Source of the DNA: Candidatus Woesearchaeota archaeon
GTDB taxonomy: Archaea; Nanobdellota; Nanobdellia; Woesearchaeales; UBA11576
Assembly: GCA_018675335.1 (NCBI GenBank)
Contig: JABGYH010000005.1
Span: forward strand, 62,001-126,000
Direction of reading: 5' to 3'
DNA: 64,000 nucleotides
Shown in pieces: positions 1 to 64,000 of the stretch. The translations under genes and the position numbers were made by a program. The notes beneath the pieces were generated by a model, which did not search any database, was not told the origin of the DNA, and saw only the letters and a list, made by a program, of their open reading frames with translations. Positions within the stretch are counted from its first letter, which is position 1; every line of letters starts with the position of its first letter.

Positions 1-2
1 TC

Positions 3-1742
3 ATGTTTCTAATGAAAGAAAACAAAAAACTTAGTAAAAATTCATTATTTCAAAGACTTATTAAAAATCCAATTCTATTATTACAAATTTTAATAATACT
101 AATTGCCGCAGCAGCAATTGCAAAACCATTTATTTTAGTTAGCGAATCAAGTTATGTTGAAAATACCATATTAGTTATTGATTCAAGTGCTAGTATGCAA
201 GCAAAGTATTCTGGAGAATTTGGAGATTCGGATTCTAGATTTAAAAAAGCTATTGAATTAGCTCAAATTAACCTAGGTGAAAAAAACACAGTAATTATTG
301 CAGCATCAACTCCTGAAATCGCATTAAAAAATGAAGAAAAAGAAACTACTAAAAGTTTTTTACAAAATCTAAAACCAAAAGATACACGTTCAGGATTATT
401 TGATGCAATTTTATCTTCAACCAATTTTGCAAAAGAAGGAGATGTAGTAGTCGTTATTTCAGATTTTATTGAAACTGAATCCGATAAAGGAATAGATACT
501 GCAAAAAAGATTTTAAAAAGTCGTGGCATTAAAACTCAATTTATTAGTTTAATTGACGAAACTTCAAAAATTATTAAAAATGTAGGAATAATTAGTGTTG
601 AAGTAAGCGATAAATTTACTACAGTTCATATCAAAAACTTTAATGATGTTGAGGAAACTGTAGGCATTAGTGTTAATGGTAAATCAAATTCTAATATTTC
701 AGCAAATCAATTAAATATTGATCCTAAAAGTCAAGAAATGTTTTCATTTTCTAATATGCCAGGAATTACCACAGTTAAGATTACGGTTCCAGGAGATGAA
801 TTTGAACTCGACAACACAGCATTTGTAAGCACTCCAACAACAAATAAAGTTGACTTATTATATATTAACAGCAAAAGATCAAAGTATTTAGGAACCGCGC
901 TTGATGTGTTAGATAATATAAATCTTAAAGAAGCAGGTCCGCCTAAAATTTCTATAGGCTCAGAACCAATTATACTACTGGGAGAAATCACTCCAAATTT
1001 ACTTCTTCCTCAAACATTTAGAAACATAGAGAAAAAAGTTAAGAATGGTGCAGCGTTAATTATTACAAGTCATGATGATATGTTCCAAATCGACTATAAG
1101 GGAATGTTACCTATTTTATTAAATGATGATGGATTTATGAACGATAGCACAGTATTTATCGATCAAGTAAATCCTTTAACTAAAGATATTAATTTTGGAA
1201 AAATTTCAAAACATTTTAATGTTAGTGCTCAAGAGGGAGTTAATGTGATTGCAAGCACAAATACTGGAGTTCCAATTCTAGCTTTCAAAAAACATGATGA
1301 AGGGACAGTAGTTTATTATGGAATTTTTGATGAAAATAGTGATTTTAAACGTGATATGTATTATCCTATTTTTTGGAAAAGACTTACTGATTTTTTAGTT
1401 AATAAAGTTAGCTTAAGAAATATTAATAAAAAAACAGGAGATTTATTGAGTTTTACTGAACCAACTTCAGTTTTAACTCCTACAGGAAATGTTAAAACAA
1501 ATATTTTAAAGTTTACTAAACAAGGAGTTTATGAGTTAGAAGATAAAAAAATTGTTGCAAATCTTGCTAGTGTTAAAGAATCAAATATTAATTCAAATGG
1601 AGTTTTACAAAAAGCATTATCTGATCCAATTGAAAAAAAAGAGGAAATGGTTCCTGAAAATATTAGCAAATATGTAATTTATGGTTTGCTTGCATTTTTA
1701 TTTTTAGAATTGCTTGCATTAAAAATTAGAGGAGACATTTAA
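3..1742 (+). CDS. BatA-like membrane protein with VWA domain (5' end outside window)
   Basis: Membrane-anchored von Willebrand A protein, expected to work with the MoxR ATPase and DUF58 protein downstream. Visible: a hydrophobic segment at about residues 23-45 ending in AKPF, then a VWA domain with a complete MIDAS motif DSSAS (residues 60-64), a beta-rich middle part, and a C-terminal membrane segment at about 555-573. BatA-type proteins normally carry a further membrane segment before the 'FLMKE' sequence seen here at the very start. The reading frame is open to base 1, so the real start is probably upstream of the window and this entry is 5'-partial. First gene of a plus-strand locus that reaches 7761. 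The function of the complex in archaea is not known; the family assignment is fairly sure. Confidence 0.8.
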   Translation: MFLMKENKKLSKNSLFQRLIKNPILLLQILIILIAAAAIAKPFILVSESSYVENTILVIDSSASMQAKYSGEFGDSDSRFKKAIELAQINLGEKNTVIIAASTPEIALKNEEKETTKSFLQNLKPKDTRSGLFDAILSSTNFAKEGDVVVVISDFIETESDKGIDTAKKILKSRGIKTQFISLIDETSKIIKNVGIISVEVSDKFTTVHIKNFNDVEETVGISVNGKSNSNISANQLNIDPKSQEMFSFSNMPGITTVKITVPGDEFELDNTAFVSTPTTNKVDLLYINSKRSKYLGTALDVLDNINLKEAGPPKISIGSEPIILLGEITPNLLLPQTFRNIEKKVKNGAALIITSHDDMFQIDYKGMLPILLNDDGFMNDSTVFIDQVNPLTKDINFGKISKHFNVSAQEGVNVIASTNTGVPILAFKKHDEGTVVYYGIFDENSDFKRDMYYPIFWKRLTDFLVNKVSLRNINKKTGDLLSFTEPTSVLTPTGNVKTNILKFTKQGVYELEDKKIVANLASVKESNINSNGVLQKALSDPIEKKEEMVPENISKYVIYGLLAFLFLELLALKIRGDI

Positions 1743-1842
1743 GTATGACCTGCATTCAGACTCGAGAAAATTCAGACTCTAAATAAACACAAACAAATAA
1801 AATTTCAAAACAATCTTAAAAAATAGAGGAATTAACAAAAAA

Positions 1843-4314
1843 ATGAATTACTCAACGTTATGGAATGATTTTTTAACTGAATTAAGTTCTGTTAATTGGT
1901 TAGATTTAAATTTCCAAAAACAAAATATGTTGTTCTTTTTAATTCCTTTAATTATAGTGTTAATCATATTTATTAAATTCAATTGGATTAAACTTGATCC
2001 TAGACTTAAAGAAAATAAAAAATATAGAATTCAAAGAGGACTTTATCGTTTTTTTGTTTTTTGTAGTAGATTAATTGTTTTTTCATTATTAATACTAGCA
2101 TTAGCAGAACCTTTTGGAGAAGTTACTCGCGAGATTCCAGGAAATACTGAAGTACATATTTTAATTGATAATTCTTCTTCAATGGAATTATTTGATACAA
2201 GTTTTGTAACTGATCTTAAAAATAAAATTGAAGAACAACTTCCAGTTAATTCTAAAATAATTGCTAAAGGTGTTAATTCAAACATAGGAGATAACATTTT
2301 AACAAATCTTGAATCAGATAGAAATATTTTATTAATCAGCGACGGACAAGTCAGTTCAGGATTAAGTCTTGGCAGTGTTTCTTTAATGGCAACTAATCTT
2401 AATTCAACAATTAGTGCAATTAAACTTGAAGAATCCGAGTCAGATATTAGCATTAAATTAATTGGACCTAAAAAAACTATTGCAGATGTTGATAATACAT
2501 ATAAAATATTATTAAATCGTGTTGGCGAAAATATTAATAAAAAAACTAAAATTGCAGTTTATGTTGATGATGAAGAAATTTTAACAGAATCAACTACAGA
2601 AAATGAAATTACATTCAAAAGAAATTTTACTGAAGGAACACACACAATTCATGCAAAACTTAAAGGAATTAGTTTGAATCATTTTAAACAAAATGATAAT
2701 TATTATAAAACTACTAGTGTAATTAAACGGCCTAAAGTTTTACTAATAACAAAAGAAGCAACTCCTCTTGAAACAATTTTAGGAGACTTATATGATTTAA
2801 CAGTTATGCAAAACATTCCTTCAAAAGAAGTTCTTGATGAGTTTTATGCAACAGTTCTAAATGATTTACCAATTGAAACAATTAATCCAGAATTTAGTGC
2901 TCTTCAACAATATGTTATTGAAGGTAATGGACTTCTAGTAATTGGTGGTTATGATAGTTATGATAATGGCGGTTACAAAGATAGTTTATTTGAAACTTTA
3001 CTTCCAATAAATATTGGTACTGCAACAAAACTTCCTGGAGGTGCAAATGTTGTTTTAGTTATTGATATTTCGGGAAGCACAGGTTATGGAATTGAAGGAT
3101 CAGATGGTAAAGCAGTAGATATTGAAAAAGCTCTTGCAATTAGTGTTATTAATGATATTCATGAAAATAATAGAGTGGGAGCAGTTGCATTTAATGATCA
3201 AGCGTATAAAGTTAGTGATATTGAACCATTATTTGTTCATAAAGCTGAATTAAAAACGAAAATTGCTAGTTTAAAAGATGGCGGCCCAACAGTGTTACAA
3301 TCTGGTTTGAGGGGAGCTTTTGAATTATTACATGGAAAATCTGGGTCTCGTAATGTTGTGTGGATTACGGATGGGCAAACAATGGATACTATTGATTTGT
3401 TAACTACTCAAGACATTATTGAAAGTATGAATGCGCAAGGTATTAGAGTATTTATTATTGGTGTTGGTGCTAATACTAATGAAGAATACCTTAGTAAAAT
3501 GGGTAAACTTGCAGGTGGTTTTTATTTGAAAGCTACTGAATCAAACAAACTTAAGATTTTATTTGGTGAACCTGAAAAAGAAGATGTTGGTGAAGCATTT
3601 GGTTTATTTATTCTTGATCCTAGTCATTTCATTACTGATGATTTAATTCTTAATGCCGTAATGTATGGTTATAATCAAGTAGTTCCAAAAACTGCAGCAA
3701 ACTTACTTGTAACAACTGATGGTGGTGAACCTGCACTTACTGTTTGGAGATATGGAATTGGTCGGGTTGGTGCATTAACTGTTTTTTCAGGAGGAAATAA
3801 TCTAGGAGAGTTACTTAATGCGAAAAATAGTAGACTACTTACTCGAAATATGAATTGGTTAATTGGAGAGCCTGAAAGAAAAGAACCTTATTTTGTTGAA
3901 ATTGTTGATAGTCGAGTTAACAAAAAATCAACGGTTATTGTTAAAAGTGAGAAATTTCCAAAAGCTGAAGGTCTTACATTTAATAAAATTGATGAAAATA
4001 AATACAAAGCAGAATTTGTTAGGACAAAAACTGGATTTGATACTCTTCTTAGTAAAGACTTCGGAGTAAATTATGATCCTGAATTTGAAAATATTGGCGT
4101 TTCACCAAATTTAAATACAGTTGTACACGCTACAGGTGGAAAAGTTTTTAAACCTGATCAAGTAGATAAAATAATAAAACATGTTAAGTCAGTATCAAAA
4201 AGAAGTATTACTGAACGTACATTATTAACATTACCATTTTTAGTTTTAGCATTACTTCTATTTTTATTAGAAGTTGTGTTAAGACGGATTTATGAAACTT
4301 GGATTTTAAGATAA
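1843..4314 (+). CDS. Large membrane protein with two VWA domains
   Basis: An 823-residue protein: membrane segments at about 30-46 and 69-89, then a first VWA-like domain with DNSSS (109-113), a beta-rich region, a segment around 300-390 that resembles the glutamine-amidotransferase-like fold often found in such proteins (IGGYDSYDNGG), a second VWA domain with a clear DISGS MIDAS (near residue 407) and TDGQ, and a C-terminal membrane segment near 797-812. Both ends are membrane-anchored, so the VWA domains probably sit together on one face. It lies about 100 bp after another VWA gene and before MoxR/DUF58. The double VWA arrangement is unusual. Metal-ion-dependent protein binding is the family role; the partner is unknown. 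Confidence 0.8.
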   Translation: MNYSTLWNDFLTELSSVNWLDLNFQKQNMLFFLIPLIIVLIIFIKFNWIKLDPRLKENKKYRIQRGLYRFFVFCSRLIVFSLLILALAEPFGEVTREIPGNTEVHILIDNSSSMELFDTSFVTDLKNKIEEQLPVNSKIIAKGVNSNIGDNILTNLESDRNILLISDGQVSSGLSLGSVSLMATNLNSTISAIKLEESESDISIKLIGPKKTIADVDNTYKILLNRVGENINKKTKIAVYVDDEEILTESTTENEITFKRNFTEGTHTIHAKLKGISLNHFKQNDNYYKTTSVIKRPKVLLITKEATPLETILGDLYDLTVMQNIPSKEVLDEFYATVLNDLPIETINPEFSALQQYVIEGNGLLVIGGYDSYDNGGYKDSLFETLLPINIGTATKLPGGANVVLVIDISGSTGYGIEGSDGKAVDIEKALAISVINDIHENNRVGAVAFNDQAYKVSDIEPLFVHKAELKTKIASLKDGGPTVLQSGLRGAFELLHGKSGSRNVVWITDGQTMDTIDLLTTQDIIESMNAQGIRVFIIGVGANTNEEYLSKMGKLAGGFYLKATESNKLKILFGEPEKEDVGEAFGLFILDPSHFITDDLILNAVMYGYNQVVPKTAANLLVTTDGGEPALTVWRYGIGRVGALTVFSGGNNLGELLNAKNSRLLTRNMNWLIGEPERKEPYFVEIVDSRVNKKSTVIVKSEKFPKAEGLTFNKIDENKYKAEFVRTKTGFDTLLSKDFGVNYDPEFENIGVSPNLNTVVHATGGKVFKPDQVDKIIKHVKSVSKRSITERTLLTLPFLVLALLLFLLEVVLRRIYETWILR

Positions 4315-4407
4315 AATATGCTCAAATAAGAATATAATAAAATAATATTACTAAAATTAAAAAAAACTCATATAAAAAAATTATTTATGAAAAAGAGGTT
4401 GGTTTGA

Positions 4408-4959
4408 ATGGGATTCATGGAGAAAAACATTAATATTTTTTTACTCATTTTACTACTAGCAATGATTGTAGTACTCGGTGGAGCATCTGTTTATTATCAA
4501 GATATAATTAAAGAAACTACTTTAAAATTTAAAGAAAAAAATGCTGAATTTGATACTTGCACAACAAATCTCAATAATACAACCATCATTCTAAATAAAG
4601 CTAAAGAAAATCTTGATTTAACAAAACAGGATGTATCAACATATGGAGTATTATATGAAAATAAAACTGCAGAACTAACTGATACTAAAACAAATCTTGA
4701 ATCGACAAAATCGAGTCTTGAAAATACTCAGTCAGAATTAAGTAATACTAAAGAGACACTTGATGAGTTTAAAGAAAAGTATGAAAAAGAAAAATCTCTT
4801 AGATTAGAGGTAGAAAGTGAAAATGCAGACTTAAGTGAAACTCTAAAAATTACCAAATCTGCAAAAGCTGCAGCAGATGCAACAATAGCTGATTTGAATG
4901 ATCAAATTGATGCTTTAGATAATGAAGTAGCTCAATTAGAAGAAGAATGTGATGCATAA
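4408..4959 (+). CDS. Single-pass membrane protein with long coiled coil
   Basis: 183 residues: an N-terminal membrane segment at about 10-29, then an almost unbroken coiled coil to the C-terminus, with repeated N-T-K-x-x-L-E heptad-like units and a final acidic EEECDA. No catalytic domain is visible. A purine-rich SD (GAGGTT) precedes the ATG at 4408; a second ATG three codons on is also possible. It sits between the double-VWA gene and a membrane protein in the VWA-MoxR locus, all on the same strand, so a scaffold role in that complex is a fair inference. Coiled coils match many unrelated proteins by composition, so homology should be claimed only from gene order. Confidence 0.75.
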   Translation: MGFMEKNINIFLLILLLAMIVVLGGASVYYQDIIKETTLKFKEKNAEFDTCTTNLNNTTIILNKAKENLDLTKQDVSTYGVLYENKTAELTDTKTNLESTKSSLENTQSELSNTKETLDEFKEKYEKEKSLRLEVESENADLSETLKITKSAKAAADATIADLNDQIDALDNEVAQLEEECDA

Positions 4960-5024
4960 ATAAAAAAGCATAACAAAATAATGGAATTAAACATAATCAA
5001 ATAAATTAAAACTTAACAAAAAAA

Positions 5025-5819
5025 ATGGATGAAGTAAGAAAGTTATTTAAGGAATTGTATTTTGAGATTTTTAAAATTGTTATTTTAAATTCTCTTTTGG
5101 ATAGTCTTATTTTCTTTTTTATATTGCATCTTAATTTAAGTTTTTTTAATATTAGTTTTTATTATGCACTTATTGCAAGTCTTATTTTTTTCTCAATAAA
5201 TATTCTTATTCGTATGAAAAAAGCTCAACTTAAGTATGTTGAAGACAAAAATCCGAGCATTAGAGAAATTTTGCGAACTGCAAGAGATAGTTTTGGCAGT
5301 GATAATTTTATGATTCGTGCTTGTTTTGAAGATTTAATTGAACGTATGAAAAAAGCTTCATCAGGAAATATGGTTAGCGGAGGAACAATTTTATTTAAAT
5401 CTGCAATTATTACTGGTTTATGCTTTTTTATTGTTGTATTCGCACCTTACTCAGTTAATGTTGATGCCATAGTTAATGATTTTGAATTACCTGCGTTTTT
5501 AGGAGGGGGAAACGGCGGAAAAGGAGTTAGTGCATTTGATTTTTATGGAACTGAATTTAATAACTCAGGTGACATTTATGGTGATGAAAGTGTTGCTTTA
5601 TTAGGTGATGATGAAATTGAGTTGATGATTAATCCAGAATTAAATGAACTAAATTTGGATCAAGTAAAACCTATTGAGGACAAAATCTTTCAACAAGGAA
5701 ATTTCCCCGGTGAAGTTGTTGCAGTAAATGATGAACTCAGTGGTGAAAAAGTTCCTGAAGAAAGTAAAATTGCTATTGCTTATAATCTTAAAATTATGGA
5801 AGATGATAATTCAAAATAA
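5025..5819 (+). CDS. Membrane protein of the VWA-MoxR locus, function unknown
   Basis: 264 residues with two closely spaced membrane segments at about 15-35 and 40-62, a charged cytoplasmic stretch (65-120), a third membrane segment at about 127-147, and an acidic C-terminal part of about 110 residues with a Gly-rich linker (GGGNGGKG). I do not recognise a named family. The layout, two plus one segments and a soluble tail, and the position just before moxR suggest a membrane component of the same complex. The gene starts with ATG directly after an A-rich leader and has no obvious SD. Confidence 0.7.
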   Translation: MDEVRKLFKELYFEIFKIVILNSLLDSLIFFFILHLNLSFFNISFYYALIASLIFFSINILIRMKKAQLKYVEDKNPSIREILRTARDSFGSDNFMIRACFEDLIERMKKASSGNMVSGGTILFKSAIITGLCFFIVVFAPYSVNVDAIVNDFELPAFLGGGNGGKGVSAFDFYGTEFNNSGDIYGDESVALLGDDEIELMINPELNELNLDQVKPIEDKIFQQGNFPGEVVAVNDELSGEKVPEESKIAIAYNLKIMEDDNSK

Positions 5820-5945
5820 TATTAACCTCATAATCAAACTAATAATTAAACATACTAATCAAATAAAAAAACATGAAAACCAATTATTTAAAAAAAAAAC
5901 ATAAAACAAAATTAAAAAAAATACATATTTATGAGGTGAATTGTA

Positions 5946-6905
5946 ATGGCTTCAAAAAGTTATATGGAATCTGTTAAAAAAATCCAAACAAAGTTTGAGA
6001 GCTTAAAAAAAGAGCTTGGAAAAGTAGTTGTAGGACAATCTGATGTTGTTGATGAAATTTTAGTGGCTATAATGTGTGGAGGAAATGCATTGCTAGAATC
6101 ATATCCAGGTCTTGGTAAAACATTAACTATTAATACACTGTCACAACTTTTGGATATGAAGTTTAGTCGTATTCAAAGTACGCCTGACCTGATGCCCTCA
6201 GATATTACTGGAACTTATCTTATTGAAGAAGATAAAGGAAAGAAAAAATTTAAATTTCAACAAGGCCCACTATTTGCAAATATTGTTCTTGCAGATGAGA
6301 TTAATCGTGCAACACCAAAAACTCAAGCGGCACTCCTTGAAGCCATGCAGGAAAAACAAGTAACAGTTGGTAATACTACATTCAAACTTGATGCTCCATT
6401 TTTTGTTTTAGCAACTCAAAACCCTATTGATCAAGAAGGAACGTATCCCTTACCCGAAGCGCAGGTTGACAGGTTTTTATTCAAAATTTTAGTAAATTAT
6501 CCAACAAAAGAAGAAGAATTTGAAATTGTTGAACGTTTCACAAGTCATTCTGAACTTAGTGATGTAAAAAAAGTTTTGAGTAAAGAACAATTAATTACAA
6601 TTCAAAAATTAGTAAAACAAATTCCAGTTGCAGATGATTTGAAAGAAAAGGTAGTAAAGTTAGTTAATTTTACTCGAACTGATAAAGAATTAATCGAGTA
6701 TGGTGCATCACCTAGAGCATCACTAGGAATAGTTCTTGCAGCAAAAGCTCATGCATTAATGAATGGTCGAGCATATGTTAGCATGAAAGACATTGAAAAG
6801 GTCGCATATCCAGTTCTTAGACACAGAATAGTATTGAGTTTTAAATCAGAACGAGAAAGTAAAACTGCAGATAATGTAATTGGAGAACTTTTAAAAAAAT
6901 TATAA
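5946..6905 (+). CDS. moxR: MoxR-family AAA+ ATPase
   Basis: MoxR-type AAA+ ATPases act as chaperone-like activators of VWA proteins. All key motifs are present: Walker A GLGKT (55-59), Walker B LADE (115-118), sensor-1 region ATQNP (156-160), the DRF arginine-finger segment (175-177) and a GASPRAS sensor-2 motif near 260. The length of 319 residues is normal. A good SD (AGGTGA) lies 6 nt before the ATG. The next gene, a DUF58 protein, begins 4 nt after the stop, so the two are surely co-translated. Partners are likely the VWA proteins encoded upstream. Confidence 0.95.
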   Translation: MASKSYMESVKKIQTKFESLKKELGKVVVGQSDVVDEILVAIMCGGNALLESYPGLGKTLTINTLSQLLDMKFSRIQSTPDLMPSDITGTYLIEEDKGKKKFKFQQGPLFANIVLADEINRATPKTQAALLEAMQEKQVTVGNTTFKLDAPFFVLATQNPIDQEGTYPLPEAQVDRFLFKILVNYPTKEEEFEIVERFTSHSELSDVKKVLSKEQLITIQKLVKQIPVADDLKEKVVKLVNFTRTDKELIEYGASPRASLGIVLAAKAHALMNGRAYVSMKDIEKVAYPVLRHRIVLSFKSERESKTADNVIGELLKKL

Positions 6906-6909
6906 AAAA

Positions 6910-7761
6910 ATGATTGATTTAGAATTCATAAAAGATTTGAACCGATTTAGCATCATGCTAAAAAAACGTATCCATAGTAACTACTCAGGTGTTCGTCAAA
7001 GTAGAAGGTTTGGTTCAGGACTCGTTTTTTATGATTATCGACAATATGTACCCGGAGATGATTTTAGAGCTATTGATTGGAAAGTATATGCGAGAACTAA
7101 TGATTTGTATATTAAACGTTTTGAAGAAGAAAGAAATATGAGTGTTCACGTAATAGTTGATGCGAGCGCAAGTATGGATTTTGGTGCTAAAATAAAAAAA
7201 TTTGAATATGCTTCAATGGTAGCACTTGGATTTTGCCATATGGCTTTAAAAAATAATGAACGTTTTGAAATTTCTACATTTGCAGAAGACCTTAAAGTTT
7301 TCAAAGCACATAAAGGAATGAGCAAACTCATCAGTAGTTTTTATACATTACAAGATATTAAACCTGACGGTAAAAGTTTATTTGCAGAATCATTAAAAAA
7401 ATATAAAGCAATTATTAAACATAAAGCATTTGTTGTTATTGTTTCAGATTTCTTATTTGATTTAAATCAACTTAAAGAAATATTACCCTTATTCAAAAAA
7501 AGTGATGTTCTTTGCGTACAAGTTTTAGATGAAGAAGAAATAAAACCATTGTTTAAAGGCGATGTGTTATTAGAAGATAGCGAGACTAAAGATCGTTTGA
7601 AAACATTTATTTCTAATAGATTTAAAGAAACATACAGTAAAGCATTAAGTGATCATTTAAGCGAAATTAGAAGTCTTTGTGGCGATTTAAATATTCGTTT
7701 TGCTACCGTTTCAACAGATACTCCAATTTTTGATGCGTTTTATGAAATGCTCGCAAAATAA
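6910..7761 (+). CDS. DUF58 family protein (VWA-like)
   Basis: 283-residue soluble DUF58 protein, the constant partner of MoxR ATPases. The DUF58 core is clear at residues 41-70: YDYRQYVPGDD then R-x-IDWKVYART. It is followed by a VWA-like MIDAS, DASAS (84-88), which marks it as a member with an intact metal site. It starts 4 nt after the moxR stop. Last gene of the locus; the next gene has its own TATA box. Together with the upstream VWA membrane proteins it forms a locus like the bacterial Bat operon. The biological role in this organism cannot be read from the sequence. Confidence 0.93.
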   Translation: MIDLEFIKDLNRFSIMLKKRIHSNYSGVRQSRRFGSGLVFYDYRQYVPGDDFRAIDWKVYARTNDLYIKRFEEERNMSVHVIVDASASMDFGAKIKKFEYASMVALGFCHMALKNNERFEISTFAEDLKVFKAHKGMSKLISSFYTLQDIKPDGKSLFAESLKKYKAIIKHKAFVVIVSDFLFDLNQLKEILPLFKKSDVLCVQVLDEEEIKPLFKGDVLLEDSETKDRLKTFISNRFKETYSKALSDHLSEIRSLCGDLNIRFATVSTDTPIFDAFYEMLAK

Positions 7762-7773
7762 ATTCTCGAAAAA

Positions 7774-7781
7774 TTTATATA
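7774..7781 (+). promoter_or_regulatory. TATA box of the nucleotidyltransferase gene
   Basis: TTTATATA centred 27 nt before the ATG at 7805, right after the DUF58 stop codon. This spacing predicts a leaderless transcript and supports 7805 as the start rather than an upstream TTG in the same frame that overlaps the DUF58 gene. Confidence 0.65.
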
Positions 7782-7804
7782 CTAAACCACCAATATTCAA
7801 CCAT

Positions 7805-8428
7805 ATGGTTGAAGATATCACCAATACTAAAATTGGAATAATAGGTTTATTTAGAACAAATTACTTAAAACAAGTACACATACGAGGGATGGGACAAAAA
7901 CTTAAAAAAAATCACACAACATTATTACCTCACTTAAAAGATTTAGTAAAAGACAAAATTCTCAATCACAAAACAATTGGAAAAAACAAATATTATTTTC
8001 TTAATCTTTATGAAATAAATACTCGTAATTGGTTAGTTTTAGCAGAAATTGCACAAACAACAAAACATTGTAAAAAATATTTTCAAATATATCAAATAAG
8101 TAATTGGTTTAGTGAATTAAAATTAAACAATCCTTTAATTCTTTTTGGCTCATATGCAGATGAAACATTTAACAAAGCAAGTGATATTGATATTTTAACA
8201 ACTGATAAATTATCTAAAAAAAATTCAGAAAAAATGTTAGAATTTACGGATTTGTCCACTAAAGAAATAAATATTATGGATACAACTTTTGATAAGTTTA
8301 AAAAAGAACTTCATAATCGAGATCCTTTAATTACTGAGGTTGTAAAAAAACATGTTATTCTTCAAAATATTGAACCATTTGTGGATACCCTTTGGGATTA
8401 TTTCAAAAAATACTCACAAGAAGATTGA
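7805..8428 (+). CDS. Nucleotidyltransferase (MNT-type) with N-terminal HTH-like region
   Basis: 207 residues. The C-terminal half is a minimal nucleotidyltransferase: LFGSYAD (113-119, the GS of the family) followed by SDIDIL with the metal-binding Asp128 and Asp130. Residues 1-70 look like a winged helix (LKKNHTTLLPHLKDLVKDKIL), an arrangement common in archaeal MNT proteins. MNT proteins usually pair with a HEPN protein, either as toxin-antitoxin systems in which MNT AMPylates and silences the HEPN toxin, or as regulators. Here the next gene is indeed HEPN-like but is frameshifted. The start at 7805 is chosen from the TATA box 27 nt upstream. Confidence 0.8.
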   Translation: MVEDITNTKIGIIGLFRTNYLKQVHIRGMGQKLKKNHTTLLPHLKDLVKDKILNHKTIGKNKYYFLNLYEINTRNWLVLAEIAQTTKHCKKYFQIYQISNWFSELKLNNPLILFGSYADETFNKASDIDILTTDKLSKKNSEKMLEFTDLSTKEINIMDTTFDKFKKELHNRDPLITEVVKKHVILQNIEPFVDTLWDYFKKYSQED

Positions 8429-8902
8429 AGAAAAAAAGATAATTTGGTGTTTGCGTCAACAAAAAGGAATTAAAATTGTAAAACCTAATAATTATTTGTC
8501 AAATATTTATTTAGAAAAATCAAATAACTCATTAAATGTAATGAATGCCGCATTAAAAATTAAAGAATATGATTGGGTTGCTACAACTGCTTATTATGCA
8601 AGATACTTTAGCATTATTCTTTATTTTGTAAAATAGGAGTAAAATCTGAAATTCATGATTGCACAATCAGTTTAACAAATTATTTATTTTTAAACAAGCG
8701 TAGTTCACTTGAGTTAATGAATGAATTTAAAGAATCTAAAAAATTAAGAATTAGTGCTCAATATTATAATGAAACAAAAAATTTGAACAAAATTAAAAAA
8801 ATAGCAAGTACAACTCTAGATTTTATCGAAAAAATTAAACAAATTAATAGAAATATTAGTTCAGATGAAATAAAACAAATAAGACAGAAATTAAAAAAAT
8901 AA
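8352..8902 (+). pseudogene. HEPN-domain protein, broken by a one-base frameshift
   Basis: Two fragments make one HEPN protein. The first (8352-8636) carries IIWCLRQQKGIK and the typical HEPN helix TTAYYARYF. The second reading frame picks up at about 8627 with KIGVKSEIHDC, which normally follows directly, and runs to 8902. Adding one T to the T4 run at 8624-8627 restores a continuous frame (YFCKIGVKSE). The start is uncertain: the only upstream ATG in frame is 8352, inside the end of the nucleotidyltransferase gene. The HEPN call rests on this sequence pattern and on the MNT neighbour. No R-x4-6-H RNase motif is evident. It may be a true decayed gene or a homopolymer error. Confidence 0.7.
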
Positions 8903-8903
8903 C

Positions 8904-9848
8904 TTAACTTTTTTTCTTAACTGATTTAATTCTTGCTCTCATTCTTGGTTTTTTATGTTTTGGAAAAACTAATTGTACTGTTTTAAATATTACAATTCTT
9001 GCAAACACAAGATAAGAAAAAACAAGTATCACACCTATAATAAAAAAGCCAGTAACACTTTGAACCAGAAGAGGTATTCTAAGTACTAATTCTATAACTA
9101 GCGCTAAAACACCTAAAAATATAATTGATGGAATTATCTGAGGGAATTTTTTTATTCCAATAATGAATGAATTAACAAAGTTTTTGAAAGATTTTCTTTT
9201 CAAAAAACAAAATGATATATTTCCAAAATACCAAATAATAATTAATCCTAAAACTAAAAAGTATTTCCATAATGGTGCAGGAAGTAATACTGCAGGACTA
9301 AGTTTTGAAAGTATGTATGATCTTAAACAAAAAAATGACCAACCAAATGTTAAAATTAAAAAAGGAAGGGACTGTAATGCAAAATTTTTCCAATACTGAA
9401 GTAATGTTAATTCATATTCAGGCTCAATTGGAGTAAGTTTATTATTCTTTGTTGCAGCCTTAATTGAAAATCTCCAAGCAAATACTTGAAATATAATAAA
9501 ACATATCAAAAATGCTAGCATCATAATAAAAACATCTTTCATAATTGATCCAAATAATTCTACAAACTCAGGATTATTGGCAATTACAGATAATTTTGTT
9601 GCATCTTCAGGGGTTAATATATTAGTAAGCCCTCCTGTTTCAGTTCCGAGTAATTGAAATAAGCTTATGATTTTATTTAGTATAAACACTGCAATATAAG
9701 AATAAATCATAGCAAATATGAATACAAATAAGAAATCAAAAAGAATAGTTAAAAAGAAATATACTGGATTTTTAAGAATGGACATACCCGAATCTTGAAT
9801 TATATTAACATAAAATTTCAACCGTTGTTCTAATATATTTCCACCCAT
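8904..9848 (-). CDS. Polytopic membrane protein, about six membrane segments
   Basis: About 314 residues, mostly hydrophobic, with about six membrane helices and a Lys/Arg-rich C-terminus. No enzyme motif. I choose the ATG at 9848 over a TTG six codons upstream because a TATA-like element (TTTAAATA, 9874-9882) lies about 30 nt before it. It closes the long minus-strand cluster of surface proteins. A six-segment protein of similar size and layout closes the other half of that cluster (23328-24167). Both begin with a short charged region then a helix of the type FFLTILFDFLF / FFYTFLLDCTLY. Paralogy is likely but weakly supported by eye. It could be a permease-like or assembly component. Confidence 0.7.
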   Translation of the reverse strand: MGGNILEQRLKFYVNIIQDSGMSILKNPVYFFLTILFDFLFVFIFAMIYSYIAVFILNKIISLFQLLGTETGGLTNILTPEDATKLSVIANNPEFVELFGSIMKDVFIMMLAFLICFIIFQVFAWRFSIKAATKNNKLTPIEPEYELTLLQYWKNFALQSLPFLILTFGWSFFCLRSYILSKLSPAVLLPAPLWKYFLVLGLIIIWYFGNISFCFLKRKSFKNFVNSFIIGIKKFPQIIPSIIFLGVLALVIELVLRIPLLVQSVTGFFIIGVILVFSYLVFARIVIFKTVQLVFPKHKKPRMRARIKSVKKKS

Positions 9849-9873
9849 TTTGTATATAACAAACAAATTTGTT

Positions 9874-9882
9874 TATTTAAAG
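9874..9882 (-). promoter_or_regulatory. TATA-like element before the 9848 start
   Basis: CTTTAAATA on the minus strand, centred about 30 nt before the ATG at 9848. It suggests this membrane protein gene has its own promoter although it follows the 9942-10775 gene on the same strand. Confidence 0.45.
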
Positions 9883-9941
9883 ATTATGGTGTCACAATAT
9901 TATGATTTAAAAGGAGTTGTTTAAATGAGATGTTTAGTTTA

Positions 9942-10775
9942 TTAGTTATTTATTGAGATCATACAGAACTCTTGGGAAATATACTCTGAATTTTCAGTTA
10001 TCAAATCACAATGTTCACTAACTGAAGTTTTTATTGCAACTTTTTGATAACATTCATTTCTTGAATTAAAACCTGTTTCCCAAACAATATTTTCACAAAA
10101 TTCAATATCATTTCGTTCTTCTGCAATATACATATAGCATGCGTCTTGAGAAAACGGACCTGACAATTCATAAATAAAATTACAATAAGAAGGATCTTGA
10201 TAAACTCTCGCATACCATTGATAACAATAATCTTGAGAATATTCACCAGTTGGTACGGGAATTAAATCGCATAAACCAGGTATTTGTAATTCAATAGCAA
10301 GTTCTGATAAACAATGAGGATAAGAATAATCTCCATCTAAATCTGTTAAGGATTCACATAACTCAGCATCTTTCTTTACTTTTGCAACCATAAAAACACA
10401 TTGATTAAAAGACCCTTCTCCTTCTTCTTTGCTTAAATGTTCACAAAGCTCTGCATTTTGTTCTTCAATTGCAGATTCAATTAAATTAACTGAATTTTGA
10501 TCTAATTCTTCAGACTCATTAAGTGTTGTTTGAATAACTCCTTTTACAATTGGTGAATCTACGTCTGAAATATCTGGAACTACTTTAGTTGAAGATTGTT
10601 TTGAACCAACTAAAAAAATCACTAATCCTGCTAAAACAATAATTGTAATAATTATTGGAATTATTATTTTCAAATCTAAAAACTTATTTTTATCAAATCC
10701 AGAACTTAAAGAATCATCTGACTTGGAAGGTATATCAAATTCAAGTTCTTTTTTTGATTTAGTTTTTGTTGACAT
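9942..10775 (-). CDS. Membrane-anchored protein with six 29-residue di-cysteine repeats
   Basis: 277 residues: a basic and acidic cytoplasmic N-terminus, one membrane segment (37-56), a linker, then an extracytoplasmic repeat domain from about 108 to the end. Cysteines fall at 111, 126, 140, 155, 169, 184, 198, 213, 227, 242, 256 and 271: spacing alternates 15/14 without exception, so six perfect 29-residue units, each of the form xLCexL...C-Y-x-x-A. The length suggests a helix-pair solenoid, probably with a disulfide per unit. I do not recognise a named family. It begins 10 nt after the end of the 694-residue secreted protein gene, so it is in the same operon. Confidence 0.85.
   Translation of the reverse strand: MSTKTKSKKELEFDIPSKSDDSLSSGFDKNKFLDLKIIIPIIITIIVLAGLVIFLVGSKQSSTKVVPDISDVDSPIVKGVIQTTLNESEELDQNSVNLIESAIEEQNAELCEHLSKEEGEGSFNQCVFMVAKVKKDAELCESLTDLDGDYSYPHCLSELAIELQIPGLCDLIPVPTGEYSQDYCYQWYARVYQDPSYCNFIYELSGPFSQDACYMYIAEERNDIEFCENIVWETGFNSRNECYQKVAIKTSVSEHCDLITENSEYISQEFCMISINN
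9963..10445 (-). repeat. Coding region of six exact-length 29-residue Cys-pair repeats
   Basis: Protein-level tandem repeat, residues 111-271 of the preceding entry. The unit length is invariant (87 bp) while the residues between the cysteines have diverged strongly, so this is an old repeat under structural constraint and not a recent DNA expansion. Confidence 0.8.
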
Positions 10776-10785
10776 TTTTAATTTA

Positions 10786-12870
10786 TTAACAATTTAAAGT
10801 AATTGTTGCGTAAGCAGGAGTTTTACCTGCAGTTACTTTCTTTGATTGAGCTGGACCATTAGTACACTCATTTTTAAAAACAGATGCAGTATACATTCCA
10901 GGTTTTAATTTTTTAAACGTTACAGATTTATTACTATTAGCACTTAACTGATTTACAGTTTTTGGTACTTCCTTATCAGCAGAATCTGTCAGAATTACTT
11001 TTACTCCCGAAGTAGCTTTTCCTTTATTTACGACTTTTACTTTAAGACTTCCAGTAGTCACTTCAACTTCTGCCGCAGGTGCTGCGCCTTTATTTTCACA
11101 TTGAGCAGAATTTGTAGCATAAAAACAACTACTAATTCCTCTTTGAGCTAATTTACATACGTCATTATGACATTGAGTTTGTGAAAAAGTAACAGAGGAT
11201 CCTCCTCCTGGAATTGTTACTCCAGCAGTATAACTATTGCAAGAGGTTACTTGATTACAAACAGCACAATGCTTGGATGAAACATAAAATTTACCAGAAT
11301 TATCTTTACAATAATAACCATTTGAAACTTCCACTCCATTACCATTAATAGGTGCAAGACATTTTGGTTTATCAGCTAAAGATTCAGATAAAGGACAAGT
11401 AGAATAACACATTTTCTTATTCTTTATTGTTGTTTTAGTATTCGCAACAGGATCAACACAAGTGCATTTACCACCAGGAGATTCGCATTTAGTATTAGTA
11501 TAAATTTCATCAGGAAGCCATTGAGCATGACTTGCAGTGGGAATGGTAAATGATATTTCACCTATATTACTTGCAGGACTCGGACCACTAATAATTTTGG
11601 TATTTGGATGTTTAATATTAAATGCTAAGTTACATTGACTTAAATCACCTTGATATGAATAAATTAATTGAGCAGTGTCTTTTGCTTTAATCCAATTATA
11701 TCCATTAATGGCATAAGAGGTAAAACATTCTTTAGGCGCACTTTTTTTACACAGCCTTTTATCTGTTCCTCCAAATGTCCAAGAATTAGAAATACATGCA
11801 GGATTATTTGTAGGTCCACAAATCATTTTTGAAGTAATTTCTATTAATTTACAAGCAGGTTTAGTACAAACACCAACTTCAAGTCCGTTGATATATTTAT
11901 TAGCATAACCTTTACTAAACGTATAATATTTTAATCCTGTTTCACCCACACCACAAGTTTCAGTAACATATGGTTTTGGACAAGAAGTATCAGAACCAGA
12001 TGCACCATAAAGATTATTTATTTTATAAAAATCTACTTTTGGAATTGGTTTATTGGGTAAATTTTTTTCAGCATCATCAAATATGCTTTTTAATGCTGAA
12101 GGACATATAATTCTATTAACTTTTCCAACTCCTGCAGACTTTGATCCTCCAGATCCACTTCCCCCCGAACTTCCAACATAACAACCAGATTTTGCAGGTT
12201 TATATTGTTTTTCTAAAGAATGTTTTTCAGCTCCAACTTTTCCTGGACAACAATATAAATCACCAGGACATTTTCCTTTACAAGGTGTTTGGAAAACTCC
12301 TGCATCTTTAAGACAAGAATTCTCAGCTAAATCAATACATTGACCAGGAGTAGTAGTTGAACCCCCCACATCCCCGCAACCTTCATTAGCTTTAGAATCT
12401 TTAACTGCAAAATTATAAACATTGCCTTTACTTAATTTTAATTTAAGATATTTATAAGCCGATTTTGATTTACCTCCACTTCCACCCGTGTATGACGGCG
12501 CGCAAGAATCAGTAGGACTCAGTTTACATTTGCCATCAAAACAAAATTCAGAATCTTTTCCATAAGTAGCCAGGCTACAATCTTCTTTTTTTGCACAAGA
12601 TGAACAACTTGAACTAAAACTAGTACAGTAATTATATTTAATAATTATATTTTTACCCGTAGGACCGTTGGGAAAATATTCGACAAATCCCGCATAAACC
12701 CCTCCACAATATGAATCAGACTCGCACTCAGAATCTTCAACACACCAATTTGAAGGTATGGGTGCTGCCCCTAAAGGACCAAAAAATTCTATTGCAGTAA
12801 CCATAACTCCACTAAGCACAGCCAATAAAACAACTAATACAAATCCTAAAAATAAATGTTTTAGTTTCAT
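10786..12870 (-). CDS. Secreted Cys-rich protein with C-terminal Ig-like/CNA-B-like domain
   Basis: 694 residues. An N-terminal signal peptide or anchor (about 5-27) leads to an exported protein with many cysteines in short CxxC or Cx3-6C clusters over residues 40-590, rich in Gly and Ser, and with the phrase CCPGK. The last 90 residues (from EVTTGSLKVKVV) look like a small beta-sandwich of the carboxypeptidase-regulatory/CNA-B kind (VILTDS, LKPGMYTASV). The ATG overlaps the stop of the 2695-residue protein in an ATGA, so translation is coupled and the two are probably made together. No enzyme motif was found. Likely a partner subunit of the giant surface protein. Confidence 0.8.
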   Translation of the reverse strand: MKLKHLFLGFVLVVLLAVLSGVMVTAIEFFGPLGAAPIPSNWCVEDSECESDSYCGGVYAGFVEYFPNGPTGKNIIIKYNYCTSFSSSCSSCAKKEDCSLATYGKDSEFCFDGKCKLSPTDSCAPSYTGGSGGKSKSAYKYLKLKLSKGNVYNFAVKDSKANEGCGDVGGSTTTPGQCIDLAENSCLKDAGVFQTPCKGKCPGDLYCCPGKVGAEKHSLEKQYKPAKSGCYVGSSGGSGSGGSKSAGVGKVNRIICPSALKSIFDDAEKNLPNKPIPKVDFYKINNLYGASGSDTSCPKPYVTETCGVGETGLKYYTFSKGYANKYINGLEVGVCTKPACKLIEITSKMICGPTNNPACISNSWTFGGTDKRLCKKSAPKECFTSYAINGYNWIKAKDTAQLIYSYQGDLSQCNLAFNIKHPNTKIISGPSPASNIGEISFTIPTASHAQWLPDEIYTNTKCESPGGKCTCVDPVANTKTTIKNKKMCYSTCPLSESLADKPKCLAPINGNGVEVSNGYYCKDNSGKFYVSSKHCAVCNQVTSCNSYTAGVTIPGGGSSVTFSQTQCHNDVCKLAQRGISSCFYATNSAQCENKGAAPAAEVEVTTGSLKVKVVNKGKATSGVKVILTDSADKEVPKTVNQLSANSNKSVTFKKLKPGMYTASVFKNECTNGPAQSKKVTAGKTPAYATITLNC

Positions 12871-15800
12871 ACTGTGCCTCCTTCAATTTCCCAGCAGGGT
12901 GCAATTCCACCTGATGCAGCACAACTTTGTATTCCTTCTATTTTGGTACCTGGATCTATTGAATATCCCATTCTTGCCACAGGAATTAATAATTCAACAT
13001 CTTCTGTTACTTGTCGGGTATCAACAGTCATACTAAATCCTTTTTGATAATTTCTTATAATAACTTGACCAGAAGGTATTGCCCCCCCATTAGCGCCAGT
13101 AATTTTCACCCCATAATCTTCAGGATTGTTTTGACTCAAATAAAGTTGACCTGTTTTCAAATAAGCAAGAGTTTTTAATAATTGAGCACCTTGTTTTTTT
13201 GCCATTCCACTCACATGAATTGTCCCTTTTGGTTCTTTATTAATAAAATATATTTTTATTTCCTTTGCAGTTGATATATAACAAGGTTCAATTCCTGAAG
13301 TTGGAGTTTTATTTTCGACACATCTATCCAAATCAGTTCCACCTAAGTTAATTTTTGCATTAGTCGGATCAAACAGTAATCCATAACCCGTATCTCCAAA
13401 TTGTTTACCTAAGTTATACATTTTAACGTAGGTATACTTTGCCAGATTAGCTTGTGCTTTCATTTCTAACTCTAAATCAAATCCATCAGAATTTAATTTA
13501 AAATTACTAAATATAAATTGCAATGTTGTTTTATCAGTATCATCAACATTTCCTTTTTTACTAAAAATTTCAAGTCCATAATTTTTTTCATTAGTTTTCT
13601 TTGATTCTGAAATTAATACTGGACCTTTACCAATATTTGCTACAGTTCCATCGGCTCCGCCTACAAATAATTGTGTTACAAAATAAGATGCATCTCCAAA
13701 ATTATCATTAGTAACTCTTATAGTAACATAATCTTCTTCAGGAATAAAACAATTATCATAACTTAAATCAGTTTTACATTCTTCTAACGCAACAAGTCCA
13801 CTTTTTACTGATGCGGAAAGTCCTGAAAATTTCAAATTTTTAACTTTTATTTTAATTCCTGCATAAGGCGCTGTTGAATCAATTTTCATGTCTATTGCAA
13901 ATCCATCGGGTTTTTTCACATAATTTTTAAGAGTTGCAATATCCATTAAATCAAGTTCTACACCATAATCTGCTTGGTTTGCTAAATTTACTTCAGCAGG
14001 TCCTGCACAAACATACCCTATAGTTTTTAATGTTCCACAAATTCCATTATTATTTGATTGATCACTCAATCCATGCATCATTAATGTTCCTGATTCGCTT
14101 AATTGAACTCCAATTATTACTCCACTATTTTTGATTTCAAAAATACAAGGAGTTCCTGATGAACATGATTCAGGTAATGGTTTTGCTTCATAACTTCCAC
14201 CACCAACTGATACATTATAAAATAATTTTGAAATGCCAGTTAAGAATTTTAAATTTGCAGCACCTAAATTAATATACACAATTGGATTTTGATCAACAAT
14301 TTTAAATGCTAATGTTTCAATTTTTTGACTGTCAATATTTGTATCATCATAAGGTCCAATTAATATTGAACTTCCTTCACCTAAATTATTCAACCATACA
14401 CCATGTTTAGGTAATGATTCAGTATTATTTGAATAATAAGGGGTTGGAACTTGAATCAATTTAAAATTAGCTCCGTTAGGATCATAATCATTTCCAAAAG
14501 GTTTTTTACAAACTATTGGAATAGTAAATTCTTTTTTAATTTCTGCACCATTTGGATCTTTTGAAACTATTAGTGATGGTTGATAATATCCAGTACCTTC
14601 AATTTGTTGAGAGTCATAAACTTTCATACTTATTTTGAAAGGAATTGGGTCAGTAGTACATTCGGAAGATAACACAGTACTTGTTTGTTGTTCTTGTTCT
14701 GATTTTGGAGTATAACTAACAGTAAATGTTTTTTCTTTAATTTTTGATTCATCGCCTTTTTCTAAAATAGGTTTTATTACTTTCATTTCAAATTCTGCAG
14801 CATACTTAAAAGAAATATCCCCACATTTAACATCCCGTTCAGTTTTATCTAAAATACACTCTTTGTCAGTTTCAGTCGGATCAGGTGCAAAATTTTTACC
14901 ACCTTTAGTAATTTCTACTGAACCTAAAGAATATAAAAATTTAAAATTCTTACCTTCTGGTTTAAACATAATTTTATACGCATAATTTGAATCACTACTT
15001 GCACAAACAACTGGAAGTTTATTAGGCATTAATGTCATCCAATTATTATGAAACATGTTTTTAACATTTTTGAATTTATCACCAAAAACACATTCTTGTT
15101 GTTCTGCAGCAGTCCCATATCCTGAACTAAAGAATTCTTTCTCAACTTTAAATGCAGGAACTCCTCCTAATTTGAATGTATCTCCATAAAATGTTATATC
15201 ATGCACTTTGTTTGCATTCAATCTTATTTTTTCAGGTGCTTGTGAACCTGAAGGCCAAACAATTGAATTTGTTCGAGTATTATATACTTCATCAACTACT
15301 AAGTATTTTGTAAATTCACAATCTTCAACACAACTATCCATTTTTCCATCTGGAATTACTTGGCCGATTTGTGTTTTAAATAATGCTTCATCCCCCACAT
15401 ATACAGGATTTCCTTTTCCTCTTGCAGATTCTGGTTCAAGTAAAAATTTTATCATTCCAGTTTTTGATTTTCCAAAACTACAAGTAAATAAATTAACAAC
15501 ATCAAACCCACAATATGATGGTGTTCCACCCATTTCACTAATTTTTCTAGATTCTGATCCTTTGAGTGATGCAGGATTTGAATTAGTTGTTATTACACCT
15601 GAACTTACTTGACCAAGTGCAGAAGTTCCACCATTTGATCCTTGTGTTGGATTCCATTCAATTACTAATTTATCATATCTTACTGATTCTTGTATTTGAA
15701 CTATTATTTCCTCATCACAAGAATCTCCTTGTTTAAGAGTTCCGGATTCAGGACAACTTCCACTAAAACCTGGTTTAACTAATTTTCTTCTATAAGATTC

Positions 15801-18800
15801 ACTAACAGATCCGGAACAATCACACTTACCATCATTTGAATCTTCACAAAATTCATCATCCCCACTACATTCTAAATATAAACTATATTGTATATCAGAT
15901 CCAGCACTTATAAAATAACTAAATCTATAATTAAATATTGCTCGACCATTAGCACCAACTCCATTAAATCTTCTTGTAGCTTGCACTAATAAAGCAGTAC
16001 TATTAATTGGCATTGTTGTTGCTCCTTGCCACATAGTATCCCAATCAGTTGGCCATTCTCCTGTGAATGCAAAAATACATGCATCATGAATTAAATTTTG
16101 CGCAGTAAATTGTTGTGCAAAGAAATTATTATCACCATATCTTGATGATACTTCAGATGTCGCACTAGAACTTGCATCACCCATAGATGCAAATAATCCT
16201 CCAACTCCACCAATTCCTGATTCTCGCCCATGTCCACCCATAGTTTTTGTTAAACAACTAATTGCTTCATATAATAAATCACAAATATATTGACTTATAA
16301 GATTTTGACATACTCCCGCACTTCCATCTCCAGTTAAGAGAATTGTTTCAAAGCATTGTTTAAGCATCATCATCATATTTTTTAGATGTTTAATCCAACT
16401 AAGAATTGCCATAAAACATAATGAAACTAAACTTTGAAATAATGATGCTCGAGGATCAACCACATTTATGTCATCTACACTTCCAACATTTCCTACAACT
16501 TCTTCGTATAGTCTTTCAACTATTTTGTTTTGAGATCCCAAAGAAACTTTAGATATTGGAATAAGACCTTGATCTGCACCTGCAACTGTTGGAGTTACAT
16601 CAGTTTTACTTGCGCCTTGATCAACACCCAGATTATTAATGAATGATGCAGTTTTATGATCTACAAAAACTTGGGGTGCAGGATTTTGCATATCTTGCCA
16701 AAATGCTAAATGTGCTTGATCTTCAGGTACTGCTTGTTCATTTTCAACATTACTTGGATCAATTCTATCAAATGCTTCCACAATATTTTGTCCAACAGGA
16801 ATAAATTCTAAATTAGATGATAATTTTAATGTTTGATCTTTGGAAACTGTTCCATATAATGGATGAGTAGAATTTTGATCTACTAATTGAAGATACGAAT
16901 CAGATACTCCATATCCTCTTTGAACACTAGTTAATTCTCCACTTGCAGAGTATTCAATCATATAATATACTTTCACATCAGGATTTACAATGCCTAAACT
17001 TTCCATATATGTTCTTTTATATCTTGCAAGATTTGGAGGCAAGAATGCTATAGTTGATGATTTTGTTTTTGGTTCACAAAGTCCAGTTGAACTTTCCACA
17101 ATTTTACTTCCAATACTACATTCATCAGCATCATGATCAGTTAAACAATAACTTTGTTTAATTTCGTTTAAAAATATTGCACCCCATTCAAAATCATCCA
17201 TGTATGTAAATGGACAACATGCTGCTTGGTACGGATGAGGTTCAGAACATGCTTCTTCAAGAGTTTTTCCACTTGGAAGAGTTCCTTTATCAAATCCTAC
17301 TTTTGCACCTTTATCAGTGTCAGGACCATATTCATAAAGATAAAATAAATCTTTAATTGTTTGCCGGGTAGGTTTTGCAAATGAGCAATCAGATTCAACA
17401 TCTTTAAACATTTTTGTTGCATCTTTAATATTTGCTTTATCGTCTTTACCTTGTATGAAATTTTCATAGGTTATGAATTTTTTATAATCATCTACTGATT
17501 GATCTTTTTTCTCAGTTGGATTTTCAGCTTCTGCCCGAACGTCTTTTACAGCTTGATGATTCTCAACACTCATAGGAACTTCATCAACTTCTTGTCCACC
17601 CTTATAATAAGTAGATCCATCTTCACTTATCGAATATCCAGTAGATCCAATGGGTTTACCAGATGAACTAAAAATTGATGTTTGAAATGAAGATTTTATT
17701 TTCATTCGTTGTTTAATATAATGTTGTAATGTTGGTACTGCAGGACAAAATATTCTATCACACACAAAATTAAATTTATTATCCCAACTTTTTTTGGTTT
17801 GAATTGCATCAGCACATTGATTACATGCATTTTCTGCACTAGAATCTTCTTTTGGTCCACCTTCACCAAATAATGGAGTACAACCACCAAATTTTGCTAT
17901 ATCTTCTATTGTTTGTCCTTTTCCTATAACTGATTTAACTATTCCACCAATAGAACTTTTTTCACTCATAACATTTGAAAATTTACAAGCATAAGATTTT
18001 CTAAAATTCATAAATAATTTTACAACAAATGCACCTAAACATAATGCAAATGTGATTTCTGTAATCATCTCAAGTGGTTTTTCTAAAAATTCAATTACTT
18101 TTATTGATGCATTTAAGAAACTCACTGATGCTTCTAAAAAACCAACTGGCAATATTGAAGGATCAACTCGCTCATCAATTAAAACATTATATTCAATACA
18201 AGTTTTTTGTATTGTAGGTTCAACATAAGTATTTGATTGTTCACCACCAATTCCGTATTGTTGTTGTGCAAGCATTGGTTGATTTCTTTGGAAATTAATT
18301 TCCATCATCATCTTAAATCTAAAACAACCAAATCCAGGTATACACTCATCTCGACGATGATCACTAATATTTTTCTCCATCTGATAAGTAGTATTACCAT
18401 CAACTAATGGTTTTTTAAATGTAAGAAGTACTGAACCATACGACCAATTTTGCGGAGGATGATATGGTGGATTAACAATTGTTGCCCACTCATTTATGTT
18501 ATCATATTTTTCATAATCAAGTTTATTTAATGTTGCAGGTTTTACAGTAATACTAGAAACACTTGCACCTTCTCCACCACCAATCCAAGTTAAATTATAT
18601 TCAAATCCTGTTGCTGCAAGACCTTCAAGTATTTCCCTAGTATTAAGTGCAGCACTTGATTTTGCAGTTTGTATACTATAATAAAAGCCACTTCCACAAC
18701 TAGTAAGAGTAATAGTTCCTTCTACAGGATCACTTTCTTGTCCTGATTCATCTATTGCTACAATTTTTACAACATTATCATATGCCCCGCCAGATCCTAC

Positions 18801-20954
18801 TTGTCCATTAGTAACTGATGCCATCGAACTTAGTGCAGAATCAGAACTTGCAGTTTCTTTTTTTAATGTGATATCCGCGGAAAAAACTCCAGAACTATCA
18901 GTTGTTACTGTATAATCTGCAGATTCATTTTCTTTTGATGGATTAATCCAAATTTTTACGGTTGCATTAGAATCAACTTCTCCAGATAATGCAATGTCTG
19001 ACGTGTATGATGGATTAAATCTTTCAATAAGTTCAACTGATGTTGGTGAAATTATTTTTGGAGGAGTTGTGTCATGAAATACTTTAAATTCTTCTTCAAC
19101 AGTATTTCCTGCATCATCAACAAACTCAATTCGTAATGTATTTTGTCCTTCTACAAGTGGTGCGCTAACTGAAAATTTTCCTGAATTAGATATTTCTTGT
19201 TCATGTACTAAGTCAGTTGATATTTCTGTTCGAGGCATCTCAGTTACAAGTGATTTTATTTGAGTTCCATTTGTAGTAGTTGCAGTTTGTTTTAAAGATT
19301 TGTCACCTTCATTTCCAGCAGCATCAATAGCAGATATTTGATAATTATATTCTGCCCCTGAACTTACTTCAGAATCTGAATAACTATTAGTTCCTTTACT
19401 AACGGTTGCAATTGGTGCCAATCCTTCAGAATTATTAATATTATCTCGATAAATAATTATTTTTTCATAATCAGAATAATTATAATCCCATGAAAGTTTT
19501 ACTGATTTATCATCAAAAGATTCTATAGAAAAATTATCAATAACATTTGGTGCTTCTTTATCTGTCGTGAGTAATCGATATACATAAACATTTACGGGAA
19601 GAGTATTTTCTGTTAAATTTCCAGATATAGTAAAACTTGGAGTTTGCGAAAATGTTGAATGATTATCAAATGTAATATCTGGAGCATAAAGATCAATTGA
19701 TACAAATTCTGTTTGTTCAATTAAATTTACTTTATCTGTTGCTTCAACTTTTACTTCTGTTTGTTCCGCTTTTGGTGTAAGTCCTACTCCAGAAAATTTA
19801 AATTCTCCATTAGATCCAACTTTTACAAATCGTTTTAATTTGCCATCAACATAAACATTTACTTCAGCACCTGGTGCACTCTTACCAATTATGTCCATCT
19901 CATTTGAATTATGAAATAATTTTGTGTTAGGATCATTATCAAATACTTTATTTGTTACTTCCAAACTAAGTTCAATTTGTTGTTGTGTTGTAAATGAAGT
20001 ATTTTGACTATTACAATTACCATAGGTATCACAACTAGTAATTTGCAAATCATATTGCATGTTCGGATTTAATTCAGCAAGTGTAAAATTATGTTCAAGT
20101 AAATAAACAGTATCTGTTTTTGTTTGCCAACTATTAGTTCCATTTTCGGCATATTTTAGTTCGAGTTTTGTTGCATTGTTTGTTTTCCAACTAACAAGAG
20201 TATTTACTCCAGTAACTTCGACAGTTACATCAGATAAAATTATTTCTTGAAAGAAACTATCAAGTGTTTTTGCTTCAAGTGTTGCTTTGGAACCTTCATT
20301 TCCTGATGTGTCAATTGAACTTACACTATAAGAATAAGCTGTTCCTTCTGTTAAATTTGTATCAACATAACTTTTTGCAAGAATTCCTTCAGCGATTAAA
20401 TCTCCTGATTTGTAAACATTATATTTAGATATATCAGAATCAAGATCAGCATCAAATTCCCACATCAAAGCTATAGTAGTTTTAGTGATAGTATCAGTGC
20501 TAAATTCTATTGGTGCTTGTGGTGCAGTTGTATCAGGAGGAGGATTTGTTTTAAATTGATAATATTGCCCACTATTATCGTTAACTATTTTGTCTGTTTC
20601 ACTTGCTGCTTGTATTAATATAAAGTAAGTTGTATCAGGCAGAAGTCCAGTTAAATTTATGTCATGATATAATTTTTTTACAGGATCATTAAATGCTTGA
20701 TTTGGAGGGATTGCAGGACCATACATAAGTTCAGTTGTAGAATTATCACTTGTAGTCCATGCAATTCTTGCAGTATTGTGAGTTACTTGTACAGAACTTG
20801 GATTAAATGCAATACTTAGTGCACTAGTTGTTTGCATAGGTAGTAAAATCATTAACCAAATTATGATTAATGCGATTGAATTTACAATTAATTTAGAAGC
20901 TATCTGAATGTTTGTTACTTGATTCCCGTTTTTATTATTTAATTGTCGATTCAT
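12867..20954 (-). CDS. Giant surface protein with FN3 and Ig-like domains and an internal Cys/membrane module
   Basis: 2695 residues, the largest protein here. An N-terminal hydrophobic anchor (about 24-45) is followed by fibronectin-III-like domains at about 47-137, 142-231, 236-325 and 466-557 (sequence marks: TTSDNSTTELMYG; YNVYKSG..SYVDTNLTEGTAYSYSVSSID). Ig-like domains follow at about 340-430, 560-640 and 645-755. After about 760 the protein is not of a known fold. Hydrophobic stretches near 965-990 and 1505-1535 may be membrane segments. A four-cysteine module at C1513/C1534/C1549/C1558 matches one in the 28522-31875 protein. The final thousand residues are beta-rich. It lies 61 bp after the pilin-like gene and overlaps the next gene by 4 bp. 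Probable role: adhesion or cell contact, by inference. Confidence 0.85.
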   Translation of the reverse strand: MNRQLNNKNGNQVTNIQIASKLIVNSIALIIIWLMILLPMQTTSALSIAFNPSSVQVTHNTARIAWTTSDNSTTELMYGPAIPPNQAFNDPVKKLYHDINLTGLLPDTTYFILIQAASETDKIVNDNSGQYYQFKTNPPPDTTAPQAPIEFSTDTITKTTIALMWEFDADLDSDISKYNVYKSGDLIAEGILAKSYVDTNLTEGTAYSYSVSSIDTSGNEGSKATLEAKTLDSFFQEIILSDVTVEVTGVNTLVSWKTNNATKLELKYAENGTNSWQTKTDTVYLLEHNFTLAELNPNMQYDLQITSCDTYGNCNSQNTSFTTQQQIELSLEVTNKVFDNDPNTKLFHNSNEMDIIGKSAPGAEVNVYVDGKLKRFVKVGSNGEFKFSGVGLTPKAEQTEVKVEATDKVNLIEQTEFVSIDLYAPDITFDNHSTFSQTPSFTISGNLTENTLPVNVYVYRLLTTDKEAPNVIDNFSIESFDDKSVKLSWDYNYSDYEKIIIYRDNINNSEGLAPIATVSKGTNSYSDSEVSSGAEYNYQISAIDAAGNEGDKSLKQTATTTNGTQIKSLVTEMPRTEISTDLVHEQEISNSGKFSVSAPLVEGQNTLRIEFVDDAGNTVEEEFKVFHDTTPPKIISPTSVELIERFNPSYTSDIALSGEVDSNATVKIWINPSKENESADYTVTTDSSGVFSADITLKKETASSDSALSSMASVTNGQVGSGGAYDNVVKIVAIDESGQESDPVEGTITLTSCGSGFYYSIQTAKSSAALNTREILEGLAATGFEYNLTWIGGGEGASVSSITVKPATLNKLDYEKYDNINEWATIVNPPYHPPQNWSYGSVLLTFKKPLVDGNTTYQMEKNISDHRRDECIPGFGCFRFKMMMEINFQRNQPMLAQQQYGIGGEQSNTYVEPTIQKTCIEYNVLIDERVDPSILPVGFLEASVSFLNASIKVIEFLEKPLEMITEITFALCLGAFVVKLFMNFRKSYACKFSNVMSEKSSIGGIVKSVIGKGQTIEDIAKFGGCTPLFGEGGPKEDSSAENACNQCADAIQTKKSWDNKFNFVCDRIFCPAVPTLQHYIKQRMKIKSSFQTSIFSSSGKPIGSTGYSISEDGSTYYKGGQEVDEVPMSVENHQAVKDVRAEAENPTEKKDQSVDDYKKFITYENFIQGKDDKANIKDATKMFKDVESDCSFAKPTRQTIKDLFYLYEYGPDTDKGAKVGFDKGTLPSGKTLEEACSEPHPYQAACCPFTYMDDFEWGAIFLNEIKQSYCLTDHDADECSIGSKIVESSTGLCEPKTKSSTIAFLPPNLARYKRTYMESLGIVNPDVKVYYMIEYSASGELTSVQRGYGVSDSYLQLVDQNSTHPLYGTVSKDQTLKLSSNLEFIPVGQNIVEAFDRIDPSNVENEQAVPEDQAHLAFWQDMQNPAPQVFVDHKTASFINNLGVDQGASKTDVTPTVAGADQGLIPISKVSLGSQNKIVERLYEEVVGNVGSVDDINVVDPRASLFQSLVSLCFMAILSWIKHLKNMMMMLKQCFETILLTGDGSAGVCQNLISQYICDLLYEAISCLTKTMGGHGRESGIGGVGGLFASMGDASSSATSEVSSRYGDNNFFAQQFTAQNLIHDACIFAFTGEWPTDWDTMWQGATTMPINSTALLVQATRRFNGVGANGRAIFNYRFSYFISAGSDIQYSLYLECSGDDEFCEDSNDGKCDCSGSVSESYRRKLVKPGFSGSCPESGTLKQGDSCDEEIIVQIQESVRYDKLVIEWNPTQGSNGGTSALGQVSSGVITTNSNPASLKGSESRKISEMGGTPSYCGFDVVNLFTCSFGKSKTGMIKFLLEPESARGKGNPVYVGDEALFKTQIGQVIPDGKMDSCVEDCEFTKYLVVDEVYNTRTNSIVWPSGSQAPEKIRLNANKVHDITFYGDTFKLGGVPAFKVEKEFFSSGYGTAAEQQECVFGDKFKNVKNMFHNNWMTLMPNKLPVVCASSDSNYAYKIMFKPEGKNFKFLYSLGSVEITKGGKNFAPDPTETDKECILDKTERDVKCGDISFKYAAEFEMKVIKPILEKGDESKIKEKTFTVSYTPKSEQEQQTSTVLSSECTTDPIPFKISMKVYDSQQIEGTGYYQPSLIVSKDPNGAEIKKEFTIPIVCKKPFGNDYDPNGANFKLIQVPTPYYSNNTESLPKHGVWLNNLGEGSSILIGPYDDTNIDSQKIETLAFKIVDQNPIVYINLGAANLKFLTGISKLFYNVSVGGGSYEAKPLPESCSSGTPCIFEIKNSGVIIGVQLSESGTLMMHGLSDQSNNNGICGTLKTIGYVCAGPAEVNLANQADYGVELDLMDIATLKNYVKKPDGFAIDMKIDSTAPYAGIKIKVKNLKFSGLSASVKSGLVALEECKTDLSYDNCFIPEEDYVTIRVTNDNFGDASYFVTQLFVGGADGTVANIGKGPVLISESKKTNEKNYGLEIFSKKGNVDDTDKTTLQFIFSNFKLNSDGFDLELEMKAQANLAKYTYVKMYNLGKQFGDTGYGLLFDPTNAKINLGGTDLDRCVENKTPTSGIEPCYISTAKEIKIYFINKEPKGTIHVSGMAKKQGAQLLKTLAYLKTGQLYLSQNNPEDYGVKITGANGGAIPSGQVIIRNYQKGFSMTVDTRQVTEDVELLIPVARMGYSIDPGTKIEGIQSCAASGGIAPCWEIEGGTV

Positions 20955-21015
20955 TTTTGATATTATAATTTTATTTCTTTATTTGAATATATACTTTTGT
21001 TAATGTATTAAATAT

Positions 21016-23091
21016 TTAACCAAATACTGGCACTAAATTAGGATAGTTCTTTGTTTTGTTTGATAATACTTCCCACATTTCAATTAATTGTTCTGGCGAT
21101 TTTGGATGAGGGAATTGTTCTACGACAGGGAATGTTACTTGAGTTGCATCTTTTACATCTGCAACACGAACTCCCCATTGTCCTTCCCAACCACCAATAA
21201 TTTCGTCTTTATTTGAACTTGATCTAATTAAAAATATTGATAAGTCATAAACAACATCCGCATTAGGCAATTCAATAGATGGAACAATTGTTTTATTTGT
21301 TTCTTCACTAGTACAACCATCAAGAGTGCAAGTTGTTTTTTTATGAACTGGAGCAAATTTTTCAAATACTGAAAATTCAGGATCTGTTGATTGTAATTGT
21401 ATTATTGCGTATTCATTTGGTGCCATGTTTGATCCACCACCATTTGATCCTAGTTTTATTGAAGTAGTAGAATGTTTTTTAACATCAAAAGATAAATTTA
21501 CGAGCGGATACATATACATTTCAAGCTTATCAGTCATTATTTGTTGTCTTGATTCTAAATATCCTGGTTTATTTGCAACAACAATTCCTCGACTACATCC
21601 TTCTGGCAAATATCCTTTCCATTGATATTTTCCTCCTTGAGGTTTTGTTTTACCTAAGTCGCAATCCATAATAAAACATTCATAAGATAAATTTACTTTA
21701 TTAACTTCATTAAAATATACTGCATCATTAACAGTCACTGCGACCTTTGTTTTACTATTCATATTGTCACAAATATCATCTAAATATAATTCTGGTTCTC
21801 TTACTTGAACTGGAAGCATACTTCGTTTAGGTTCATTATGATATATTTGAACAGGGAACGCAAATCTAAAAGTAAATCCTCTTTGATTAAATGCATTAGA
21901 ATCTGATATTGAGATCATAACAGGATAAGTTACATCATAAACAAAATGATATGTTTGTAAACACATAAATTTTAGAAATTCTGATTTTAAACTTTGACTT
22001 CCACTTTTCATTATTCCATTTTGATTAGGAGTTGCAACAACTTTCATACCCCATGGTTGTTTGTATGTTGCACCAACAGTTAACTCTTTATAACTATTAT
22101 CTGATACATTAAAAAATGCGTGAAAATACATAAACGCATCTGCAGGAGCTTTTCCTGGGAGAGCAATTCCTTTTTCAAAAATATCTTGTTGAGTTAATCC
22201 TTTGAATCCTTCGTATACTTTTTCATCTGCTTTGAATGGAGGATAATTTGTTTTTTGAAACCGTACTCCTGTAAGTAACACTGCAAGTTCATCTTGAAGT
22301 TGTTCTTTTATTTCAGGAAGAGTCCAAACAAGCCTATCACAATTAAAATTAATTCCAGTAAATGGTATTTCATCAGCAGGATGAAGCGCCATATAGTCTA
22401 TTGTTAATTCTTCAAAGAAAGTGTCTTCATTTTCTGCATGCATAATTTGTGTTGCTAGTTCCCAAATTCTTTTGAGTTTTACAGGAATATCAACTTCAAA
22501 TTTTTGGTAGTTAACATAATCAAATGATCCTGTTTCACGAACATCTAAATCCCAAAAAACTGTGATTGTCACATCACCTTCAGTAAGTAATGTTTGAACT
22601 ATTGGAAGTCCTTTCTCAACAATTTCAAACTCATCTTTAAATCCTACAAAGTCATTTAAACAATTATAAATATTTGATTGAACAAAATTATTAATATCTT
22701 TTTGCATATCTCCAAGAGAGGGATATTGGGTTTTTGCTTCATAATACCAATATGGAACTTTCGGTGCTGAGTGAAGTCCAATTCCCGGAATTAAAGAAAC
22801 AAAATGTGTTGGATTATAATAAATATCTTCTGGAAGTTCTATGTATCCCCCTTGACTTCCCATAACTGTAATTCCATCTGTTGCAGTTTTTACAACGCAT
22901 GCTTTTACAAATTCTTCGACAGGTGTTGATTTATCAGGGTTTACTAAATCAATTGAAGGGATTCCACGCTCTTTAACATAAAATAATACTCCTGCTGAAA
23001 ATAATAGAATTAGTCCGATGATTATGAATACTGTTACTTGGGCTTTTTTTGATAGAAAGACAGATGTTTCTCTGCGACCTCTTTTTTTCAT
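21016..23091 (-). CDS. Pilin-like KKAQ-TVF membrane-anchored surface protein (paralogue of 31875-34115)
   Basis: 691 residues from the ATG at 23091; a GTG at 23103 is in frame, but an SD (GGGTG) fits the ATG. The N-terminus has K-K-A-Q-V-T-V-F at 15-22 followed by a 20-residue hydrophobic helix, like an archaeal class III (prepilin) signal with cleavage before Gln, but without the usual Glu at +5. The large C-terminal part is extracytoplasmic and beta-rich. It shares with the 746-residue protein the pattern FV-x2-C ... TA-x-DG ... G-x2-GGYI, then PYW-Y and CLN-x-F. First gene of the 23.1->9.9 kb operon. No relative of known function is recognised. Confidence 0.8.
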   Translation of the reverse strand: MKKRGRRETSVFLSKKAQVTVFIIIGLILLFSAGVLFYVKERGIPSIDLVNPDKSTPVEEFVKACVVKTATDGITVMGSQGGYIELPEDIYYNPTHFVSLIPGIGLHSAPKVPYWYYEAKTQYPSLGDMQKDINNFVQSNIYNCLNDFVGFKDEFEIVEKGLPIVQTLLTEGDVTITVFWDLDVRETGSFDYVNYQKFEVDIPVKLKRIWELATQIMHAENEDTFFEELTIDYMALHPADEIPFTGINFNCDRLVWTLPEIKEQLQDELAVLLTGVRFQKTNYPPFKADEKVYEGFKGLTQQDIFEKGIALPGKAPADAFMYFHAFFNVSDNSYKELTVGATYKQPWGMKVVATPNQNGIMKSGSQSLKSEFLKFMCLQTYHFVYDVTYPVMISISDSNAFNQRGFTFRFAFPVQIYHNEPKRSMLPVQVREPELYLDDICDNMNSKTKVAVTVNDAVYFNEVNKVNLSYECFIMDCDLGKTKPQGGKYQWKGYLPEGCSRGIVVANKPGYLESRQQIMTDKLEMYMYPLVNLSFDVKKHSTTSIKLGSNGGGSNMAPNEYAIIQLQSTDPEFSVFEKFAPVHKKTTCTLDGCTSEETNKTIVPSIELPNADVVYDLSIFLIRSSSNKDEIIGGWEGQWGVRVADVKDATQVTFPVVEQFPHPKSPEQLIEMWEVLSNKTKNYPNLVPVFG

Positions 23092-23327
23092 TAAATAGTT
23101 CACCCTCTTTTAAAATTACTAATGCGTAATCAAATATTAAATTTTGTTAACATCATTTTGTAAACGTCATTGCTAGCTAACCACAAAATAACTAATAACA
23201 ATAATAATAATTATTTTAAAATATTTCCCCATAAACAACTTATTTATATATTAAAAATATTTTTGATTTAAATACTTTACTATTTTTATTATAATAGAAC
23301 TAGTTTTCTCGGCGAATTCATAAAAAT

Positions 23328-24167
23328 TTAATTTGAATGTTTCAAATGTTTTTTCAAAACTGCAAAGTAGTATAAACGTAACCAATTAAAATATGCAACA
23401 AAAACAATTACAGATACGATTACAGAAACTGGCACTGGAAGTTGTAACGCAATTAAAAAGAAAAAATTCAAACAAACAAAAATAAGTAATGCAAAAAGTA
23501 TTGGTTTGATAAACTTTTGAAAATCAAAAATAATTAATTTATAAAATTTTAAAAAACTTTTTTTCATTTGTTTATGTTTTGTTAAAAATAATAATAAACT
23601 AATAATTAAAAAATTAGAAACTAACAAATATGCTGTTTGAAAAATAAAAAATCCTATTTGCAAACTAGCTGAATGATCAAATTCAGGACCAACAAAACTA
23701 AAAAATAAATATTGCAATCCCAAATTTAAAAGAATAATTATTAAAATGCCGAATAAATTAAACAAACTAAATTTACTTAAAAGTTTCCATTCAAATTCTT
23801 GATCCAACATAGATTTATAAATTAAATATTTAATCGTAAAAAATGCCATAACTCCGACGAGAATTGCCAAAGTAGAATTAATAATTATCCTATAAAACCA
23901 CGCTTGTGCAGATTGAGCAGATAATATTAATCTTTCAGTTTGATCAAATTTTCCTTCTTGTAATGGTTGCATTGCATCTTTTAACAATGGACCAAGTGAT
24001 TTTATTGAAAGTACCCAAGATAATAAAATAATTAATAAAATAATATAAAGAGTACAATCTAACAAAAACGTATAAAAAAATTTTTTATTAAATTTAAATG
24101 AATTTAAAAAAATCTTAAAATCAGTTTGTTTCTTTATTCGCACATTATGTTTTTTTTTCATTTTCAA
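23328..24167 (-). CDS. Polytopic membrane protein, about six membrane segments
   Basis: 279 residues, Lys-rich start (MKMKKKHNVRIKKQ) and about six hydrophobic helices: near 30-55, 90-115, 135-155, 170-195, 215-240 and 245-265. It has no motif I recognise. The ATG overlaps the stop of the 1172-residue secreted protein (ATGA), so it is translationally coupled. It is the last gene of the 35.2->23.3 kb operon, in the same place as the membrane protein ending the second operon. It may anchor or export the large proteins made upstream. Confidence 0.75.
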   Translation of the reverse strand: MKMKKKHNVRIKKQTDFKIFLNSFKFNKKFFYTFLLDCTLYIILLIILLSWVLSIKSLGPLLKDAMQPLQEGKFDQTERLILSAQSAQAWFYRIIINSTLAILVGVMAFFTIKYLIYKSMLDQEFEWKLLSKFSLFNLFGILIIILLNLGLQYLFFSFVGPEFDHSASLQIGFFIFQTAYLLVSNFLIISLLLFLTKHKQMKKSFLKFYKLIIFDFQKFIKPILFALLIFVCLNFFFLIALQLPVPVSVIVSVIVFVAYFNWLRLYYFAVLKKHLKHSN

Positions 24168-27100
24168 AAATCAGGAGATGGCGGTGCACTTGAACTGCTA
24201 CTTGAACTACTAGAACTTGATGAAGTATAACCAGGCGCATCTTGACTGGATGCTTCTTCAAACTGAAGGTTTTTATGATCATCAGCAGCAATTATATCAT
24301 TACAAATAGTAGTATCATCATCTTGCAACCAAACTTCTTGATTAACACAAGATCTAACCTTAACAGTTTCCCCATTTACATCTTTTGCATTTTCATTACT
24401 AAATACAATACATACAGTATCATACTCAGTAGAATAAGTATCATTTGAAATAAGAGAATTTGCCCCTCCAAAATCAGATGAATTTCCGGGCTCCACAGGA
24501 TACCATTTTTTATAAACTTTTTTTGATAATAATCCTTTTCTTAATTCTATATTATAATCCATAGGACATTGTTGAGATACAACTCGTCCAGTAATTCTAT
24601 AAGTATAATAAGTTCCTGATGAGGTTAAATTATATTTTGTTGAAACATTTTCAACACACTTAGTTTGAATAGTTCCAGTCAAACCTCTGCAAGGATCTAT
24701 TTCATATCTTGTTCCTTGAACTGCAACAGAAGCACTACTTGATGAAGATCTTGATAGTCCAACTCCATCATTTGAAGGATCATCTCCAGCACTCAAACAC
24801 CCAGTTGAAATCCATTGTTCAACATTAAGTGCATTTTTTATTGCAAGCATTGTTTCAACATCCCAAAGTCCTTCCTTACCGCCTAATGCCCATTTAGATA
24901 TTGTTCTAGAAATTCCGGTTGCATGACTTCCACTTAAAAGATTAGTAACTGATGTCGGAGTCCAATAATAATAAACCGTTTCTCCTTTTTTATCATCATA
25001 ACCTTCACCCATTTTACCTGCAAGAGTGCAAGATTTATCACCACATTTTGCAATATCATCCGCATGTTGACAATCTGCTCGTTTACAAATAAAAGTTTCT
25101 CCAGGTTTACATTCATTTGACTCACATATTGCTGCAGGTTGTAATTCAGTTCCGCCTGCTTCAGAATCACGCATTGTTGGTTTTCCCCCTGCCGCTATAC
25201 TACACCCATCACCACAAGCAGCTTTAGCGTCAGAACATGAAAGATCACTTTGTTTACAATTATATTGATTTCCTTCTGAATCTAATACAAAATTACCCCC
25301 ACAATTATAAACACAAGTTTGTCCTGGAAATTTATAACAAGTGCCAGTTCCAGATTCACAAGCTTGCACATTTCCCGCACCATCAGTTTTTATTTCCATA
25401 GGAGTACATTCTTTATCTGTTTTACATAACTTAGCCAATTCGTTCGGACTAGAAAAAGTATTAATCTTTGCTTGAGTTCTTCCTTTTTCTAAATCAGTTC
25501 CTATTTGAGCTAAAATACCTGCAGTTTTTGAACCCTCAGGAGCAGCACCTTGTTCTTTTAATGCTTTTTCAACTTCAGAACAAACTGCAGGATCAGCAGT
25601 AGTTTCACATGCTCGTGCTTTAGTCGCTAAATCTTGTAATCCTGCTGCTCGCTCTGCATCTTTTTGCGCAGTTAATGATGAATCAGCAGCTTGTTTTAAC
25701 TCTGCACTCATCGCATCTTGTTGTGCTTTAGTTGGCAAAGTTGTTATTTTCATATTACCACTAATGCCTTCATGTTCATTATAATTAGGATGATTTGGAT
25801 CAGAAGAACAACCTTCTCCTTTACAATAATCCCACTGTTTAGTTTTTTTATTAAAAAAAGGTTCGTGAACTGCACCATCAATACTTACAGGATTAGGCTT
25901 TTTATCATAATTAGATAAGTCACTCTTAGGAATAATTGTTGATGCAATAGTGCATTTACCAACAGGACATTTTGCAGGAGTACTAACACTTGTTGGACTA
26001 AATACACTTGAAGGTTTAGGTTCAACTCCAGAAGCAGTTGCTTTTGCCGCACTAATTGATTCATAATTTGTTGGATTTGATAAAAATGCAGTTGCTTTAT
26101 CTAATGGAACTGCAACTCCTTTTTTATCATATAATAAACCATCATGACCTATTTGATATCCTTCACTAGAACCAGTAACGGGAGTTAAACTTGCACTTAA
26201 TCTTGTATCACTAATTAATTTTGAATTTTTAGATCTGAAGTCATCAGCCTTAGCACCAGTCCACGCAACTCCACCTTTATACAAAGTACCATCCACGCCA
26301 ACACTAACATCATCATAACCTGGAACTTGTTTTGCAGAACTAATGGATTTTGCAGTTAATTGCGCAGATTTTAAACTTGCAAAATCATTGCCCCAAACCA
26401 GCTCACTATCTGAATCATCAAGATTTCCAGCATAAACTCCCTTAGAAGTATAAAGATTACCTTCGGGATCAACATAAATCATATCCCCATCATATCGCAC
26501 AGTTGACGGTTTTGCTAAACTAAATTCTTTTGCCATTTCGACATGCAACTCAAAAGAATCATCCGCATAGTCCCCTACCCCAACAGTTCCAATTCTTTTT
26601 CCGTCACCATCATATACTTGCCCATCAGATCCTATATTTACAACAACATCATCTGACTCCACTTTAATGGGCATTGGAGTAGTCACAACATCATCAGGTT
26701 TAGTTGTTGGTAACCCTGCTTGCGCATGTGCTGCTTGAACTTTTGATATATCTAATGGAGAACCTGCACTTTGAAGCGTAGCTAAAACTGCAGGAGTTAA
26801 TGAATCAACAGTGCCAATAGCTCGACCTTCTTTGTAAACAGTTCCATCACTTCTAACTCTATATTCAGGATTTCCTTCAACTGGAGTTGCAGAAGAAGCA
26901 TCCCTTAATTGATTTAAATCTATATCCCTCTCTGCAACCAAGCCATCAACATATTCCCTATCAACTGGTTGATTATGATAAAAAAATGTATCTTCATAAG
27001 CATCATATTCTAAATCATCCCCTAAATCAACTAAATTTGTATCCGCAGGAAGATCATCTCTTTTTTCTTCTAATCCCTCGACATGAGCTTTAAATTGGGC

Positions 27101-27682
27101 ATAACCTAATTTAGATCTTGTTAATTCTGCTTGAGACCTTGCAGCAGTATAAGCCGCCCCACCATATAATCCAACTCCTGCAATCCCAATAATAGTTCCT
27201 TGATCATCATATAAATTTCCAAAAGAATCAACTTTATAACTAGACCCCGCAACAGGCGTTGCATCAGTAGGCATTATTGGATCGTCAACATCATCCTCAC
27301 CACCTTTAAGTTGAGCTTCACCATCCTCTTCTTCAGGATCTGGGCTGTTTGGTTCCACAACAGTTGGTACAACATCAACAAACCCCCCACTCATAATATC
27401 ACCAAAACCCGTATTCGTCACGCCACCCGCACCCTGATAATTAAATGTGCCTTCATCAGGATTAATATCCAAAACCTCAATCACATGACTTTTAGTAGCT
27501 TTTTTAGGAGTTTTATCACCCACTTGATAATACTGCCCCTTTTTAATATGCATAGTTTTGCCTGCTTCAAACTGATGCGCGCAATCTTTAGACCCAAGAA
27601 CGCTGCCCCCAGGACAAGCACCAAATACACTACCAACTAGCACAACCATTACAAAAATCCAAATTAAAATTTTTAGTTTCAT
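24164..27682 (-). CDS. Large secreted protein with DG-x-LY repeats, Cys-rich region and Ser-rich tail
   Basis: 1172 residues. A signal peptide (about 1-21, ending VFG-AC) starts an exported protein. Residues about 150-560 hold six clear and one poor copy of a repeat of the form V-x3-DG-x-LY-x3-G-x3-G (FGNLYDDQG, DGTVYKEG, DGQVYDGDG, EGNLYTSKG, DGTLYKGG, DGLLYDKKG). A Cys-rich region (about 570-900) follows, with many spaced cysteine pairs. The protein ends with a serine run and PPSPDF. Both ends overlap neighbours in ATGA coupling (27679-27682 and 24164-24167). No family is recognised; the repeat could form a beta-propeller-like or solenoid structure. Confidence 0.8.
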   Translation of the reverse strand: MKLKILIWIFVMVVLVGSVFGACPGGSVLGSKDCAHQFEAGKTMHIKKGQYYQVGDKTPKKATKSHVIEVLDINPDEGTFNYQGAGGVTNTGFGDIMSGGFVDVVPTVVEPNSPDPEEEDGEAQLKGGEDDVDDPIMPTDATPVAGSSYKVDSFGNLYDDQGTIIGIAGVGLYGGAAYTAARSQAELTRSKLGYAQFKAHVEGLEEKRDDLPADTNLVDLGDDLEYDAYEDTFFYHNQPVDREYVDGLVAERDIDLNQLRDASSATPVEGNPEYRVRSDGTVYKEGRAIGTVDSLTPAVLATLQSAGSPLDISKVQAAHAQAGLPTTKPDDVVTTPMPIKVESDDVVVNIGSDGQVYDGDGKRIGTVGVGDYADDSFELHVEMAKEFSLAKPSTVRYDGDMIYVDPEGNLYTSKGVYAGNLDDSDSELVWGNDFASLKSAQLTAKSISSAKQVPGYDDVSVGVDGTLYKGGVAWTGAKADDFRSKNSKLISDTRLSASLTPVTGSSEGYQIGHDGLLYDKKGVAVPLDKATAFLSNPTNYESISAAKATASGVEPKPSSVFSPTSVSTPAKCPVGKCTIASTIIPKSDLSNYDKKPNPVSIDGAVHEPFFNKKTKQWDYCKGEGCSSDPNHPNYNEHEGISGNMKITTLPTKAQQDAMSAELKQAADSSLTAQKDAERAAGLQDLATKARACETTADPAVCSEVEKALKEQGAAPEGSKTAGILAQIGTDLEKGRTQAKINTFSSPNELAKLCKTDKECTPMEIKTDGAGNVQACESGTGTCYKFPGQTCVYNCGGNFVLDSEGNQYNCKQSDLSCSDAKAACGDGCSIAAGGKPTMRDSEAGGTELQPAAICESNECKPGETFICKRADCQHADDIAKCGDKSCTLAGKMGEGYDDKKGETVYYYWTPTSVTNLLSGSHATGISRTISKWALGGKEGLWDVETMLAIKNALNVEQWISTGCLSAGDDPSNDGVGLSRSSSSSASVAVQGTRYEIDPCRGLTGTIQTKCVENVSTKYNLTSSGTYYTYRITGRVVSQQCPMDYNIELRKGLLSKKVYKKWYPVEPGNSSDFGGANSLISNDTYSTEYDTVCIVFSNENAKDVNGETVKVRSCVNQEVWLQDDDTTICNDIIAADDHKNLQFEEASSQDAPGYTSSSSSSSSSSSSAPPSPDF
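26003..27235 (-). repeat. DG-x-LY tandem repeat region in the 1172-residue protein
   Basis: Degenerate protein-level repeats about 50-80 residues apart. Core is an aspartate-glycine, a small residue, L/V-Y, then G and a second G about 5 residues later. Spacer lengths vary, so this is an old duplication and not a DNA-level tandem repeat. Boundaries are approximate. Confidence 0.6.
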
Positions 27683-28521
27683 TCTACGAATAAGTCCATT
27701 GTTTTATTGATTGTTTGTTCGGATATAAAATCTTGAACAACTATTTTGAGTGTGTTATGCCCTTTTGGCATTAAATGAAATTTGTCTGAGTAATCAATAT
27801 CAAATTCATAGTGATTAAAGTTTGAATTAAATACTCCTGTTATTCTTACAATTTCAAGGTCACTTAATTCATCAATTAACTGACCAGTTGGTGAATAAAA
27901 CTCAACTCCGCAGACCATATTCATTAAATATCTTAGTCCTACTTGTTGTGTTTTAAATCCGGTAACGACTGTTTGTAATAATACGTCTTCTCCTTCTTTG
28001 AATGTTGTTCCTCGAGGAGTCATGAGTTCAAAATCTTCGACAAAGTTTGTTCCAACAAATGTTAGTTCTCCTTTAGTATAAAATACTTTTTGTACAACAG
28101 GTTTTTCTTGGACTGTTTCATTAACGACCTCTACTGGTTTTGGTTGTTGCAAAACCGGTTTTACTTCAACTGAATCAGTTCCTTGCATGAAATAAAATAT
28201 TGATCCTCCTGCTAAAAAAATTACTACCAACACAATTAATATTACTGCGGGAAATTTGTGTGTTTCCGGCGGAGGAATTGGTTGTTGTGATTGAACAAGT
28301 TGTGGCTGTTGATACCCAGGACGTTGTTGAGGATATTGTTGAGTTTGTGGATATTGTCTTTGTTGTTGTGGATAAACCGGACGTTGTTGAGGATATTGTG
28401 AAACAGGTCTTGGTTGTTGTGGATATTGCGGTTGTCTTTGTGGATAATTTTGTGCAGGATTTTGAGGATAATTAGATCTAGGTTGTTGATTCCAATTTCC
28501 TTGATTTTGTTCTCCCACCAT
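27679..28521 (-). CDS. Membrane protein with Pro/Gln/Tyr-rich cytoplasmic N-terminus
   Basis: 280 residues. Residues 1-88 are low-complexity, built from YPQQ/RP/QYPQ units and very rich in Pro, Gln, Tyr and Arg. A membrane segment follows (about 91-111), then an extracytoplasmic beta-rich domain of about 150 residues (YTKGELTFVG ... GVEFYSPTG). The topology is inferred. The ATG follows the stop of the 28522-31875 gene with no gap (TAAATG), and its own stop overlaps the next ATG. The tail resembles prion-like or SH3-type Pro-rich tails in composition only; it may allow clustering at the membrane. Confidence 0.8.
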   Translation of the reverse strand: MVGEQNQGNWNQQPRSNYPQNPAQNYPQRQPQYPQQPRPVSQYPQQRPVYPQQQRQYPQTQQYPQQRPGYQQPQLVQSQQPIPPPETHKFPAVILIVLVVIFLAGGSIFYFMQGTDSVEVKPVLQQPKPVEVVNETVQEKPVVQKVFYTKGELTFVGTNFVEDFELMTPRGTTFKEGEDVLLQTVVTGFKTQQVGLRYLMNMVCGVEFYSPTGQLIDELSDLEIVRITGVFNSNFNHYEFDIDYSDKFHLMPKGHNTLKIVVQDFISEQTINKTMDLFVE

Positions 28522-31500
28522 TTAATCATCTTTTAATGCTTGTTCACAAAGATCTTTTCCTAAAGCGTCCCATCTATCTCCAATTCCAACAAATGTATCT
28601 ACTATTGATAATAATGTATTTGCATATTCGAGTCCAGAACATGCAGCACAAATACCTGATGTATCTCCCGCAGCACATTTTGCACTGCAAGCATAATCTA
28701 TTATAAGTCCAATTCCATTAAATGGATTTAAAATTAAACTTTCTATTTGACCCATTAATTGATCGAGCATTTGTACATACGGAATTGTGTTTAGTGCTTG
28801 TCCCCACCAAAATGTACATGTTGCTGTTCTAAATTCTAAATCACATCCTGATACTGTTCCAACTCCATATGCAACGTCTTGTTTCATACAAATTATTTTT
28901 CGACACCTAATTTGTCTTAATTTTTCTAAATTGTAAAATATTCCAGGTAAGCATCCAGTCATTGCTGATGCGAACATACTTTTGTAGGGGTCAAATGTTG
29001 ATGCATCGTAAAGAGTAAAATCTCTGTTTTCTTTTCCTGCAAGTCTTTCTCCCCATAATGGTCCAGAAGAAATTTGTACATTGAGTAAATCCACAACATA
29101 TGTTCGCCAAGTTGCAAACGCTTTTTGTATTTTACACCAGGTTTCACAAGGAGTTTCATCTATACTTTTTTCATCAACCATTTTACAAGAAATAAATAAT
29201 GCGCAGGCCATTATTACATCTTTTAGCATATTATTTTTTTCAACTTTTACTTTTTCTGTTTCTTTTGAGTTTTCTCCTGCAGCACTACAAAATGTTTGAT
29301 ATGTTGCACAAGCTGCACCTTCAACCATCCCTACTGCTGCTAAAACTCCCATAACAGTATTTAATGTATCAACCATATCGCATGCAAATCGTAAATAATC
29401 AGTTATTATTTTAATCCATTTTACTGCGTCCCACCAACCAGTTGTTACCCAATCAACATCATCTTGTATTTGCTTTTTTACATTTCCAAGATTGGATCCT
29501 ATTGGATTGTTCATAGCTTTTATTTGAAAAGTTATGTTTTCTATTTCAGGAGCAGTTATTGCTCGATTGTTCACAATTGATACTATTGATGCTTGACAAG
29601 TAAAATTAAATCCTTCATATACTACTTCTCCCGTATCATTATCTCCTTCAATGAGTGATGGAGGAACGTGAGATGGATTAAATTCAGCTAAAAAAATATC
29701 AGTTATTCCATCTGAAATATCTGGATCATATCCCATTGGTAAAACTCTAAAATTACCATCTTCATCATACATTAAGTATTCTGATCCTTCTCCCTCACAA
29801 GAATTAGGATCAAATTCAAAAGTTGCCATCTTAACTGAAGAACCATAACGCGATGTTATTATTTTTTTATTAAAAGTTTGTGGTATTGATATACTCCAAG
29901 CAAACCGATCTAAATATTGGGGAGATACGCTGTCTTCATATGTTAATTCATCCATCATCCAATAATCAGGAGTTTCGTTATCTTCAACCCCTAAGACTAC
30001 AACATCCAAATCTTCTTCTAAAACATGTTCTAATCCGTCTATGAATTTAACTCCTATTACAGTATCTAAAGGATCTACTGTTGCAGGTCTTTTCATTGTT
30101 GCATCTGATTCCCATTCACAACTAAACAGTCTCTGATTATTTTCAACACCCACTTCTTCACAATTTCCTTCAACTGAATGATGCGCCATATTTGTTTGGC
30201 CATCTTCCATTAAACTTGAAAAATTAGCATAAGCAATTACTGGAGTATGATCAGTTACATTAACAGTCAATAATACTTTATCTCCAGAAACAATTACTGA
30301 ATGACCTTCATATCCAGGAAGAACTAAATCGGAATAACTTCCATAAAGTCCAATTCCTTCGATACTATGATTAATTATTTCCGATGAATCTTCATCAAAT
30401 TTAAAAACTCGACTAACAGTTGTTGGAGTTTCTAAAAAATTTCCTGCATCGTCTCGTGAAGGATTAACAAAAGTTATAGTTATTGCATCCCCACTTTTAG
30501 CATTAGAATTTACTTGAATATTTTTCCAAGTACAAGTCCATCCAGATTCACAACTATGAGGAATTAATATATTTCCAGTTCCCCATTCTAATTCTTGTTG
30601 TCCAAATGTTGAAAAATCTGCGTATATATATTTATTATCTAGTCCACTTCCAGTTTCAGTAAAAACTGCACTAATATCATTTCCTGTTTTATTTATCCAC
30701 GGAACTCCTTTTTCATCTTCATAAAAACCAATTATTTTTGCAAGTTGCGGAGGAGTATTATCAAATTCAATAGGATATGTTTTTGATTTATTCATTAAGT
30801 TCCCATTTATATCAGTTACAGAGAATTGAAGATTTAATCCTTTTTGTTCGGGGAGCATTTGAACAACTAATACTTGAGGAGTTCTACATTGATAAATTCC
30901 TTCTGTTGGTTGTATACAAATAAAATTAGTAAATTCTTTGTAAAATTGAGCATATGCTGGAGATGGATTAATTCCAGTTAAATCAGCAACCAATGTTCCG
31001 TTAAGTCCTTTATCTTCTGAAATATTAATAATTAGTGCAGCATTTTCAATGACTTGCCCATTTGAACTAGTTATAGTATTCCCATTTGAGTCAATAAAAA
31101 TTAATTGTTCAACATTAGGGGGTGTTTTATCAAGTTCAATATCATGACAAATTGGTTTTGAAACAATCCCAATATTATCAGTAAGTTCCATACAAATATG
31201 TTTAGTTTCAGTCCCTTGTACTGCAATTGGTAAATTTATTTCTCCTATTTGTTTACATTTATCATCAAATGTGGTATTAATTGCAATAGTATTCCCATCA
31301 ACATTAAATCTTAATTCTTTAACTCCACTACATTTTCCAGAACATGCAGGACCAACACAAGATTTATCTTCAATATCAAATGTTGCCCAAGTATGAGTTT
31401 CATTCATTTGAAAATCCCAAGTCCCACTTGGAGCTAATCTTTCCACTAAAACTTGTCCTCCTTTCGGCGGAGACATAGGCATATTTGCATCATTAAATAA

Positions 31501-31875
31501 TTGAACTTTAAATGATAATACATTCATTGAGGGAGGAACACTAAATTCAGGATTATTAACATTACAACTCCACTTTCCTAATGTCGCATTTATTAATTCA
31601 CATTCAAATTGCCATCCAGGTTCTTCAAGAATTTTTACTTGATTTGCTCCTAAATCATTATCTTCGGTTGATGAAATAGTAGAATTAACAATAACTGTTA
31701 GAGTATCTGTTGATTCAATAAATCCTTGGTCTTGATTTATTATTTGTTTTTGACCATATACATCAACATTAGTTATCATTGCAGCATTTACTTCAGATAC
31801 ATAAATAGGTAAAGTAATTATTAAAAATACCATAAATATTGCAATTTTTTGCAAATCTTTTTCACGAAAAATCAT
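28522..31875 (-). CDS. Large surface protein sharing a four-Cys membrane module with the giant protein
   Basis: 1117 residues from the ATG at 31875, which overlaps the previous stop as TAATG; another ATG at 31890 lies five codons upstream. A signal/anchor segment (about 11-31) precedes several Ig-like beta domains (about 35-700). The C-terminal third has hydrophobic helices near 830-860 and many cysteines. C975, C996, C1011 and C1020 have exactly the spacing of C1513-C1558 in the 2695-residue protein with no gap, plus matching Gly residues, so this module is shared. No enzyme motif. Second in the operon, right after the pilin-like 746-residue protein. Confidence 0.82.
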   Translation of the reverse strand: MIFREKDLQKIAIFMVFLIITLPIYVSEVNAAMITNVDVYGQKQIINQDQGFIESTDTLTVIVNSTISSTEDNDLGANQVKILEEPGWQFECELINATLGKWSCNVNNPEFSVPPSMNVLSFKVQLFNDANMPMSPPKGGQVLVERLAPSGTWDFQMNETHTWATFDIEDKSCVGPACSGKCSGVKELRFNVDGNTIAINTTFDDKCKQIGEINLPIAVQGTETKHICMELTDNIGIVSKPICHDIELDKTPPNVEQLIFIDSNGNTITSSNGQVIENAALIINISEDKGLNGTLVADLTGINPSPAYAQFYKEFTNFICIQPTEGIYQCRTPQVLVVQMLPEQKGLNLQFSVTDINGNLMNKSKTYPIEFDNTPPQLAKIIGFYEDEKGVPWINKTGNDISAVFTETGSGLDNKYIYADFSTFGQQELEWGTGNILIPHSCESGWTCTWKNIQVNSNAKSGDAITITFVNPSRDDAGNFLETPTTVSRVFKFDEDSSEIINHSIEGIGLYGSYSDLVLPGYEGHSVIVSGDKVLLTVNVTDHTPVIAYANFSSLMEDGQTNMAHHSVEGNCEEVGVENNQRLFSCEWESDATMKRPATVDPLDTVIGVKFIDGLEHVLEEDLDVVVLGVEDNETPDYWMMDELTYEDSVSPQYLDRFAWSISIPQTFNKKIITSRYGSSVKMATFEFDPNSCEGEGSEYLMYDEDGNFRVLPMGYDPDISDGITDIFLAEFNPSHVPPSLIEGDNDTGEVVYEGFNFTCQASIVSIVNNRAITAPEIENITFQIKAMNNPIGSNLGNVKKQIQDDVDWVTTGWWDAVKWIKIITDYLRFACDMVDTLNTVMGVLAAVGMVEGAACATYQTFCSAAGENSKETEKVKVEKNNMLKDVIMACALFISCKMVDEKSIDETPCETWCKIQKAFATWRTYVVDLLNVQISSGPLWGERLAGKENRDFTLYDASTFDPYKSMFASAMTGCLPGIFYNLEKLRQIRCRKIICMKQDVAYGVGTVSGCDLEFRTATCTFWWGQALNTIPYVQMLDQLMGQIESLILNPFNGIGLIIDYACSAKCAAGDTSGICAACSGLEYANTLLSIVDTFVGIGDRWDALGKDLCEQALKDD

Positions 31876-34115
31876 TAGTCCGACACCCATTCTGGTTTTA
31901 ATTTATCACTTAATATTATTGTGTAATCATCCACCATTTGTAATGTATCTAAATATGGTCCAGCACCCATATCAGAAGCAAAATTATTTGGAGGTTGAAA
32001 TGAAACAAAAATAAAATTTACTTGTTTATTATTCATTAATTGTTCTTTAGTAATTTCTAAATATCCAGTTTCATTAGTGTATTGTATACCACCTAATTGC
32101 CACTTATCAAATTCAGTTCTATTTAATTTAACTTTTTGATCTTCACCAAAAGGAACTGAAAAAGTTTTTGTTTTTTCATTTATGACCCAACCATCTGTTT
32201 TTAATAAATATCCTTTCACTTCATATTTTCCTGGTGCGAGTAATAATGATTGAGGTTTAGAATCTTCGGACGGATCATATTTTAAAAATGAAGTAAACTC
32301 CCCAAATTCATCATCAGCAATTCTATTAAATAGAGCATATGCTTGATCTTTTTTTACTAAAGGAATAACTTCTGAGTTAGTTCCTAAAAAATGTTTATCT
32401 GTAACTTTATCATAATCTAATAATAATTTTTTTACAGTTGAATTAATTTGAAATAAAGGTAATAATCCAAATGAATGATTGCTTGTTTGATTTCTTAATG
32501 CACCAAACTTTTGTACAACAGGTAAATGATCTTTTGCAATAATTCTTATTTCTCCAGAACCTACTGGAAATTTTGAAGTTATTGTTGATTTATTTTCTTC
32601 GTTTAATTCAGTAACACCAACAAAACAACTTTCAGTACCAACTTGAAATTCAATTTTTGCACCTGGCAAAGGAGTTTTATCTATTTCATCATATGTTTCA
32701 ACAGTTATTAATCCTGTATTCCAAAAATCAGGATTGCATAATTCAGTTCCAACATACCCTCCATATTGCGCACTAAAATTTGAACCCATAATATCATTAT
32801 TTCTTACATTAGATTCTAATGCAAAAACAAATTTGAATGTTTCTTTTCCTTTGAATGCTCGATCATCAGTTATAGTTGCAATAACTGGAAATGATACATC
32901 ATAGTAAAAAACATAATCATTAACTACAAATAAATTTAATAACGGAATTAAATCTGCGGCAGGAAGCCCTATTTTTGACGGAGTCAATAATTCTTTATTA
33001 TTAATATTTAAATAAATTGGCCACCAATCAAGATAAGCGAAACTTACAGTTAAATCTTTTAACCCTGGTGCTTGTGTTTCATTTACGCTGACTAATGTTT
33101 TATCAAGCATTCCAGTAGAAACTGGATCAATTCCTTCTTCATCAAATATGATTGATCTAAAATAATTTTTTGCACCAAAAACTTGTAACATTGCCATTCC
33201 TCCAGGAAGAATGAAATTTTCAATTCTTTTTTGAGTTTCAGATCTTGTCCAAAATAAAAATTTGGTATTATCAAAATCTACATCACCTATTGGTGGAAGA
33301 CGGTTCATACTTAGTGGTTTTGAATACATACTAACTAAATTCATAGAATGTATTTCTAAAAATGATAAAGATAATTCTGAATCAGTAATCTCAGATGCTG
33401 CATCATAAATATCTTTTAATGCTAAATCTACTCGAGTAAAATATTCTTTAACATCTACTTGCACATCCCCTTTTGTTAATTGTATTGGATATTTTGTAAA
33501 TATAGATACGTCTTTTGTAGTTACTTTCACATTAGGACTTATTTCGCCTAAGGGTACAACTAAAAATCCTTGTTTTTTGAATGTTCTAAATTTATTTAAA
33601 CAATCAGGCAATTTTTTTACTATATATTTTTGTAATTGTGCTTCTATTGATTTTTCACTATCTTCAGTTTTATAAAGTGGTGGACGATTTGAAGCAAATA
33701 AACAATTATTTGTACAAGAATTATCAGATTTTAAATACCACCAATAAGGTATTAACCCCGAACCATTAAATATTTCTATAGCATCTGAATTAGTCGGTTC
33801 AAATCCAGTAATAAATGCAGTTCCTGAAAGTTCTATGTCAGTCGGATCAATGTATCCCCCATGCGCACCAAGTTTTTTTAGTCCATCAACTGCAGTTTCA
33901 TGAATACAATTTTCAACAAATATTTTTACTGGTTGGATTTCTAAGGGCACTTCTTCGGCTTGAGATAAAAATCCCTCTCCCATATCATCAACAACTTTAT
34001 CTTTTATGTAAAATATGAGTGCTGTTGTAAAAAGTAATATAATTCCAATTATCATAAACACAGTAATTTGTGCTTTTTTATGTTTCCTAATTTTAAACGT
34101 TGGACTATTTCGCAT
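31875..34115 (-). CDS. Pilin-like KKAQ-TVF membrane-anchored surface protein (paralogue of 21016-23091)
   Basis: 746 residues. KKAQITVF at 13-20 leads into a hydrophobic helix (about 19-40), like a class III prepilin signal but without a Glu at +5. The rest is extracytoplasmic. Shared blocks with the 691-residue protein: FVENC ... TAVDGL-x3-GA-x-GGYI, PYWWY, then a DCLNKFRTFK block. Residues 480-640 include carboxypeptidase-regulatory-like beta repeats (DKTPLPGAKIEFQV). It starts inside the last 11 bp of the upstream gene. Each of the two KKAQ proteins is followed by a giant Cys-rich protein. Confidence 0.8.
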   Translation of the reverse strand: MRNSPTFKIRKHKKAQITVFMIIGIILLFTTALIFYIKDKVVDDMGEGFLSQAEEVPLEIQPVKIFVENCIHETAVDGLKKLGAHGGYIDPTDIELSGTAFITGFEPTNSDAIEIFNGSGLIPYWWYLKSDNSCTNNCLFASNRPPLYKTEDSEKSIEAQLQKYIVKKLPDCLNKFRTFKKQGFLVVPLGEISPNVKVTTKDVSIFTKYPIQLTKGDVQVDVKEYFTRVDLALKDIYDAASEITDSELSLSFLEIHSMNLVSMYSKPLSMNRLPPIGDVDFDNTKFLFWTRSETQKRIENFILPGGMAMLQVFGAKNYFRSIIFDEEGIDPVSTGMLDKTLVSVNETQAPGLKDLTVSFAYLDWWPIYLNINNKELLTPSKIGLPAADLIPLLNLFVVNDYVFYYDVSFPVIATITDDRAFKGKETFKFVFALESNVRNNDIMGSNFSAQYGGYVGTELCNPDFWNTGLITVETYDEIDKTPLPGAKIEFQVGTESCFVGVTELNEENKSTITSKFPVGSGEIRIIAKDHLPVVQKFGALRNQTSNHSFGLLPLFQINSTVKKLLLDYDKVTDKHFLGTNSEVIPLVKKDQAYALFNRIADDEFGEFTSFLKYDPSEDSKPQSLLLAPGKYEVKGYLLKTDGWVINEKTKTFSVPFGEDQKVKLNRTEFDKWQLGGIQYTNETGYLEITKEQLMNNKQVNFIFVSFQPPNNFASDMGAGPYLDTLQMVDDYTIILSDKLKPEWVSD

Positions 34116-35226
34116 TTTTCGTATTTTTTTCTAAACTTTTTTTACAAGCAAATTTATAAAATTCTGATCCTACCTTTTCACAAACAGGCAATAGTTCTGC
34201 TTTTGATTCTCCAAGTTGAGTATTACGATATGTCGTAATTACGAGTAAACATATGTCTTTTGCCTCGCCTGTTTTTTGTTCACAAAAGTCAGGAGAAACA
34301 CTTTCAACTTCTTTGAGTTCATTAATTGTGATATCAACCATTGCAGTTGATCTCTGATAAAAATTCGCACCAAGAGTAATTCCAATAAGTAAAGTTACAA
34401 TCCAAAATGAAGTAACAACATAAACAAACACTTTATCTCTGTGTTGCACTTTTCGTTCTCTAAAATATTCTGCATAAAAGTATTTTTTCTCGTGGAGAAT
34501 ATACCAAATTATAACTCCATTAACAAGGAGTAATGTAAACAGGGAAAGATAAAGAAGTCCTTTGAAGACCATGTATTCTTTAGAATCAAGCAGCAATAAT
34601 GATAATAATGAATTAACCAATGCAAAGCCAAACCAAGCAACAGACAAATCAAATGTGTATGCTTTTCTCATCCAAAATCCATAAATCATCAATACCAAAA
34701 GAATTACAAGTGCACTGTTAATCACAAGTGCTCTTACTCCTGAGACAACTGTTCCAAATAATATGCTTGTCGGAAAGGTTATTCCTTGCCAAAATGATAA
34801 TAAGTAAAGTGAGAGAAGAAATATCAAATAACCAATTAATAATTTTATCCCTAATGGAATATGATATTTTCCTTTATGAATTGGAGAAGGTACAAAAAAT
34901 TCATCTTTGAATTCTTCTTCTAAATGTTTTAATTTTTTTTCTTCTCTTTGTAAGAAGGAGGGTTTTTTTCTTTTTACCTTATGATGTTTAACGGGTTTAG
35001 AATGCGATTTAACTTTATCAGAAGTTTTAGATTTAGACAAAATTTTAGTTTTAGACAAAGATTTAGATTTAGAAGTTTTACTTAATTTTTTAGAAGATTT
35101 AGTTAAACGAGGTTTTGCAATTGATTTTTTAGAGTTAGAATTTGATTTTACAGGTTTTTTTGAAGAAACTTTAGCAAGGGAACTAGCTTTAGTCTTTTTA
35201 CTATCAGTACGTCCCCTCTTTTTCAT
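34105..35226 (-). CDS. Membrane protein with Lys/Ser-rich tail and C-terminal Cys pairs
   Basis: 373 residues. Residues 1-105 are a strongly basic Lys/Ser tail (SKSKSLSKTK type), like a histone tail and probably cytoplasmic. About five hydrophobic helices cover about 125-300. The last 65 residues hold two cysteine pairs, FCEQ-x8-C and VCEK-x9-C, that resemble the CE-x-L...C units of the 277-residue protein, though with 11-12 residue spacing. The first six residues MKKRGR also start the pilin-like protein at 23091. An SD (GGGAG) precedes the ATG. First gene of the 35.2->23.3 kb operon. Confidence 0.75.
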   Translation of the reverse strand: MKKRGRTDSKKTKASSLAKVSSKKPVKSNSNSKKSIAKPRLTKSSKKLSKTSKSKSLSKTKILSKSKTSDKVKSHSKPVKHHKVKRKKPSFLQREEKKLKHLEEEFKDEFFVPSPIHKGKYHIPLGIKLLIGYLIFLLSLYLLSFWQGITFPTSILFGTVVSGVRALVINSALVILLVLMIYGFWMRKAYTFDLSVAWFGFALVNSLLSLLLLDSKEYMVFKGLLYLSLFTLLLVNGVIIWYILHEKKYFYAEYFRERKVQHRDKVFVYVVTSFWIVTLLIGITLGANFYQRSTAMVDITINELKEVESVSPDFCEQKTGEAKDICLLVITTYRNTQLGESKAELLPVCEKVGSEFYKFACKKSLEKNTKNAK

Positions 35227-35419
35227 AATACTCCCTTTTTTTGTTGACAGTGAGTAAATAACCTGATTTTACTCTGATTTACATGGTTAGATCATTTATC
35301 ATTTATAAATATTATTATAAATAGTAAAAAAACTATTATTAATACCATATTAACTACCTTTTAATAAAAAAAGAAAAAATGAAATAAAAAAATAAATAAA
35401 TTATTTTTTAAAACAAATT

Positions 35420-37861
35420 TTACCTTATCGTTGCACCAGAACCAATTCCTTTAGCAACAACGTCTCCTGTTTCGGTTTCTAAAATTCCTTCTTCAGACAC
35501 AATTTGACCATCAGAATCAGTTGTTAAATTAATTTTTGCAAATTCTTTAATATCTAAATCTTTAACTGGTTTAGATTCAACTCCTTTAACAAAAACTCTT
35601 TCGCCAAGTTCTGCATCAACTGCTTGAACAAGTACAACTTTTTCTTTGGTTTCTGCTGCAAGAATCATTCCTTGACTTAGTTCTCCTCTAAGTTTTGCAG
35701 GTTTTAAATTACTAACTATAACTATTTTTTTGCCACAAATTTCATCTTTAGACAAATGTCCTTTAAGTCCTGCAACTAGTTGTCGTTCTTCTGATCCTAA
35801 ATCTAATTTCAGAATATATAATTTTTCTGCACCAGGATGATCATTTACACTAATAACTTTTCCAACTCTTAAATCAACTGCCACAAATAAATCATATTGT
35901 TTTCGTTCATTAGTTGCGTCTTTTATTTGTTGATCTCCAGAAAATTTGGTTTGAAGTTCTAATATAAAATCATCTTCAAGTTTACTAAACATGGCTTTTG
36001 GTTCACCAATTTCATGCCCACAATTTTCAATAAAAAATTCAAGTGGCCAACTTTCTTTACTTAAATCCATATTTAATTGAACTCCAATTTCTTTTGAAGT
36101 GAAAGGTAAAAACGGCTGAACAATAACACCTAATAATTTAACTAAATTAGTGCAAATCGCGAGAGTAGTTGACGCTTTTGATATGTCTGTTTTTATTGCA
36201 GCCCAAGGTTCCTGAGTTTGAAAGTATTGATTTCCTAGTCGGGAAATATGCATTATAGTTCTTAGTGCATCTTTCAACTTTACAGCTTCTAAATGTTGAT
36301 TTAATTCCATTAAATTTTTATTTATTTCAAAAATAAATTCTTTATCAATTATTTCTAACTTAACTTCAGGAATTTTTCCTTCAAAACTTTTTTTAGTAAA
36401 TGTTAATGCTCGATTTACAAAATTACCTAAATTAGCCAACAATTCATTATTATTTTTTTCTTGAAAATCTTTCCAAGTAAATTGAGTATCTGAATTTTCT
36501 GGTCGATTAATTAAAAGATAATATCTCCAAACATCAGGTTTAATTCCAGTACTTATTGCATCATCTCCAAAAACTCCCTGTTTGTAACTCTTTGAAAACT
36601 TTCCAGATTCATAATTCAAGTATTCTGTTGATGCTAAGTGATACACTAAATTCCACGAATCATTAGTTCCCATAAGAGTTGCAGGAAATATTATTGAATG
36701 AAATGCAACATTATCTTTTGCCATGAATTGATATAATTTTATATCCGGATTTGACCACCATTCTTTCCAGTCAGGTCGAACACTTTGAGTAATTGAAATA
36801 TATCCAATTGGAGCATCAAACCAAACATAAAATACTTTATCAGTATATCCATCTAAAGGAATAGGCACACCCCATTTTAAGTCTCTTGAAATACATCGCT
36901 CTTTTAGTCCTTCTTTTAACCAAGCTTTTGTTATTCGTCTTGCATTAACTGGCCAATCACCTAAATCCATCTGCATATCAGCCCATTCATTGAGTTGTTT
37001 TTGCATTTTAGGTAAATCTAAAAATAAATGTTTTGATACTCTCAGAGTAGGTTCTGCCCCACAAGTTTTACATTTCGGATCAATTAATTCAACTGCATTT
37101 AATAATTTCCCACAGCTGTCGCATTGATCGCCTCTTGCCTTATCAGAATTACAATGAGGACATTCACCTTCTACAAATCTATCAGATAAAAACTTATCAC
37201 AGTTTTCACAAAATAATTGTTCTACATCATTTTTTGAAATAAGTCCATTTGCATATAATTTTTTAAACAAGGATTGAGTCATATCTTTGTGGTTCTCAGC
37301 AGACGTTCTTCCAAATGCATCAAAACTACATCCAAACCACTCATAAACTTGTTTGTGTATTGCATAATATTTGTCACAAATTTGTTTAGGAGTTAGTCCT
37401 TCTTCAATTGCTTTTGTTTCTGTTGCAGTTCCATGTTCGTCAGTTCCACAAATATATAATGTGTCCCAGTCTTTTAATCGACAAAATCTTGCAAACACAT
37501 CTGCACTTAAAACACATCCAATTATATTTCCTAAATGAGGCACATTATTTACATAAGGTAACGCGCTTGTAATTAGTACTTTTTTTCGTTCTTTATTCAC
37601 TTTTCCAACCATAGTTCCCATCATTTTTTCTTCATTATTATCTAACTCAGCAGTTTCCTGAGCTGAATTATCACTTAACTCTGCTTTATTCACTTTTGCA
37701 GGCATTGAATTTTCCATTTCAGCTTGCGCTAAATCTAAACTTTCAACTTCTCCTGATTCAAGTTGTTCTGCAGCATTAAATTCTGTTTCTGTTGTTACTT
37801 TTTGTTGTGTCTCTGTTGCTTTTTCTTCTGTTGTTTGTTTTGGTTGGTTTTCTTCTACCAT
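35420..37861 (-). CDS. metG: Methionyl-tRNA synthetase with acidic N-terminal extension
   Basis: Charges tRNA-Met with methionine. The catalytic core starts near residue 90 (ITSALPYVNNVPHLGN, HIGH-like HLGN) and ends its active site with KFSKS. Two or more CxxC pairs form the zinc knuckles between them. The C-terminus (about 700-785) is an EMAP/Arc1p-type tRNA-binding domain (VGKVISVNDHPGAEKLY ... SNLKPAKLRGELSQGM). The first 80 residues are an unusual Gln/Glu/Thr-rich tail. A TATA box (37886-37897) about 31 nt before the ATG at 37861 supports this early start, although methionines near 80 could also begin a standard protein. Confidence 0.95.
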   Translation of the reverse strand: MVEENQPKQTTEEKATETQQKVTTETEFNAAEQLESGEVESLDLAQAEMENSMPAKVNKAELSDNSAQETAELDNNEEKMMGTMVGKVNKERKKVLITSALPYVNNVPHLGNIIGCVLSADVFARFCRLKDWDTLYICGTDEHGTATETKAIEEGLTPKQICDKYYAIHKQVYEWFGCSFDAFGRTSAENHKDMTQSLFKKLYANGLISKNDVEQLFCENCDKFLSDRFVEGECPHCNSDKARGDQCDSCGKLLNAVELIDPKCKTCGAEPTLRVSKHLFLDLPKMQKQLNEWADMQMDLGDWPVNARRITKAWLKEGLKERCISRDLKWGVPIPLDGYTDKVFYVWFDAPIGYISITQSVRPDWKEWWSNPDIKLYQFMAKDNVAFHSIIFPATLMGTNDSWNLVYHLASTEYLNYESGKFSKSYKQGVFGDDAISTGIKPDVWRYYLLINRPENSDTQFTWKDFQEKNNNELLANLGNFVNRALTFTKKSFEGKIPEVKLEIIDKEFIFEINKNLMELNQHLEAVKLKDALRTIMHISRLGNQYFQTQEPWAAIKTDISKASTTLAICTNLVKLLGVIVQPFLPFTSKEIGVQLNMDLSKESWPLEFFIENCGHEIGEPKAMFSKLEDDFILELQTKFSGDQQIKDATNERKQYDLFVAVDLRVGKVISVNDHPGAEKLYILKLDLGSEERQLVAGLKGHLSKDEICGKKIVIVSNLKPAKLRGELSQGMILAAETKEKVVLVQAVDAELGERVFVKGVESKPVKDLDIKEFAKINLTTDSDGQIVSEEGILETETGDVVAKGIGSGATIR

Positions 37862-37885
37862 TTTAAAATTAAGAAATGGACTCTA

Positions 37886-37897
37886 TATTTATAAAAG
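37886..37897 (-). promoter_or_regulatory. TATA box of metG
   Basis: CTTTTATAAATA on the minus strand, centred about 31 nt before the metG ATG at 37861. It predicts a nearly leaderless transcript and supports the long N-terminal start. Confidence 0.6.
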
Positions 37898-38094
37898 TTA
37901 TTGTAATATGAACAAAACCTTAATTCATATAAGAATAAAATATTCCTTGAAATACCACCAAATATCTAAAAAAAAAGATAAAACATAGAGTTTCACGCAA
38001 TTTTAGATAATGCAATTATTAAATCATATTACCCAATTATTTGTTTTGTGTTAAAGCACAAAAAAATTAAAAAAAATAATTACGGGCGATAAAA

Positions 38095-38637
38095 ATGACT
38101 GCATGGTTAGCACTTGATTTGATGGATGAATCAGATATGGAAGATGCAAAACAAAGATTAGAATCAGCACAACAAACAGGAATTGATACCCTTGTTTGGA
38201 ATATTGGTGGAACGCAAACAAATAACTTTCCAGAACAGAATAGAGGGGTGATTGATTTTTTAACTGGATCAAAAAAAGGATATAAATCTAGTAAAGAATC
38301 TAAACAACAATACATTTCTCGAATGATTAAAAAAGGAGAATGTACTAAAACAAGAAATTCTGAAGTTTATTTAACGTTAGGCGAAATAGTTCTTGAATTA
38401 AAAGTAACAAATTCTAACACGTTTCAAGCTCAACAAAATATGAGTTTTTACAATGTTGATCAGGACAGTTTTTTAGGAGGCATAATTGTAGATTTACAAG
38501 ATGTAAAAGGGGAAGTTACCGTTAGAACTCACGTAGTAAATTTAGAGTATGTTCGTTGGCACACAACAGATAAAAAAGCTTATGAGCCTACAGCCAGAAT
38601 TGAAAAACCTGATAGGATAAAATATAGACCCTATTAA
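38095..38637 (+). CDS. Hypothetical soluble protein
   Basis: 180 residues, no membrane segment or signal. It starts AWLALDLMDESDMEDAKQRLESAQ and ends with a mostly beta C-terminal half (EIVLELKVTN ... GGIIVDLQDVKGEVTVRTHV). I do not recognise a family or motif. Surrounded by intergenic stretches of 60-230 bp and divergent from metG. The coding frame is long and free of stops in an AT-rich region, and composition is like neighbouring genes, so it is probably real. Confidence 0.6.
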   Translation: MTAWLALDLMDESDMEDAKQRLESAQQTGIDTLVWNIGGTQTNNFPEQNRGVIDFLTGSKKGYKSSKESKQQYISRMIKKGECTKTRNSEVYLTLGEIVLELKVTNSNTFQAQQNMSFYNVDQDSFLGGIIVDLQDVKGEVTVRTHVVNLEYVRWHTTDKKAYEPTARIEKPDRIKYRPY

Positions 38638-38701
38638 AAATAAAAAATCACATTAATAAAAAAAGAACAAAATCTAAACTAAATTATTTTATTTAATTTT
38701 T

Positions 38702-39439
38702 TTATTCACTACATCCACAATCATCACAAGTAGATATTAAATCTAAAATTTCTTTTCCTGAAATTTGTTCTGAACCAAATCCTTTAACATATTTATCACC
38801 AACAAAAGTTAAAGGTAAAAAATCAAAATTAATCCCGTGCTTAGTTTTATATGTTTCAAGTAGTTCAACATTATCTTTCTCAGTAACAACATATTCTTTT
38901 AACACCATATCAGAATATTTATTTGCTTTTAATTTTATTAAAAAATCATGAACCATATGATTACTTTTACCATAATTATTTCTAAATGATACAACGCACA
39001 AACATCCTTCATCTATTTCTCCGTCACAATCATCATCAATTTTATTACTACAACTTTCCAATACTGGCGTAATTTCACCCTCGCAATTACTCCAAAGTCC
39101 AGATGCACAATATTGAGTACCAGTTGAGCATGCACCAACAGATAAGTTCCCACATTCCCTAGTTAATTCTTCGTCAATTTCACCATCTAAATCATCGTCA
39201 CGATCATTGCATTCTTCAGGCACAGATTTTATTCCCTTTAATTTTGCAATATCCGCAGCAGTTAAACTAGATTCAGTTTCTTCAGAGTCTTCTTCAAGAT
39301 CAATAGAATCCACATCTGCTTGAGTTTCCATTTGCTCAACTGCATTTTGATTGCAACCAAATAAGCTAATTAAAGAAATAAGTAAAATCATGAAAGTTAA
39401 AATAAATAATATGCGTTTAAACCCTCTTTTATAAGACAT
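38702..39439 (-). CDS. Lipoprotein with MopE-like metal-binding repeats and thioredoxin-like C-terminus
   Basis: 245 residues. A signal peptide ends in a lipobox-like LFGC (near 29), so it is probably lipid-anchored outside. Residues 75-150 contain two Asp-rich loops, RDDDLDGEIDEE and DDDCDGEIDEG, of the MopE/calcium-type 'putative metal-binding' repeat, with several paired cysteines. The last 100 residues look like a thioredoxin/glutaredoxin fold: strand VVSFRN, then LPLTFVGDKYVKGFG with the cis-Pro. The usual CxxC is missing at the expected place (FRNNYGKS). It ends with CDDCGC. A similar lipoprotein lies downstream, so the pair may act in extracellular thiol or metal handling. Confidence 0.7.
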   Translation of the reverse strand: MSYKRGFKRILFILTFMILLISLISLFGCNQNAVEQMETQADVDSIDLEEDSEETESSLTAADIAKLKGIKSVPEECNDRDDDLDGEIDEELTRECGNLSVGACSTGTQYCASGLWSNCEGEITPVLESCSNKIDDDCDGEIDEGCLCVVSFRNNYGKSNHMVHDFLIKLKANKYSDMVLKEYVVTEKDNVELLETYKTKHGINFDFLPLTFVGDKYVKGFGSEQISGKEILDLISTCDDCGCSE

Positions 39440-39595
39440 AAAAAAGATTAAATGTGTTTTTATTTATATTTTTATCCCTGATTACAACATTTTTTACTGC
39501 AATTAAAATAGTTTAAAACACATAGGTATTCAAGCACACTCATCCAATATATCAAACAGCAATAGAAATAAAAAAAATTAAAATAAATTTTTTAA

Positions 39596-40009
39596 TTAGT
39601 TTTGACTTGCTAAAAACTTATCGAGTAAACTCAAATATTGAGTTTTTGGCATGGCTCCAATGTAATAATTGCACCCAAAAACAAATGTCGGAGTATAAAC
39701 ATAATCAAGCCCATAGGAATAAACTTTTTGTCGATTCTTAGAAACTGAAACATCTAAAATTTCTGGTTCAACTCCTTTTTCAGCACAAGCTTGAATAAAA
39801 TCAGGAAGTGTTGCCTCACAATGACTGCAATACTTTGATTCTATCATCAGCACTTTATCTTGAAGCCCTCGGACTTGGCATTGTTCTATTGTTAAAAAAC
39901 CTGCATCTTGTATTTTTATTAAATCTCCAGAAGGTTTACCACCACACCCAATTAAAAATATTAAAGATACTATCATTAACGACATTAAAATTATTTTTAT
40001 TGATTTCAT
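39596..40009 (-). CDS. Thioredoxin-like lipoprotein
   Basis: 137 residues: signal peptide with lipobox LIGCGG (18-23), then a thioredoxin-like domain with the redox motif YCSHC and a cis-Pro segment YTPTFVFG. The partner strand/helix pattern fits a small thiol oxidoreductase anchored to the outside of the membrane. The upstream 245-residue lipoprotein is on the same strand 155 bp away and lacks the CxxC. A role in forming or reducing disulfides in the many Cys-rich surface proteins of this genome is plausible but inferred. Confidence 0.8.
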   Translation of the reverse strand: MKSIKIILMSLMIVSLIFLIGCGGKPSGDLIKIQDAGFLTIEQCQVRGLQDKVLMIESKYCSHCEATLPDFIQACAEKGVEPEILDVSVSKNRQKVYSYGLDYVYTPTFVFGCNYYIGAMPKTQYLSLLDKFLASQN

Positions 40010-40207
40010 ACATGCAATAAAATTAAATCTAATATTTATGCTTTACCTTTTAAAAAATTAACAATAAGTCAAAAATTCTCAATCTTAAAACATTTAATCA
40101 ATATCTTTTTTTTCAATATAGAAAATAATTGTTCCAATAAGCATTGATTAAAACTTATCATAACAAGAAATAAAAAAATAAAGAAATTAAAAAAAAAGAA
40201 AATTAAA

Positions 40208-40629
40208 TTACTCATACTTTCGTACAATTTCATAACCCATTTCAACTAATGCGCCTAAAATTGGTTCTGCAACTTCTCGTCCAAAGAAAACTCCACCAAC
40301 TCCAAAACCAGTTCCTTTCAAACTAGCAGGGTTTACATCTCCTGGAATTTGATTAAATACTCTACAAGTTAACTTTCCAGTTTCTAAATCAATAATATAT
40401 GGTCTCGCATATCCTTTTCCTTCTTCTGCCAACGCACTATGACTACCTAATCTTCGAACTAATAAATCACCTGCCTCATCATGAGTATTTTGCGGCAAAT
40501 CATTTCGAACAAAAACTGCAGTAAATGCATTTTCAGCAGCTAAAATTTACTCATTATATCATCGCCAACTTCAGCCTCAACAGGCAAAGGTTTTCCGAAA
40601 TATACTTCAACACGTTTTCCTAAATCCAT
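40208..40629 (-). pseudogene. Unknown protein gene with frameshift near its start
   Basis: The first 29 codons run from an ATG at 40629 with an upstream SD (GAGG), then meet a stop. The frame then switches at about 40542-40548 to LAAENAFTAVFVRND, followed by the long part (GDLLVRRLGSHSALAEEG ... VNPASLKGTGFGVGG) to 40208. One missing base in the A4/T3 run at the junction would restore a protein of about 140 residues. I do not recognise the family; the Gly-rich GTGFGVGGVFFG segment and conserved-looking block suggest a real gene. Either decay or a sequencing indel. Confidence 0.65.
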
Positions 40630-40856
40630 AATGTATTCATCCTCGTTAATTTGTCATTAAATAATAATTACCAAATATATTTTTAATAATTTAAGCATTT
40701 GCACGAAAAATTCATTCAAAATAAGAAAATAAACAAATCTTCCAAAAAAAATTAAAATAAATCCTTTAATGTCATCACAAATAAGAAGTAACAGATTAAC
40801 TTATTTATTAATGATTTATATACATTATAGAACTAAATATAATACTAAACTAAAAT

Positions 40857-42539
40857 TTAAGAACTAAAATATTTCTCAGTTTCACCTAAAGCATCAGAAA
40901 AACGCAATTTTTTTCTATGTACTGCACCTAAAATCATTTCTGCCAAATCAATATTTGAATCTTTTACACAAAGTCGACCATCAACAACACTTACAGTCTG
41001 TTCAAATCGAGGGTGTGCTCGCATCATTTGATATAAATAAAAATGTTTTCTTCTACGAAGAGTATCTGATGTAAGAGATTCAGGTCCAACATACATATTA
41101 AACATTACTTCTAAATCATAATAAGTATGCTCATTATTTTTTCGAGCAACTTCTAACTTATCAGATAATTGGCCAGAATAATTAACCTTAGATTCCAATT
41201 TATCTTCAACTAGATTATTTCCAAAGCTCAACCAAGCAATAACATCCACTGCAACATAAAAATCAAGTTCAGATTTTTGAAAATGAACTAACTTCCCAGA
41301 TTTAATTTGTTGATACGTATCGCAAGAAATTTGCTCAGCATATCTTCTTGATAATGCAGGACTTACTCCTTGATTATACAAAGCAACTACTAAATCTCGA
41401 TTAGGACCTTGATTTGACAATTCAACAATTTCCAAAAACCGTCTAACTTTTTTAGGAACTCGTGTGCCTTCCAACAAACTCAAATAATCAGCAGTCCTAC
41501 TCGAACTAAAACCTAATTTTTGAGATAATACTTTTATTGCATCTGCCTGCGCAATTTCACCTGATTGATACATTCTAATTAAATTTAAAAACTGATTATG
41601 ATTTACTCTTCGATCTGATTTTCGACGTTTAGCAATAAGATTCAAACCTGTTTTTTTTTCAGGATCTAAACACCACCCAGAACGTAAAATCTTTTGCAAA
41701 TCTGAATAATCTCCAATATCCACATATTCTGAATGAACCTGAGGAATTAATCCTAAATCAAATAACAAAACTCCAAAATCATTTCGCAACGAAGGATTAC
41801 CTTTAAAATTTATTCCAATTCTTCCTTTAGGATTTTTTCTACTTCCTTCAAATGCAAATCCCCCTCGTTTCAAAAAAAAGTATTGAAAATATGTGCTTTT
41901 TTTTTCAAGAGAATCTAACAAATGCCAAGGAATTACTTGATTATTAATTGTGTGTTCATTAAAATAATCTAAAAAAGGACTTGAACTAAATTCAATTTTG
42001 ACTCCTCCCCTCAAATCACTGAATTCAGGAACTGTAGAAAAAACATCAAAAAATGGAATTACAAAATAACGCGCAACACCCTTACTACCAAATTCAAATC
42101 TAAACTTTTTTTCTTTAACAGATCTGCGAACTGCAGAAGAAATAGCCATTAATTTTACAATTGATTCGCAATCCTTCAACGGATCGAATTGTGTTCTAGA
42201 ATAAAGTCTTGGTTTAGCTAACAAAAAAGGTTTTCTACCGCAATTCACCCAATTATGAACAATAAATCTATTAGACCCAACAAGACTTGCTAATTGTCCA
42301 CAACTTAACTGATCATCATTTTCTAACAACGTAAAAACTTGATTATACATATCAACTTCAGAATATGTTTCAGCCATAATATCATCAATAGTTCCCAATT
42401 CGAATAAATTTAAAGATGAAAGTAAATCTAGTTTGTATTCAATTATTTCTCGAATTTCTTGTTTCGTTAATTTTTCAAGTCCCACCAAGCTAAAAATAAT
42501 GGAGCAGCATTTAAAAAAACTTATCTTCAATACAATCAT
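40857..42539 (-). CDS. HTH protein with LAGLIDADG-like segment, function unknown
   Basis: 560 residues, soluble. Residues about 75-95 look like a helix-turn-helix (CGQLASLVGSNRFIVHNWVN). Residues 215-290 (YFQYFFLKRGGFAFEG ... RIGINFKGNPSLRNDFGVLLFDLGLIPQV) resemble a degenerate LAGLIDADG endonuclease half: hydrophobic helix, GGF in place of DADG, beta strand, then helix LGL-P. The C-terminal half is helical. The active-site acid appears lost, so it may be a DNA-binding maturase-like protein and not a nuclease. It is free-standing and diverges from 42572. The ATG at 42539 sits only about 6 bp from the TATA-like element used by the plus strand, so the true start may be later (GTG at 42485). Confidence 0.5.
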   Translation of the reverse strand: MIVLKISFFKCCSIIFSLVGLEKLTKQEIREIIEYKLDLLSSLNLFELGTIDDIMAETYSEVDMYNQVFTLLENDDQLSCGQLASLVGSNRFIVHNWVNCGRKPFLLAKPRLYSRTQFDPLKDCESIVKLMAISSAVRRSVKEKKFRFEFGSKGVARYFVIPFFDVFSTVPEFSDLRGGVKIEFSSSPFLDYFNEHTINNQVIPWHLLDSLEKKSTYFQYFFLKRGGFAFEGSRKNPKGRIGINFKGNPSLRNDFGVLLFDLGLIPQVHSEYVDIGDYSDLQKILRSGWCLDPEKKTGLNLIAKRRKSDRRVNHNQFLNLIRMYQSGEIAQADAIKVLSQKLGFSSSRTADYLSLLEGTRVPKKVRRFLEIVELSNQGPNRDLVVALYNQGVSPALSRRYAEQISCDTYQQIKSGKLVHFQKSELDFYVAVDVIAWLSFGNNLVEDKLESKVNYSGQLSDKLEVARKNNEHTYYDLEVMFNMYVGPESLTSDTLRRRKHFYLYQMMRAHPRFEQTVSVVDGRLCVKDSNIDLAEMILGAVHRKKLRFSDALGETEKYFSS

Positions 42540-42540
42540 A

Positions 42541-42549
42541 ATTTATAAA
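42541..42549 (+). promoter_or_regulatory. TATA box of the phosphoesterase gene
   Basis: ATTTATAAA centred 27 nt before the ATG at 42572, leaderless spacing. It is nearly palindromic, so it could also read toward the minus-strand gene. Confidence 0.6.
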
Positions 42550-42571
42550 CAACAAAACTCAACCAAAAAAT

Positions 42572-43348
42572 ATGCTAATAACAAAAGATTTTGAAATTAT
42601 TGATCTCGCACTTTGGATGCCCAATCAAGGATTTTTAATAATCGCAGATTTACATATGGGTTTTGAAGAAGCGCTAACAAAACAGGGGATATTAATTCCA
42701 AAATTTCATTTTAAAGATTTGATTTTAAGACTTAAAAAAATTATCCAAACAATAAAAAAAAGAAAATCCAAAAACAACATAAACAAAATTATAATTAATG
42801 GAGATCTTAAGCACAACTTTGGAATTATTGGAGAAGATGAATGGCGAGATGTTTTAAAGTTAATCGATTTCTTAAAAAAAGAATGTGAAGAATTAATTTT
42901 AATTAAAGGAAATCACGATACAACCTTACAACATATTTCAAGAAAAAGACACTTAACAACTAAACCTTATTTTTTATTCAACAACACATTAATTATTCAT
43001 GGAGATAAACCAATTAAATTATTAATCAAACAATTAGTTAAAGAAAACAATACTAAAATTACTACAACAATTATTGGTCACGAACATACTGCAATCTCAC
43101 TATCAACTCCTACTCGAACAGAAAAATTCAAATGTTTCCTATACGGAAAATATCAACTGACCTTGCTAAAAAAAATCGATCTAATCACTCTCCCAAGTTT
43201 TAATTTAGTAACAGAAGGAACTGATGTAATCAAAGAAAAACTTCTTAGTCCAATTCTAAAAACTGTCAATCTCAAAAACTTTAACGTATATATTATAGGA
43301 GATCAAGTTTATAACTTTGGAAAAATTAAGAATTTAATAAAAAAATAA
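42572..43348 (+). CDS. Calcineurin-like metallophosphoesterase, archaeal ICC-like type
   Basis: 258 residues with the full metal-binding set: ADLHMG (28-33), NGDLKH, KGNHDTTL, IIHGD and GHEH. This pattern fits the archaeal phosphoesterase family related to SbcD/Mre11 and ICC (COG1407). The substrate is unknown. A TATA box 27 nt before the ATG predicts a leaderless mRNA. It converges on the apt gene end, 4 bp apart. Confidence 0.85.
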   Translation: MLITKDFEIIDLALWMPNQGFLIIADLHMGFEEALTKQGILIPKFHFKDLILRLKKIIQTIKKRKSKNNINKIIINGDLKHNFGIIGEDEWRDVLKLIDFLKKECEELILIKGNHDTTLQHISRKRHLTTKPYFLFNNTLIIHGDKPIKLLIKQLVKENNTKITTTIIGHEHTAISLSTPTRTEKFKCFLYGKYQLTLLKKIDLITLPSFNLVTEGTDVIKEKLLSPILKTVNLKNFNVYIIGDQVYNFGKIKNLIKK

Positions 43349-43352
43349 AAAT

Positions 43353-43877
43353 TTACTCACCTTCAAATTCGCAAAGTGAAAAAACCATATAACCAGAATC
43401 AATAAGTTTTTTTCTCCCACCCACTTCAGGCAAGTCAACAATAAATGCAAGTTCGACAACAGTTGCACCTAATTTTTCGACAAGTTTTGCAGCAGCAAGT
43501 GATGTTCCTCCCGTTGCCAACAAATCATCAACAATCAAAATATTTTGACCTGAACTTAATGCATCTTCATGAATTTCTATTGTATCGGTCCCATACTCAA
43601 GCGAGTATTCTTGAGAAATTGTTTTTGACGGCAGTTTACCTTTTTTTCTAATTGGAATAAAACCTAAGCCCATTTGATGCGCTAATGCACCACCTAAAAT
43701 AAATCCTCTTGCTTCAATTCCACAAATCAAATCAATTTTAACTCCAATGTAACGTTGAACAAGATCATCAATTAATTGTCTCATCCCATTAGGATCTTTT
43801 AATAAAGTTGTAATATCTCTAAACATTATTCCCTGTTTAGGATAATTATGTATTGTTCTTATTTTAGATTTAATCAT
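43353..43877 (-). CDS. apt: Adenine phosphoribosyltransferase
   Basis: Joins adenine to PRPP to give AMP. The PRPP-binding loop [13 protein letters not shown] is complete, the flexible loop has [10 protein letters not shown], and the N-terminus [18 protein letters not shown] is typical of APRT. The start at 43877 is taken from an SD (GGTGAG) 5 nt upstream; a GTG three codons before is also in frame. The start lies inside the end of mtnP (8-bp overlap), so the two genes are co-translated. Together they recover adenine released from methylthioadenosine. Confidence 0.95.
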
Positions 43878-44655
43878 GTAACTCACCTTTTTGGTCTAAT
43901 TTATTAGTTTTACTTATAGTTTTTAAAAGAAGATCTGTAACCCTTGATGCATTATCTTTAAAAATTTTTAATACTGATTCCCAAGTTACTGCTTCTTCAT
44001 CTTCTTTCCAACAATCATAATCAGTTGACATTGCGACAGCAGAATAAGGAAGTTTAAGTTCGTTTGCAAGAATACATTCAGGCGCAATAGACATATTTAT
44101 TACATCAGCACCCCACAATCTAAACATGTGACTTTCGGCTTTTGTTGAAAATCTAGGTCCTTCTATGGTAACAACAGTTCCAGTTTTATGACACCTAAAA
44201 TCTAATTCAGAACAAGATTCAATTAACAAAGTTCGTAACGAATTATCAAACGGAGTTGCCATAGGAGGATGTGCCATTTCTTTTTCAAAAGAATCATAAA
44301 AAGTAATTTTTCTATGTTTCGTGAAATCAATAAACTGATCCAGTACAACGAAATCTCCTCTGCCAATTTTTTCACGCAAACTTCCAACAGCAGTCGTAGC
44401 TAAAATATGAGTGCATCCAAGTTCTTTTAACGCCCAAATATTTGCACGATAATTAACTTGCGTTGGAGAATACTGATGATTAATTCCATGTCTTGCTAAA
44501 ATTAATACAGTTACTCCATTAATTTCTCCTTTTTTAATTATAGCTGTTGGTTTTCCATAAGGAGTATCAATATCAATTTCTTCAATAGAATTCAAAATAT
44601 TAGGATTATCAAGTCCAGAACCACCTATTAAACCAATTTTTATCAAAAAAAACAC
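43870..44655 (-). CDS. mtnP: S-methyl-5'-thioadenosine phosphorylase
   Basis: 261 residues. Marks of the PNP/MTAP family: [12 protein letters not shown] at the N-terminus, phosphate-site [29 protein letters not shown], and INMSIAPE with the purine-site region MSTDYDCW. Cleaves MTA with phosphate to adenine and methylthioribose-1-phosphate. The start is GTG (44655). The 8-bp overlap with apt shows an MTA-to-AMP salvage operon. MTA comes from polyamine or related synthesis. Confidence 0.93.
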
Positions 44656-44707
44656 CCTAAAACTTTAATTACAAATTTAAATTAAAAATTAATAAAAAAA
44701 TAAATAT

Positions 44708-45265
44708 TTACAATTTACTTTTTTTAACTTTATCAGAAATAATTACGCTATTTCCACTAGGATCTTCAATAACGAGTGTTGCGCTATCTTGTCCCCATTT
44801 AATTCGACCTAATTTTTTAATAACATTTTTTGCTTTTTTCTTAATGGTATTATCATCTTCTGATTCTTTCAAAAGTTCTACTTGTTTTTGAATCCTATTA
44901 ATTATTCCTTCAACATTAGTAATAAATCCTTGTGCTGCAGGTCCAGGTTCAATTGAGCCAATTCTTTGTAATTTTATTACTGCTTCAGAACTTCTTACAA
45001 CTCTAATTTTCATATCTTCTTCAGAGTCAATTACCAAAGTATATTTTGCAGGCTCTCGTTTTTCTTTACATTCCAAATCTGCTTTATGAAATTTACAATT
45101 ACTACAAGTCATTGAAAACACATAAACATTCCCAAAGAAAGGAATTTCTAATTCTTCTTCACGCAAAACTAGGTTTTTTGTATTACATATAGGACAAAGT
45201 TCACCACCTACAACTTCGGGAGGTTCAACCGGTTTTAAGTCTAATTTTTTTTCATCTTCACTCAT
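44708..45265 (-). CDS. ZPR1-type zinc-finger domain protein
   Basis: 185 residues. One ZPR1 unit: CPIC ... EELEIPFFGNVYVFSMTCSNC, then KFHKADL and a beta domain (TLVIDSEEDMKIRVVRSSEAV-x2-IQRIGSIEPGPAAQGFIT). Archaeal proteins have a single copy; eukaryotic ZPR1 has two and binds eEF1A. A role in translation-factor binding or folding is likely by homology but not proven in archaea. The C-terminus is basic and helical. It lies between mtnP and sepF on the same strand. Confidence 0.9.
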   Translation of the reverse strand: MSEDEKKLDLKPVEPPEVVGGELCPICNTKNLVLREEELEIPFFGNVYVFSMTCSNCKFHKADLECKEKREPAKYTLVIDSEEDMKIRVVRSSEAVIKLQRIGSIEPGPAAQGFITNVEGIINRIQKQVELLKESEDDNTIKKKAKNVIKKLGRIKWGQDSATLVIEDPSGNSVIISDKVKKSKL

Positions 45266-45336
45266 ATCAATTGTAGAATTAGTTTTGGTTTAAATATTTT
45301 ACTAAAAAAAAATTTAAAGAAAAAAATTTAAAAAAA

Positions 45337-45747
45337 TTAATAATCGTCATCCATTTCCATGTTTTTAACAGGAGGAGTTTTTTCTCGATAAATGCTAGCA
45401 AAACTTGGAGTAACCGCGATCCAATCATCACTAAATCCAGCAATATCTCCTTCCACTGCTTCGCATGTTTTCTTAAGTTTATTTACTGCTCGCTTTAATT
45501 CTACCAAATCTTTATCTTTTAATGGTCTAATATTTACGAGTGCTATAGTATATCCTTCTCTTAATGCATCGAGTACTCCTTTAACATCACTAAATTCTTC
45601 AATTACGAATGGTCTAATTATAATTTTAGAATGTTTTTCAGTACCTGAATCAGGCGTGATTTCAACATAATCATCTCCATGTGTTGTTGGTTCAAAGTCA
45701 TCAGAACTTGCTGAGAGCTTCCCTTTTAATTTGTCTAAAAAACCCAT
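45337..45747 (-). CDS. sepF: SepF-like cell-division protein
   Basis: 136 residues. N-terminal amphipathic helix MGFLDKLKGKL, which in SepF binds the membrane, then a disordered linker and the SepF/DUF552 core IIIRPFVIEEFSDVKGVLDALREGYTIALVNI ... GDIAGFSDDWIAVTPSFASIY. In archaea SepF links FtsZ to the membrane. A strong SD (GGGAGGG) precedes the ATG. No ftsZ is in this window. Confidence 0.9.
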   Translation of the reverse strand: MGFLDKLKGKLSASSDDFEPTTHGDDYVEITPDSGTEKHSKIIIRPFVIEEFSDVKGVLDALREGYTIALVNIRPLKDKDLVELKRAVNKLKKTCEAVEGDIAGFSDDWIAVTPSFASIYREKTPPVKNMEMDDDY

Positions 45748-46098
45748 CTTTTTTACCCTCCCTACTCTTTTTACAGTATAATTAGTAAGATTAAACTAAC
45801 AGAAATACATTTTATCTTTATATTTAAAAGTTTCGTTTTTCTCTTTTTTTGTATCACTCGATGTTACTAACACTAAAAGCGCCAAACAAGCGAAATTAGA
45901 AAAGAACAAGGCTTAAAAAAACTAAAATGAGCCCATAATGGGAAAACAACCCGAATTTGATTTATAAATAAACTATGATTCGAAACCTTTTTATAGGACG
46001 GCAAGTTTTATTTAAAAAATAGAAGAGATTTTAGTATTTATAATTATAATAAATACTATTAATTTAACTATAAAATACACTAATATAGAGGAATTAAA
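45748..46098. other. 351-bp intergenic region between sepF and eL21
   Basis: Divergent promoters are expected. On the eL21 side TATTTATAATTA (46035-46046) lies about 55 nt before the ATG and an SD (GAGG, 46088-46091) precedes it, so eL21 has a short leader. On the sepF side there is a TATA-like TTTAAATATAAAG near 45818-45830. A small GCCCATAATGGG hairpin (45931-45942) is seen. I find no tRNA and no coding potential. Confidence 0.4.
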
Positions 46099-46392
46099 AT
46101 GGTACAAAGAATTGGTGGAGCAAGAAGAAAAACAAGAAATAAATTCAAAAAACCGGTTAGAAGTAGAGGTAAAATTAGCATTTCCAAATTTTTCCAAGAA
46201 CTTGTTGCGGGAGATACAGTCCAATTACTTGCAGAGCCAGCTTATCAAAAAGGAATGTATTTTAGAAGATTCCATGGTAAAGCAGGTGTTGTTAAAAGCA
46301 AACGTGGCAAGTGTTATGAAATTGCAATCAAAGATTTCAACAAAGCAAAGATGTTAATCGTTCATCCAGTACATTTGAAAAAAATAGCTTAA
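46099..46392 (+). CDS. rpl21e: Ribosomal protein eL21
   Basis: 97 residues: GGARRKTRNKFKKP start, then the SH3-like core (GDTVQLLAEPAYQKGMYFRRFHGKAGVV) characteristic of L21e. Component of the archaeal/eukaryotic large subunit. Begins with a GAGG SD. The next gene, rpoF, follows after 13 bp, and DUF655 comes third, the conserved archaeal eL21-rpoF-DUF655 order. Confidence 0.97.
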   Translation: MVQRIGGARRKTRNKFKKPVRSRGKISISKFFQELVAGDTVQLLAEPAYQKGMYFRRFHGKAGVVKSKRGKCYEIAIKDFNKAKMLIVHPVHLKKIA

Positions 46393-46405
46393 GGTTAATA
46401 AAAAA

Positions 46406-46993
46406 ATGAATCCAAAAATTTTAGACGAAAATCCTATTTCCATGAGCGAAGTAAAAGAAACTCTGAAAATGATTAAAGAAAGAGATTCTGAACTTAACTT
46501 TAGAGCGCAACATACTGAAGAATTCCTTAACATGTTTGTTGAATATACAGAAAAGCAAACTGCTGAATTATTCAAAAAAATTAAAGAGCTTGAAGTTCCT
46601 AGATTAAAACCAGAACACATAGTTAAACTGGTTGATGTCTTATCTAAAACTGATGAAGAAGTTAAAACTGTGTTACAAGGCTATCCTGTAAGTATTGCTA
46701 AAGAGAATTTGAAAAAAATTGCAGATACAATTGCAACTTTTGTAAAAGAAAATCCTCCTAGGAAAAAACCAGTGCCTAAACCAGAAGAAACAAAAACTGT
46801 TGAAGACGAAAAAGATTCAGAAGTTGCAGAAACAAAAGAAGAACCTGAAACTACAGAAGAAAAAACTGAAGACAAAGAAGAAACTACAAAAGAAGACGCA
46901 GAAACAAAACCAGTTGAAGAAGATAAAGTAGTAGAAGAAGCAGAAACAAAAGAAGAACCTGAAGCTAAAAAAGAAGAAAAAGCTAAAGAATAA
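46406..46993 (+). CDS. rpoF: RNA polymerase subunit Rpo4/RpoF with long acidic tail
   Basis: Residues 1-115 are the Rpb4/RpoF fold (EVKETLKMIKERDSELNFRAQ ... LVDVLSKTDEEVKTVLQGYPVSI), which pairs with Rpo7 in the polymerase stalk. Residues 118-195 are an unusual low-complexity tail of Glu, Lys and Thr (TEEKTEDKEE type), where most archaeal RpoF proteins end near 110-120. Whether the tail is exposed in the polymerase is unknown. Gene order confirms the identity. No SD stands out. Confidence 0.92.
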   Translation: MNPKILDENPISMSEVKETLKMIKERDSELNFRAQHTEEFLNMFVEYTEKQTAELFKKIKELEVPRLKPEHIVKLVDVLSKTDEEVKTVLQGYPVSIAKENLKKIADTIATFVKENPPRKKPVPKPEETKTVEDEKDSEVAETKEEPETTEEKTEDKEETTKEDAETKPVEEDKVVEEAETKEEPEAKKEEKAKE

Positions 46994-47024
46994 ATCATTT
47001 TTATCTTAATGGAAAAATAATAAA

Positions 47025-47585
47025 ATGGAAATTAGACGAGAACGTGAAGAAGAAATAGTAATTTTGGACTTTTTACCTAATGGGTATGCGTTTGATTCAA
47101 GACCATCTCATCGTAAAACTCCAATCGGCCAGGGTATTGGCAAAAAACATTTTACTTTACTAGAACTAGTTCCAAAAAAAGACGTTTTTTTACAACCAAA
47201 TCAAGAAGTATACATTGGAGAAGGTAAACGTGAAGAAATTCACCACATTACTGGAAAAATTCCTTATAGTAAATTAACTTCTACTGCAAGATCTACTGTA
47301 GAATACATTGTTCAAGATTTAATAAAAGATAAAGAAGCGGATTTTGTTGAGTTTTTTAATACAGCAAGACCATTAACTACTAGAATGCACCAACTTGAAC
47401 TTTTACCTGGACTTGGTAAAAAACATATGTGGGCAATTTTAGAAGAAAGAAAAGGAGATCCATTCAAAAGTTTTGAAGATCTTAAAAGTCGAGTTAAATT
47501 AATTCCTGATCCTGAAAAAGTTGTTCTTAAAAGAGTTCTATTAGAACTTGAAGATAAAGAAAAACATAAATTATTTGTAGATTAA
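47025..47585 (+). CDS. DUF655 family nucleic-acid-binding protein
   Basis: 186 residues. An N-terminal beta domain (EEIVILDFLPNGYAFD ... PIGQGIGKKHFTLLELVPK) and a C-terminal helix-hairpin-helix stretch LLPGLGKKHMWAILEERK-x3-FKSFEDL. DUF655 proteins follow rpoF in many archaea and are thought to bind nucleic acid; the exact role is unknown. 31 bp after rpoF, same strand. Confidence 0.92.
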   Translation: MEIRREREEEIVILDFLPNGYAFDSRPSHRKTPIGQGIGKKHFTLLELVPKKDVFLQPNQEVYIGEGKREEIHHITGKIPYSKLTSTARSTVEYIVQDLIKDKEADFVEFFNTARPLTTRMHQLELLPGLGKKHMWAILEERKGDPFKSFEDLKSRVKLIPDPEKVVLKRVLLELEDKEKHKLFVD

Positions 47586-47621
47586 TTTTTATAGTTTTTA
47601 TTATTAAAAAGAGGGTGAATT

Positions 47622-48272
47622 ATGAAAGTAATTATTTCTGGTGCAGGTCAAATAGGTAAAACTATTGCAAGCGTTCTTACTGCTGAAAAATATGATGTAG
47701 TGATTGTTGAAATTGTTGAAGATACAGCAAAAGAAATTGCTAATAATTCTACAGCATTAGTTATTCATGGTGATGCTAGTGATATGAGCATTCTAAAACA
47801 AGCGGGCATTGAAACTTGTGACGCAATTATTGCAGCAACGGGTGATGATAAAACAAATGTTATGATTTGTGAGATTGCAAAAGAATCAGAAGTAGCAAAA
47901 ATTATTGCACGAGTTAATACTGCCGGCAATGAAGAATTATTTAATAAAATGGAAGTTTCTGCAGTCTCTTCAGTTTCAAGCGTAGTTTCTGCAATTAAAC
48001 GTAACTTAACAGACCTACGTGAAGAAAAAACTATTCTAACTCTTGGTAAAGGAGATGTTCAAGTAATAACTATTACAGTTGGAAATAATAGCAAAGCAAT
48101 TGATATGACTCCTGCAGTTATTAAATCAGCAATTATTGGTGCAATTTATCGTAATAGTGATTTAATCATTCCAAAACCTGACACTCAAATTAAAGAAGGG
48201 GATTTATTGATTATCACACTTAAATCTAAAGACTTACCAAAAATTAAAAAATTATTATTGGGAGACTCCTAA
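47622..48272 (+). CDS. trkA: TrkA potassium uptake regulatory subunit
   Basis: 216 residues: an RCK-N Rossmann domain with GAGQIG (6-11) and IVEI at the end of strand 2, GDASD and TGDDKTN typical of TrkA, then an RCK-C domain (about 140-214). Binds NAD(H)/ATP and gates the TrkH channel encoded just after it. A very good SD (GAGGGTGA) precedes the ATG. Confidence 0.95.
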   Translation: MKVIISGAGQIGKTIASVLTAEKYDVVIVEIVEDTAKEIANNSTALVIHGDASDMSILKQAGIETCDAIIAATGDDKTNVMICEIAKESEVAKIIARVNTAGNEELFNKMEVSAVSSVSSVVSAIKRNLTDLREEKTILTLGKGDVQVITITVGNNSKAIDMTPAVIKSAIIGAIYRNSDLIIPKPDTQIKEGDLLIITLKSKDLPKIKKLLLGDS

Positions 48273-48307
48273 ACTAAATTTAAATTAAAAACAAAAAAAA
48301 TTAAAAA

Positions 48308-49732
48308 ATGAGGTTAATTTTAAAATATCTTGGATTTTTTCTTTTATTGACATCTCTTCTTAGAATTATTCCGTTAATTAGTGCAATATTTTTTAAAGAA
48401 AATTTATTGTGGCATTTTATTTCAATTCTTGCATTCGCATTACCAGGAGTTTTATTATTACAAATTAAACTTCAAAAAGATAAAAATAATACGTTCGGAA
48501 TTACTGAAGCATTTGCATTAACTGCGCTTTCTTTTATTTTAATTTCAATTCTTAGTGCAACCACCTTTTTACCGCACACAAATTATAATTTTAATGACGC
48601 TTTATTTGAATCAGTCTCAGGATTTACTACAACTGGTTTAAGTATTTTTGATAATGTTGAATTATTACCCAAAAGTGTTTTGCTTTGGAGAGCTCAAACT
48701 CAATGGATTGGAGGTCTTGGAATTGTTATTTTATTTTTGTTTATGTTTGATTTTTTAAGAAGTGATAAATCAAATTCATCGAGCACTAATATGAAAATTA
48801 GTTCTATTTCAAATTTATTTCACGCAAATGCTTCAATTCACAAATCAGATGTTAGTCAACGTGAATCAATTACAAAAACAATTCAAATTTATTTAATGTT
48901 TACATTTGGAGGATTTTTACTTTTATGGGCTACAGGCCTTAGCATTTTTGAAGCATTATCAATAGCATTCACTGCAATTTCTACAGGAGGATTTTCGGTT
49001 ACTAATTCATTTTATCAAAATCCATTTCAACTAGGAATAATTAGTTTACTAATGATTCTTGGTGCAACATCATATGTATTTCATCAAAAAATTTTCAAAA
49101 AGAAATTTAAAGAAGCTTTTGAAAAAACGCAATTTAGATTTTTCTTTTTAATTTTATTTTGTTTTTGTGCAATTGCATTTATGTTTTTAAGAGATGTAAA
49201 AATTGTTATTTTTCAAATCATTTCTTCACTTACGACAACTGGATTTTCAATAACTCCTCACGTTGAATGGATTTTATATCCTCAAATGCTTATTTTTCTA
49301 GTTATGATTTGTATGGTTATTGGAGGTGCCACAGGTTCCACTGCAGGAGGAATTAAAACTTATCGTATTTGGTTGTTACTCAAATCTATTCCTTGGAAAA
49401 TTAAAAAATTAACCTCTCCTCCTAATGCGATAATCCCATTAAAAATTAAAGGTGAAGCAATCGATGAAGAAAGTGCTTTATGGACTTATGTTTTTTTCTT
49501 TGCATATATTTTATTTTTAAGTTTTGGAATTTTAATGTTTATGGTTATGGGTTTTGATTTTTTTAATTCTAGTTTTCAAGTTTTTTCAGCTCTTGGAACT
49601 GTAGGATTACAATCTATGTCACTTGCCACAATTCCTTGGGTTGGAAAATATATTTTAATGATTCTTATGCTTCTTGGAAGACTAGAAATATTCCCATTAT
49701 TAATTTTAGTGTATAAAATATTTAAAAAATAA
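48308..49732 (+). CDS. trkH: TrkH/KtrB-type potassium channel subunit
   Basis: 474 residues with about ten hydrophobic helices. Four selectivity-loop repeats are visible: SGFTTTGLS, STGGFSVT, TTGFSIT and GTVGLQS. The M4-like segment GGATGSTAGGIKTYR is intact. Membrane K+ (and sometimes Na+) transporter working with TrkA 36 bp upstream. Ends with a Lys-rich tail; convergent with the next gene. Confidence 0.95.
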   Translation: MRLILKYLGFFLLLTSLLRIIPLISAIFFKENLLWHFISILAFALPGVLLLQIKLQKDKNNTFGITEAFALTALSFILISILSATTFLPHTNYNFNDALFESVSGFTTTGLSIFDNVELLPKSVLLWRAQTQWIGGLGIVILFLFMFDFLRSDKSNSSSTNMKISSISNLFHANASIHKSDVSQRESITKTIQIYLMFTFGGFLLLWATGLSIFEALSIAFTAISTGGFSVTNSFYQNPFQLGIISLLMILGATSYVFHQKIFKKKFKEAFEKTQFRFFFLILFCFCAIAFMFLRDVKIVIFQIISSLTTTGFSITPHVEWILYPQMLIFLVMICMVIGGATGSTAGGIKTYRIWLLLKSIPWKIKKLTSPPNAIIPLKIKGEAIDEESALWTYVFFFAYILFLSFGILMFMVMGFDFFNSSFQVFSALGTVGLQSMSLATIPWVGKYILMILMLLGRLEIFPLLILVYKIFKK

Positions 49733-49763
49733 AAAAATAATTTTAATAAAGTTATATTATTTC

Positions 49764-50450
49764 TTAAATTCTCAAATAATTCTCATTTAAATTTTTTAAC
49801 ATATAATTTACTATATGAACATAATTATCTACTGCACCATCAATAAATGCATTAAAATCTTCTGCAGCTTCACCTTCAACAGTATCACTTACTGCCCTAA
49901 TTATTACTGCAGGAACGTTATTTGCATTACAAACTTGTAAAACTGCAGAATCTTCCATATTGTATAAATTCGGTCTACGAAAAACACCATCAATCACTCC
50001 TGCCAATTCTCCACCCAATTCATTTAATTAATATTTACTTTCAGCATCCAAAAATTGAGATCCAGTAGCTGAATATGCATCAAAAGTATCTTCAGAAGCT
50101 TCAATTGCTAAATCAATCAATTTTTTATCTGATCTAAAAACTCGTTCATGAGTGAATGGAATTTCTCCTCTTTGATAACTTTTATCCCAAGATTGCACAT
50201 CCATTTCACAATCAATTGCTGCATCTACAATCCCTAATTCTCCAATTTCCAACCCTAATTCCAACGCACCTCCAACTCCTGAAAAAATAATTGCATCAGG
50301 TTTGAATTCACTAATTACTCTTTGAGTATTCATTGCAGCAGCAGTCTTTCCAACTCCTGTGTATCCCACATAAACTTCATGACCATGTTTGTGCATATGC
50401 CCATATGCTTTTACCTCAGGTTCCATCGCTCCAAGTATTGCTATTTTCAT
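49764..50450 (-). pseudogene. MTA/SAH-nucleosidase-like gene interrupted by an in-frame TAA
   Basis: The frame is continuous from the ATG at 50450 (SD AAGGAG) to 49764 but holds one TAA at 50028-50030. Up to it the protein has the 5'-methylthioadenosine/SAH nucleosidase start (AILGAMEPEV, SGVGGAL, SATGSQFLDAESKY). After it come LNELGGEL, then NLYNMEDSAVLQVCNANNVPAVIIRAVSD, with the purine-site ME and the catalytic Asp. CAA to TAA is one substitution. TAA is not a known pyrrolysine or selenocysteine codon, so recoding is unlikely. Either the gene is inactive or the base is wrong. It may have overlapped in function with mtnP. Confidence 0.85.
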
Positions 50451-50479
50451 TTTAACATCTCCTTAAAATTTATTTTTAA

Positions 50480-50977
50480 TTAATCTATGTCCAACATACT
50501 AAATCGCGCATCCAAAGATTCGCTCAAATCAATCTCTTCAAAAAAACCACTCAAAATATCCTCAATATTAACTAATTCCACTCCTTCATCTACGTCACAA
50601 TCAACACCCCAATCAGAACTACCATAGTCAACATCATCAGCTAAATCTAACATACTAAACCTATAATCTGTTTCAACTTCTCGTCCCTCAAATTCTAAAT
50701 TAGATGCTTCAGGTTGATCATTTGAAACTGCAATGTTAGAATCAAAAGTTCCAGAATAAAATTCTATTCTATACTTTTCTAAGACATTTCGTTTACTCCC
50801 ATGAACATAACCTAAAAAAATCGGTTTAAATCCCACAACAGATTTATGTCTTCCACCCCAAACTAATTTAACACGTGCATCAACATACCCCCCAGCAATT
50901 AACGGATCTGCTTGCCAAATTTGCATTTCTGCATCAAACAATTTTGTTAAACCTTTTGTTGAATAAATTCGTTTCAT
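50480..50977 (-). CDS. Hypothetical acidic protein with repeated RFSMLD motif
   Basis: About 165 residues from the ATG at 50977, supported by a TATA box 24 nt upstream. N-terminal half beta-rich (KLFDAEMQIWQADPLIAGGYVDARVKLVWGG). The C-terminal part is very acidic and contains YRFSMLDLADD and, at the end, ARFSMLDID, two copies of one short motif, which may be a peptide that binds a partner. No family recognised, no membrane segment. Confidence 0.65.
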   Translation of the reverse strand: MKRIYSTKGLTKLFDAEMQIWQADPLIAGGYVDARVKLVWGGRHKSVVGFKPIFLGYVHGSKRNVLEKYRIEFYSGTFDSNIAVSNDQPEASNLEFEGREVETDYRFSMLDLADDVDYGSSDWGVDCDVDEGVELVNIEDILSGFFEEIDLSESLDARFSMLDID

Positions 50978-50994
50978 ACCAATCAACAGAACAA

Positions 50995-51006
50995 GATATA
51001 AATTAA
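50995..51006 (-). promoter_or_regulatory. TATA box of the RFSMLD gene
   Basis: TTTAATTTATATC on the minus strand, centred about 24 nt before the ATG at 50977; it decides this start over the earlier in-frame codon at 51016. Confidence 0.55.
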
Positions 51007-51040
51007 ACTCTCCCAAAAAAATCTTTGTAAAATAGAAACA

Positions 51041-51050
51041 TATTTAAATA
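51041..51050 (+). promoter_or_regulatory. TATA box of the double-Lrp regulator
   Basis: TATTTAAATA centred 25 nt before the ATG at 51071, a classic leaderless archaeal promoter. The palindromic centre is a place where the regulator could bind its own promoter, but no operator is evident by eye. Confidence 0.65.
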
Positions 51051-51070
51051 ATACTTCCAACATACAATAA

Positions 51071-52003
51071 ATGGACAAAATTAATCAGAAAATCATCCAA
51101 GAATTAGATAAAAATCCAAAAGTACCACTAACAAAATTATCTAAAAAACTTAGAATTTCTCAACAAGTTGCAGATTATAGAATCAAACGAATGATTGAAT
51201 CTGGACAAATAAAAAAATTTGGAACAATCATCAATCTAAATTCATTAAAACAAGAACACTACCGAATTTTTTTTACTTTTAGTAATAAATATTCTAACAA
51301 AGAAATATTTTCTTATTTAAAAAAACAAAAAGGAATTTACTGGACTGCAAGAGTTGGAGGAAGATATGATTTACTTATTGTCTTATTTGTTTTTAATTTT
51401 CAAATTCACGACTCATTTATCGATGCATTAAATACTAAATTTCCAGGACTAATTAAAGAATATTCATCAAATTACGGAACTGACTATTTTCTTTACAAAC
51501 ATAAATATTTTAACAAAGATGACGTAATTATTCACTACAGCTGCAATGATCAAAGAATAGATGTAGACAAATTAGATTTAGAAATAATTAAAGAAATCAA
51601 AGATAATTGTAGGATGTCTTCAGTAGAATTAGGAAAAAAATATGCAGTTAGTTACAAAACAATTCTTAACCGCATTAAATCATTAGAACAAAAAAAAATA
51701 ATTTTAGGATATAGACTTTTTCTTGAATCTCCCAAACTTAAATCATTCACAGTTTTATTTTCATTTCAAAACTACTCTCGTTCAGAAGAGAAATCATTAA
51801 TCAATTATATCGCTCAAATTCCAACCATAACCCAAGCAATCAAATTATATGGCCAATGGGGGTTAAACTTACAAATTAAAGCAAATAATAATGAAGAATT
51901 ACAAAATATCCTTATTGATTTAAAAAATAAATTTAGTATTTTAAATTCTCATGAAATCATTCCAATATTTGAAGATATAGAAATAAACTTGTGCCCTATT
52001 TAG
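51071..52003 (+). CDS. Lrp/AsnC-family regulator with duplicated HTH
   Basis: 310 residues formed of two Lrp/AsnC-like units in one chain: HTH 1 at about 5-50 (LTKLSKKLRISQQVADYRIKRM) followed by a RAM-like segment (YWTARVGGRYDLLIVL), and HTH 2 at about 175-220 (MSSVELGKKYAVSYKTILNRIKSLE) followed by a second RAM-like segment (IKLYGQWGLNLQIK). Single Lrp proteins are about 150 residues, so this is a fused tandem. Its ligand is unknown. It overlaps the convergent kinase gene by 8 bp. Confidence 0.85.
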   Translation: MDKINQKIIQELDKNPKVPLTKLSKKLRISQQVADYRIKRMIESGQIKKFGTIINLNSLKQEHYRIFFTFSNKYSNKEIFSYLKKQKGIYWTARVGGRYDLLIVLFVFNFQIHDSFIDALNTKFPGLIKEYSSNYGTDYFLYKHKYFNKDDVIIHYSCNDQRIDVDKLDLEIIKEIKDNCRMSSVELGKKYAVSYKTILNRIKSLEQKKIILGYRLFLESPKLKSFTVLFSFQNYSRSEEKSLINYIAQIPTITQAIKLYGQWGLNLQIKANNNEELQNILIDLKNKFSILNSHEIIPIFEDIEINLCPI

Positions 52004-52487
52004 GCAGTTGTTCAATAATTTCTCGAACACATTTTTCTATGGGTTGACTCACATCAACTAAATTCCCATAATCAAACTCTGTTGATTTTGTATAAACTAC
52101 ACTCGCAGCACCAACTCCTAATGTTTTTTCTCGATTTTTATCGCGAGTTATACAAAGATTTAGTGTTGCTTTTAATGTAAATACTTGCCCACCAAATTTT
52201 AGTTTCTTTTGTAAATCTTCAATTTGTGATTTCCAATAAAAATTACCGTCAAAAATAACATTCATTCCTTTTTCTAAAAAAGGTTTTGCTAATTTAACTA
52301 AAATATCATTTGCCTTAATAAAACTCTTTTGAGAAATATATCCTTCTTCACGATCATTTTCTAAATCATGTGTTGATAAAATTTCATCTACTGAGAAATA
52401 TTTTGCTCCAATTCTTGCGCATATTTCCTTTGCAATAGTTGTTTTTCCACAACCCAACGGACCTCTAATGATAACATAATAAGCCAT
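51996..52487 (-). CDS. P-loop kinase, AAA_33/zeta-toxin-like
   Basis: 163 residues. Walker A GPLGCGKTT (9-17), then FSVDEILSTHD after the first helix and VIFDGNFYW, which fits the small P-loop kinase group (AAA_33, shikimate- or gluconate-kinase-like, also zeta toxins). Arg-rich lid TRDKNREKT near 110. The substrate cannot be told. Converges with and slightly overlaps the Lrp gene. Confidence 0.8.
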   Translation of the reverse strand: MAYYVIIRGPLGCGKTTIAKEICARIGAKYFSVDEILSTHDLENDREEGYISQKSFIKANDILVKLAKPFLEKGMNVIFDGNFYWKSQIEDLQKKLKFGGQVFTLKATLNLCITRDKNREKTLGVGAASVVYTKSTEFDYGNLVDVSQPIEKCVREIIEQLPK

Positions 52488-52561
52488 AATAAAGAATAAA
52501 TCAAATCAACTATTTAATGATTATGAAATTAGAAAAAAAATAGAAAAAAATTGTAAAAAAT

Positions 52562-53566
52562 TTATCGCGGAACTAATGCTCTAACTTGAGCGGCAACATG
52601 TTCATATTCTGCTCCAGGACCAACTCCAATAAGGTTTAATCCAAGAACTGATTCTAAACGAGTAATTGTTCCTCTAGCTTTTTGATATTTAACATCAGAT
52701 TCATCCCCAATTTCAAGACCTAATCTTCCAGTAGAAGGACCAGCACTTCGAGTAGCACCTAAATCTCCACCAAATGATTTCATATGACCGCCACCTAAAT
52801 CACTTCCACCAAGCGACTGCAAAGATAACATAGGAGTTCTAACTGCTTCTTTTCGAAAACCATAAACAGTCACTCCAAGTCCAGGTACAACTCCTGATGC
52901 TTCATATTTTGCAACTTGATCTTCAGATAAAATATCTCCTAATTTAAGATATCTTTCTCCACCTTCTGAGTCTTCCATCATAATGGGAGCTTCTGAAAAT
53001 GAACTTATAATTCCTCTTTCAACTCCAAAACCATTAACTAATAATGATGCAACACCTGAATGAACTCCCGAATAAGTAAATCCAACAAATACTTGATCGC
53101 CCATTTGTTCAACTTTAGGAACTAATGCAATTCCATAAACTCTTTTTGCACCTTCAAAATTATGTTCTGGCTTTACAGTTTCAGATAATTTTTTTGAAGT
53201 TTCATAACGTTCTGCTTTTCCTTTTTTACCAATTGTTCCAGTTACCATCAGATCAATTCCTTCTGCAACTTGAATAATTGGAACTTGAAAAAATCCAGTT
53301 TCTGGATTTCCAACTGTTAATGTTAGTTTAGATGATCCTGTCGCTCCAGGTAATCTTAACTCAGACATAAGATACTGAGATCCATTTTCATGAGTAGTTC
53401 TAACACTAGGTGTTCGCGCACCATTCATCAAACTTAATTCTAATTCGCTAGCAACTCTATTTGCTAAACCAAATACTTCTGCCATAGCACCATAATTTGC
53501 ATAAAAATCAACTGCTGATTTTACTTTTTCTTGCGCAACAGGTGCGTCTGTTCCAACTAATCCCAT
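52562..53566 (-). CDS. Hypothetical soluble Gly-rich protein
   Basis: About 334 residues. No membrane segment. A helical start (KVKSAVDFYANYGAMAEVFGLANRVASELELSL) and a long middle with beta strands and Gly (GVHSGVASLLVNGFGVERGII), then DLGGGHMKSFGGDLG. I do not recognise the family. The ATG at 53566 is chosen over 53581 because an SD (GGAGG) lies 7 nt upstream; a TATA-like element (53596-53605) would start the mRNA just before it. Real coding is likely on length and composition. Confidence 0.7.
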   Translation of the reverse strand: MGLVGTDAPVAQEKVKSAVDFYANYGAMAEVFGLANRVASELELSLMNGARTPSVRTTHENGSQYLMSELRLPGATGSSKLTLTVGNPETGFFQVPIIQVAEGIDLMVTGTIGKKGKAERYETSKKLSETVKPEHNFEGAKRVYGIALVPKVEQMGDQVFVGFTYSGVHSGVASLLVNGFGVERGIISSFSEAPIMMEDSEGGERYLKLGDILSEDQVAKYEASGVVPGLGVTVYGFRKEAVRTPMLSLQSLGGSDLGGGHMKSFGGDLGATRSAGPSTGRLGLEIGDESDVKYQKARGTITRLESVLGLNLIGVGPGAEYEHVAAQVRALVPR

Positions 53567-53595
53567 TTTAAAATCCTCCATAATAAAAATTTAAT

Positions 53596-53605
53596 AATAT
53601 AAATA
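53596..53605 (-). promoter_or_regulatory. TATA-like element of the 52562-53566 gene
   Basis: TATTTATATT on the minus strand, centred about 20 nt before the 53581 codon and 34 nt before the ATG at 53566. Confidence 0.5.
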
Positions 53606-53677
53606 CCAAGCAACGAATATGAGATTTATAAAGTTTTCTGTAATTACTACTAAGAAATAGTTATCAATTTACAGGTT

Positions 53678-54280
53678 TCACAATATCTTAATTATCCCTA
53701 ATATTGCACCAGACATATCATTTCTATCTTTAAACACAAACCCATCTTTCTTAATTTCATTTTCTCGACCTTTATACCTATGTTCGACAACGTCTAATTT
53801 AGAAAAATCATAAACTATTGCAAGATTAACACGAATAGGACCTCTACCATCTGCAATTGGCCAGAAATAAAATGGTTCAATAAATTGCGCAAAATATTCT
53901 CCTTTTTTAGTAACTTTATACTCCAATGCGAAGAAATCAATATGTTTTCCTTCAATATTTTCATATCTGTCTCCAACCCTATTTGGATCATAACGATCAT
54001 GCCCAAGTTTCTTAATAATTTTAATCATATCACCAATTGACATTTTAGGATGTTCATCAGAACTTAATACTCTAATTGCAACTTTCTTACCAAGAAAATG
54101 TCGTTTCAAACAAACATCAATGCGAGAACCAATTTTATCAAAATCAGGTTTGTTATTAAAGTAAACTTTAGGAATTTTTAAACCAAACCAAGGAGTGCCT
54201 GAGTAATTCACAACACCACCAGACTTACGAAACTTTTTAAATGTATATTCCTGAATAGTAACTTGATAAACAGGGATCAT
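53678..54280 (-). CDS. Hypothetical protein downstream of aIF2-gamma
   Basis: 200 residues, soluble, mixed alpha/beta. Features: TFKKFRKSGGVVNYSGTPW, KIIKKLGHDRYDPNRVGDRYEN, and a beta-rich C-terminal half (FFALEYKVTKKGEYFAQFIEPFYFWPIADGRGP). No family or catalytic motif recognised. 33 bp after the aIF2-gamma stop, same strand, so probably co-transcribed; whether it has a translation role is not known. Confidence 0.7.
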   Translation of the reverse strand: MIPVYQVTIQEYTFKKFRKSGGVVNYSGTPWFGLKIPKVYFNNKPDFDKIGSRIDVCLKRHFLGKKVAIRVLSSDEHPKMSIGDMIKIIKKLGHDRYDPNRVGDRYENIEGKHIDFFALEYKVTKKGEYFAQFIEPFYFWPIADGRGPIRVNLAIVYDFSKLDVVEHRYKGRENEIKKDGFVFKDRNDMSGAILGIIKIL

Positions 54281-54313
54281 AAAAAAAAAGAAATTACTTA
54301 AGAATTTAAACTT

Positions 54314-55561
54314 TTACTTTATTAAACCAAAACCAATCAATCTAAATCTCGCTCCAAATCGTCTAGAAATTGTAACTCTCGCACCAACTTCAGCACAAAC
54401 AGGCAATTTCAATATACAATCAAATTCGTCTTTGGATAAATTAGTAACTACTCCAACAGTTGCAGCAGAATTTACATTAAGCATAAGTGGTTCTCTTAAT
54501 TTTATTGATTCGACGTCGAGATCTTCTTTAGATCCTACAACACGCTTAAGAAGATGAGTTTCGAGTTTAAGTTCAGTCCATACAGGAGGCAATGTTCCAA
54601 CATGACCAACAACACTTCCAGAAAGCTTATCACTTTTTACAATTCCAGGATCAAGACTTGTGAGTACACCAATACTTCCACCAGGACCTAATTTGTCAAC
54701 ACTTGCTCCACCACTTTTAAGTCCAACAATTTTTGTAATTATAGGAATATAACTTTTTCGACCATCTCGCTCTAATTCTCGCCCAGGTCGAATCTCAATT
54801 TCATCACCATCAATTAATTGACCCTTCGCAAGAGCTCCACCTAAAACTCCACCTATTAATTTTTCAGGTTTTGACCCTGGTTTATTAATATCAAAACTTC
54901 TTGCAACAAACATTTTTGGTTTTTCTTTTAAGTTTCGCTTAGGTGTTGGAATTACTTTTTCAATTGTTCTAATTAACAAATCAATATTAACATTATATTG
55001 TGCTGAAATAGGAATAATAGGAGAATCTTTGTAAGATGTTTTTGCTAAAAAATCTTTAATTTGTTTATAATTTTTCATTGCTTGATCTTCTTTGGTTAAA
55101 TCAACTTTATTTTGAACAATGATAACGTTTTTCACACCCATAATTTCTAAAGCCATTAAGTGTTCTCTAGTTTGTGGTTGTGGACATTCTTCATTTGCTG
55201 CAACGAGTAATAATGCTCCATCCATAATTGTTGCTCCTGCAAGCATTGTTGCCATTAAACTTTCGTGTCCAGGCGCATCAACAAAACTAATTTTTCTTAC
55301 TTCTTCAGTATCTTTAGTACAATGTGGACATTTTGGTTTTACAGTAAAGAAATCGCACTTTTTACATTTTCTAAATGCAGTATCTGCATATCCCAGTCTA
55401 ATAGTAATTCCTCTCTTAATCTCTTCTGAATGAGTATCAGCCCATTTTCCAGAAAGTCTCTCAGTCAATGTGGTTTTACCATGATCTACATGACCGATGA
55501 GTCCTATATTTACTTCAGGTTGAATATTTTTTGAATCCTTTTTGACTGCTTTCTTTACCAT
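54314..55561 (-). CDS. eif2g: Translation initiation factor aIF2 subunit gamma
   Basis: GTPase that carries initiator Met-tRNA to the ribosome. G1 GHVDHGKTT, G3 DAPGHE, G4 NKVD, SAQ G5 region and a zinc knuckle CKKC ... CPHC between switch regions are present. Domains II and III (RSFDINKPGSKPEKLIGGV, KSDKLSGSVVGHVG) complete the usual 415 residues. The TATA box (55585-55594) is 29 nt before the ATG, predicting a leaderless mRNA. The alpha and beta subunits are not nearby. Confidence 0.98.
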   Translation of the reverse strand: MVKKAVKKDSKNIQPEVNIGLIGHVDHGKTTLTERLSGKWADTHSEEIKRGITIRLGYADTAFRKCKKCDFFTVKPKCPHCTKDTEEVRKISFVDAPGHESLMATMLAGATIMDGALLLVAANEECPQPQTREHLMALEIMGVKNVIIVQNKVDLTKEDQAMKNYKQIKDFLAKTSYKDSPIIPISAQYNVNIDLLIRTIEKVIPTPKRNLKEKPKMFVARSFDINKPGSKPEKLIGGVLGGALAKGQLIDGDEIEIRPGRELERDGRKSYIPIITKIVGLKSGGASVDKLGPGGSIGVLTSLDPGIVKSDKLSGSVVGHVGTLPPVWTELKLETHLLKRVVGSKEDLDVESIKLREPLMLNVNSAATVGVVTNLSKDEFDCILKLPVCAEVGARVTISRRFGARFRLIGFGLIK

Positions 55562-55584
55562 TTAATAAACAAGAAAAGTTAGGT

Positions 55585-55594
55585 CTTTATAAAG
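55585..55594 (-). promoter_or_regulatory. TATA box of eif2g
   Basis: CTTTATAAAG on the minus strand, centred 29 nt before the aIF2-gamma ATG. Confidence 0.6.
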
Positions 55595-55672
55595 TTAACT
55601 CATTAATTCTAATAGCCATATAGCAAGTATTTAAAAAGAATAACTCCATCAATTACAATAAATGTGACATCA

Positions 55673-56266
55673 ATGATTAAAGCAATTATTTTTGATTGGG
55701 GTGGAGTAATTTCTATCCATGGCAAATTTACTCAATATTATCAAGAGTACAAAGACCAACTTAATGTAACTGAAGAAAAATATGTGAAAGTTGCAACAAA
55801 ATATTGGAACCAAGTAAAAATTGATGAAATTTCTTGTAACTCATTTTGGAATAATTTAGGTAATGATCTAAACATAGATCCAAAAAAATTACAAAAAGAA
55901 ATTTTTGAATATTATGGTTTTAATGAAGAAGTATGGAATTTAATAAAAGATCTAAAACCAAATTATCATTTAGCCTTGCTTTCAAATAATATGAAAGAAT
56001 GGTTTGATAAATTAGACTCACAACATAATTTCACCCAAATTTTTGATACTTTAATTCTATCACATGACGTAAAACTTGCAAAGCCTGATGAAGAAATTTT
56101 TTTAAAAGCTCAAAATAAACTCCCATTTTCTCCAGAAGAATGTTTATTTATTGATGATCAACCAAGAAATATTACTCCTGCAAAAAAAATTGGATTTAAT
56201 ACAATTTTATTTACTAATGCGAATCAATTAAAAGAAGAATTAAAAAAATTTAATATTAATGTTTAA
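55673..56266 (+). CDS. HAD-superfamily hydrolase, DxG subtype
   Basis: About 197 residues from the ATG at 55673; a GTG nine bases upstream is also possible. Motif I is FDWGGVIS, with the catalytic Asp but Gly where most HADs have the second Asp, typical of the IA-variant-3 group. Motif II LLSNNMKEW, motif III Lys in KLAKPDEEIF, motif IV FIDDQPRN. Small cap helix region 15-85. Likely a phosphatase of unknown substrate. Convergent with and 4 bp overlapping the next gene. Confidence 0.8.
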   Translation: MIKAIIFDWGGVISIHGKFTQYYQEYKDQLNVTEEKYVKVATKYWNQVKIDEISCNSFWNNLGNDLNIDPKKLQKEIFEYYGFNEEVWNLIKDLKPNYHLALLSNNMKEWFDKLDSQHNFTQIFDTLILSHDVKLAKPDEEIFLKAQNKLPFSPEECLFIDDQPRNITPAKKIGFNTILFTNANQLKEELKKFNINV

Positions 56267-56847
56267 GGAACTCGAACAATCATCTCTAAAGGATAATCAT
56301 AAGGGGCTTTAGCAACCGCACCTTCAAGTTGTTTATGAACTTGCAACTTAAAAACATATGTTCCACGTTTAGCATCAGAAGGCACATCAACCATAATTAA
56401 AAATCTACCTTTTTCATTTTTAGATATTTTTTTAGATTCGATTAATTCTCCACTCCCCATCAATAACCAACTTTCAACACTACAACCCGAATTAGGCGAG
56501 CAAATTGTTGTTTTATCTTTAGCAAATGCTGTTTGAAATTGTGCTTCTAAAATATAATTAGCAGTAACGTCTGCCAATACCCCAACTCCAAAAGTATCAG
56601 ATTTACTTCTAAAAATCTCTTTTGTATGAATTGGTATTACAACTAAACTTCCCGAATCAAGTAGTTTTTCAATTTGTTGTTCAGTTTGAGAATCAAGACT
56701 TCCTTTCATATCTTGAGTTTTTGAAAAGAATTTTTTAAGAAATACTAGTCCTCCTCCAAACATAGATATGGCAAGAATTAACATTACAATAAAATTAATA
56801 GATAATTGAATACCTTTTTTATTTTTTCTTATTTTCATAAATGTCAT
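56263..56847 (-). CDS. Small pilin-like exported protein
   Basis: 194 residues. N-terminus KNKKGIQLSINFIVMLILAISMFGGGLVF: two Lys, Gly, then Gln-Leu-Ser and a hydrophobic helix, which looks like an archaeal class III prepilin signal. The remainder (40-194) is an extracellular beta domain with one likely disulfide pair (C-SPNSG-C). Third in a run of three minus-strand genes (57615->56263) whose outer two share this N-terminal type. Might be a minor pilin or an exported scaffold. Confidence 0.7.
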   Translation of the reverse strand: MTFMKIRKNKKGIQLSINFIVMLILAISMFGGGLVFLKKFFSKTQDMKGSLDSQTEQQIEKLLDSGSLVVIPIHTKEIFRSKSDTFGVGVLADVTANYILEAQFQTAFAKDKTTICSPNSGCSVESWLLMGSGELIESKKISKNEKGRFLIMVDVPSDAKRGTYVFKLQVHKQLEGAVAKAPYDYPLEMIVRVP

Positions 56848-56896
56848 TTTAGTTATCCTAAATTAAAATTAAAAGAAAAAAAAAAGTTTCAGATAT

Positions 56897-57124
56897 TTAT
56901 CTGATTACTTCATACTCTTTAACAATTAATACGATGAATAAGATTAAAACTATTACTCCTGCAATTCCCCAGGAAAGTCCAGATCCCCATTCTTCTCTAA
57001 TTACTCCTAAATAAACTCCGTAGCCAATAATTATCATTGCCACCCATAAGAATTTATCTAAAACTAATTTCATAATTTCGAATTCTTGTTGTTGAGTTAA
57101 TCTTTTTTTAAGTTTTCTGACCAT
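56897..57124 (-). CDS. Small protein with two membrane segments
   Basis: 75 residues: charged N-terminus (VRKLKKRLTQQQEFE), two helices at about 27-43 and 50-70, and an SD-like GGTGATG just before the ATG. It lies between two pilin-like genes on the same strand with short gaps, so it may be a small membrane subunit of that system. The sequence is too short to place. Confidence 0.65.
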   Translation of the reverse strand: MVRKLKKRLTQQQEFEIMKLVLDKFLWVAMIIIGYGVYLGVIREEWGSGLSWGIAGVIVLILFIVLIVKEYEVIR

Positions 57125-57135
57125 ATCACATCACC

Positions 57136-57615
57136 TTATTTAGCCATGATAACAATCTGTTTATCAACAATATTATTATCCGCGTCTGCAAATGATAATG
57201 TACAGATTGCTTTTCCTGCCATTTGCGGTCCATTTAGTATAAACTTAAACGGTTTATAAATTCCAGATGGAACATTTTGTTGTAGTGCTAAGTAACCATC
57301 AGTTAGTTTAGCTGCAAAACCATCTCCTCCACTTTGGCAAGCCATGGTCGGAGAAATTATCGACTCGCCGGCATCATTATAGAAATTGACAGTAAACTCA
57401 AAATCTTTATTTTTTAAAATTTCAATTGATTCATCAGGTAATACAATTGGTTCTTCAGCAGTTGCAGGAATATTTGGTGGCGGAACTTCGAGTTTTGAAG
57501 CGAACTTACTAAACATACCTTTAGTAAATGCCAAACCTAATCCAAGCATTGTTATTGCTAGAACTAAAATAACAATTGCATTAATAGAAAGACTTAAACT
57601 TGCTCTTTTATTCAT
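57136..57615 (-). CDS. Pilin-like exported protein
   Basis: 159 residues. N-terminus KRASLSLSINAIVILVLAITMLGLGLAF, like the protein at 56263-56847, then a beta-rich extracytoplasmic domain with two cysteines. A Pro-rich linker (PPPNIPATAEEP) separates the anchor from the domain. SD (AGAGGTGAT) before the ATG at 57615. First gene of this small operon. Prepilin-type processing is inferred, not shown. Confidence 0.75.
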   Translation of the reverse strand: MNKRASLSLSINAIVILVLAITMLGLGLAFTKGMFSKFASKLEVPPPNIPATAEEPIVLPDESIEILKNKDFEFTVNFYNDAGESIISPTMACQSGGDGFAAKLTDGYLALQQNVPSGIYKPFKFILNGPQMAGKAICTLSFADADNNIVDKQIVIMAK

Positions 57616-57964
57616 TTGATCACCTCTCTTTCATGTAGGAATAACAAAAATTTATTCAATTTTTGAAATTAAAAATTTCCATGAAAAATTTTTAATAAAA
57701 GTAATATTTTATATTTAGATAACTTTGAAAATATAATTTCAAAATTCTCTTCTTGAATTTAAGTTTAATTAATAGATAAATTAAATTCTATTTAAATAAA
57801 TAAATCTTTTCATTTATAAAGCTTTTGAAAGAAAGAGGTCGATTTACTAAAAACACTCAACTAACTTCAAAAAATTTGTTAGTTAAATCAAATTAATTTT
57901 TTCACAAAGAACGTAAATCTCCCCGACATAATAATTCTCATTAATAATTCTAATCAATATTCAC
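57616..57964. other. 349-bp intergenic region with an inverted repeat
   Basis: No gene seen. An inverted repeat AACTAAC (57859-57865) / GTTAGTT (57878-57884), 7 bp with a 12-nt spacer, may be an RNA hairpin or a dimeric operator. A minus-strand TATA-like stretch (about 57704-57718) may drive the pilin-like operon. The rest is AT-rich and unremarkable. Confidence 0.4.
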
Positions 57965-58240
57965 CTACTTAAAAAAAACATAACCTAGTGCAAGTCCTAA
58001 CCAAAATTTGGTGTTAGAATTTTTTGCTTCTCGTCTTTTATCATAATTAGAATCTTTCGTTTCTCTTCTCGCATCATATCTCGCTTGATAATTCCTTGTT
58101 TTTTGAGGATAGTAAGTCGGTTCGTAATAAGAATTTGTTAAAGAACCAACATCTTCTTGTGATTTTAATTTTTTTTCTTTTTTTCTTTTTTTCTCATCAT
58201 ACTTTTTTTGTCGTTCTAAATTTCGTTTATCTATATACAT
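57965..58240 (-). CDS. Small charged protein with C-terminal membrane segment
   Basis: 91 residues from the ATG at 58240; the frame opens with a TTG at 58294, which lies upstream of the expected transcript start set by the TATA box (58275-58286). Very Lys/Arg/Glu-rich (KKYDEKKRKKEKK), two near-repeats (RRETKDSN / RREAKNSN), then a hydrophobic end FWLGLALGYVFFK. Possibly a tail-anchored protein. The function is unknown and the gene is small, so moderate confidence. Confidence 0.6.
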   Translation of the reverse strand: MYIDKRNLERQKKYDEKKRKKEKKLKSQEDVGSLTNSYYEPTYYPQKTRNYQARYDARRETKDSNYDKRREAKNSNTKFWLGLALGYVFFK

Positions 58241-58274
58241 ATGGTTTGTTGTCTCCGTACTGGCAATCAGCACA

Positions 58275-58286
58275 ATAAATATAAAC
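58275..58286 (-). promoter_or_regulatory. TATA box before the 58240 start
   Basis: GGTTTATATTTA on the minus strand, about 40 nt before the ATG at 58240, so a leader of about 15 nt. Confidence 0.5.
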
Positions 58287-58487
58287 CAATCCAAGTTAAT
58301 ATACCTTTTTTATCAAAACTCTTAAGTTACCTAACAATAACCCTTCCAGTTAAGGGATCTGCAAAAAAGTTTAATTTAAGTAATCTAAACAATCAATCAA
58401 CCCAAAACATACACCAAAAACAACTAAATTTATAAATCAATTAAAAATTTACCAATTACTATAGAAATCAACTAAAACACGATAAAA

Positions 58488-59009
58488 ATGGCTAGATTAA
58501 GAAAATTCGCGGCGTACAAAAGACTTGAGCGCCCATACACAAGAGTTAGTAAATATAGAGCTAAAAGCTACGTTAGAGCTCGTCCAAATTGTAAAGTAGT
58601 TCTTTATGACATGGGAAATGTGAAAGTAGAGTTTCCTTGTTCTATAATCCTTAAATCAAAAGCAGATATTCAAATTAGAGATAATGCACTTGAAGCAGCT
58701 AGACAAACTTCAAACAGACATTTAGTTAAAAAACTAGGTAAAAGCGAGTTCAGTATCAAAATTAGAGTATTCCCACATCATATTTTAAGAGAAAACCCAT
58801 TAGCAAGCGGTGCTGGTGCAGATCGTATGAGTACTGGAATGAAATGTAGTTTCGGAAAATCTATCGGTGTTGCAGCTCGACTTAAAAAAGGGCAACCAAT
58901 CATGCAAGTTAATGTTCCAAAAAAAGGAATCGCATTTGCTCGAACTGCATTAAGAAGAGCTAGTTCAAAAATGCCTTGTCCTTGTAGTATTGAAGTTATT
59001 AAAGAATAA
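58488..59009 (+). CDS. rpl10e: Ribosomal protein uL16 (L10e)
   Basis: 173 residues. Typical: MARLRKFAAYKRLERPYTR, RARPNCKVVLYDMGN, HHILRENPLASGAGADRMSTGM, and ARTALRRASSKMPCP. Large-subunit protein near the A-site and P-site. TATA-like TTTATAAATC (about 58429-58438) some 54 nt upstream, so a leader of about 29 nt. Stand-alone gene, followed 39 bp later by mscS on the same strand. Confidence 0.97.
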   Translation: MARLRKFAAYKRLERPYTRVSKYRAKSYVRARPNCKVVLYDMGNVKVEFPCSIILKSKADIQIRDNALEAARQTSNRHLVKKLGKSEFSIKIRVFPHHILRENPLASGAGADRMSTGMKCSFGKSIGVAARLKKGQPIMQVNVPKKGIAFARTALRRASSKMPCPCSIEVIKE

Positions 59010-59048
59010 ATTAAATAATACTTCAATTAAATTTTTTTCATATTCAAA

Positions 59049-60122
59049 ATGGATCTATATTCTATATTAAACCAATGGCTTGCGCCAATACCATTTCTTC
59101 AAAATAAAATAGCGCACGCAATAATCATATTTCTTGGATTCTTTATTTTATCAAAACTTTTTGTGTTCATAACTGAAAAAATCATTGTTAGAATAGTTAA
59201 AAAAACTAAAACTAAAGTTGATGATTTAATTCTTGATGCAATCAGAGGCCCAATAACCACAATACTTGTTTTATTTGGTTTATATCTAGGATCATCTTAT
59301 TTAATTTCACATGTAAAAGCAAATTTTGTTATATCGTCAATATTGTTTTCGGCAATTTTAGTTTTCTTTTTAATAATTATTCAAAGAATTTCAAAAATTC
59401 TTATAGATCATTATGGGACTAAATGGGCAAAAAAAACAAAATCAACTATTGATGATGCAATTCTTCCGCTTTTAAAAAAAATTCTGAATGTTATTTTTAT
59501 AATTCTTATAGGTCTTTGGATTTTAAGAATTTGGAATATTGACATAACAGGAGTTTTAGCAGGAGTAGGAATTGCAGGTCTCGCAATTGGTTTTGCAATT
59601 AAAGATAGCTTAGGCAATGTTTTTGGCGGTATTTCTTTATTATTTGATAAAGCGTTTCAAGTAGGAGATATGGTCGAGATTGAATCGGGAGTTAAAGGAA
59701 CTGTTGTTGATGTAGGAATTCGAAGTACTCGAATTAAAAATTTCGATAATGAATTAATGATTGTTCCAAATGGTCAATTAGCAAATAGTAGAATTACTAA
59801 TTATAATCAACCAAACATTCAAGCTCGAGTTGTTGTAGAATTTGGAGTTGAATATGGATCAAATCCTGATAACGTTAAAAAAGTTATTCTATCAACCATC
59901 AAATCTATTAAGAATGTTCTTAAAGATCCAGCACCTAGCGTTATGTTTATGTCAATGGCAGACTCAGCATTAGTTTTCAAAACTTATTTTTGGGTAGCAG
60001 ATATTGGTGAACGATTTTCAACTAAAGAAAACGCAACTAATTTAATTTACAAAGCACTTAACAAAGCTAAGATTGGAATTCCTTTTCCAACTCAAACAGT
60101 ATATGTTAAGAAACAAAAATAA
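59049..60122 (+). CDS. mscS: MscS-family mechanosensitive channel
   Basis: 357 residues. Several N-terminal membrane helices, then the pore helix ITGVLAGVGIAGLAIGFAIKDSLGNVFGGISLLFDKAF and the beta domain FQVGDMVEIESGVKGTVVDVGIRSTRIKNFDNELMIVPN that defines the family. The C-terminal cytoplasmic cage follows. Releases osmolytes under membrane tension. Its distance from uL16 (39 bp) suggests shared transcription. Confidence 0.95.
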   Translation: MDLYSILNQWLAPIPFLQNKIAHAIIIFLGFFILSKLFVFITEKIIVRIVKKTKTKVDDLILDAIRGPITTILVLFGLYLGSSYLISHVKANFVISSILFSAILVFFLIIIQRISKILIDHYGTKWAKKTKSTIDDAILPLLKKILNVIFIILIGLWILRIWNIDITGVLAGVGIAGLAIGFAIKDSLGNVFGGISLLFDKAFQVGDMVEIESGVKGTVVDVGIRSTRIKNFDNELMIVPNGQLANSRITNYNQPNIQARVVVEFGVEYGSNPDNVKKVILSTIKSIKNVLKDPAPSVMFMSMADSALVFKTYFWVADIGERFSTKENATNLIYKALNKAKIGIPFPTQTVYVKKQK

Positions 60123-60248
60123 ATTAAATAATTAATTCTCAATAAGATAACTTTAATTCTAACTTAACAATTAATTTAAGACTCCTCAATCAAATATTAA
60201 CTAAAATAAAACAGATGCATCTAAGCTAGTCTAACTTTCTAAATTCCC

Positions 60249-60257
60249 TATAATATT
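60249..60257 (+). promoter_or_regulatory. TATA box before the GC-rich island
   Basis: TATAATATT centred 27 nt before an ATG at 60279, the leaderless distance seen elsewhere here. It marks a transcript starting near 60279. Confidence 0.5.
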
Positions 60258-60278
60258 GATGCAAACAAAACACAAAAA

Positions 60279-60474
60279 ATGTCATCAAGGGCGCGTCCTA
60301 AGAATAATCAACAAAAAATAACTTCAGAACTTTTACATAAAAATAGCGGATGGGTGACCTTTCAGAAGAAGGGCGAAGGGGCCACCACATCCTGTGTTGA
60401 GATCTTCTAGGAAGATTGTGATTAAAAGCCAAAGAGTAAAAATTCTCGATTTTTTTTTGGACGAGATCTTTTTT
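60279..60474 (+). ncRNA. GC-rich transcribed island: structured RNA or 43-codon leaderless gene
   Basis: Between mscS and the AbrB-PhoU gene. The stretch 60345-60400 is near 58% GC in a region of about 25-30%. A hairpin folds at 60348-60392: GGATG/CATCC, GGTG/CACC and CCTTTC/GAAGGG (one G-T pair) with an 11-nt loop. A second has ATCTTC/GAAGAT (60402-60416), and a third TCTCG/CGAGA (60444-60466) ends in a T run. A frame of 43 codons (60279-60410) begins at the transcript start, but its codons (AGG, GCG, CGT, GGG) are unlike the rest of the genome, which favours RNA. I could not match it to SRP or RNase P RNA. Either reading is possible. Confidence 0.4.
60444..60474 (+). terminator. Hairpin with T run ending the GC-rich island
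   Basis: TCTCG (60444-60448) pairs with CGAGA (60462-60466) and is followed by TCTTTTTT. Looks like a factor-independent terminator, although archaeal terminators usually need only the T run. Confidence 0.4.
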
Positions 60475-60830
60475 CTTCTACTTCTAAGTATTTATTTTTT
60501 AATAAATCGTGTTCGATTTCATCAACGATAGAGGGTTTGTTTTTTAGTATTCTAAAATTCAATTATTATCCCCCACTAATATGTTAATCCTATATTCCTT
60601 CGAAAATATTACGGATTAAATTATATTAATCCAGCTACATATTTATAATTAACCTATATAATTTATAAAAAAACAAAAATCTATAAATTTTATAAACAAA
60701 CTAGAAACATTTATATAAGAAAACCCCAATTATCACTTTAAACACAATAAAACAACATATAAATCAATAAAATAAATATAAAAACAAATAATTAATTATA
60801 AAAACTAAATAAATATAAATAATTAAAATT
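60475..60830. other. AT-rich spacer, nothing recognised
   Basis: No open frame longer than about 60 codons and no tRNA shape seen. Mostly A/T runs with a short CCCCC patch near 60570. Confidence 0.4.
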
Positions 60831-60839
60831 TTTATATAA
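60831..60839 (+). promoter_or_regulatory. TATA box of the AbrB-PhoU gene
   Basis: TTTATATAA, about 70 nt before the ATT start, so a leader of about 42 nt carrying an SD. Confidence 0.5.
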
Positions 60840-60888
60840 TAAATACAAATCATACTTAATTCATACTCAAATTTAAAAATAGCATATT

Positions 60889-60895
60889 CGGGGGG
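60889..60895 (+). promoter_or_regulatory. G-run ribosome-binding site before an ATT start
   Basis: GGGGGG then A, seven bases before ATT at 60902. A run of Gs can pair with the CCUCC anti-SD with one wobble. It is the strongest RBS candidate at this gene and sits at the right distance for the ATT. Confidence 0.55.
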
Positions 60896-60901
60896 ATATT
60901 T

Positions 60902-61816
60902 ATTAAACGAAAAATTATTCAAATAGCAGGTAGTTCAAGCCTTGTTTGCTTACCTAAAAAATGGATTGACAAATATAATGTCAAAAAAGGCGATGAGATT
61001 GATCTAGAAGAACAAAATGATAAAATCATCGTATCTGCAGGAAATATTAATTATACTACTTCAACCGAACTAGAAATTACTAATCTGGAACCCATGACTT
61101 CTCGTTGTATCCATGCACTTTACAAAAAGGGAGTAGATGAAATCAAAATATCATTCAAACATCCCGAAGATATTTTAAAAGTACAAAATGCAATTGGTAA
61201 AGAAGCAGTAGGTTATGAAATTATTGATCAAGGAGATAATTATTGTAAAATTAAACATGTCTCAGGCGAATTTGAAGAATTCGATCCAGTTCTTAGAAGA
61301 ACATTTCTTCTTTTAATCTCAATGGCAGAAGAAGGATTGGTTGCAATTAAAAAAGAAGAATTTAACAGATTAAAAAGCATAGCATTTCTCGAAGAAGCAA
61401 ATAATAGATTTACAACTTCATGTCGAAGATTCTTAAACAAAAAAGGCCATAAAGAATTTGATAAAATTGGGCCAATTTATTATCTTGTTGAAGATTTAGA
61501 AAATCTCGCTGATGAATTCAAATACATGTACAAATATTTACAAGATCATCCAGTAAAAGATCCTGTCGATAAAAGAGTAATTAATCTTTACGAAGAAATA
61601 AATCAATTAATAAGATTATTTTACGAAATATTTTACAAATTTGATAAAGAGAAAGTAGTAAAGATTGGTAATTTAAGAAAAGAATTTATCCAAAAATCAA
61701 ATAAACTCTTTGAAAATGTAGAGGATAACCGAAATCTAAAAGTATTACATCACCTATTAGTAATTTTACAGAAAGTTTTTAATTTTGTAGGCCCATTATT
61801 AATTTACAAACTATAA
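60902..61816 (+). CDS. AbrB-PhoU phosphate-uptake-type regulator, probable ATT start
   Basis: 304 residues if it starts at the ATT at 60902. The frame then reads [M]-KRKIIQIAGSSSLVCLPKKW, the full SpoVT/AbrB DNA-binding start of archaeal PhoU regulators, whose relatives begin MKRK. Residues 1-45 are the AbrB domain (KKGDEIDLEEQNDKIIV); the helical PhoU-like rest follows (about 90-304, EFKYMYKYLQDHP). Without the ATT the first ATG is at 61094, which would lose the whole DNA-binding domain. No ATG, GTG or TTG occurs in frame between. A G-rich SD precedes the ATT. Regulates phosphate uptake by homology. Confidence 0.85.
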   Translation: MKRKIIQIAGSSSLVCLPKKWIDKYNVKKGDEIDLEEQNDKIIVSAGNINYTTSTELEITNLEPMTSRCIHALYKKGVDEIKISFKHPEDILKVQNAIGKEAVGYEIIDQGDNYCKIKHVSGEFEEFDPVLRRTFLLLISMAEEGLVAIKKEEFNRLKSIAFLEEANNRFTTSCRRFLNKKGHKEFDKIGPIYYLVEDLENLADEFKYMYKYLQDHPVKDPVDKRVINLYEEINQLIRLFYEIFYKFDKEKVVKIGNLRKEFIQKSNKLFENVEDNRNLKVLHHLLVILQKVFNFVGPLLIYKL

Positions 61817-61863
61817 AATAAAAACCACAAAACTAATAACAAAAAATCAATTTAATAAAATTT

Positions 61864-62874
61864 TTAATTTTTTTTCTTATCTATTTCATCCATCAAATAA
61901 GCTAAACCCGATTTAGGTTGAACTATTTTAAAACAACGTTTAATTTTTTCAGCAGTATCAAATGCCCCGTGCGAATCACACCCATAAACCGGAATTAAAT
62001 CAAATCTTTCTGCATAACCAAGACAGTTAGAATTAACAATTTCAATTCCTGATACTCCAAGTCGCACAAGTCGCTCAACAAGTTTTTCTTCTCCCCCAAA
62101 TTTAGAAACATCAGATACTAATCTATCCAAATGAGGAATTACCGAAACTCCCCTCAATGTAGATTCAATAATTGAAATTCCTTCAGATGAATCGTATAAT
62201 GATGTTTCAGGAAAATTATAACCTGAAAGATCAGAATTGACCGCCAGCTCATTTGCATCCCTTGCAGACTTAAATCTACTCGGATATTGCTCAAATAATG
62301 TTTGACCAACATGAAGTCTACTTGGACTTTTACTTGGACCAATTGTTCTGCTAACCACAGACCAATCCAAATCCAGTCCCCGATATATTCCATCTCTGCG
62401 AGTACTAATTTCAGCAACAATTTGTTTTAATCTAACAGTTCTATTCACATTAACTAAATCTAATTTTGTTTGAACACAATTATGATCGTAATCTGGAGCA
62501 TCAATTCCTAATCCAACAATATGAATTTTTTCAGAATTTCCAAAGTCATCTTTCAAACTAGTAGTAAGTTCAATTCCATGAACTAATGTAAGAATAGGAT
62601 TTTTTTGAGAAATAGCTACAGGAATAATAGTATATCCACTTCCCGAAACTAAATGCATTAGTCGGGGAGATTGAGTAAACTGCAGATTCATCCAAGCATC
62701 ACAAGTATCATGATCAGTTATGCCCAAATAAATATCTTTAGGATTTTCTTGTACTAAAACTCCTCTAACTATTTGAAGAATGGCTTCAAGAACATATTTC
62801 TCAATACTCCAAGTACCATCACTCACATTAGTGTGTGCATGCAAATTCGAAATTACAAAATCATTTGATGTCAT
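61864..62874 (-). CDS. PHP-domain phosphoesterase
   Basis: 336 residues with the four PHP motifs: NLHAHTNVSDG, GITDHDT, VHGIELTT, and IPHLDRL with the later YGCDSHGAF. Trinuclear-metal-type phosphoesterase fold. Such stand-alone PHP proteins include histidinol phosphatases and nucleoside-bisphosphate phosphatases; the substrate cannot be read here. No SD or TATA stands out. Confidence 0.88.
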   Translation of the reverse strand: MTSNDFVISNLHAHTNVSDGTWSIEKYVLEAILQIVRGVLVQENPKDIYLGITDHDTCDAWMNLQFTQSPRLMHLVSGSGYTIIPVAISQKNPILTLVHGIELTTSLKDDFGNSEKIHIVGLGIDAPDYDHNCVQTKLDLVNVNRTVRLKQIVAEISTRRDGIYRGLDLDWSVVSRTIGPSKSPSRLHVGQTLFEQYPSRFKSARDANELAVNSDLSGYNFPETSLYDSSEGISIIESTLRGVSVIPHLDRLVSDVSKFGGEEKLVERLVRLGVSGIEIVNSNCLGYAERFDLIPVYGCDSHGAFDTAEKIKRCFKIVQPKSGLAYLMDEIDKKKN

Positions 62875-62948
62875 TTTTATATTTTAATAATTTTTAAAAT
62901 TTAATTTGAATAATAAATATCATCTGAACTTATTCAAAACTAACACAA

Positions 62949-64000
62949 TTAATCCGAATAATTTAAATCCCTTAACTGCGCAGGAGAATATGAAAAATCA
63001 CCATGTCCAGCTAAAGTTCTTACAACCATGTGCAAATAATTAAATTGCACAATTCGTCTTTTAGCAATTAAATTTTCAGACCCTTCAACAGATCTATCAA
63101 TTAAATCATCAATAGTTTTTATTTCATTCATATGTAATTGAGTAGTGAAATCAGATAAACTTTTTTTTCGAACAGAATAAATAGAAATTCCATCAACAAC
63201 TAATTCCTCCCTATCAAAAAAGTATTTTGATGATAATCTATCAATTTCAGTATTAAGTGCATTACTCGCAAGTCTCAAATAATGCACAATATGTTTATGA
63301 TAAATCTTTTTTTTTGATTCAAATTCTCTCGGAGTTATTTCGCCCAATTCTAATTTTTCAAAAGCTCTTAATCCATATGTGTGAACAAAGAAAAATGCTT
63401 TTCTTATTGACCGATAAAACCTAGTTAAATTATATCCTTCACGAACATCTTTAGCATGCTCAACATATGCCTGCTCAAATTTATGTCGCAAAGCTCTTTT
63501 TTTGGGTTGTTTTAATCCTCCCTCTGCATGATCAAGCATCTCAAACATATCTTCCAAAATAAATGCATATTTAGATGGAGTATCAATTAAAACTGCCGCA
63601 TCAGAAACTGCTTTAGAACTTATTTCGCCCCGATTTGAAACTGCAGAATACACATCAGAAATTCCACTAACTACACCATCACGCCTACGCGTTTCAATAC
63701 CCAACATATAATTTCTAAAAGAAGCATCAGCTTTACGACGAATAGTTCGCTCATTTATGAAAGTTTCAAAAGGAATATCTTGTACACAAGTAGAATAAAA
63801 TTGCCTCTGTAAACTTGTCAAATTTAAATCAGTGTGAGTTTCAAATACTTCCAAAGATCTAATTAAATTTTTCCTATATGCATTACGAACAAGTTCAGGA
63901 TGTTTATGTTCTTCCACATCGGGCGCATGATTTTGCCAAGAAAGTATTGCATTTGCAACATAATCATAAAGTGCATTTTTAAGTTTAGTAGCACTCGAAT
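62949..64000 (-). CDS. Hypothetical helical protein (5' end outside window)
   Basis: About 350 residues in the window, open to base 64000, so 5'-partial. A GTG at 63917 could act as a start, but the frame continues upstream with coding-like codons (LKNALYDYVANAILSWQNHAPD), so the start is probably beyond the window. Soluble, mostly alpha helical, rich in Arg (RRKADASFRNYM, RKKSLSDF). No recognised domain. Downstream is the PHP gene, on the same strand. Confidence 0.65.
   Translation of the reverse strand, partial: SSATKLKNALYDYVANAILSWQNHAPDVEEHKHPELVRNAYRKNLIRSLEVFETHTDLNLTSLQRQFYSTCVQDIPFETFINERTIRRKADASFRNYMLGIETRRRDGVVSGISDVYSAVSNRGEISSKAVSDAAVLIDTPSKYAFILEDMFEMLDHAEGGLKQPKKRALRHKFEQAYVEHAKDVREGYNLTRFYRSIRKAFFFVHTYGLRAFEKLELGEITPREFESKKKIYHKHIVHYLRLASNALNTEIDRLSSKYFFDREELVVDGISIYSVRKKSLSDFTTQLHMNEIKTIDDLIDRSVEGSENLIAKRRIVQFNYLHMVVRTLAGHGDFSYSPAQLRDLNYSD

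Follow-up and report, generated by a model that had tools for sequence, protein, structure and literature searches.

The closest described counterparts of the system treated here are giant surface proteins of DPANN archaea. The family fam00969 comprises giant secreted proteins of up to about 3,000 aa that carry an SLT domain and occur in the same lineages, as set out in the available parts of two accounts (Castelle et al. 2021, PMC8204110; Vigneron et al. 2022, PMC9723730); in those parts, single giant SLT proteins were proposed to bind or degrade bacterial walls (PMC8204110; PMC9723730). The SPEARE proteins of Nanohaloarchaeota are very large surface proteins for which host attachment was proposed; their domains are of the laminin-G, serine protease and (type III) restriction-enzyme-like kinds, and most of them have a TM segment at the C-terminus (Hamm et al. 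2019, PMC6642349). In Nanobdella aerobiophila and strain YN1, an attachment organelle at host contact sites has been seen by imaging only (PMC11104419, PMC11420986). Archaeal peptidoglycan hydrolases are active, kill bacteria and are prominent in Nanoarchaeota (PLoS Biol 2025, PMC12352652). For the most abundant uncultured DPANN, the way in which cells make contact with a host and the nature of that host, archaeal or bacterial, are open questions.

The window analyzed here is a stretch of 64,000 nucleotides from a Candidatus Woesearchaeota archaeon (assembly GCA_018675335.1, contig JABGYH010000005.1). It harbors tandem paralogous surface cassettes of Nanobdellota, which are best read, with modest confidence, as a contact apparatus that would attach to other, probably bacterial, cells and would breach their wall where hydrolases are present. 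All 11 minus-strand open reading frames of the preliminary description were confirmed with their coordinates. They form set A (35226-23328, minus strand) and set B (23091-8904, minus strand), preceded by metG:

metG, 35420..37861, minus strand, methionyl-tRNA synthetase upstream of set A (Pfam tRNA-synt_1g, 1.3e-154)
A1, 34105..35226, minus strand, basic-tailed membrane protein with about 4-5 TM segments, accessory of set A
A2, 31875..34115, minus strand, K protein of set A, with a KKAQ prepilin-like signal and a single helix
A3, 28522..31890, minus strand, giant G of set A, 1122 aa, with a signal sequence and Ig-like repeats
A4, 27679..28521, minus strand, Pro/Gln-rich single-TM accessory protein
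A5, 24164..27682, minus strand, S protein of set A, secreted (iterated profile, window member E 2e-26)
A6, 23328..24167, minus strand, MP protein of set A, multi-pass with 6 TM segments (iterated profile with B5; alignment of 23)
B1, 21016..23091, minus strand, K protein of set B, with a KKAQ start, homolog of A2
B2, 12867..20954, minus strand, giant G of set B, 2695 aa (Pfam fn3, 1.9e-15)
B3, 10786..12870, minus strand, secreted Cys-rich accessory protein
B4, 9942..10775, minus strand, single-TM accessory protein with repeated Cys pairs
B5, 8904..9866, minus strand, MP protein of set B, multi-pass with 7 TM segments

Tight gene junctions of the kind reported earlier are present: in set A, overlaps of 11 nt (A1/A2) and 16 nt (A2/A3), a TAAATG junction (A3/A4) and an ATGA junction (A4/A5, 27679-27682); in set B, an ATGA junction at B2/B3 (12867-12870). 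Because A6 and B1 are separated by an AT-rich gap of 236 bp, the sets are probably two units; promoter and terminator scans of the gap gave results at chance level only. Upstream, metG is a recurrent neighbor of set A in many relatives and lies outside the system itself. On the other side, a divergent cluster of genes for a MoxR AAA ATPase, DUF58-like, vWA and BatA/DUF7408-type proteins (window 3-7761, plus strand) adjoins set B, as similar genes do in the family member G002 and partly in G005 and G007. Open reading frames were called mechanically, and the genomes compared are mostly MAGs.

By sequence comparison, the two sets are two copies of one cassette, K-G-MP, so that the parallel tandem operons of the preliminary description can be upheld for three homologous pairs, including the multi-pass proteins with which both sets end. 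The K pair is recognizable directly (A2 against B1, BLASTP 2e-30, 26% over 468 aa). For the giant and multi-pass pairs profiles were needed, since single-sequence BLAST showed little: A3 against B2 gave a weak 0.039, whereas their family profiles matched at 3.8e-14 (98%, profile-profile) over a shared Cys motif (A3 965-1029, B2 1498-1562), with weaker profile-profile matches between the Ig-like parts; A6 against B5 gave nothing by BLAST and 2.7e-41 and 4.7e-35 by iterated profiles. No homology was found by BLAST between A5 and B3 or between A1 and B4, and no counterpart of A5 was detected in set B. Four genes, A1, A4, B3 and B4, are lineage-restricted and do not belong to the core. Some of the relatives (G002, G007, L070, L112, L125) have a homolog of A1 at the corresponding position, and some (G016, G019, G043, G052) have one of A4; homologs of B4 are limited to close relatives (G001, G003, G008, weakly G002), and for B3 no homolog was found in the loci examined.

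The N-terminus of K, with its start motif KK[A/G]Q, has the make-up of a prepilin-type signal, as judged from its basic residues, small residue and Q/hydrophobic helix. All 35 aligned K proteins have the Q that follows the basic stretch, and [KR][AGSV]Q occurs within the first 45 residues of 90 of 98. Glu at position 5 is replaced by F or I (F in all 32 B-type and in 78% of A-type K proteins); the tip pseudopilin GspK likewise lacks Glu5. The AF2 model of A2 (mean pLDDT 86) consists of one long N-terminal helix, an alpha/beta domain for which no match was obtained, and C-terminal beta-sandwiches. Foldseek returned beta-sandwich matches only (PDB, viral structures), the best single-domain ones being local matches to CnaB and carboxypeptidase-D transthyretin-like domains; no pilin fold was among the PDB matches. 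The viral matches, too, are local and confined to the beta-sandwich; those of baseplate-like type are not taken as a sign of kinship. Searches of PDB sequences gave nothing, and no convincing Pfam or NCBIfam family was found in 35 K proteins.

These features bear on a first alternative, in which K would be a large minor pilin or pseudopilin that primes a short pilus, G a PilY1-like tip adhesin, and a type IV motor encoded in the genome would extrude the whole, a type IV filament-like tip complex. The pilin-like start of K with its hydrophobic stretch and the GspK-like loss of Glu5 fit this proposal, as does the near-universal presence of a prepilin peptidase (230/236 genomes) and of a divergent T2SSE ATPase of about 771 aa (233/236), which in some genomes lies near a polytopic protein of about 735 aa. 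However, in the mapped loci neither an ATPase nor a platform protein nor a small pilin belongs to the cassette, the PDB matches of the K model include no pilin fold, four genomes with the cassette (G004, G016, G018, G021) have no T2SSF match at 1e-3, and the T2SSE ATPase is also found in K-less genomes. We regard the tip complex as possible, if somewhat doubtful; it is compatible with a contact apparatus, which on this view would also be actively extended and retracted. A classical pilus operon was dropped as an explanation, the cassette having no motor, platform or pilin, and so was a link between the occurrence of K and that of the type IV motor or prepilin peptidase, because motor ATPase and peptidase are both near-universal. 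The T2SSE ATPase locus itself (L106 8370-10685; L107 7651-15389; L109; L110) is conserved and separate from the cassette; in some genomes the ATPase is followed by the polytopic protein, which has no Pfam match, with several 5-TM proteins of about 190 aa nearby. It is possibly an undescribed type IV-like motor.

Both giants combine repeats with a conserved Cys-containing region. The C-terminus of A3 is a Cys-rich helical domain with the motif C-[LIV]-PG-[IV]-x-YN; its C-terminal 487 aa were modeled by AF2 with moderate confidence (pLDDT 63), and a Foldseek comparison of this model with the PDB gave no match better than E 0.03. B2 comprises FN3/Ig-like repeats (about 48-750), a conserved Cys core (about 1500-1700) and repeat modules near the C-terminus. 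The presumed surface location is deduced from the signal sequences, the Cys content and the types of domain. The S proteins are a fourth, widely conserved family belonging to set A: iterated profiles collect 35-39 members, nearly all located between G and MP of set A. They share a conserved C-terminal domain of about 260 aa and vary between genomes in their N-terminal part, which in A5 has weak internal repeats; members measure between about 140 aa (fragments) and 2,227 aa, and this variation falls almost entirely ahead of the C-terminal domain. MP proteins have 6-8 TM segments and no Pfam match. This membrane partner, together with the host-dependent lifestyle of relatives and the MoxR/vWA genes adjoining set B, could also fit a machine for the uptake of DNA or nutrients at the cell surface. 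Such a function is very improbable, since the cassette includes no transporter, nuclease, permease-like fold or ATPase, and the MoxR/vWA neighbors are confined, in the loci mapped, to the window and its family.

The gene order, which the preliminary description proposed to look for in other DPANN genomes, recurs widely across Woesearchaeota and Nanobdellota rather than being restricted to this genome, and the refuting outcome named in that description does not arise. A relative of B1 is present in 55 of 59 relatives, the K family occurs in 205 of 236 genomes of the phylum at E<=1e-10, and almost all relatives examined carry one or two copies of the cassette; the records include MAGs of Candidatus Woesearchaeota and Nanoarchaeota. 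In a first scan of genome contigs, B1 alone as a query gave no match. The usual order is metG, (A1-type), K, G, (A4-type), S, MP, K, G, MP, and one locus (L144) reads K-G-S-MP-K-G-MP, free of extras. G is the next gene after K (same strand, at least 250 aa) for 88 of 98 distinct K genes, with a median gap of -4 nt, and MP lies within 9 kb of 34 of the 46 G genes with 6 kb in view; these loci were chosen by K, G or SLT matches, and the counts therefore measure linkage, not frequency. Other families and orders of the class have one K-G-MP cassette only, with giants that match B2 in the central Cys core (3.4e-11; control comparisons with K, E 0.07 or worse). In a tree of 85 K proteins, built by a quick method with SH-aLRT support only, A-type and B-type proteins form separate clades (support 97-98), and the K proteins of other orders form a single clade beside the B-type. 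Read most simply, a single old duplication took place at an early stage of the window's order, and set B is nearer to the ancestral single cassette.

Several observations surround this pattern. The window's own genome contains a third, A-type cassette (L044 7399-14783; G000:C7:385000-404999) in the order G, small secreted protein, MP, K. At another locus of this genome (L045 1074-12553; G000:C7:435000-454999), Cys-rich proteins of 1123 and 1422 aa are followed by a KKAQ protein of 1261 aa, a distant K-like protein, and a second prepilin-peptidase-like gene lies nearby (G000:C7:432766). Small genes are inserted between G and MP of set A in L080 (10920-18337), L076 (12835-13823), L082 (13559-14559) and L067 (6417-11459); judged by eye, they look like nucleotidyltransferase/HEPN toxin-antitoxin pairs. 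One record titled Candidatus Aminicenantes bacterium (L087, JAFCCF010000010.1) bears this archaeal cassette, and its title looks wrong. At E<=1e-10, K is missing from all or some sampled members of families f38, f77, f84, f85, f89, f93, f95 and f96, which provide a natural contrast set; f93 includes two single-contig genomes of 0.6-0.7 Mb.

Conservation of this breadth raises a second alternative, namely that K and G are anchors or spacers of the envelope or S-layer, comparable to SlaB, with no specific role toward other cells. In addition to the presence of K throughout most of the phylum, the order-wide conservation next to a housekeeping gene and a local structural match of the K model to the S-layer protein SlaB (8qox, E 1.2e-6) speak for such general envelope architecture. 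The TM-scores of about 0.1-0.2 reduce the SlaB match to a shared beta-sandwich only, and this alternative explains neither the variable N-termini of S nor the SLT and amidase domains of some giants, for which the archaeal envelope offers no substrate. We consider it rather unlikely.

The hydrolase domains occur in sister lineages. An SLT lytic transglycosylase domain was first found by a Pfam scan in one K-linked giant of a sister lineage; tracking it across the phylum yielded 11 more genomes with an SLT giant directly downstream of K, 12 in total, all confirmed by Pfam. The catalytic Glu-Ser and GLMQ motifs are kept in 10 of the 12; the giant of L133 reads Glu-Asn, so that the catalytic Glu is kept in all 11 checked, and that of L129 gave no match in the motif search. 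Amidase_3 (N-acetylmuramoyl-L-alanine amidase) is present in two K-linked giants, those of L129 (which also has SLT) and L143. In L137, from the window's own order, SLT sits in the S protein. The place of SLT differs between giants, some having it in the N-terminal third and others close to the C-terminus; more than one gain is therefore probable. To our knowledge archaea make no peptidoglycan, and the target of the hydrolases should therefore be other, bacterial, cells. Such a bacterial target agrees with what had been proposed earlier on the basis of single genes (PMC8204110; PMC9723730) and with the activity of archaeal peptidoglycan hydrolases (PMC12352652). In the window, no hydrolase was found in A3, B2 or A5 at Pfam E<1, and the genome has no SLT or Amidase_3 match at 1e-5; the wall-attack reading is thus borrowed from relatives.

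For the contact apparatus that we favor, the following sequence of steps can be envisaged. The prepilin peptidase would trim K, whose helix would keep the protein in the membrane; K and MP would hold or export G, which would project from the cell and bear lineage-specific binding or enzymatic heads, and S would dock via its C-terminus and display variable modules. The cassette may thereby grip other cells and, in hydrolase-bearing lineages, open their walls; in the window's genome its action would be limited to adhesion or be combined with that of separate enzymes. The A copy would stem from the one old duplication and have specialized afterwards. We infer a physical interaction of K, G and MP from their linkage only. 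The adhesin-type domains (fn3/Ig in G, CnaB/transthyretin-like in K) count indirectly for a contact role; against it, so wide a distribution would fit a structural function in the envelope as well, and several families of the phylum that lack K are presumably symbionts too. What stands of the preliminary description is thus an undescribed, duplicated DPANN surface system with conserved gene order, and its suggestion of a contact role gains indirect backing from the sister-lineage hydrolases and the Ig/FN3/CnaB-type domains; no evidence was found for the uptake it also suggested. A bolder version, more tentative and in our estimate less likely than not, holds that K-G-S-MP is a phylum-wide modular contact-and-breach machine with a prepilin-processed anchor, a giant stalk and exchangeable heads (adhesive, lytic transglycosylase or amidase, with S attached via a common docking domain) that would select and open bacterial host walls, and that many Nanobdellota may live on bacteria, not archaea.

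With the cassette, most genomes of the phylum have a defined and conserved set of genes whose named parts lend themselves to expression, localization and use as markers; given the hydrolase-bearing versions, simple enzyme assays can put the hypothesis of bacterial hosts directly to the test. Compared with known systems, G resembles the fam00969 giants (PMC8204110) in being a giant secreted protein, with SLT in some members, from the same lineages, for which wall binding or degradation has been proposed, and fam00969 probably includes the SLT-bearing G members. Some K-linked giants of sister lineages carry the SLT domain typical of that family; most G proteins of the window's order lack it, including A3 and B2, as does A5. 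Unlike the present system, the fam00969 accounts, in their available parts (PMC8204110, PMC9723730), describe neither a K partner nor MP or S, and neither a conserved cassette nor its duplication. Like SPEARE, G is a very large DPANN surface protein; Pfam searches of both window giants and of 18 G proteins detected none of the SPEARE domains (LamG, serine protease, type III restriction-like). With type IV pili, archaella and Tad systems (minor pilin plus PilY1-type adhesin), the cassette shares a prepilin-like N-terminus and a pair of small and giant genes, and it differs in having no motor, platform or pilin, and a K protein with neither Glu5 nor a detected pilin fold. The organelle of Nanobdella aerobiophila and YN1 is also a surface structure of Nanobdellota, known only from imaging. 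The hydrolases surveyed in PMC12352652 are likewise archaeal peptidoglycan hydrolases aimed at bacteria; that survey concerns modular hydrolases, whereas here the hydrolase is an optional module within a conserved surface cassette. Since the K, S and MP families and the K-G-(S)-MP cassette had no match in the libraries searched or in the open-licence literature, we call the cassette system new; one part of it, the SLT giants, was probably glimpsed before as fam00969, apart from its partners and context.
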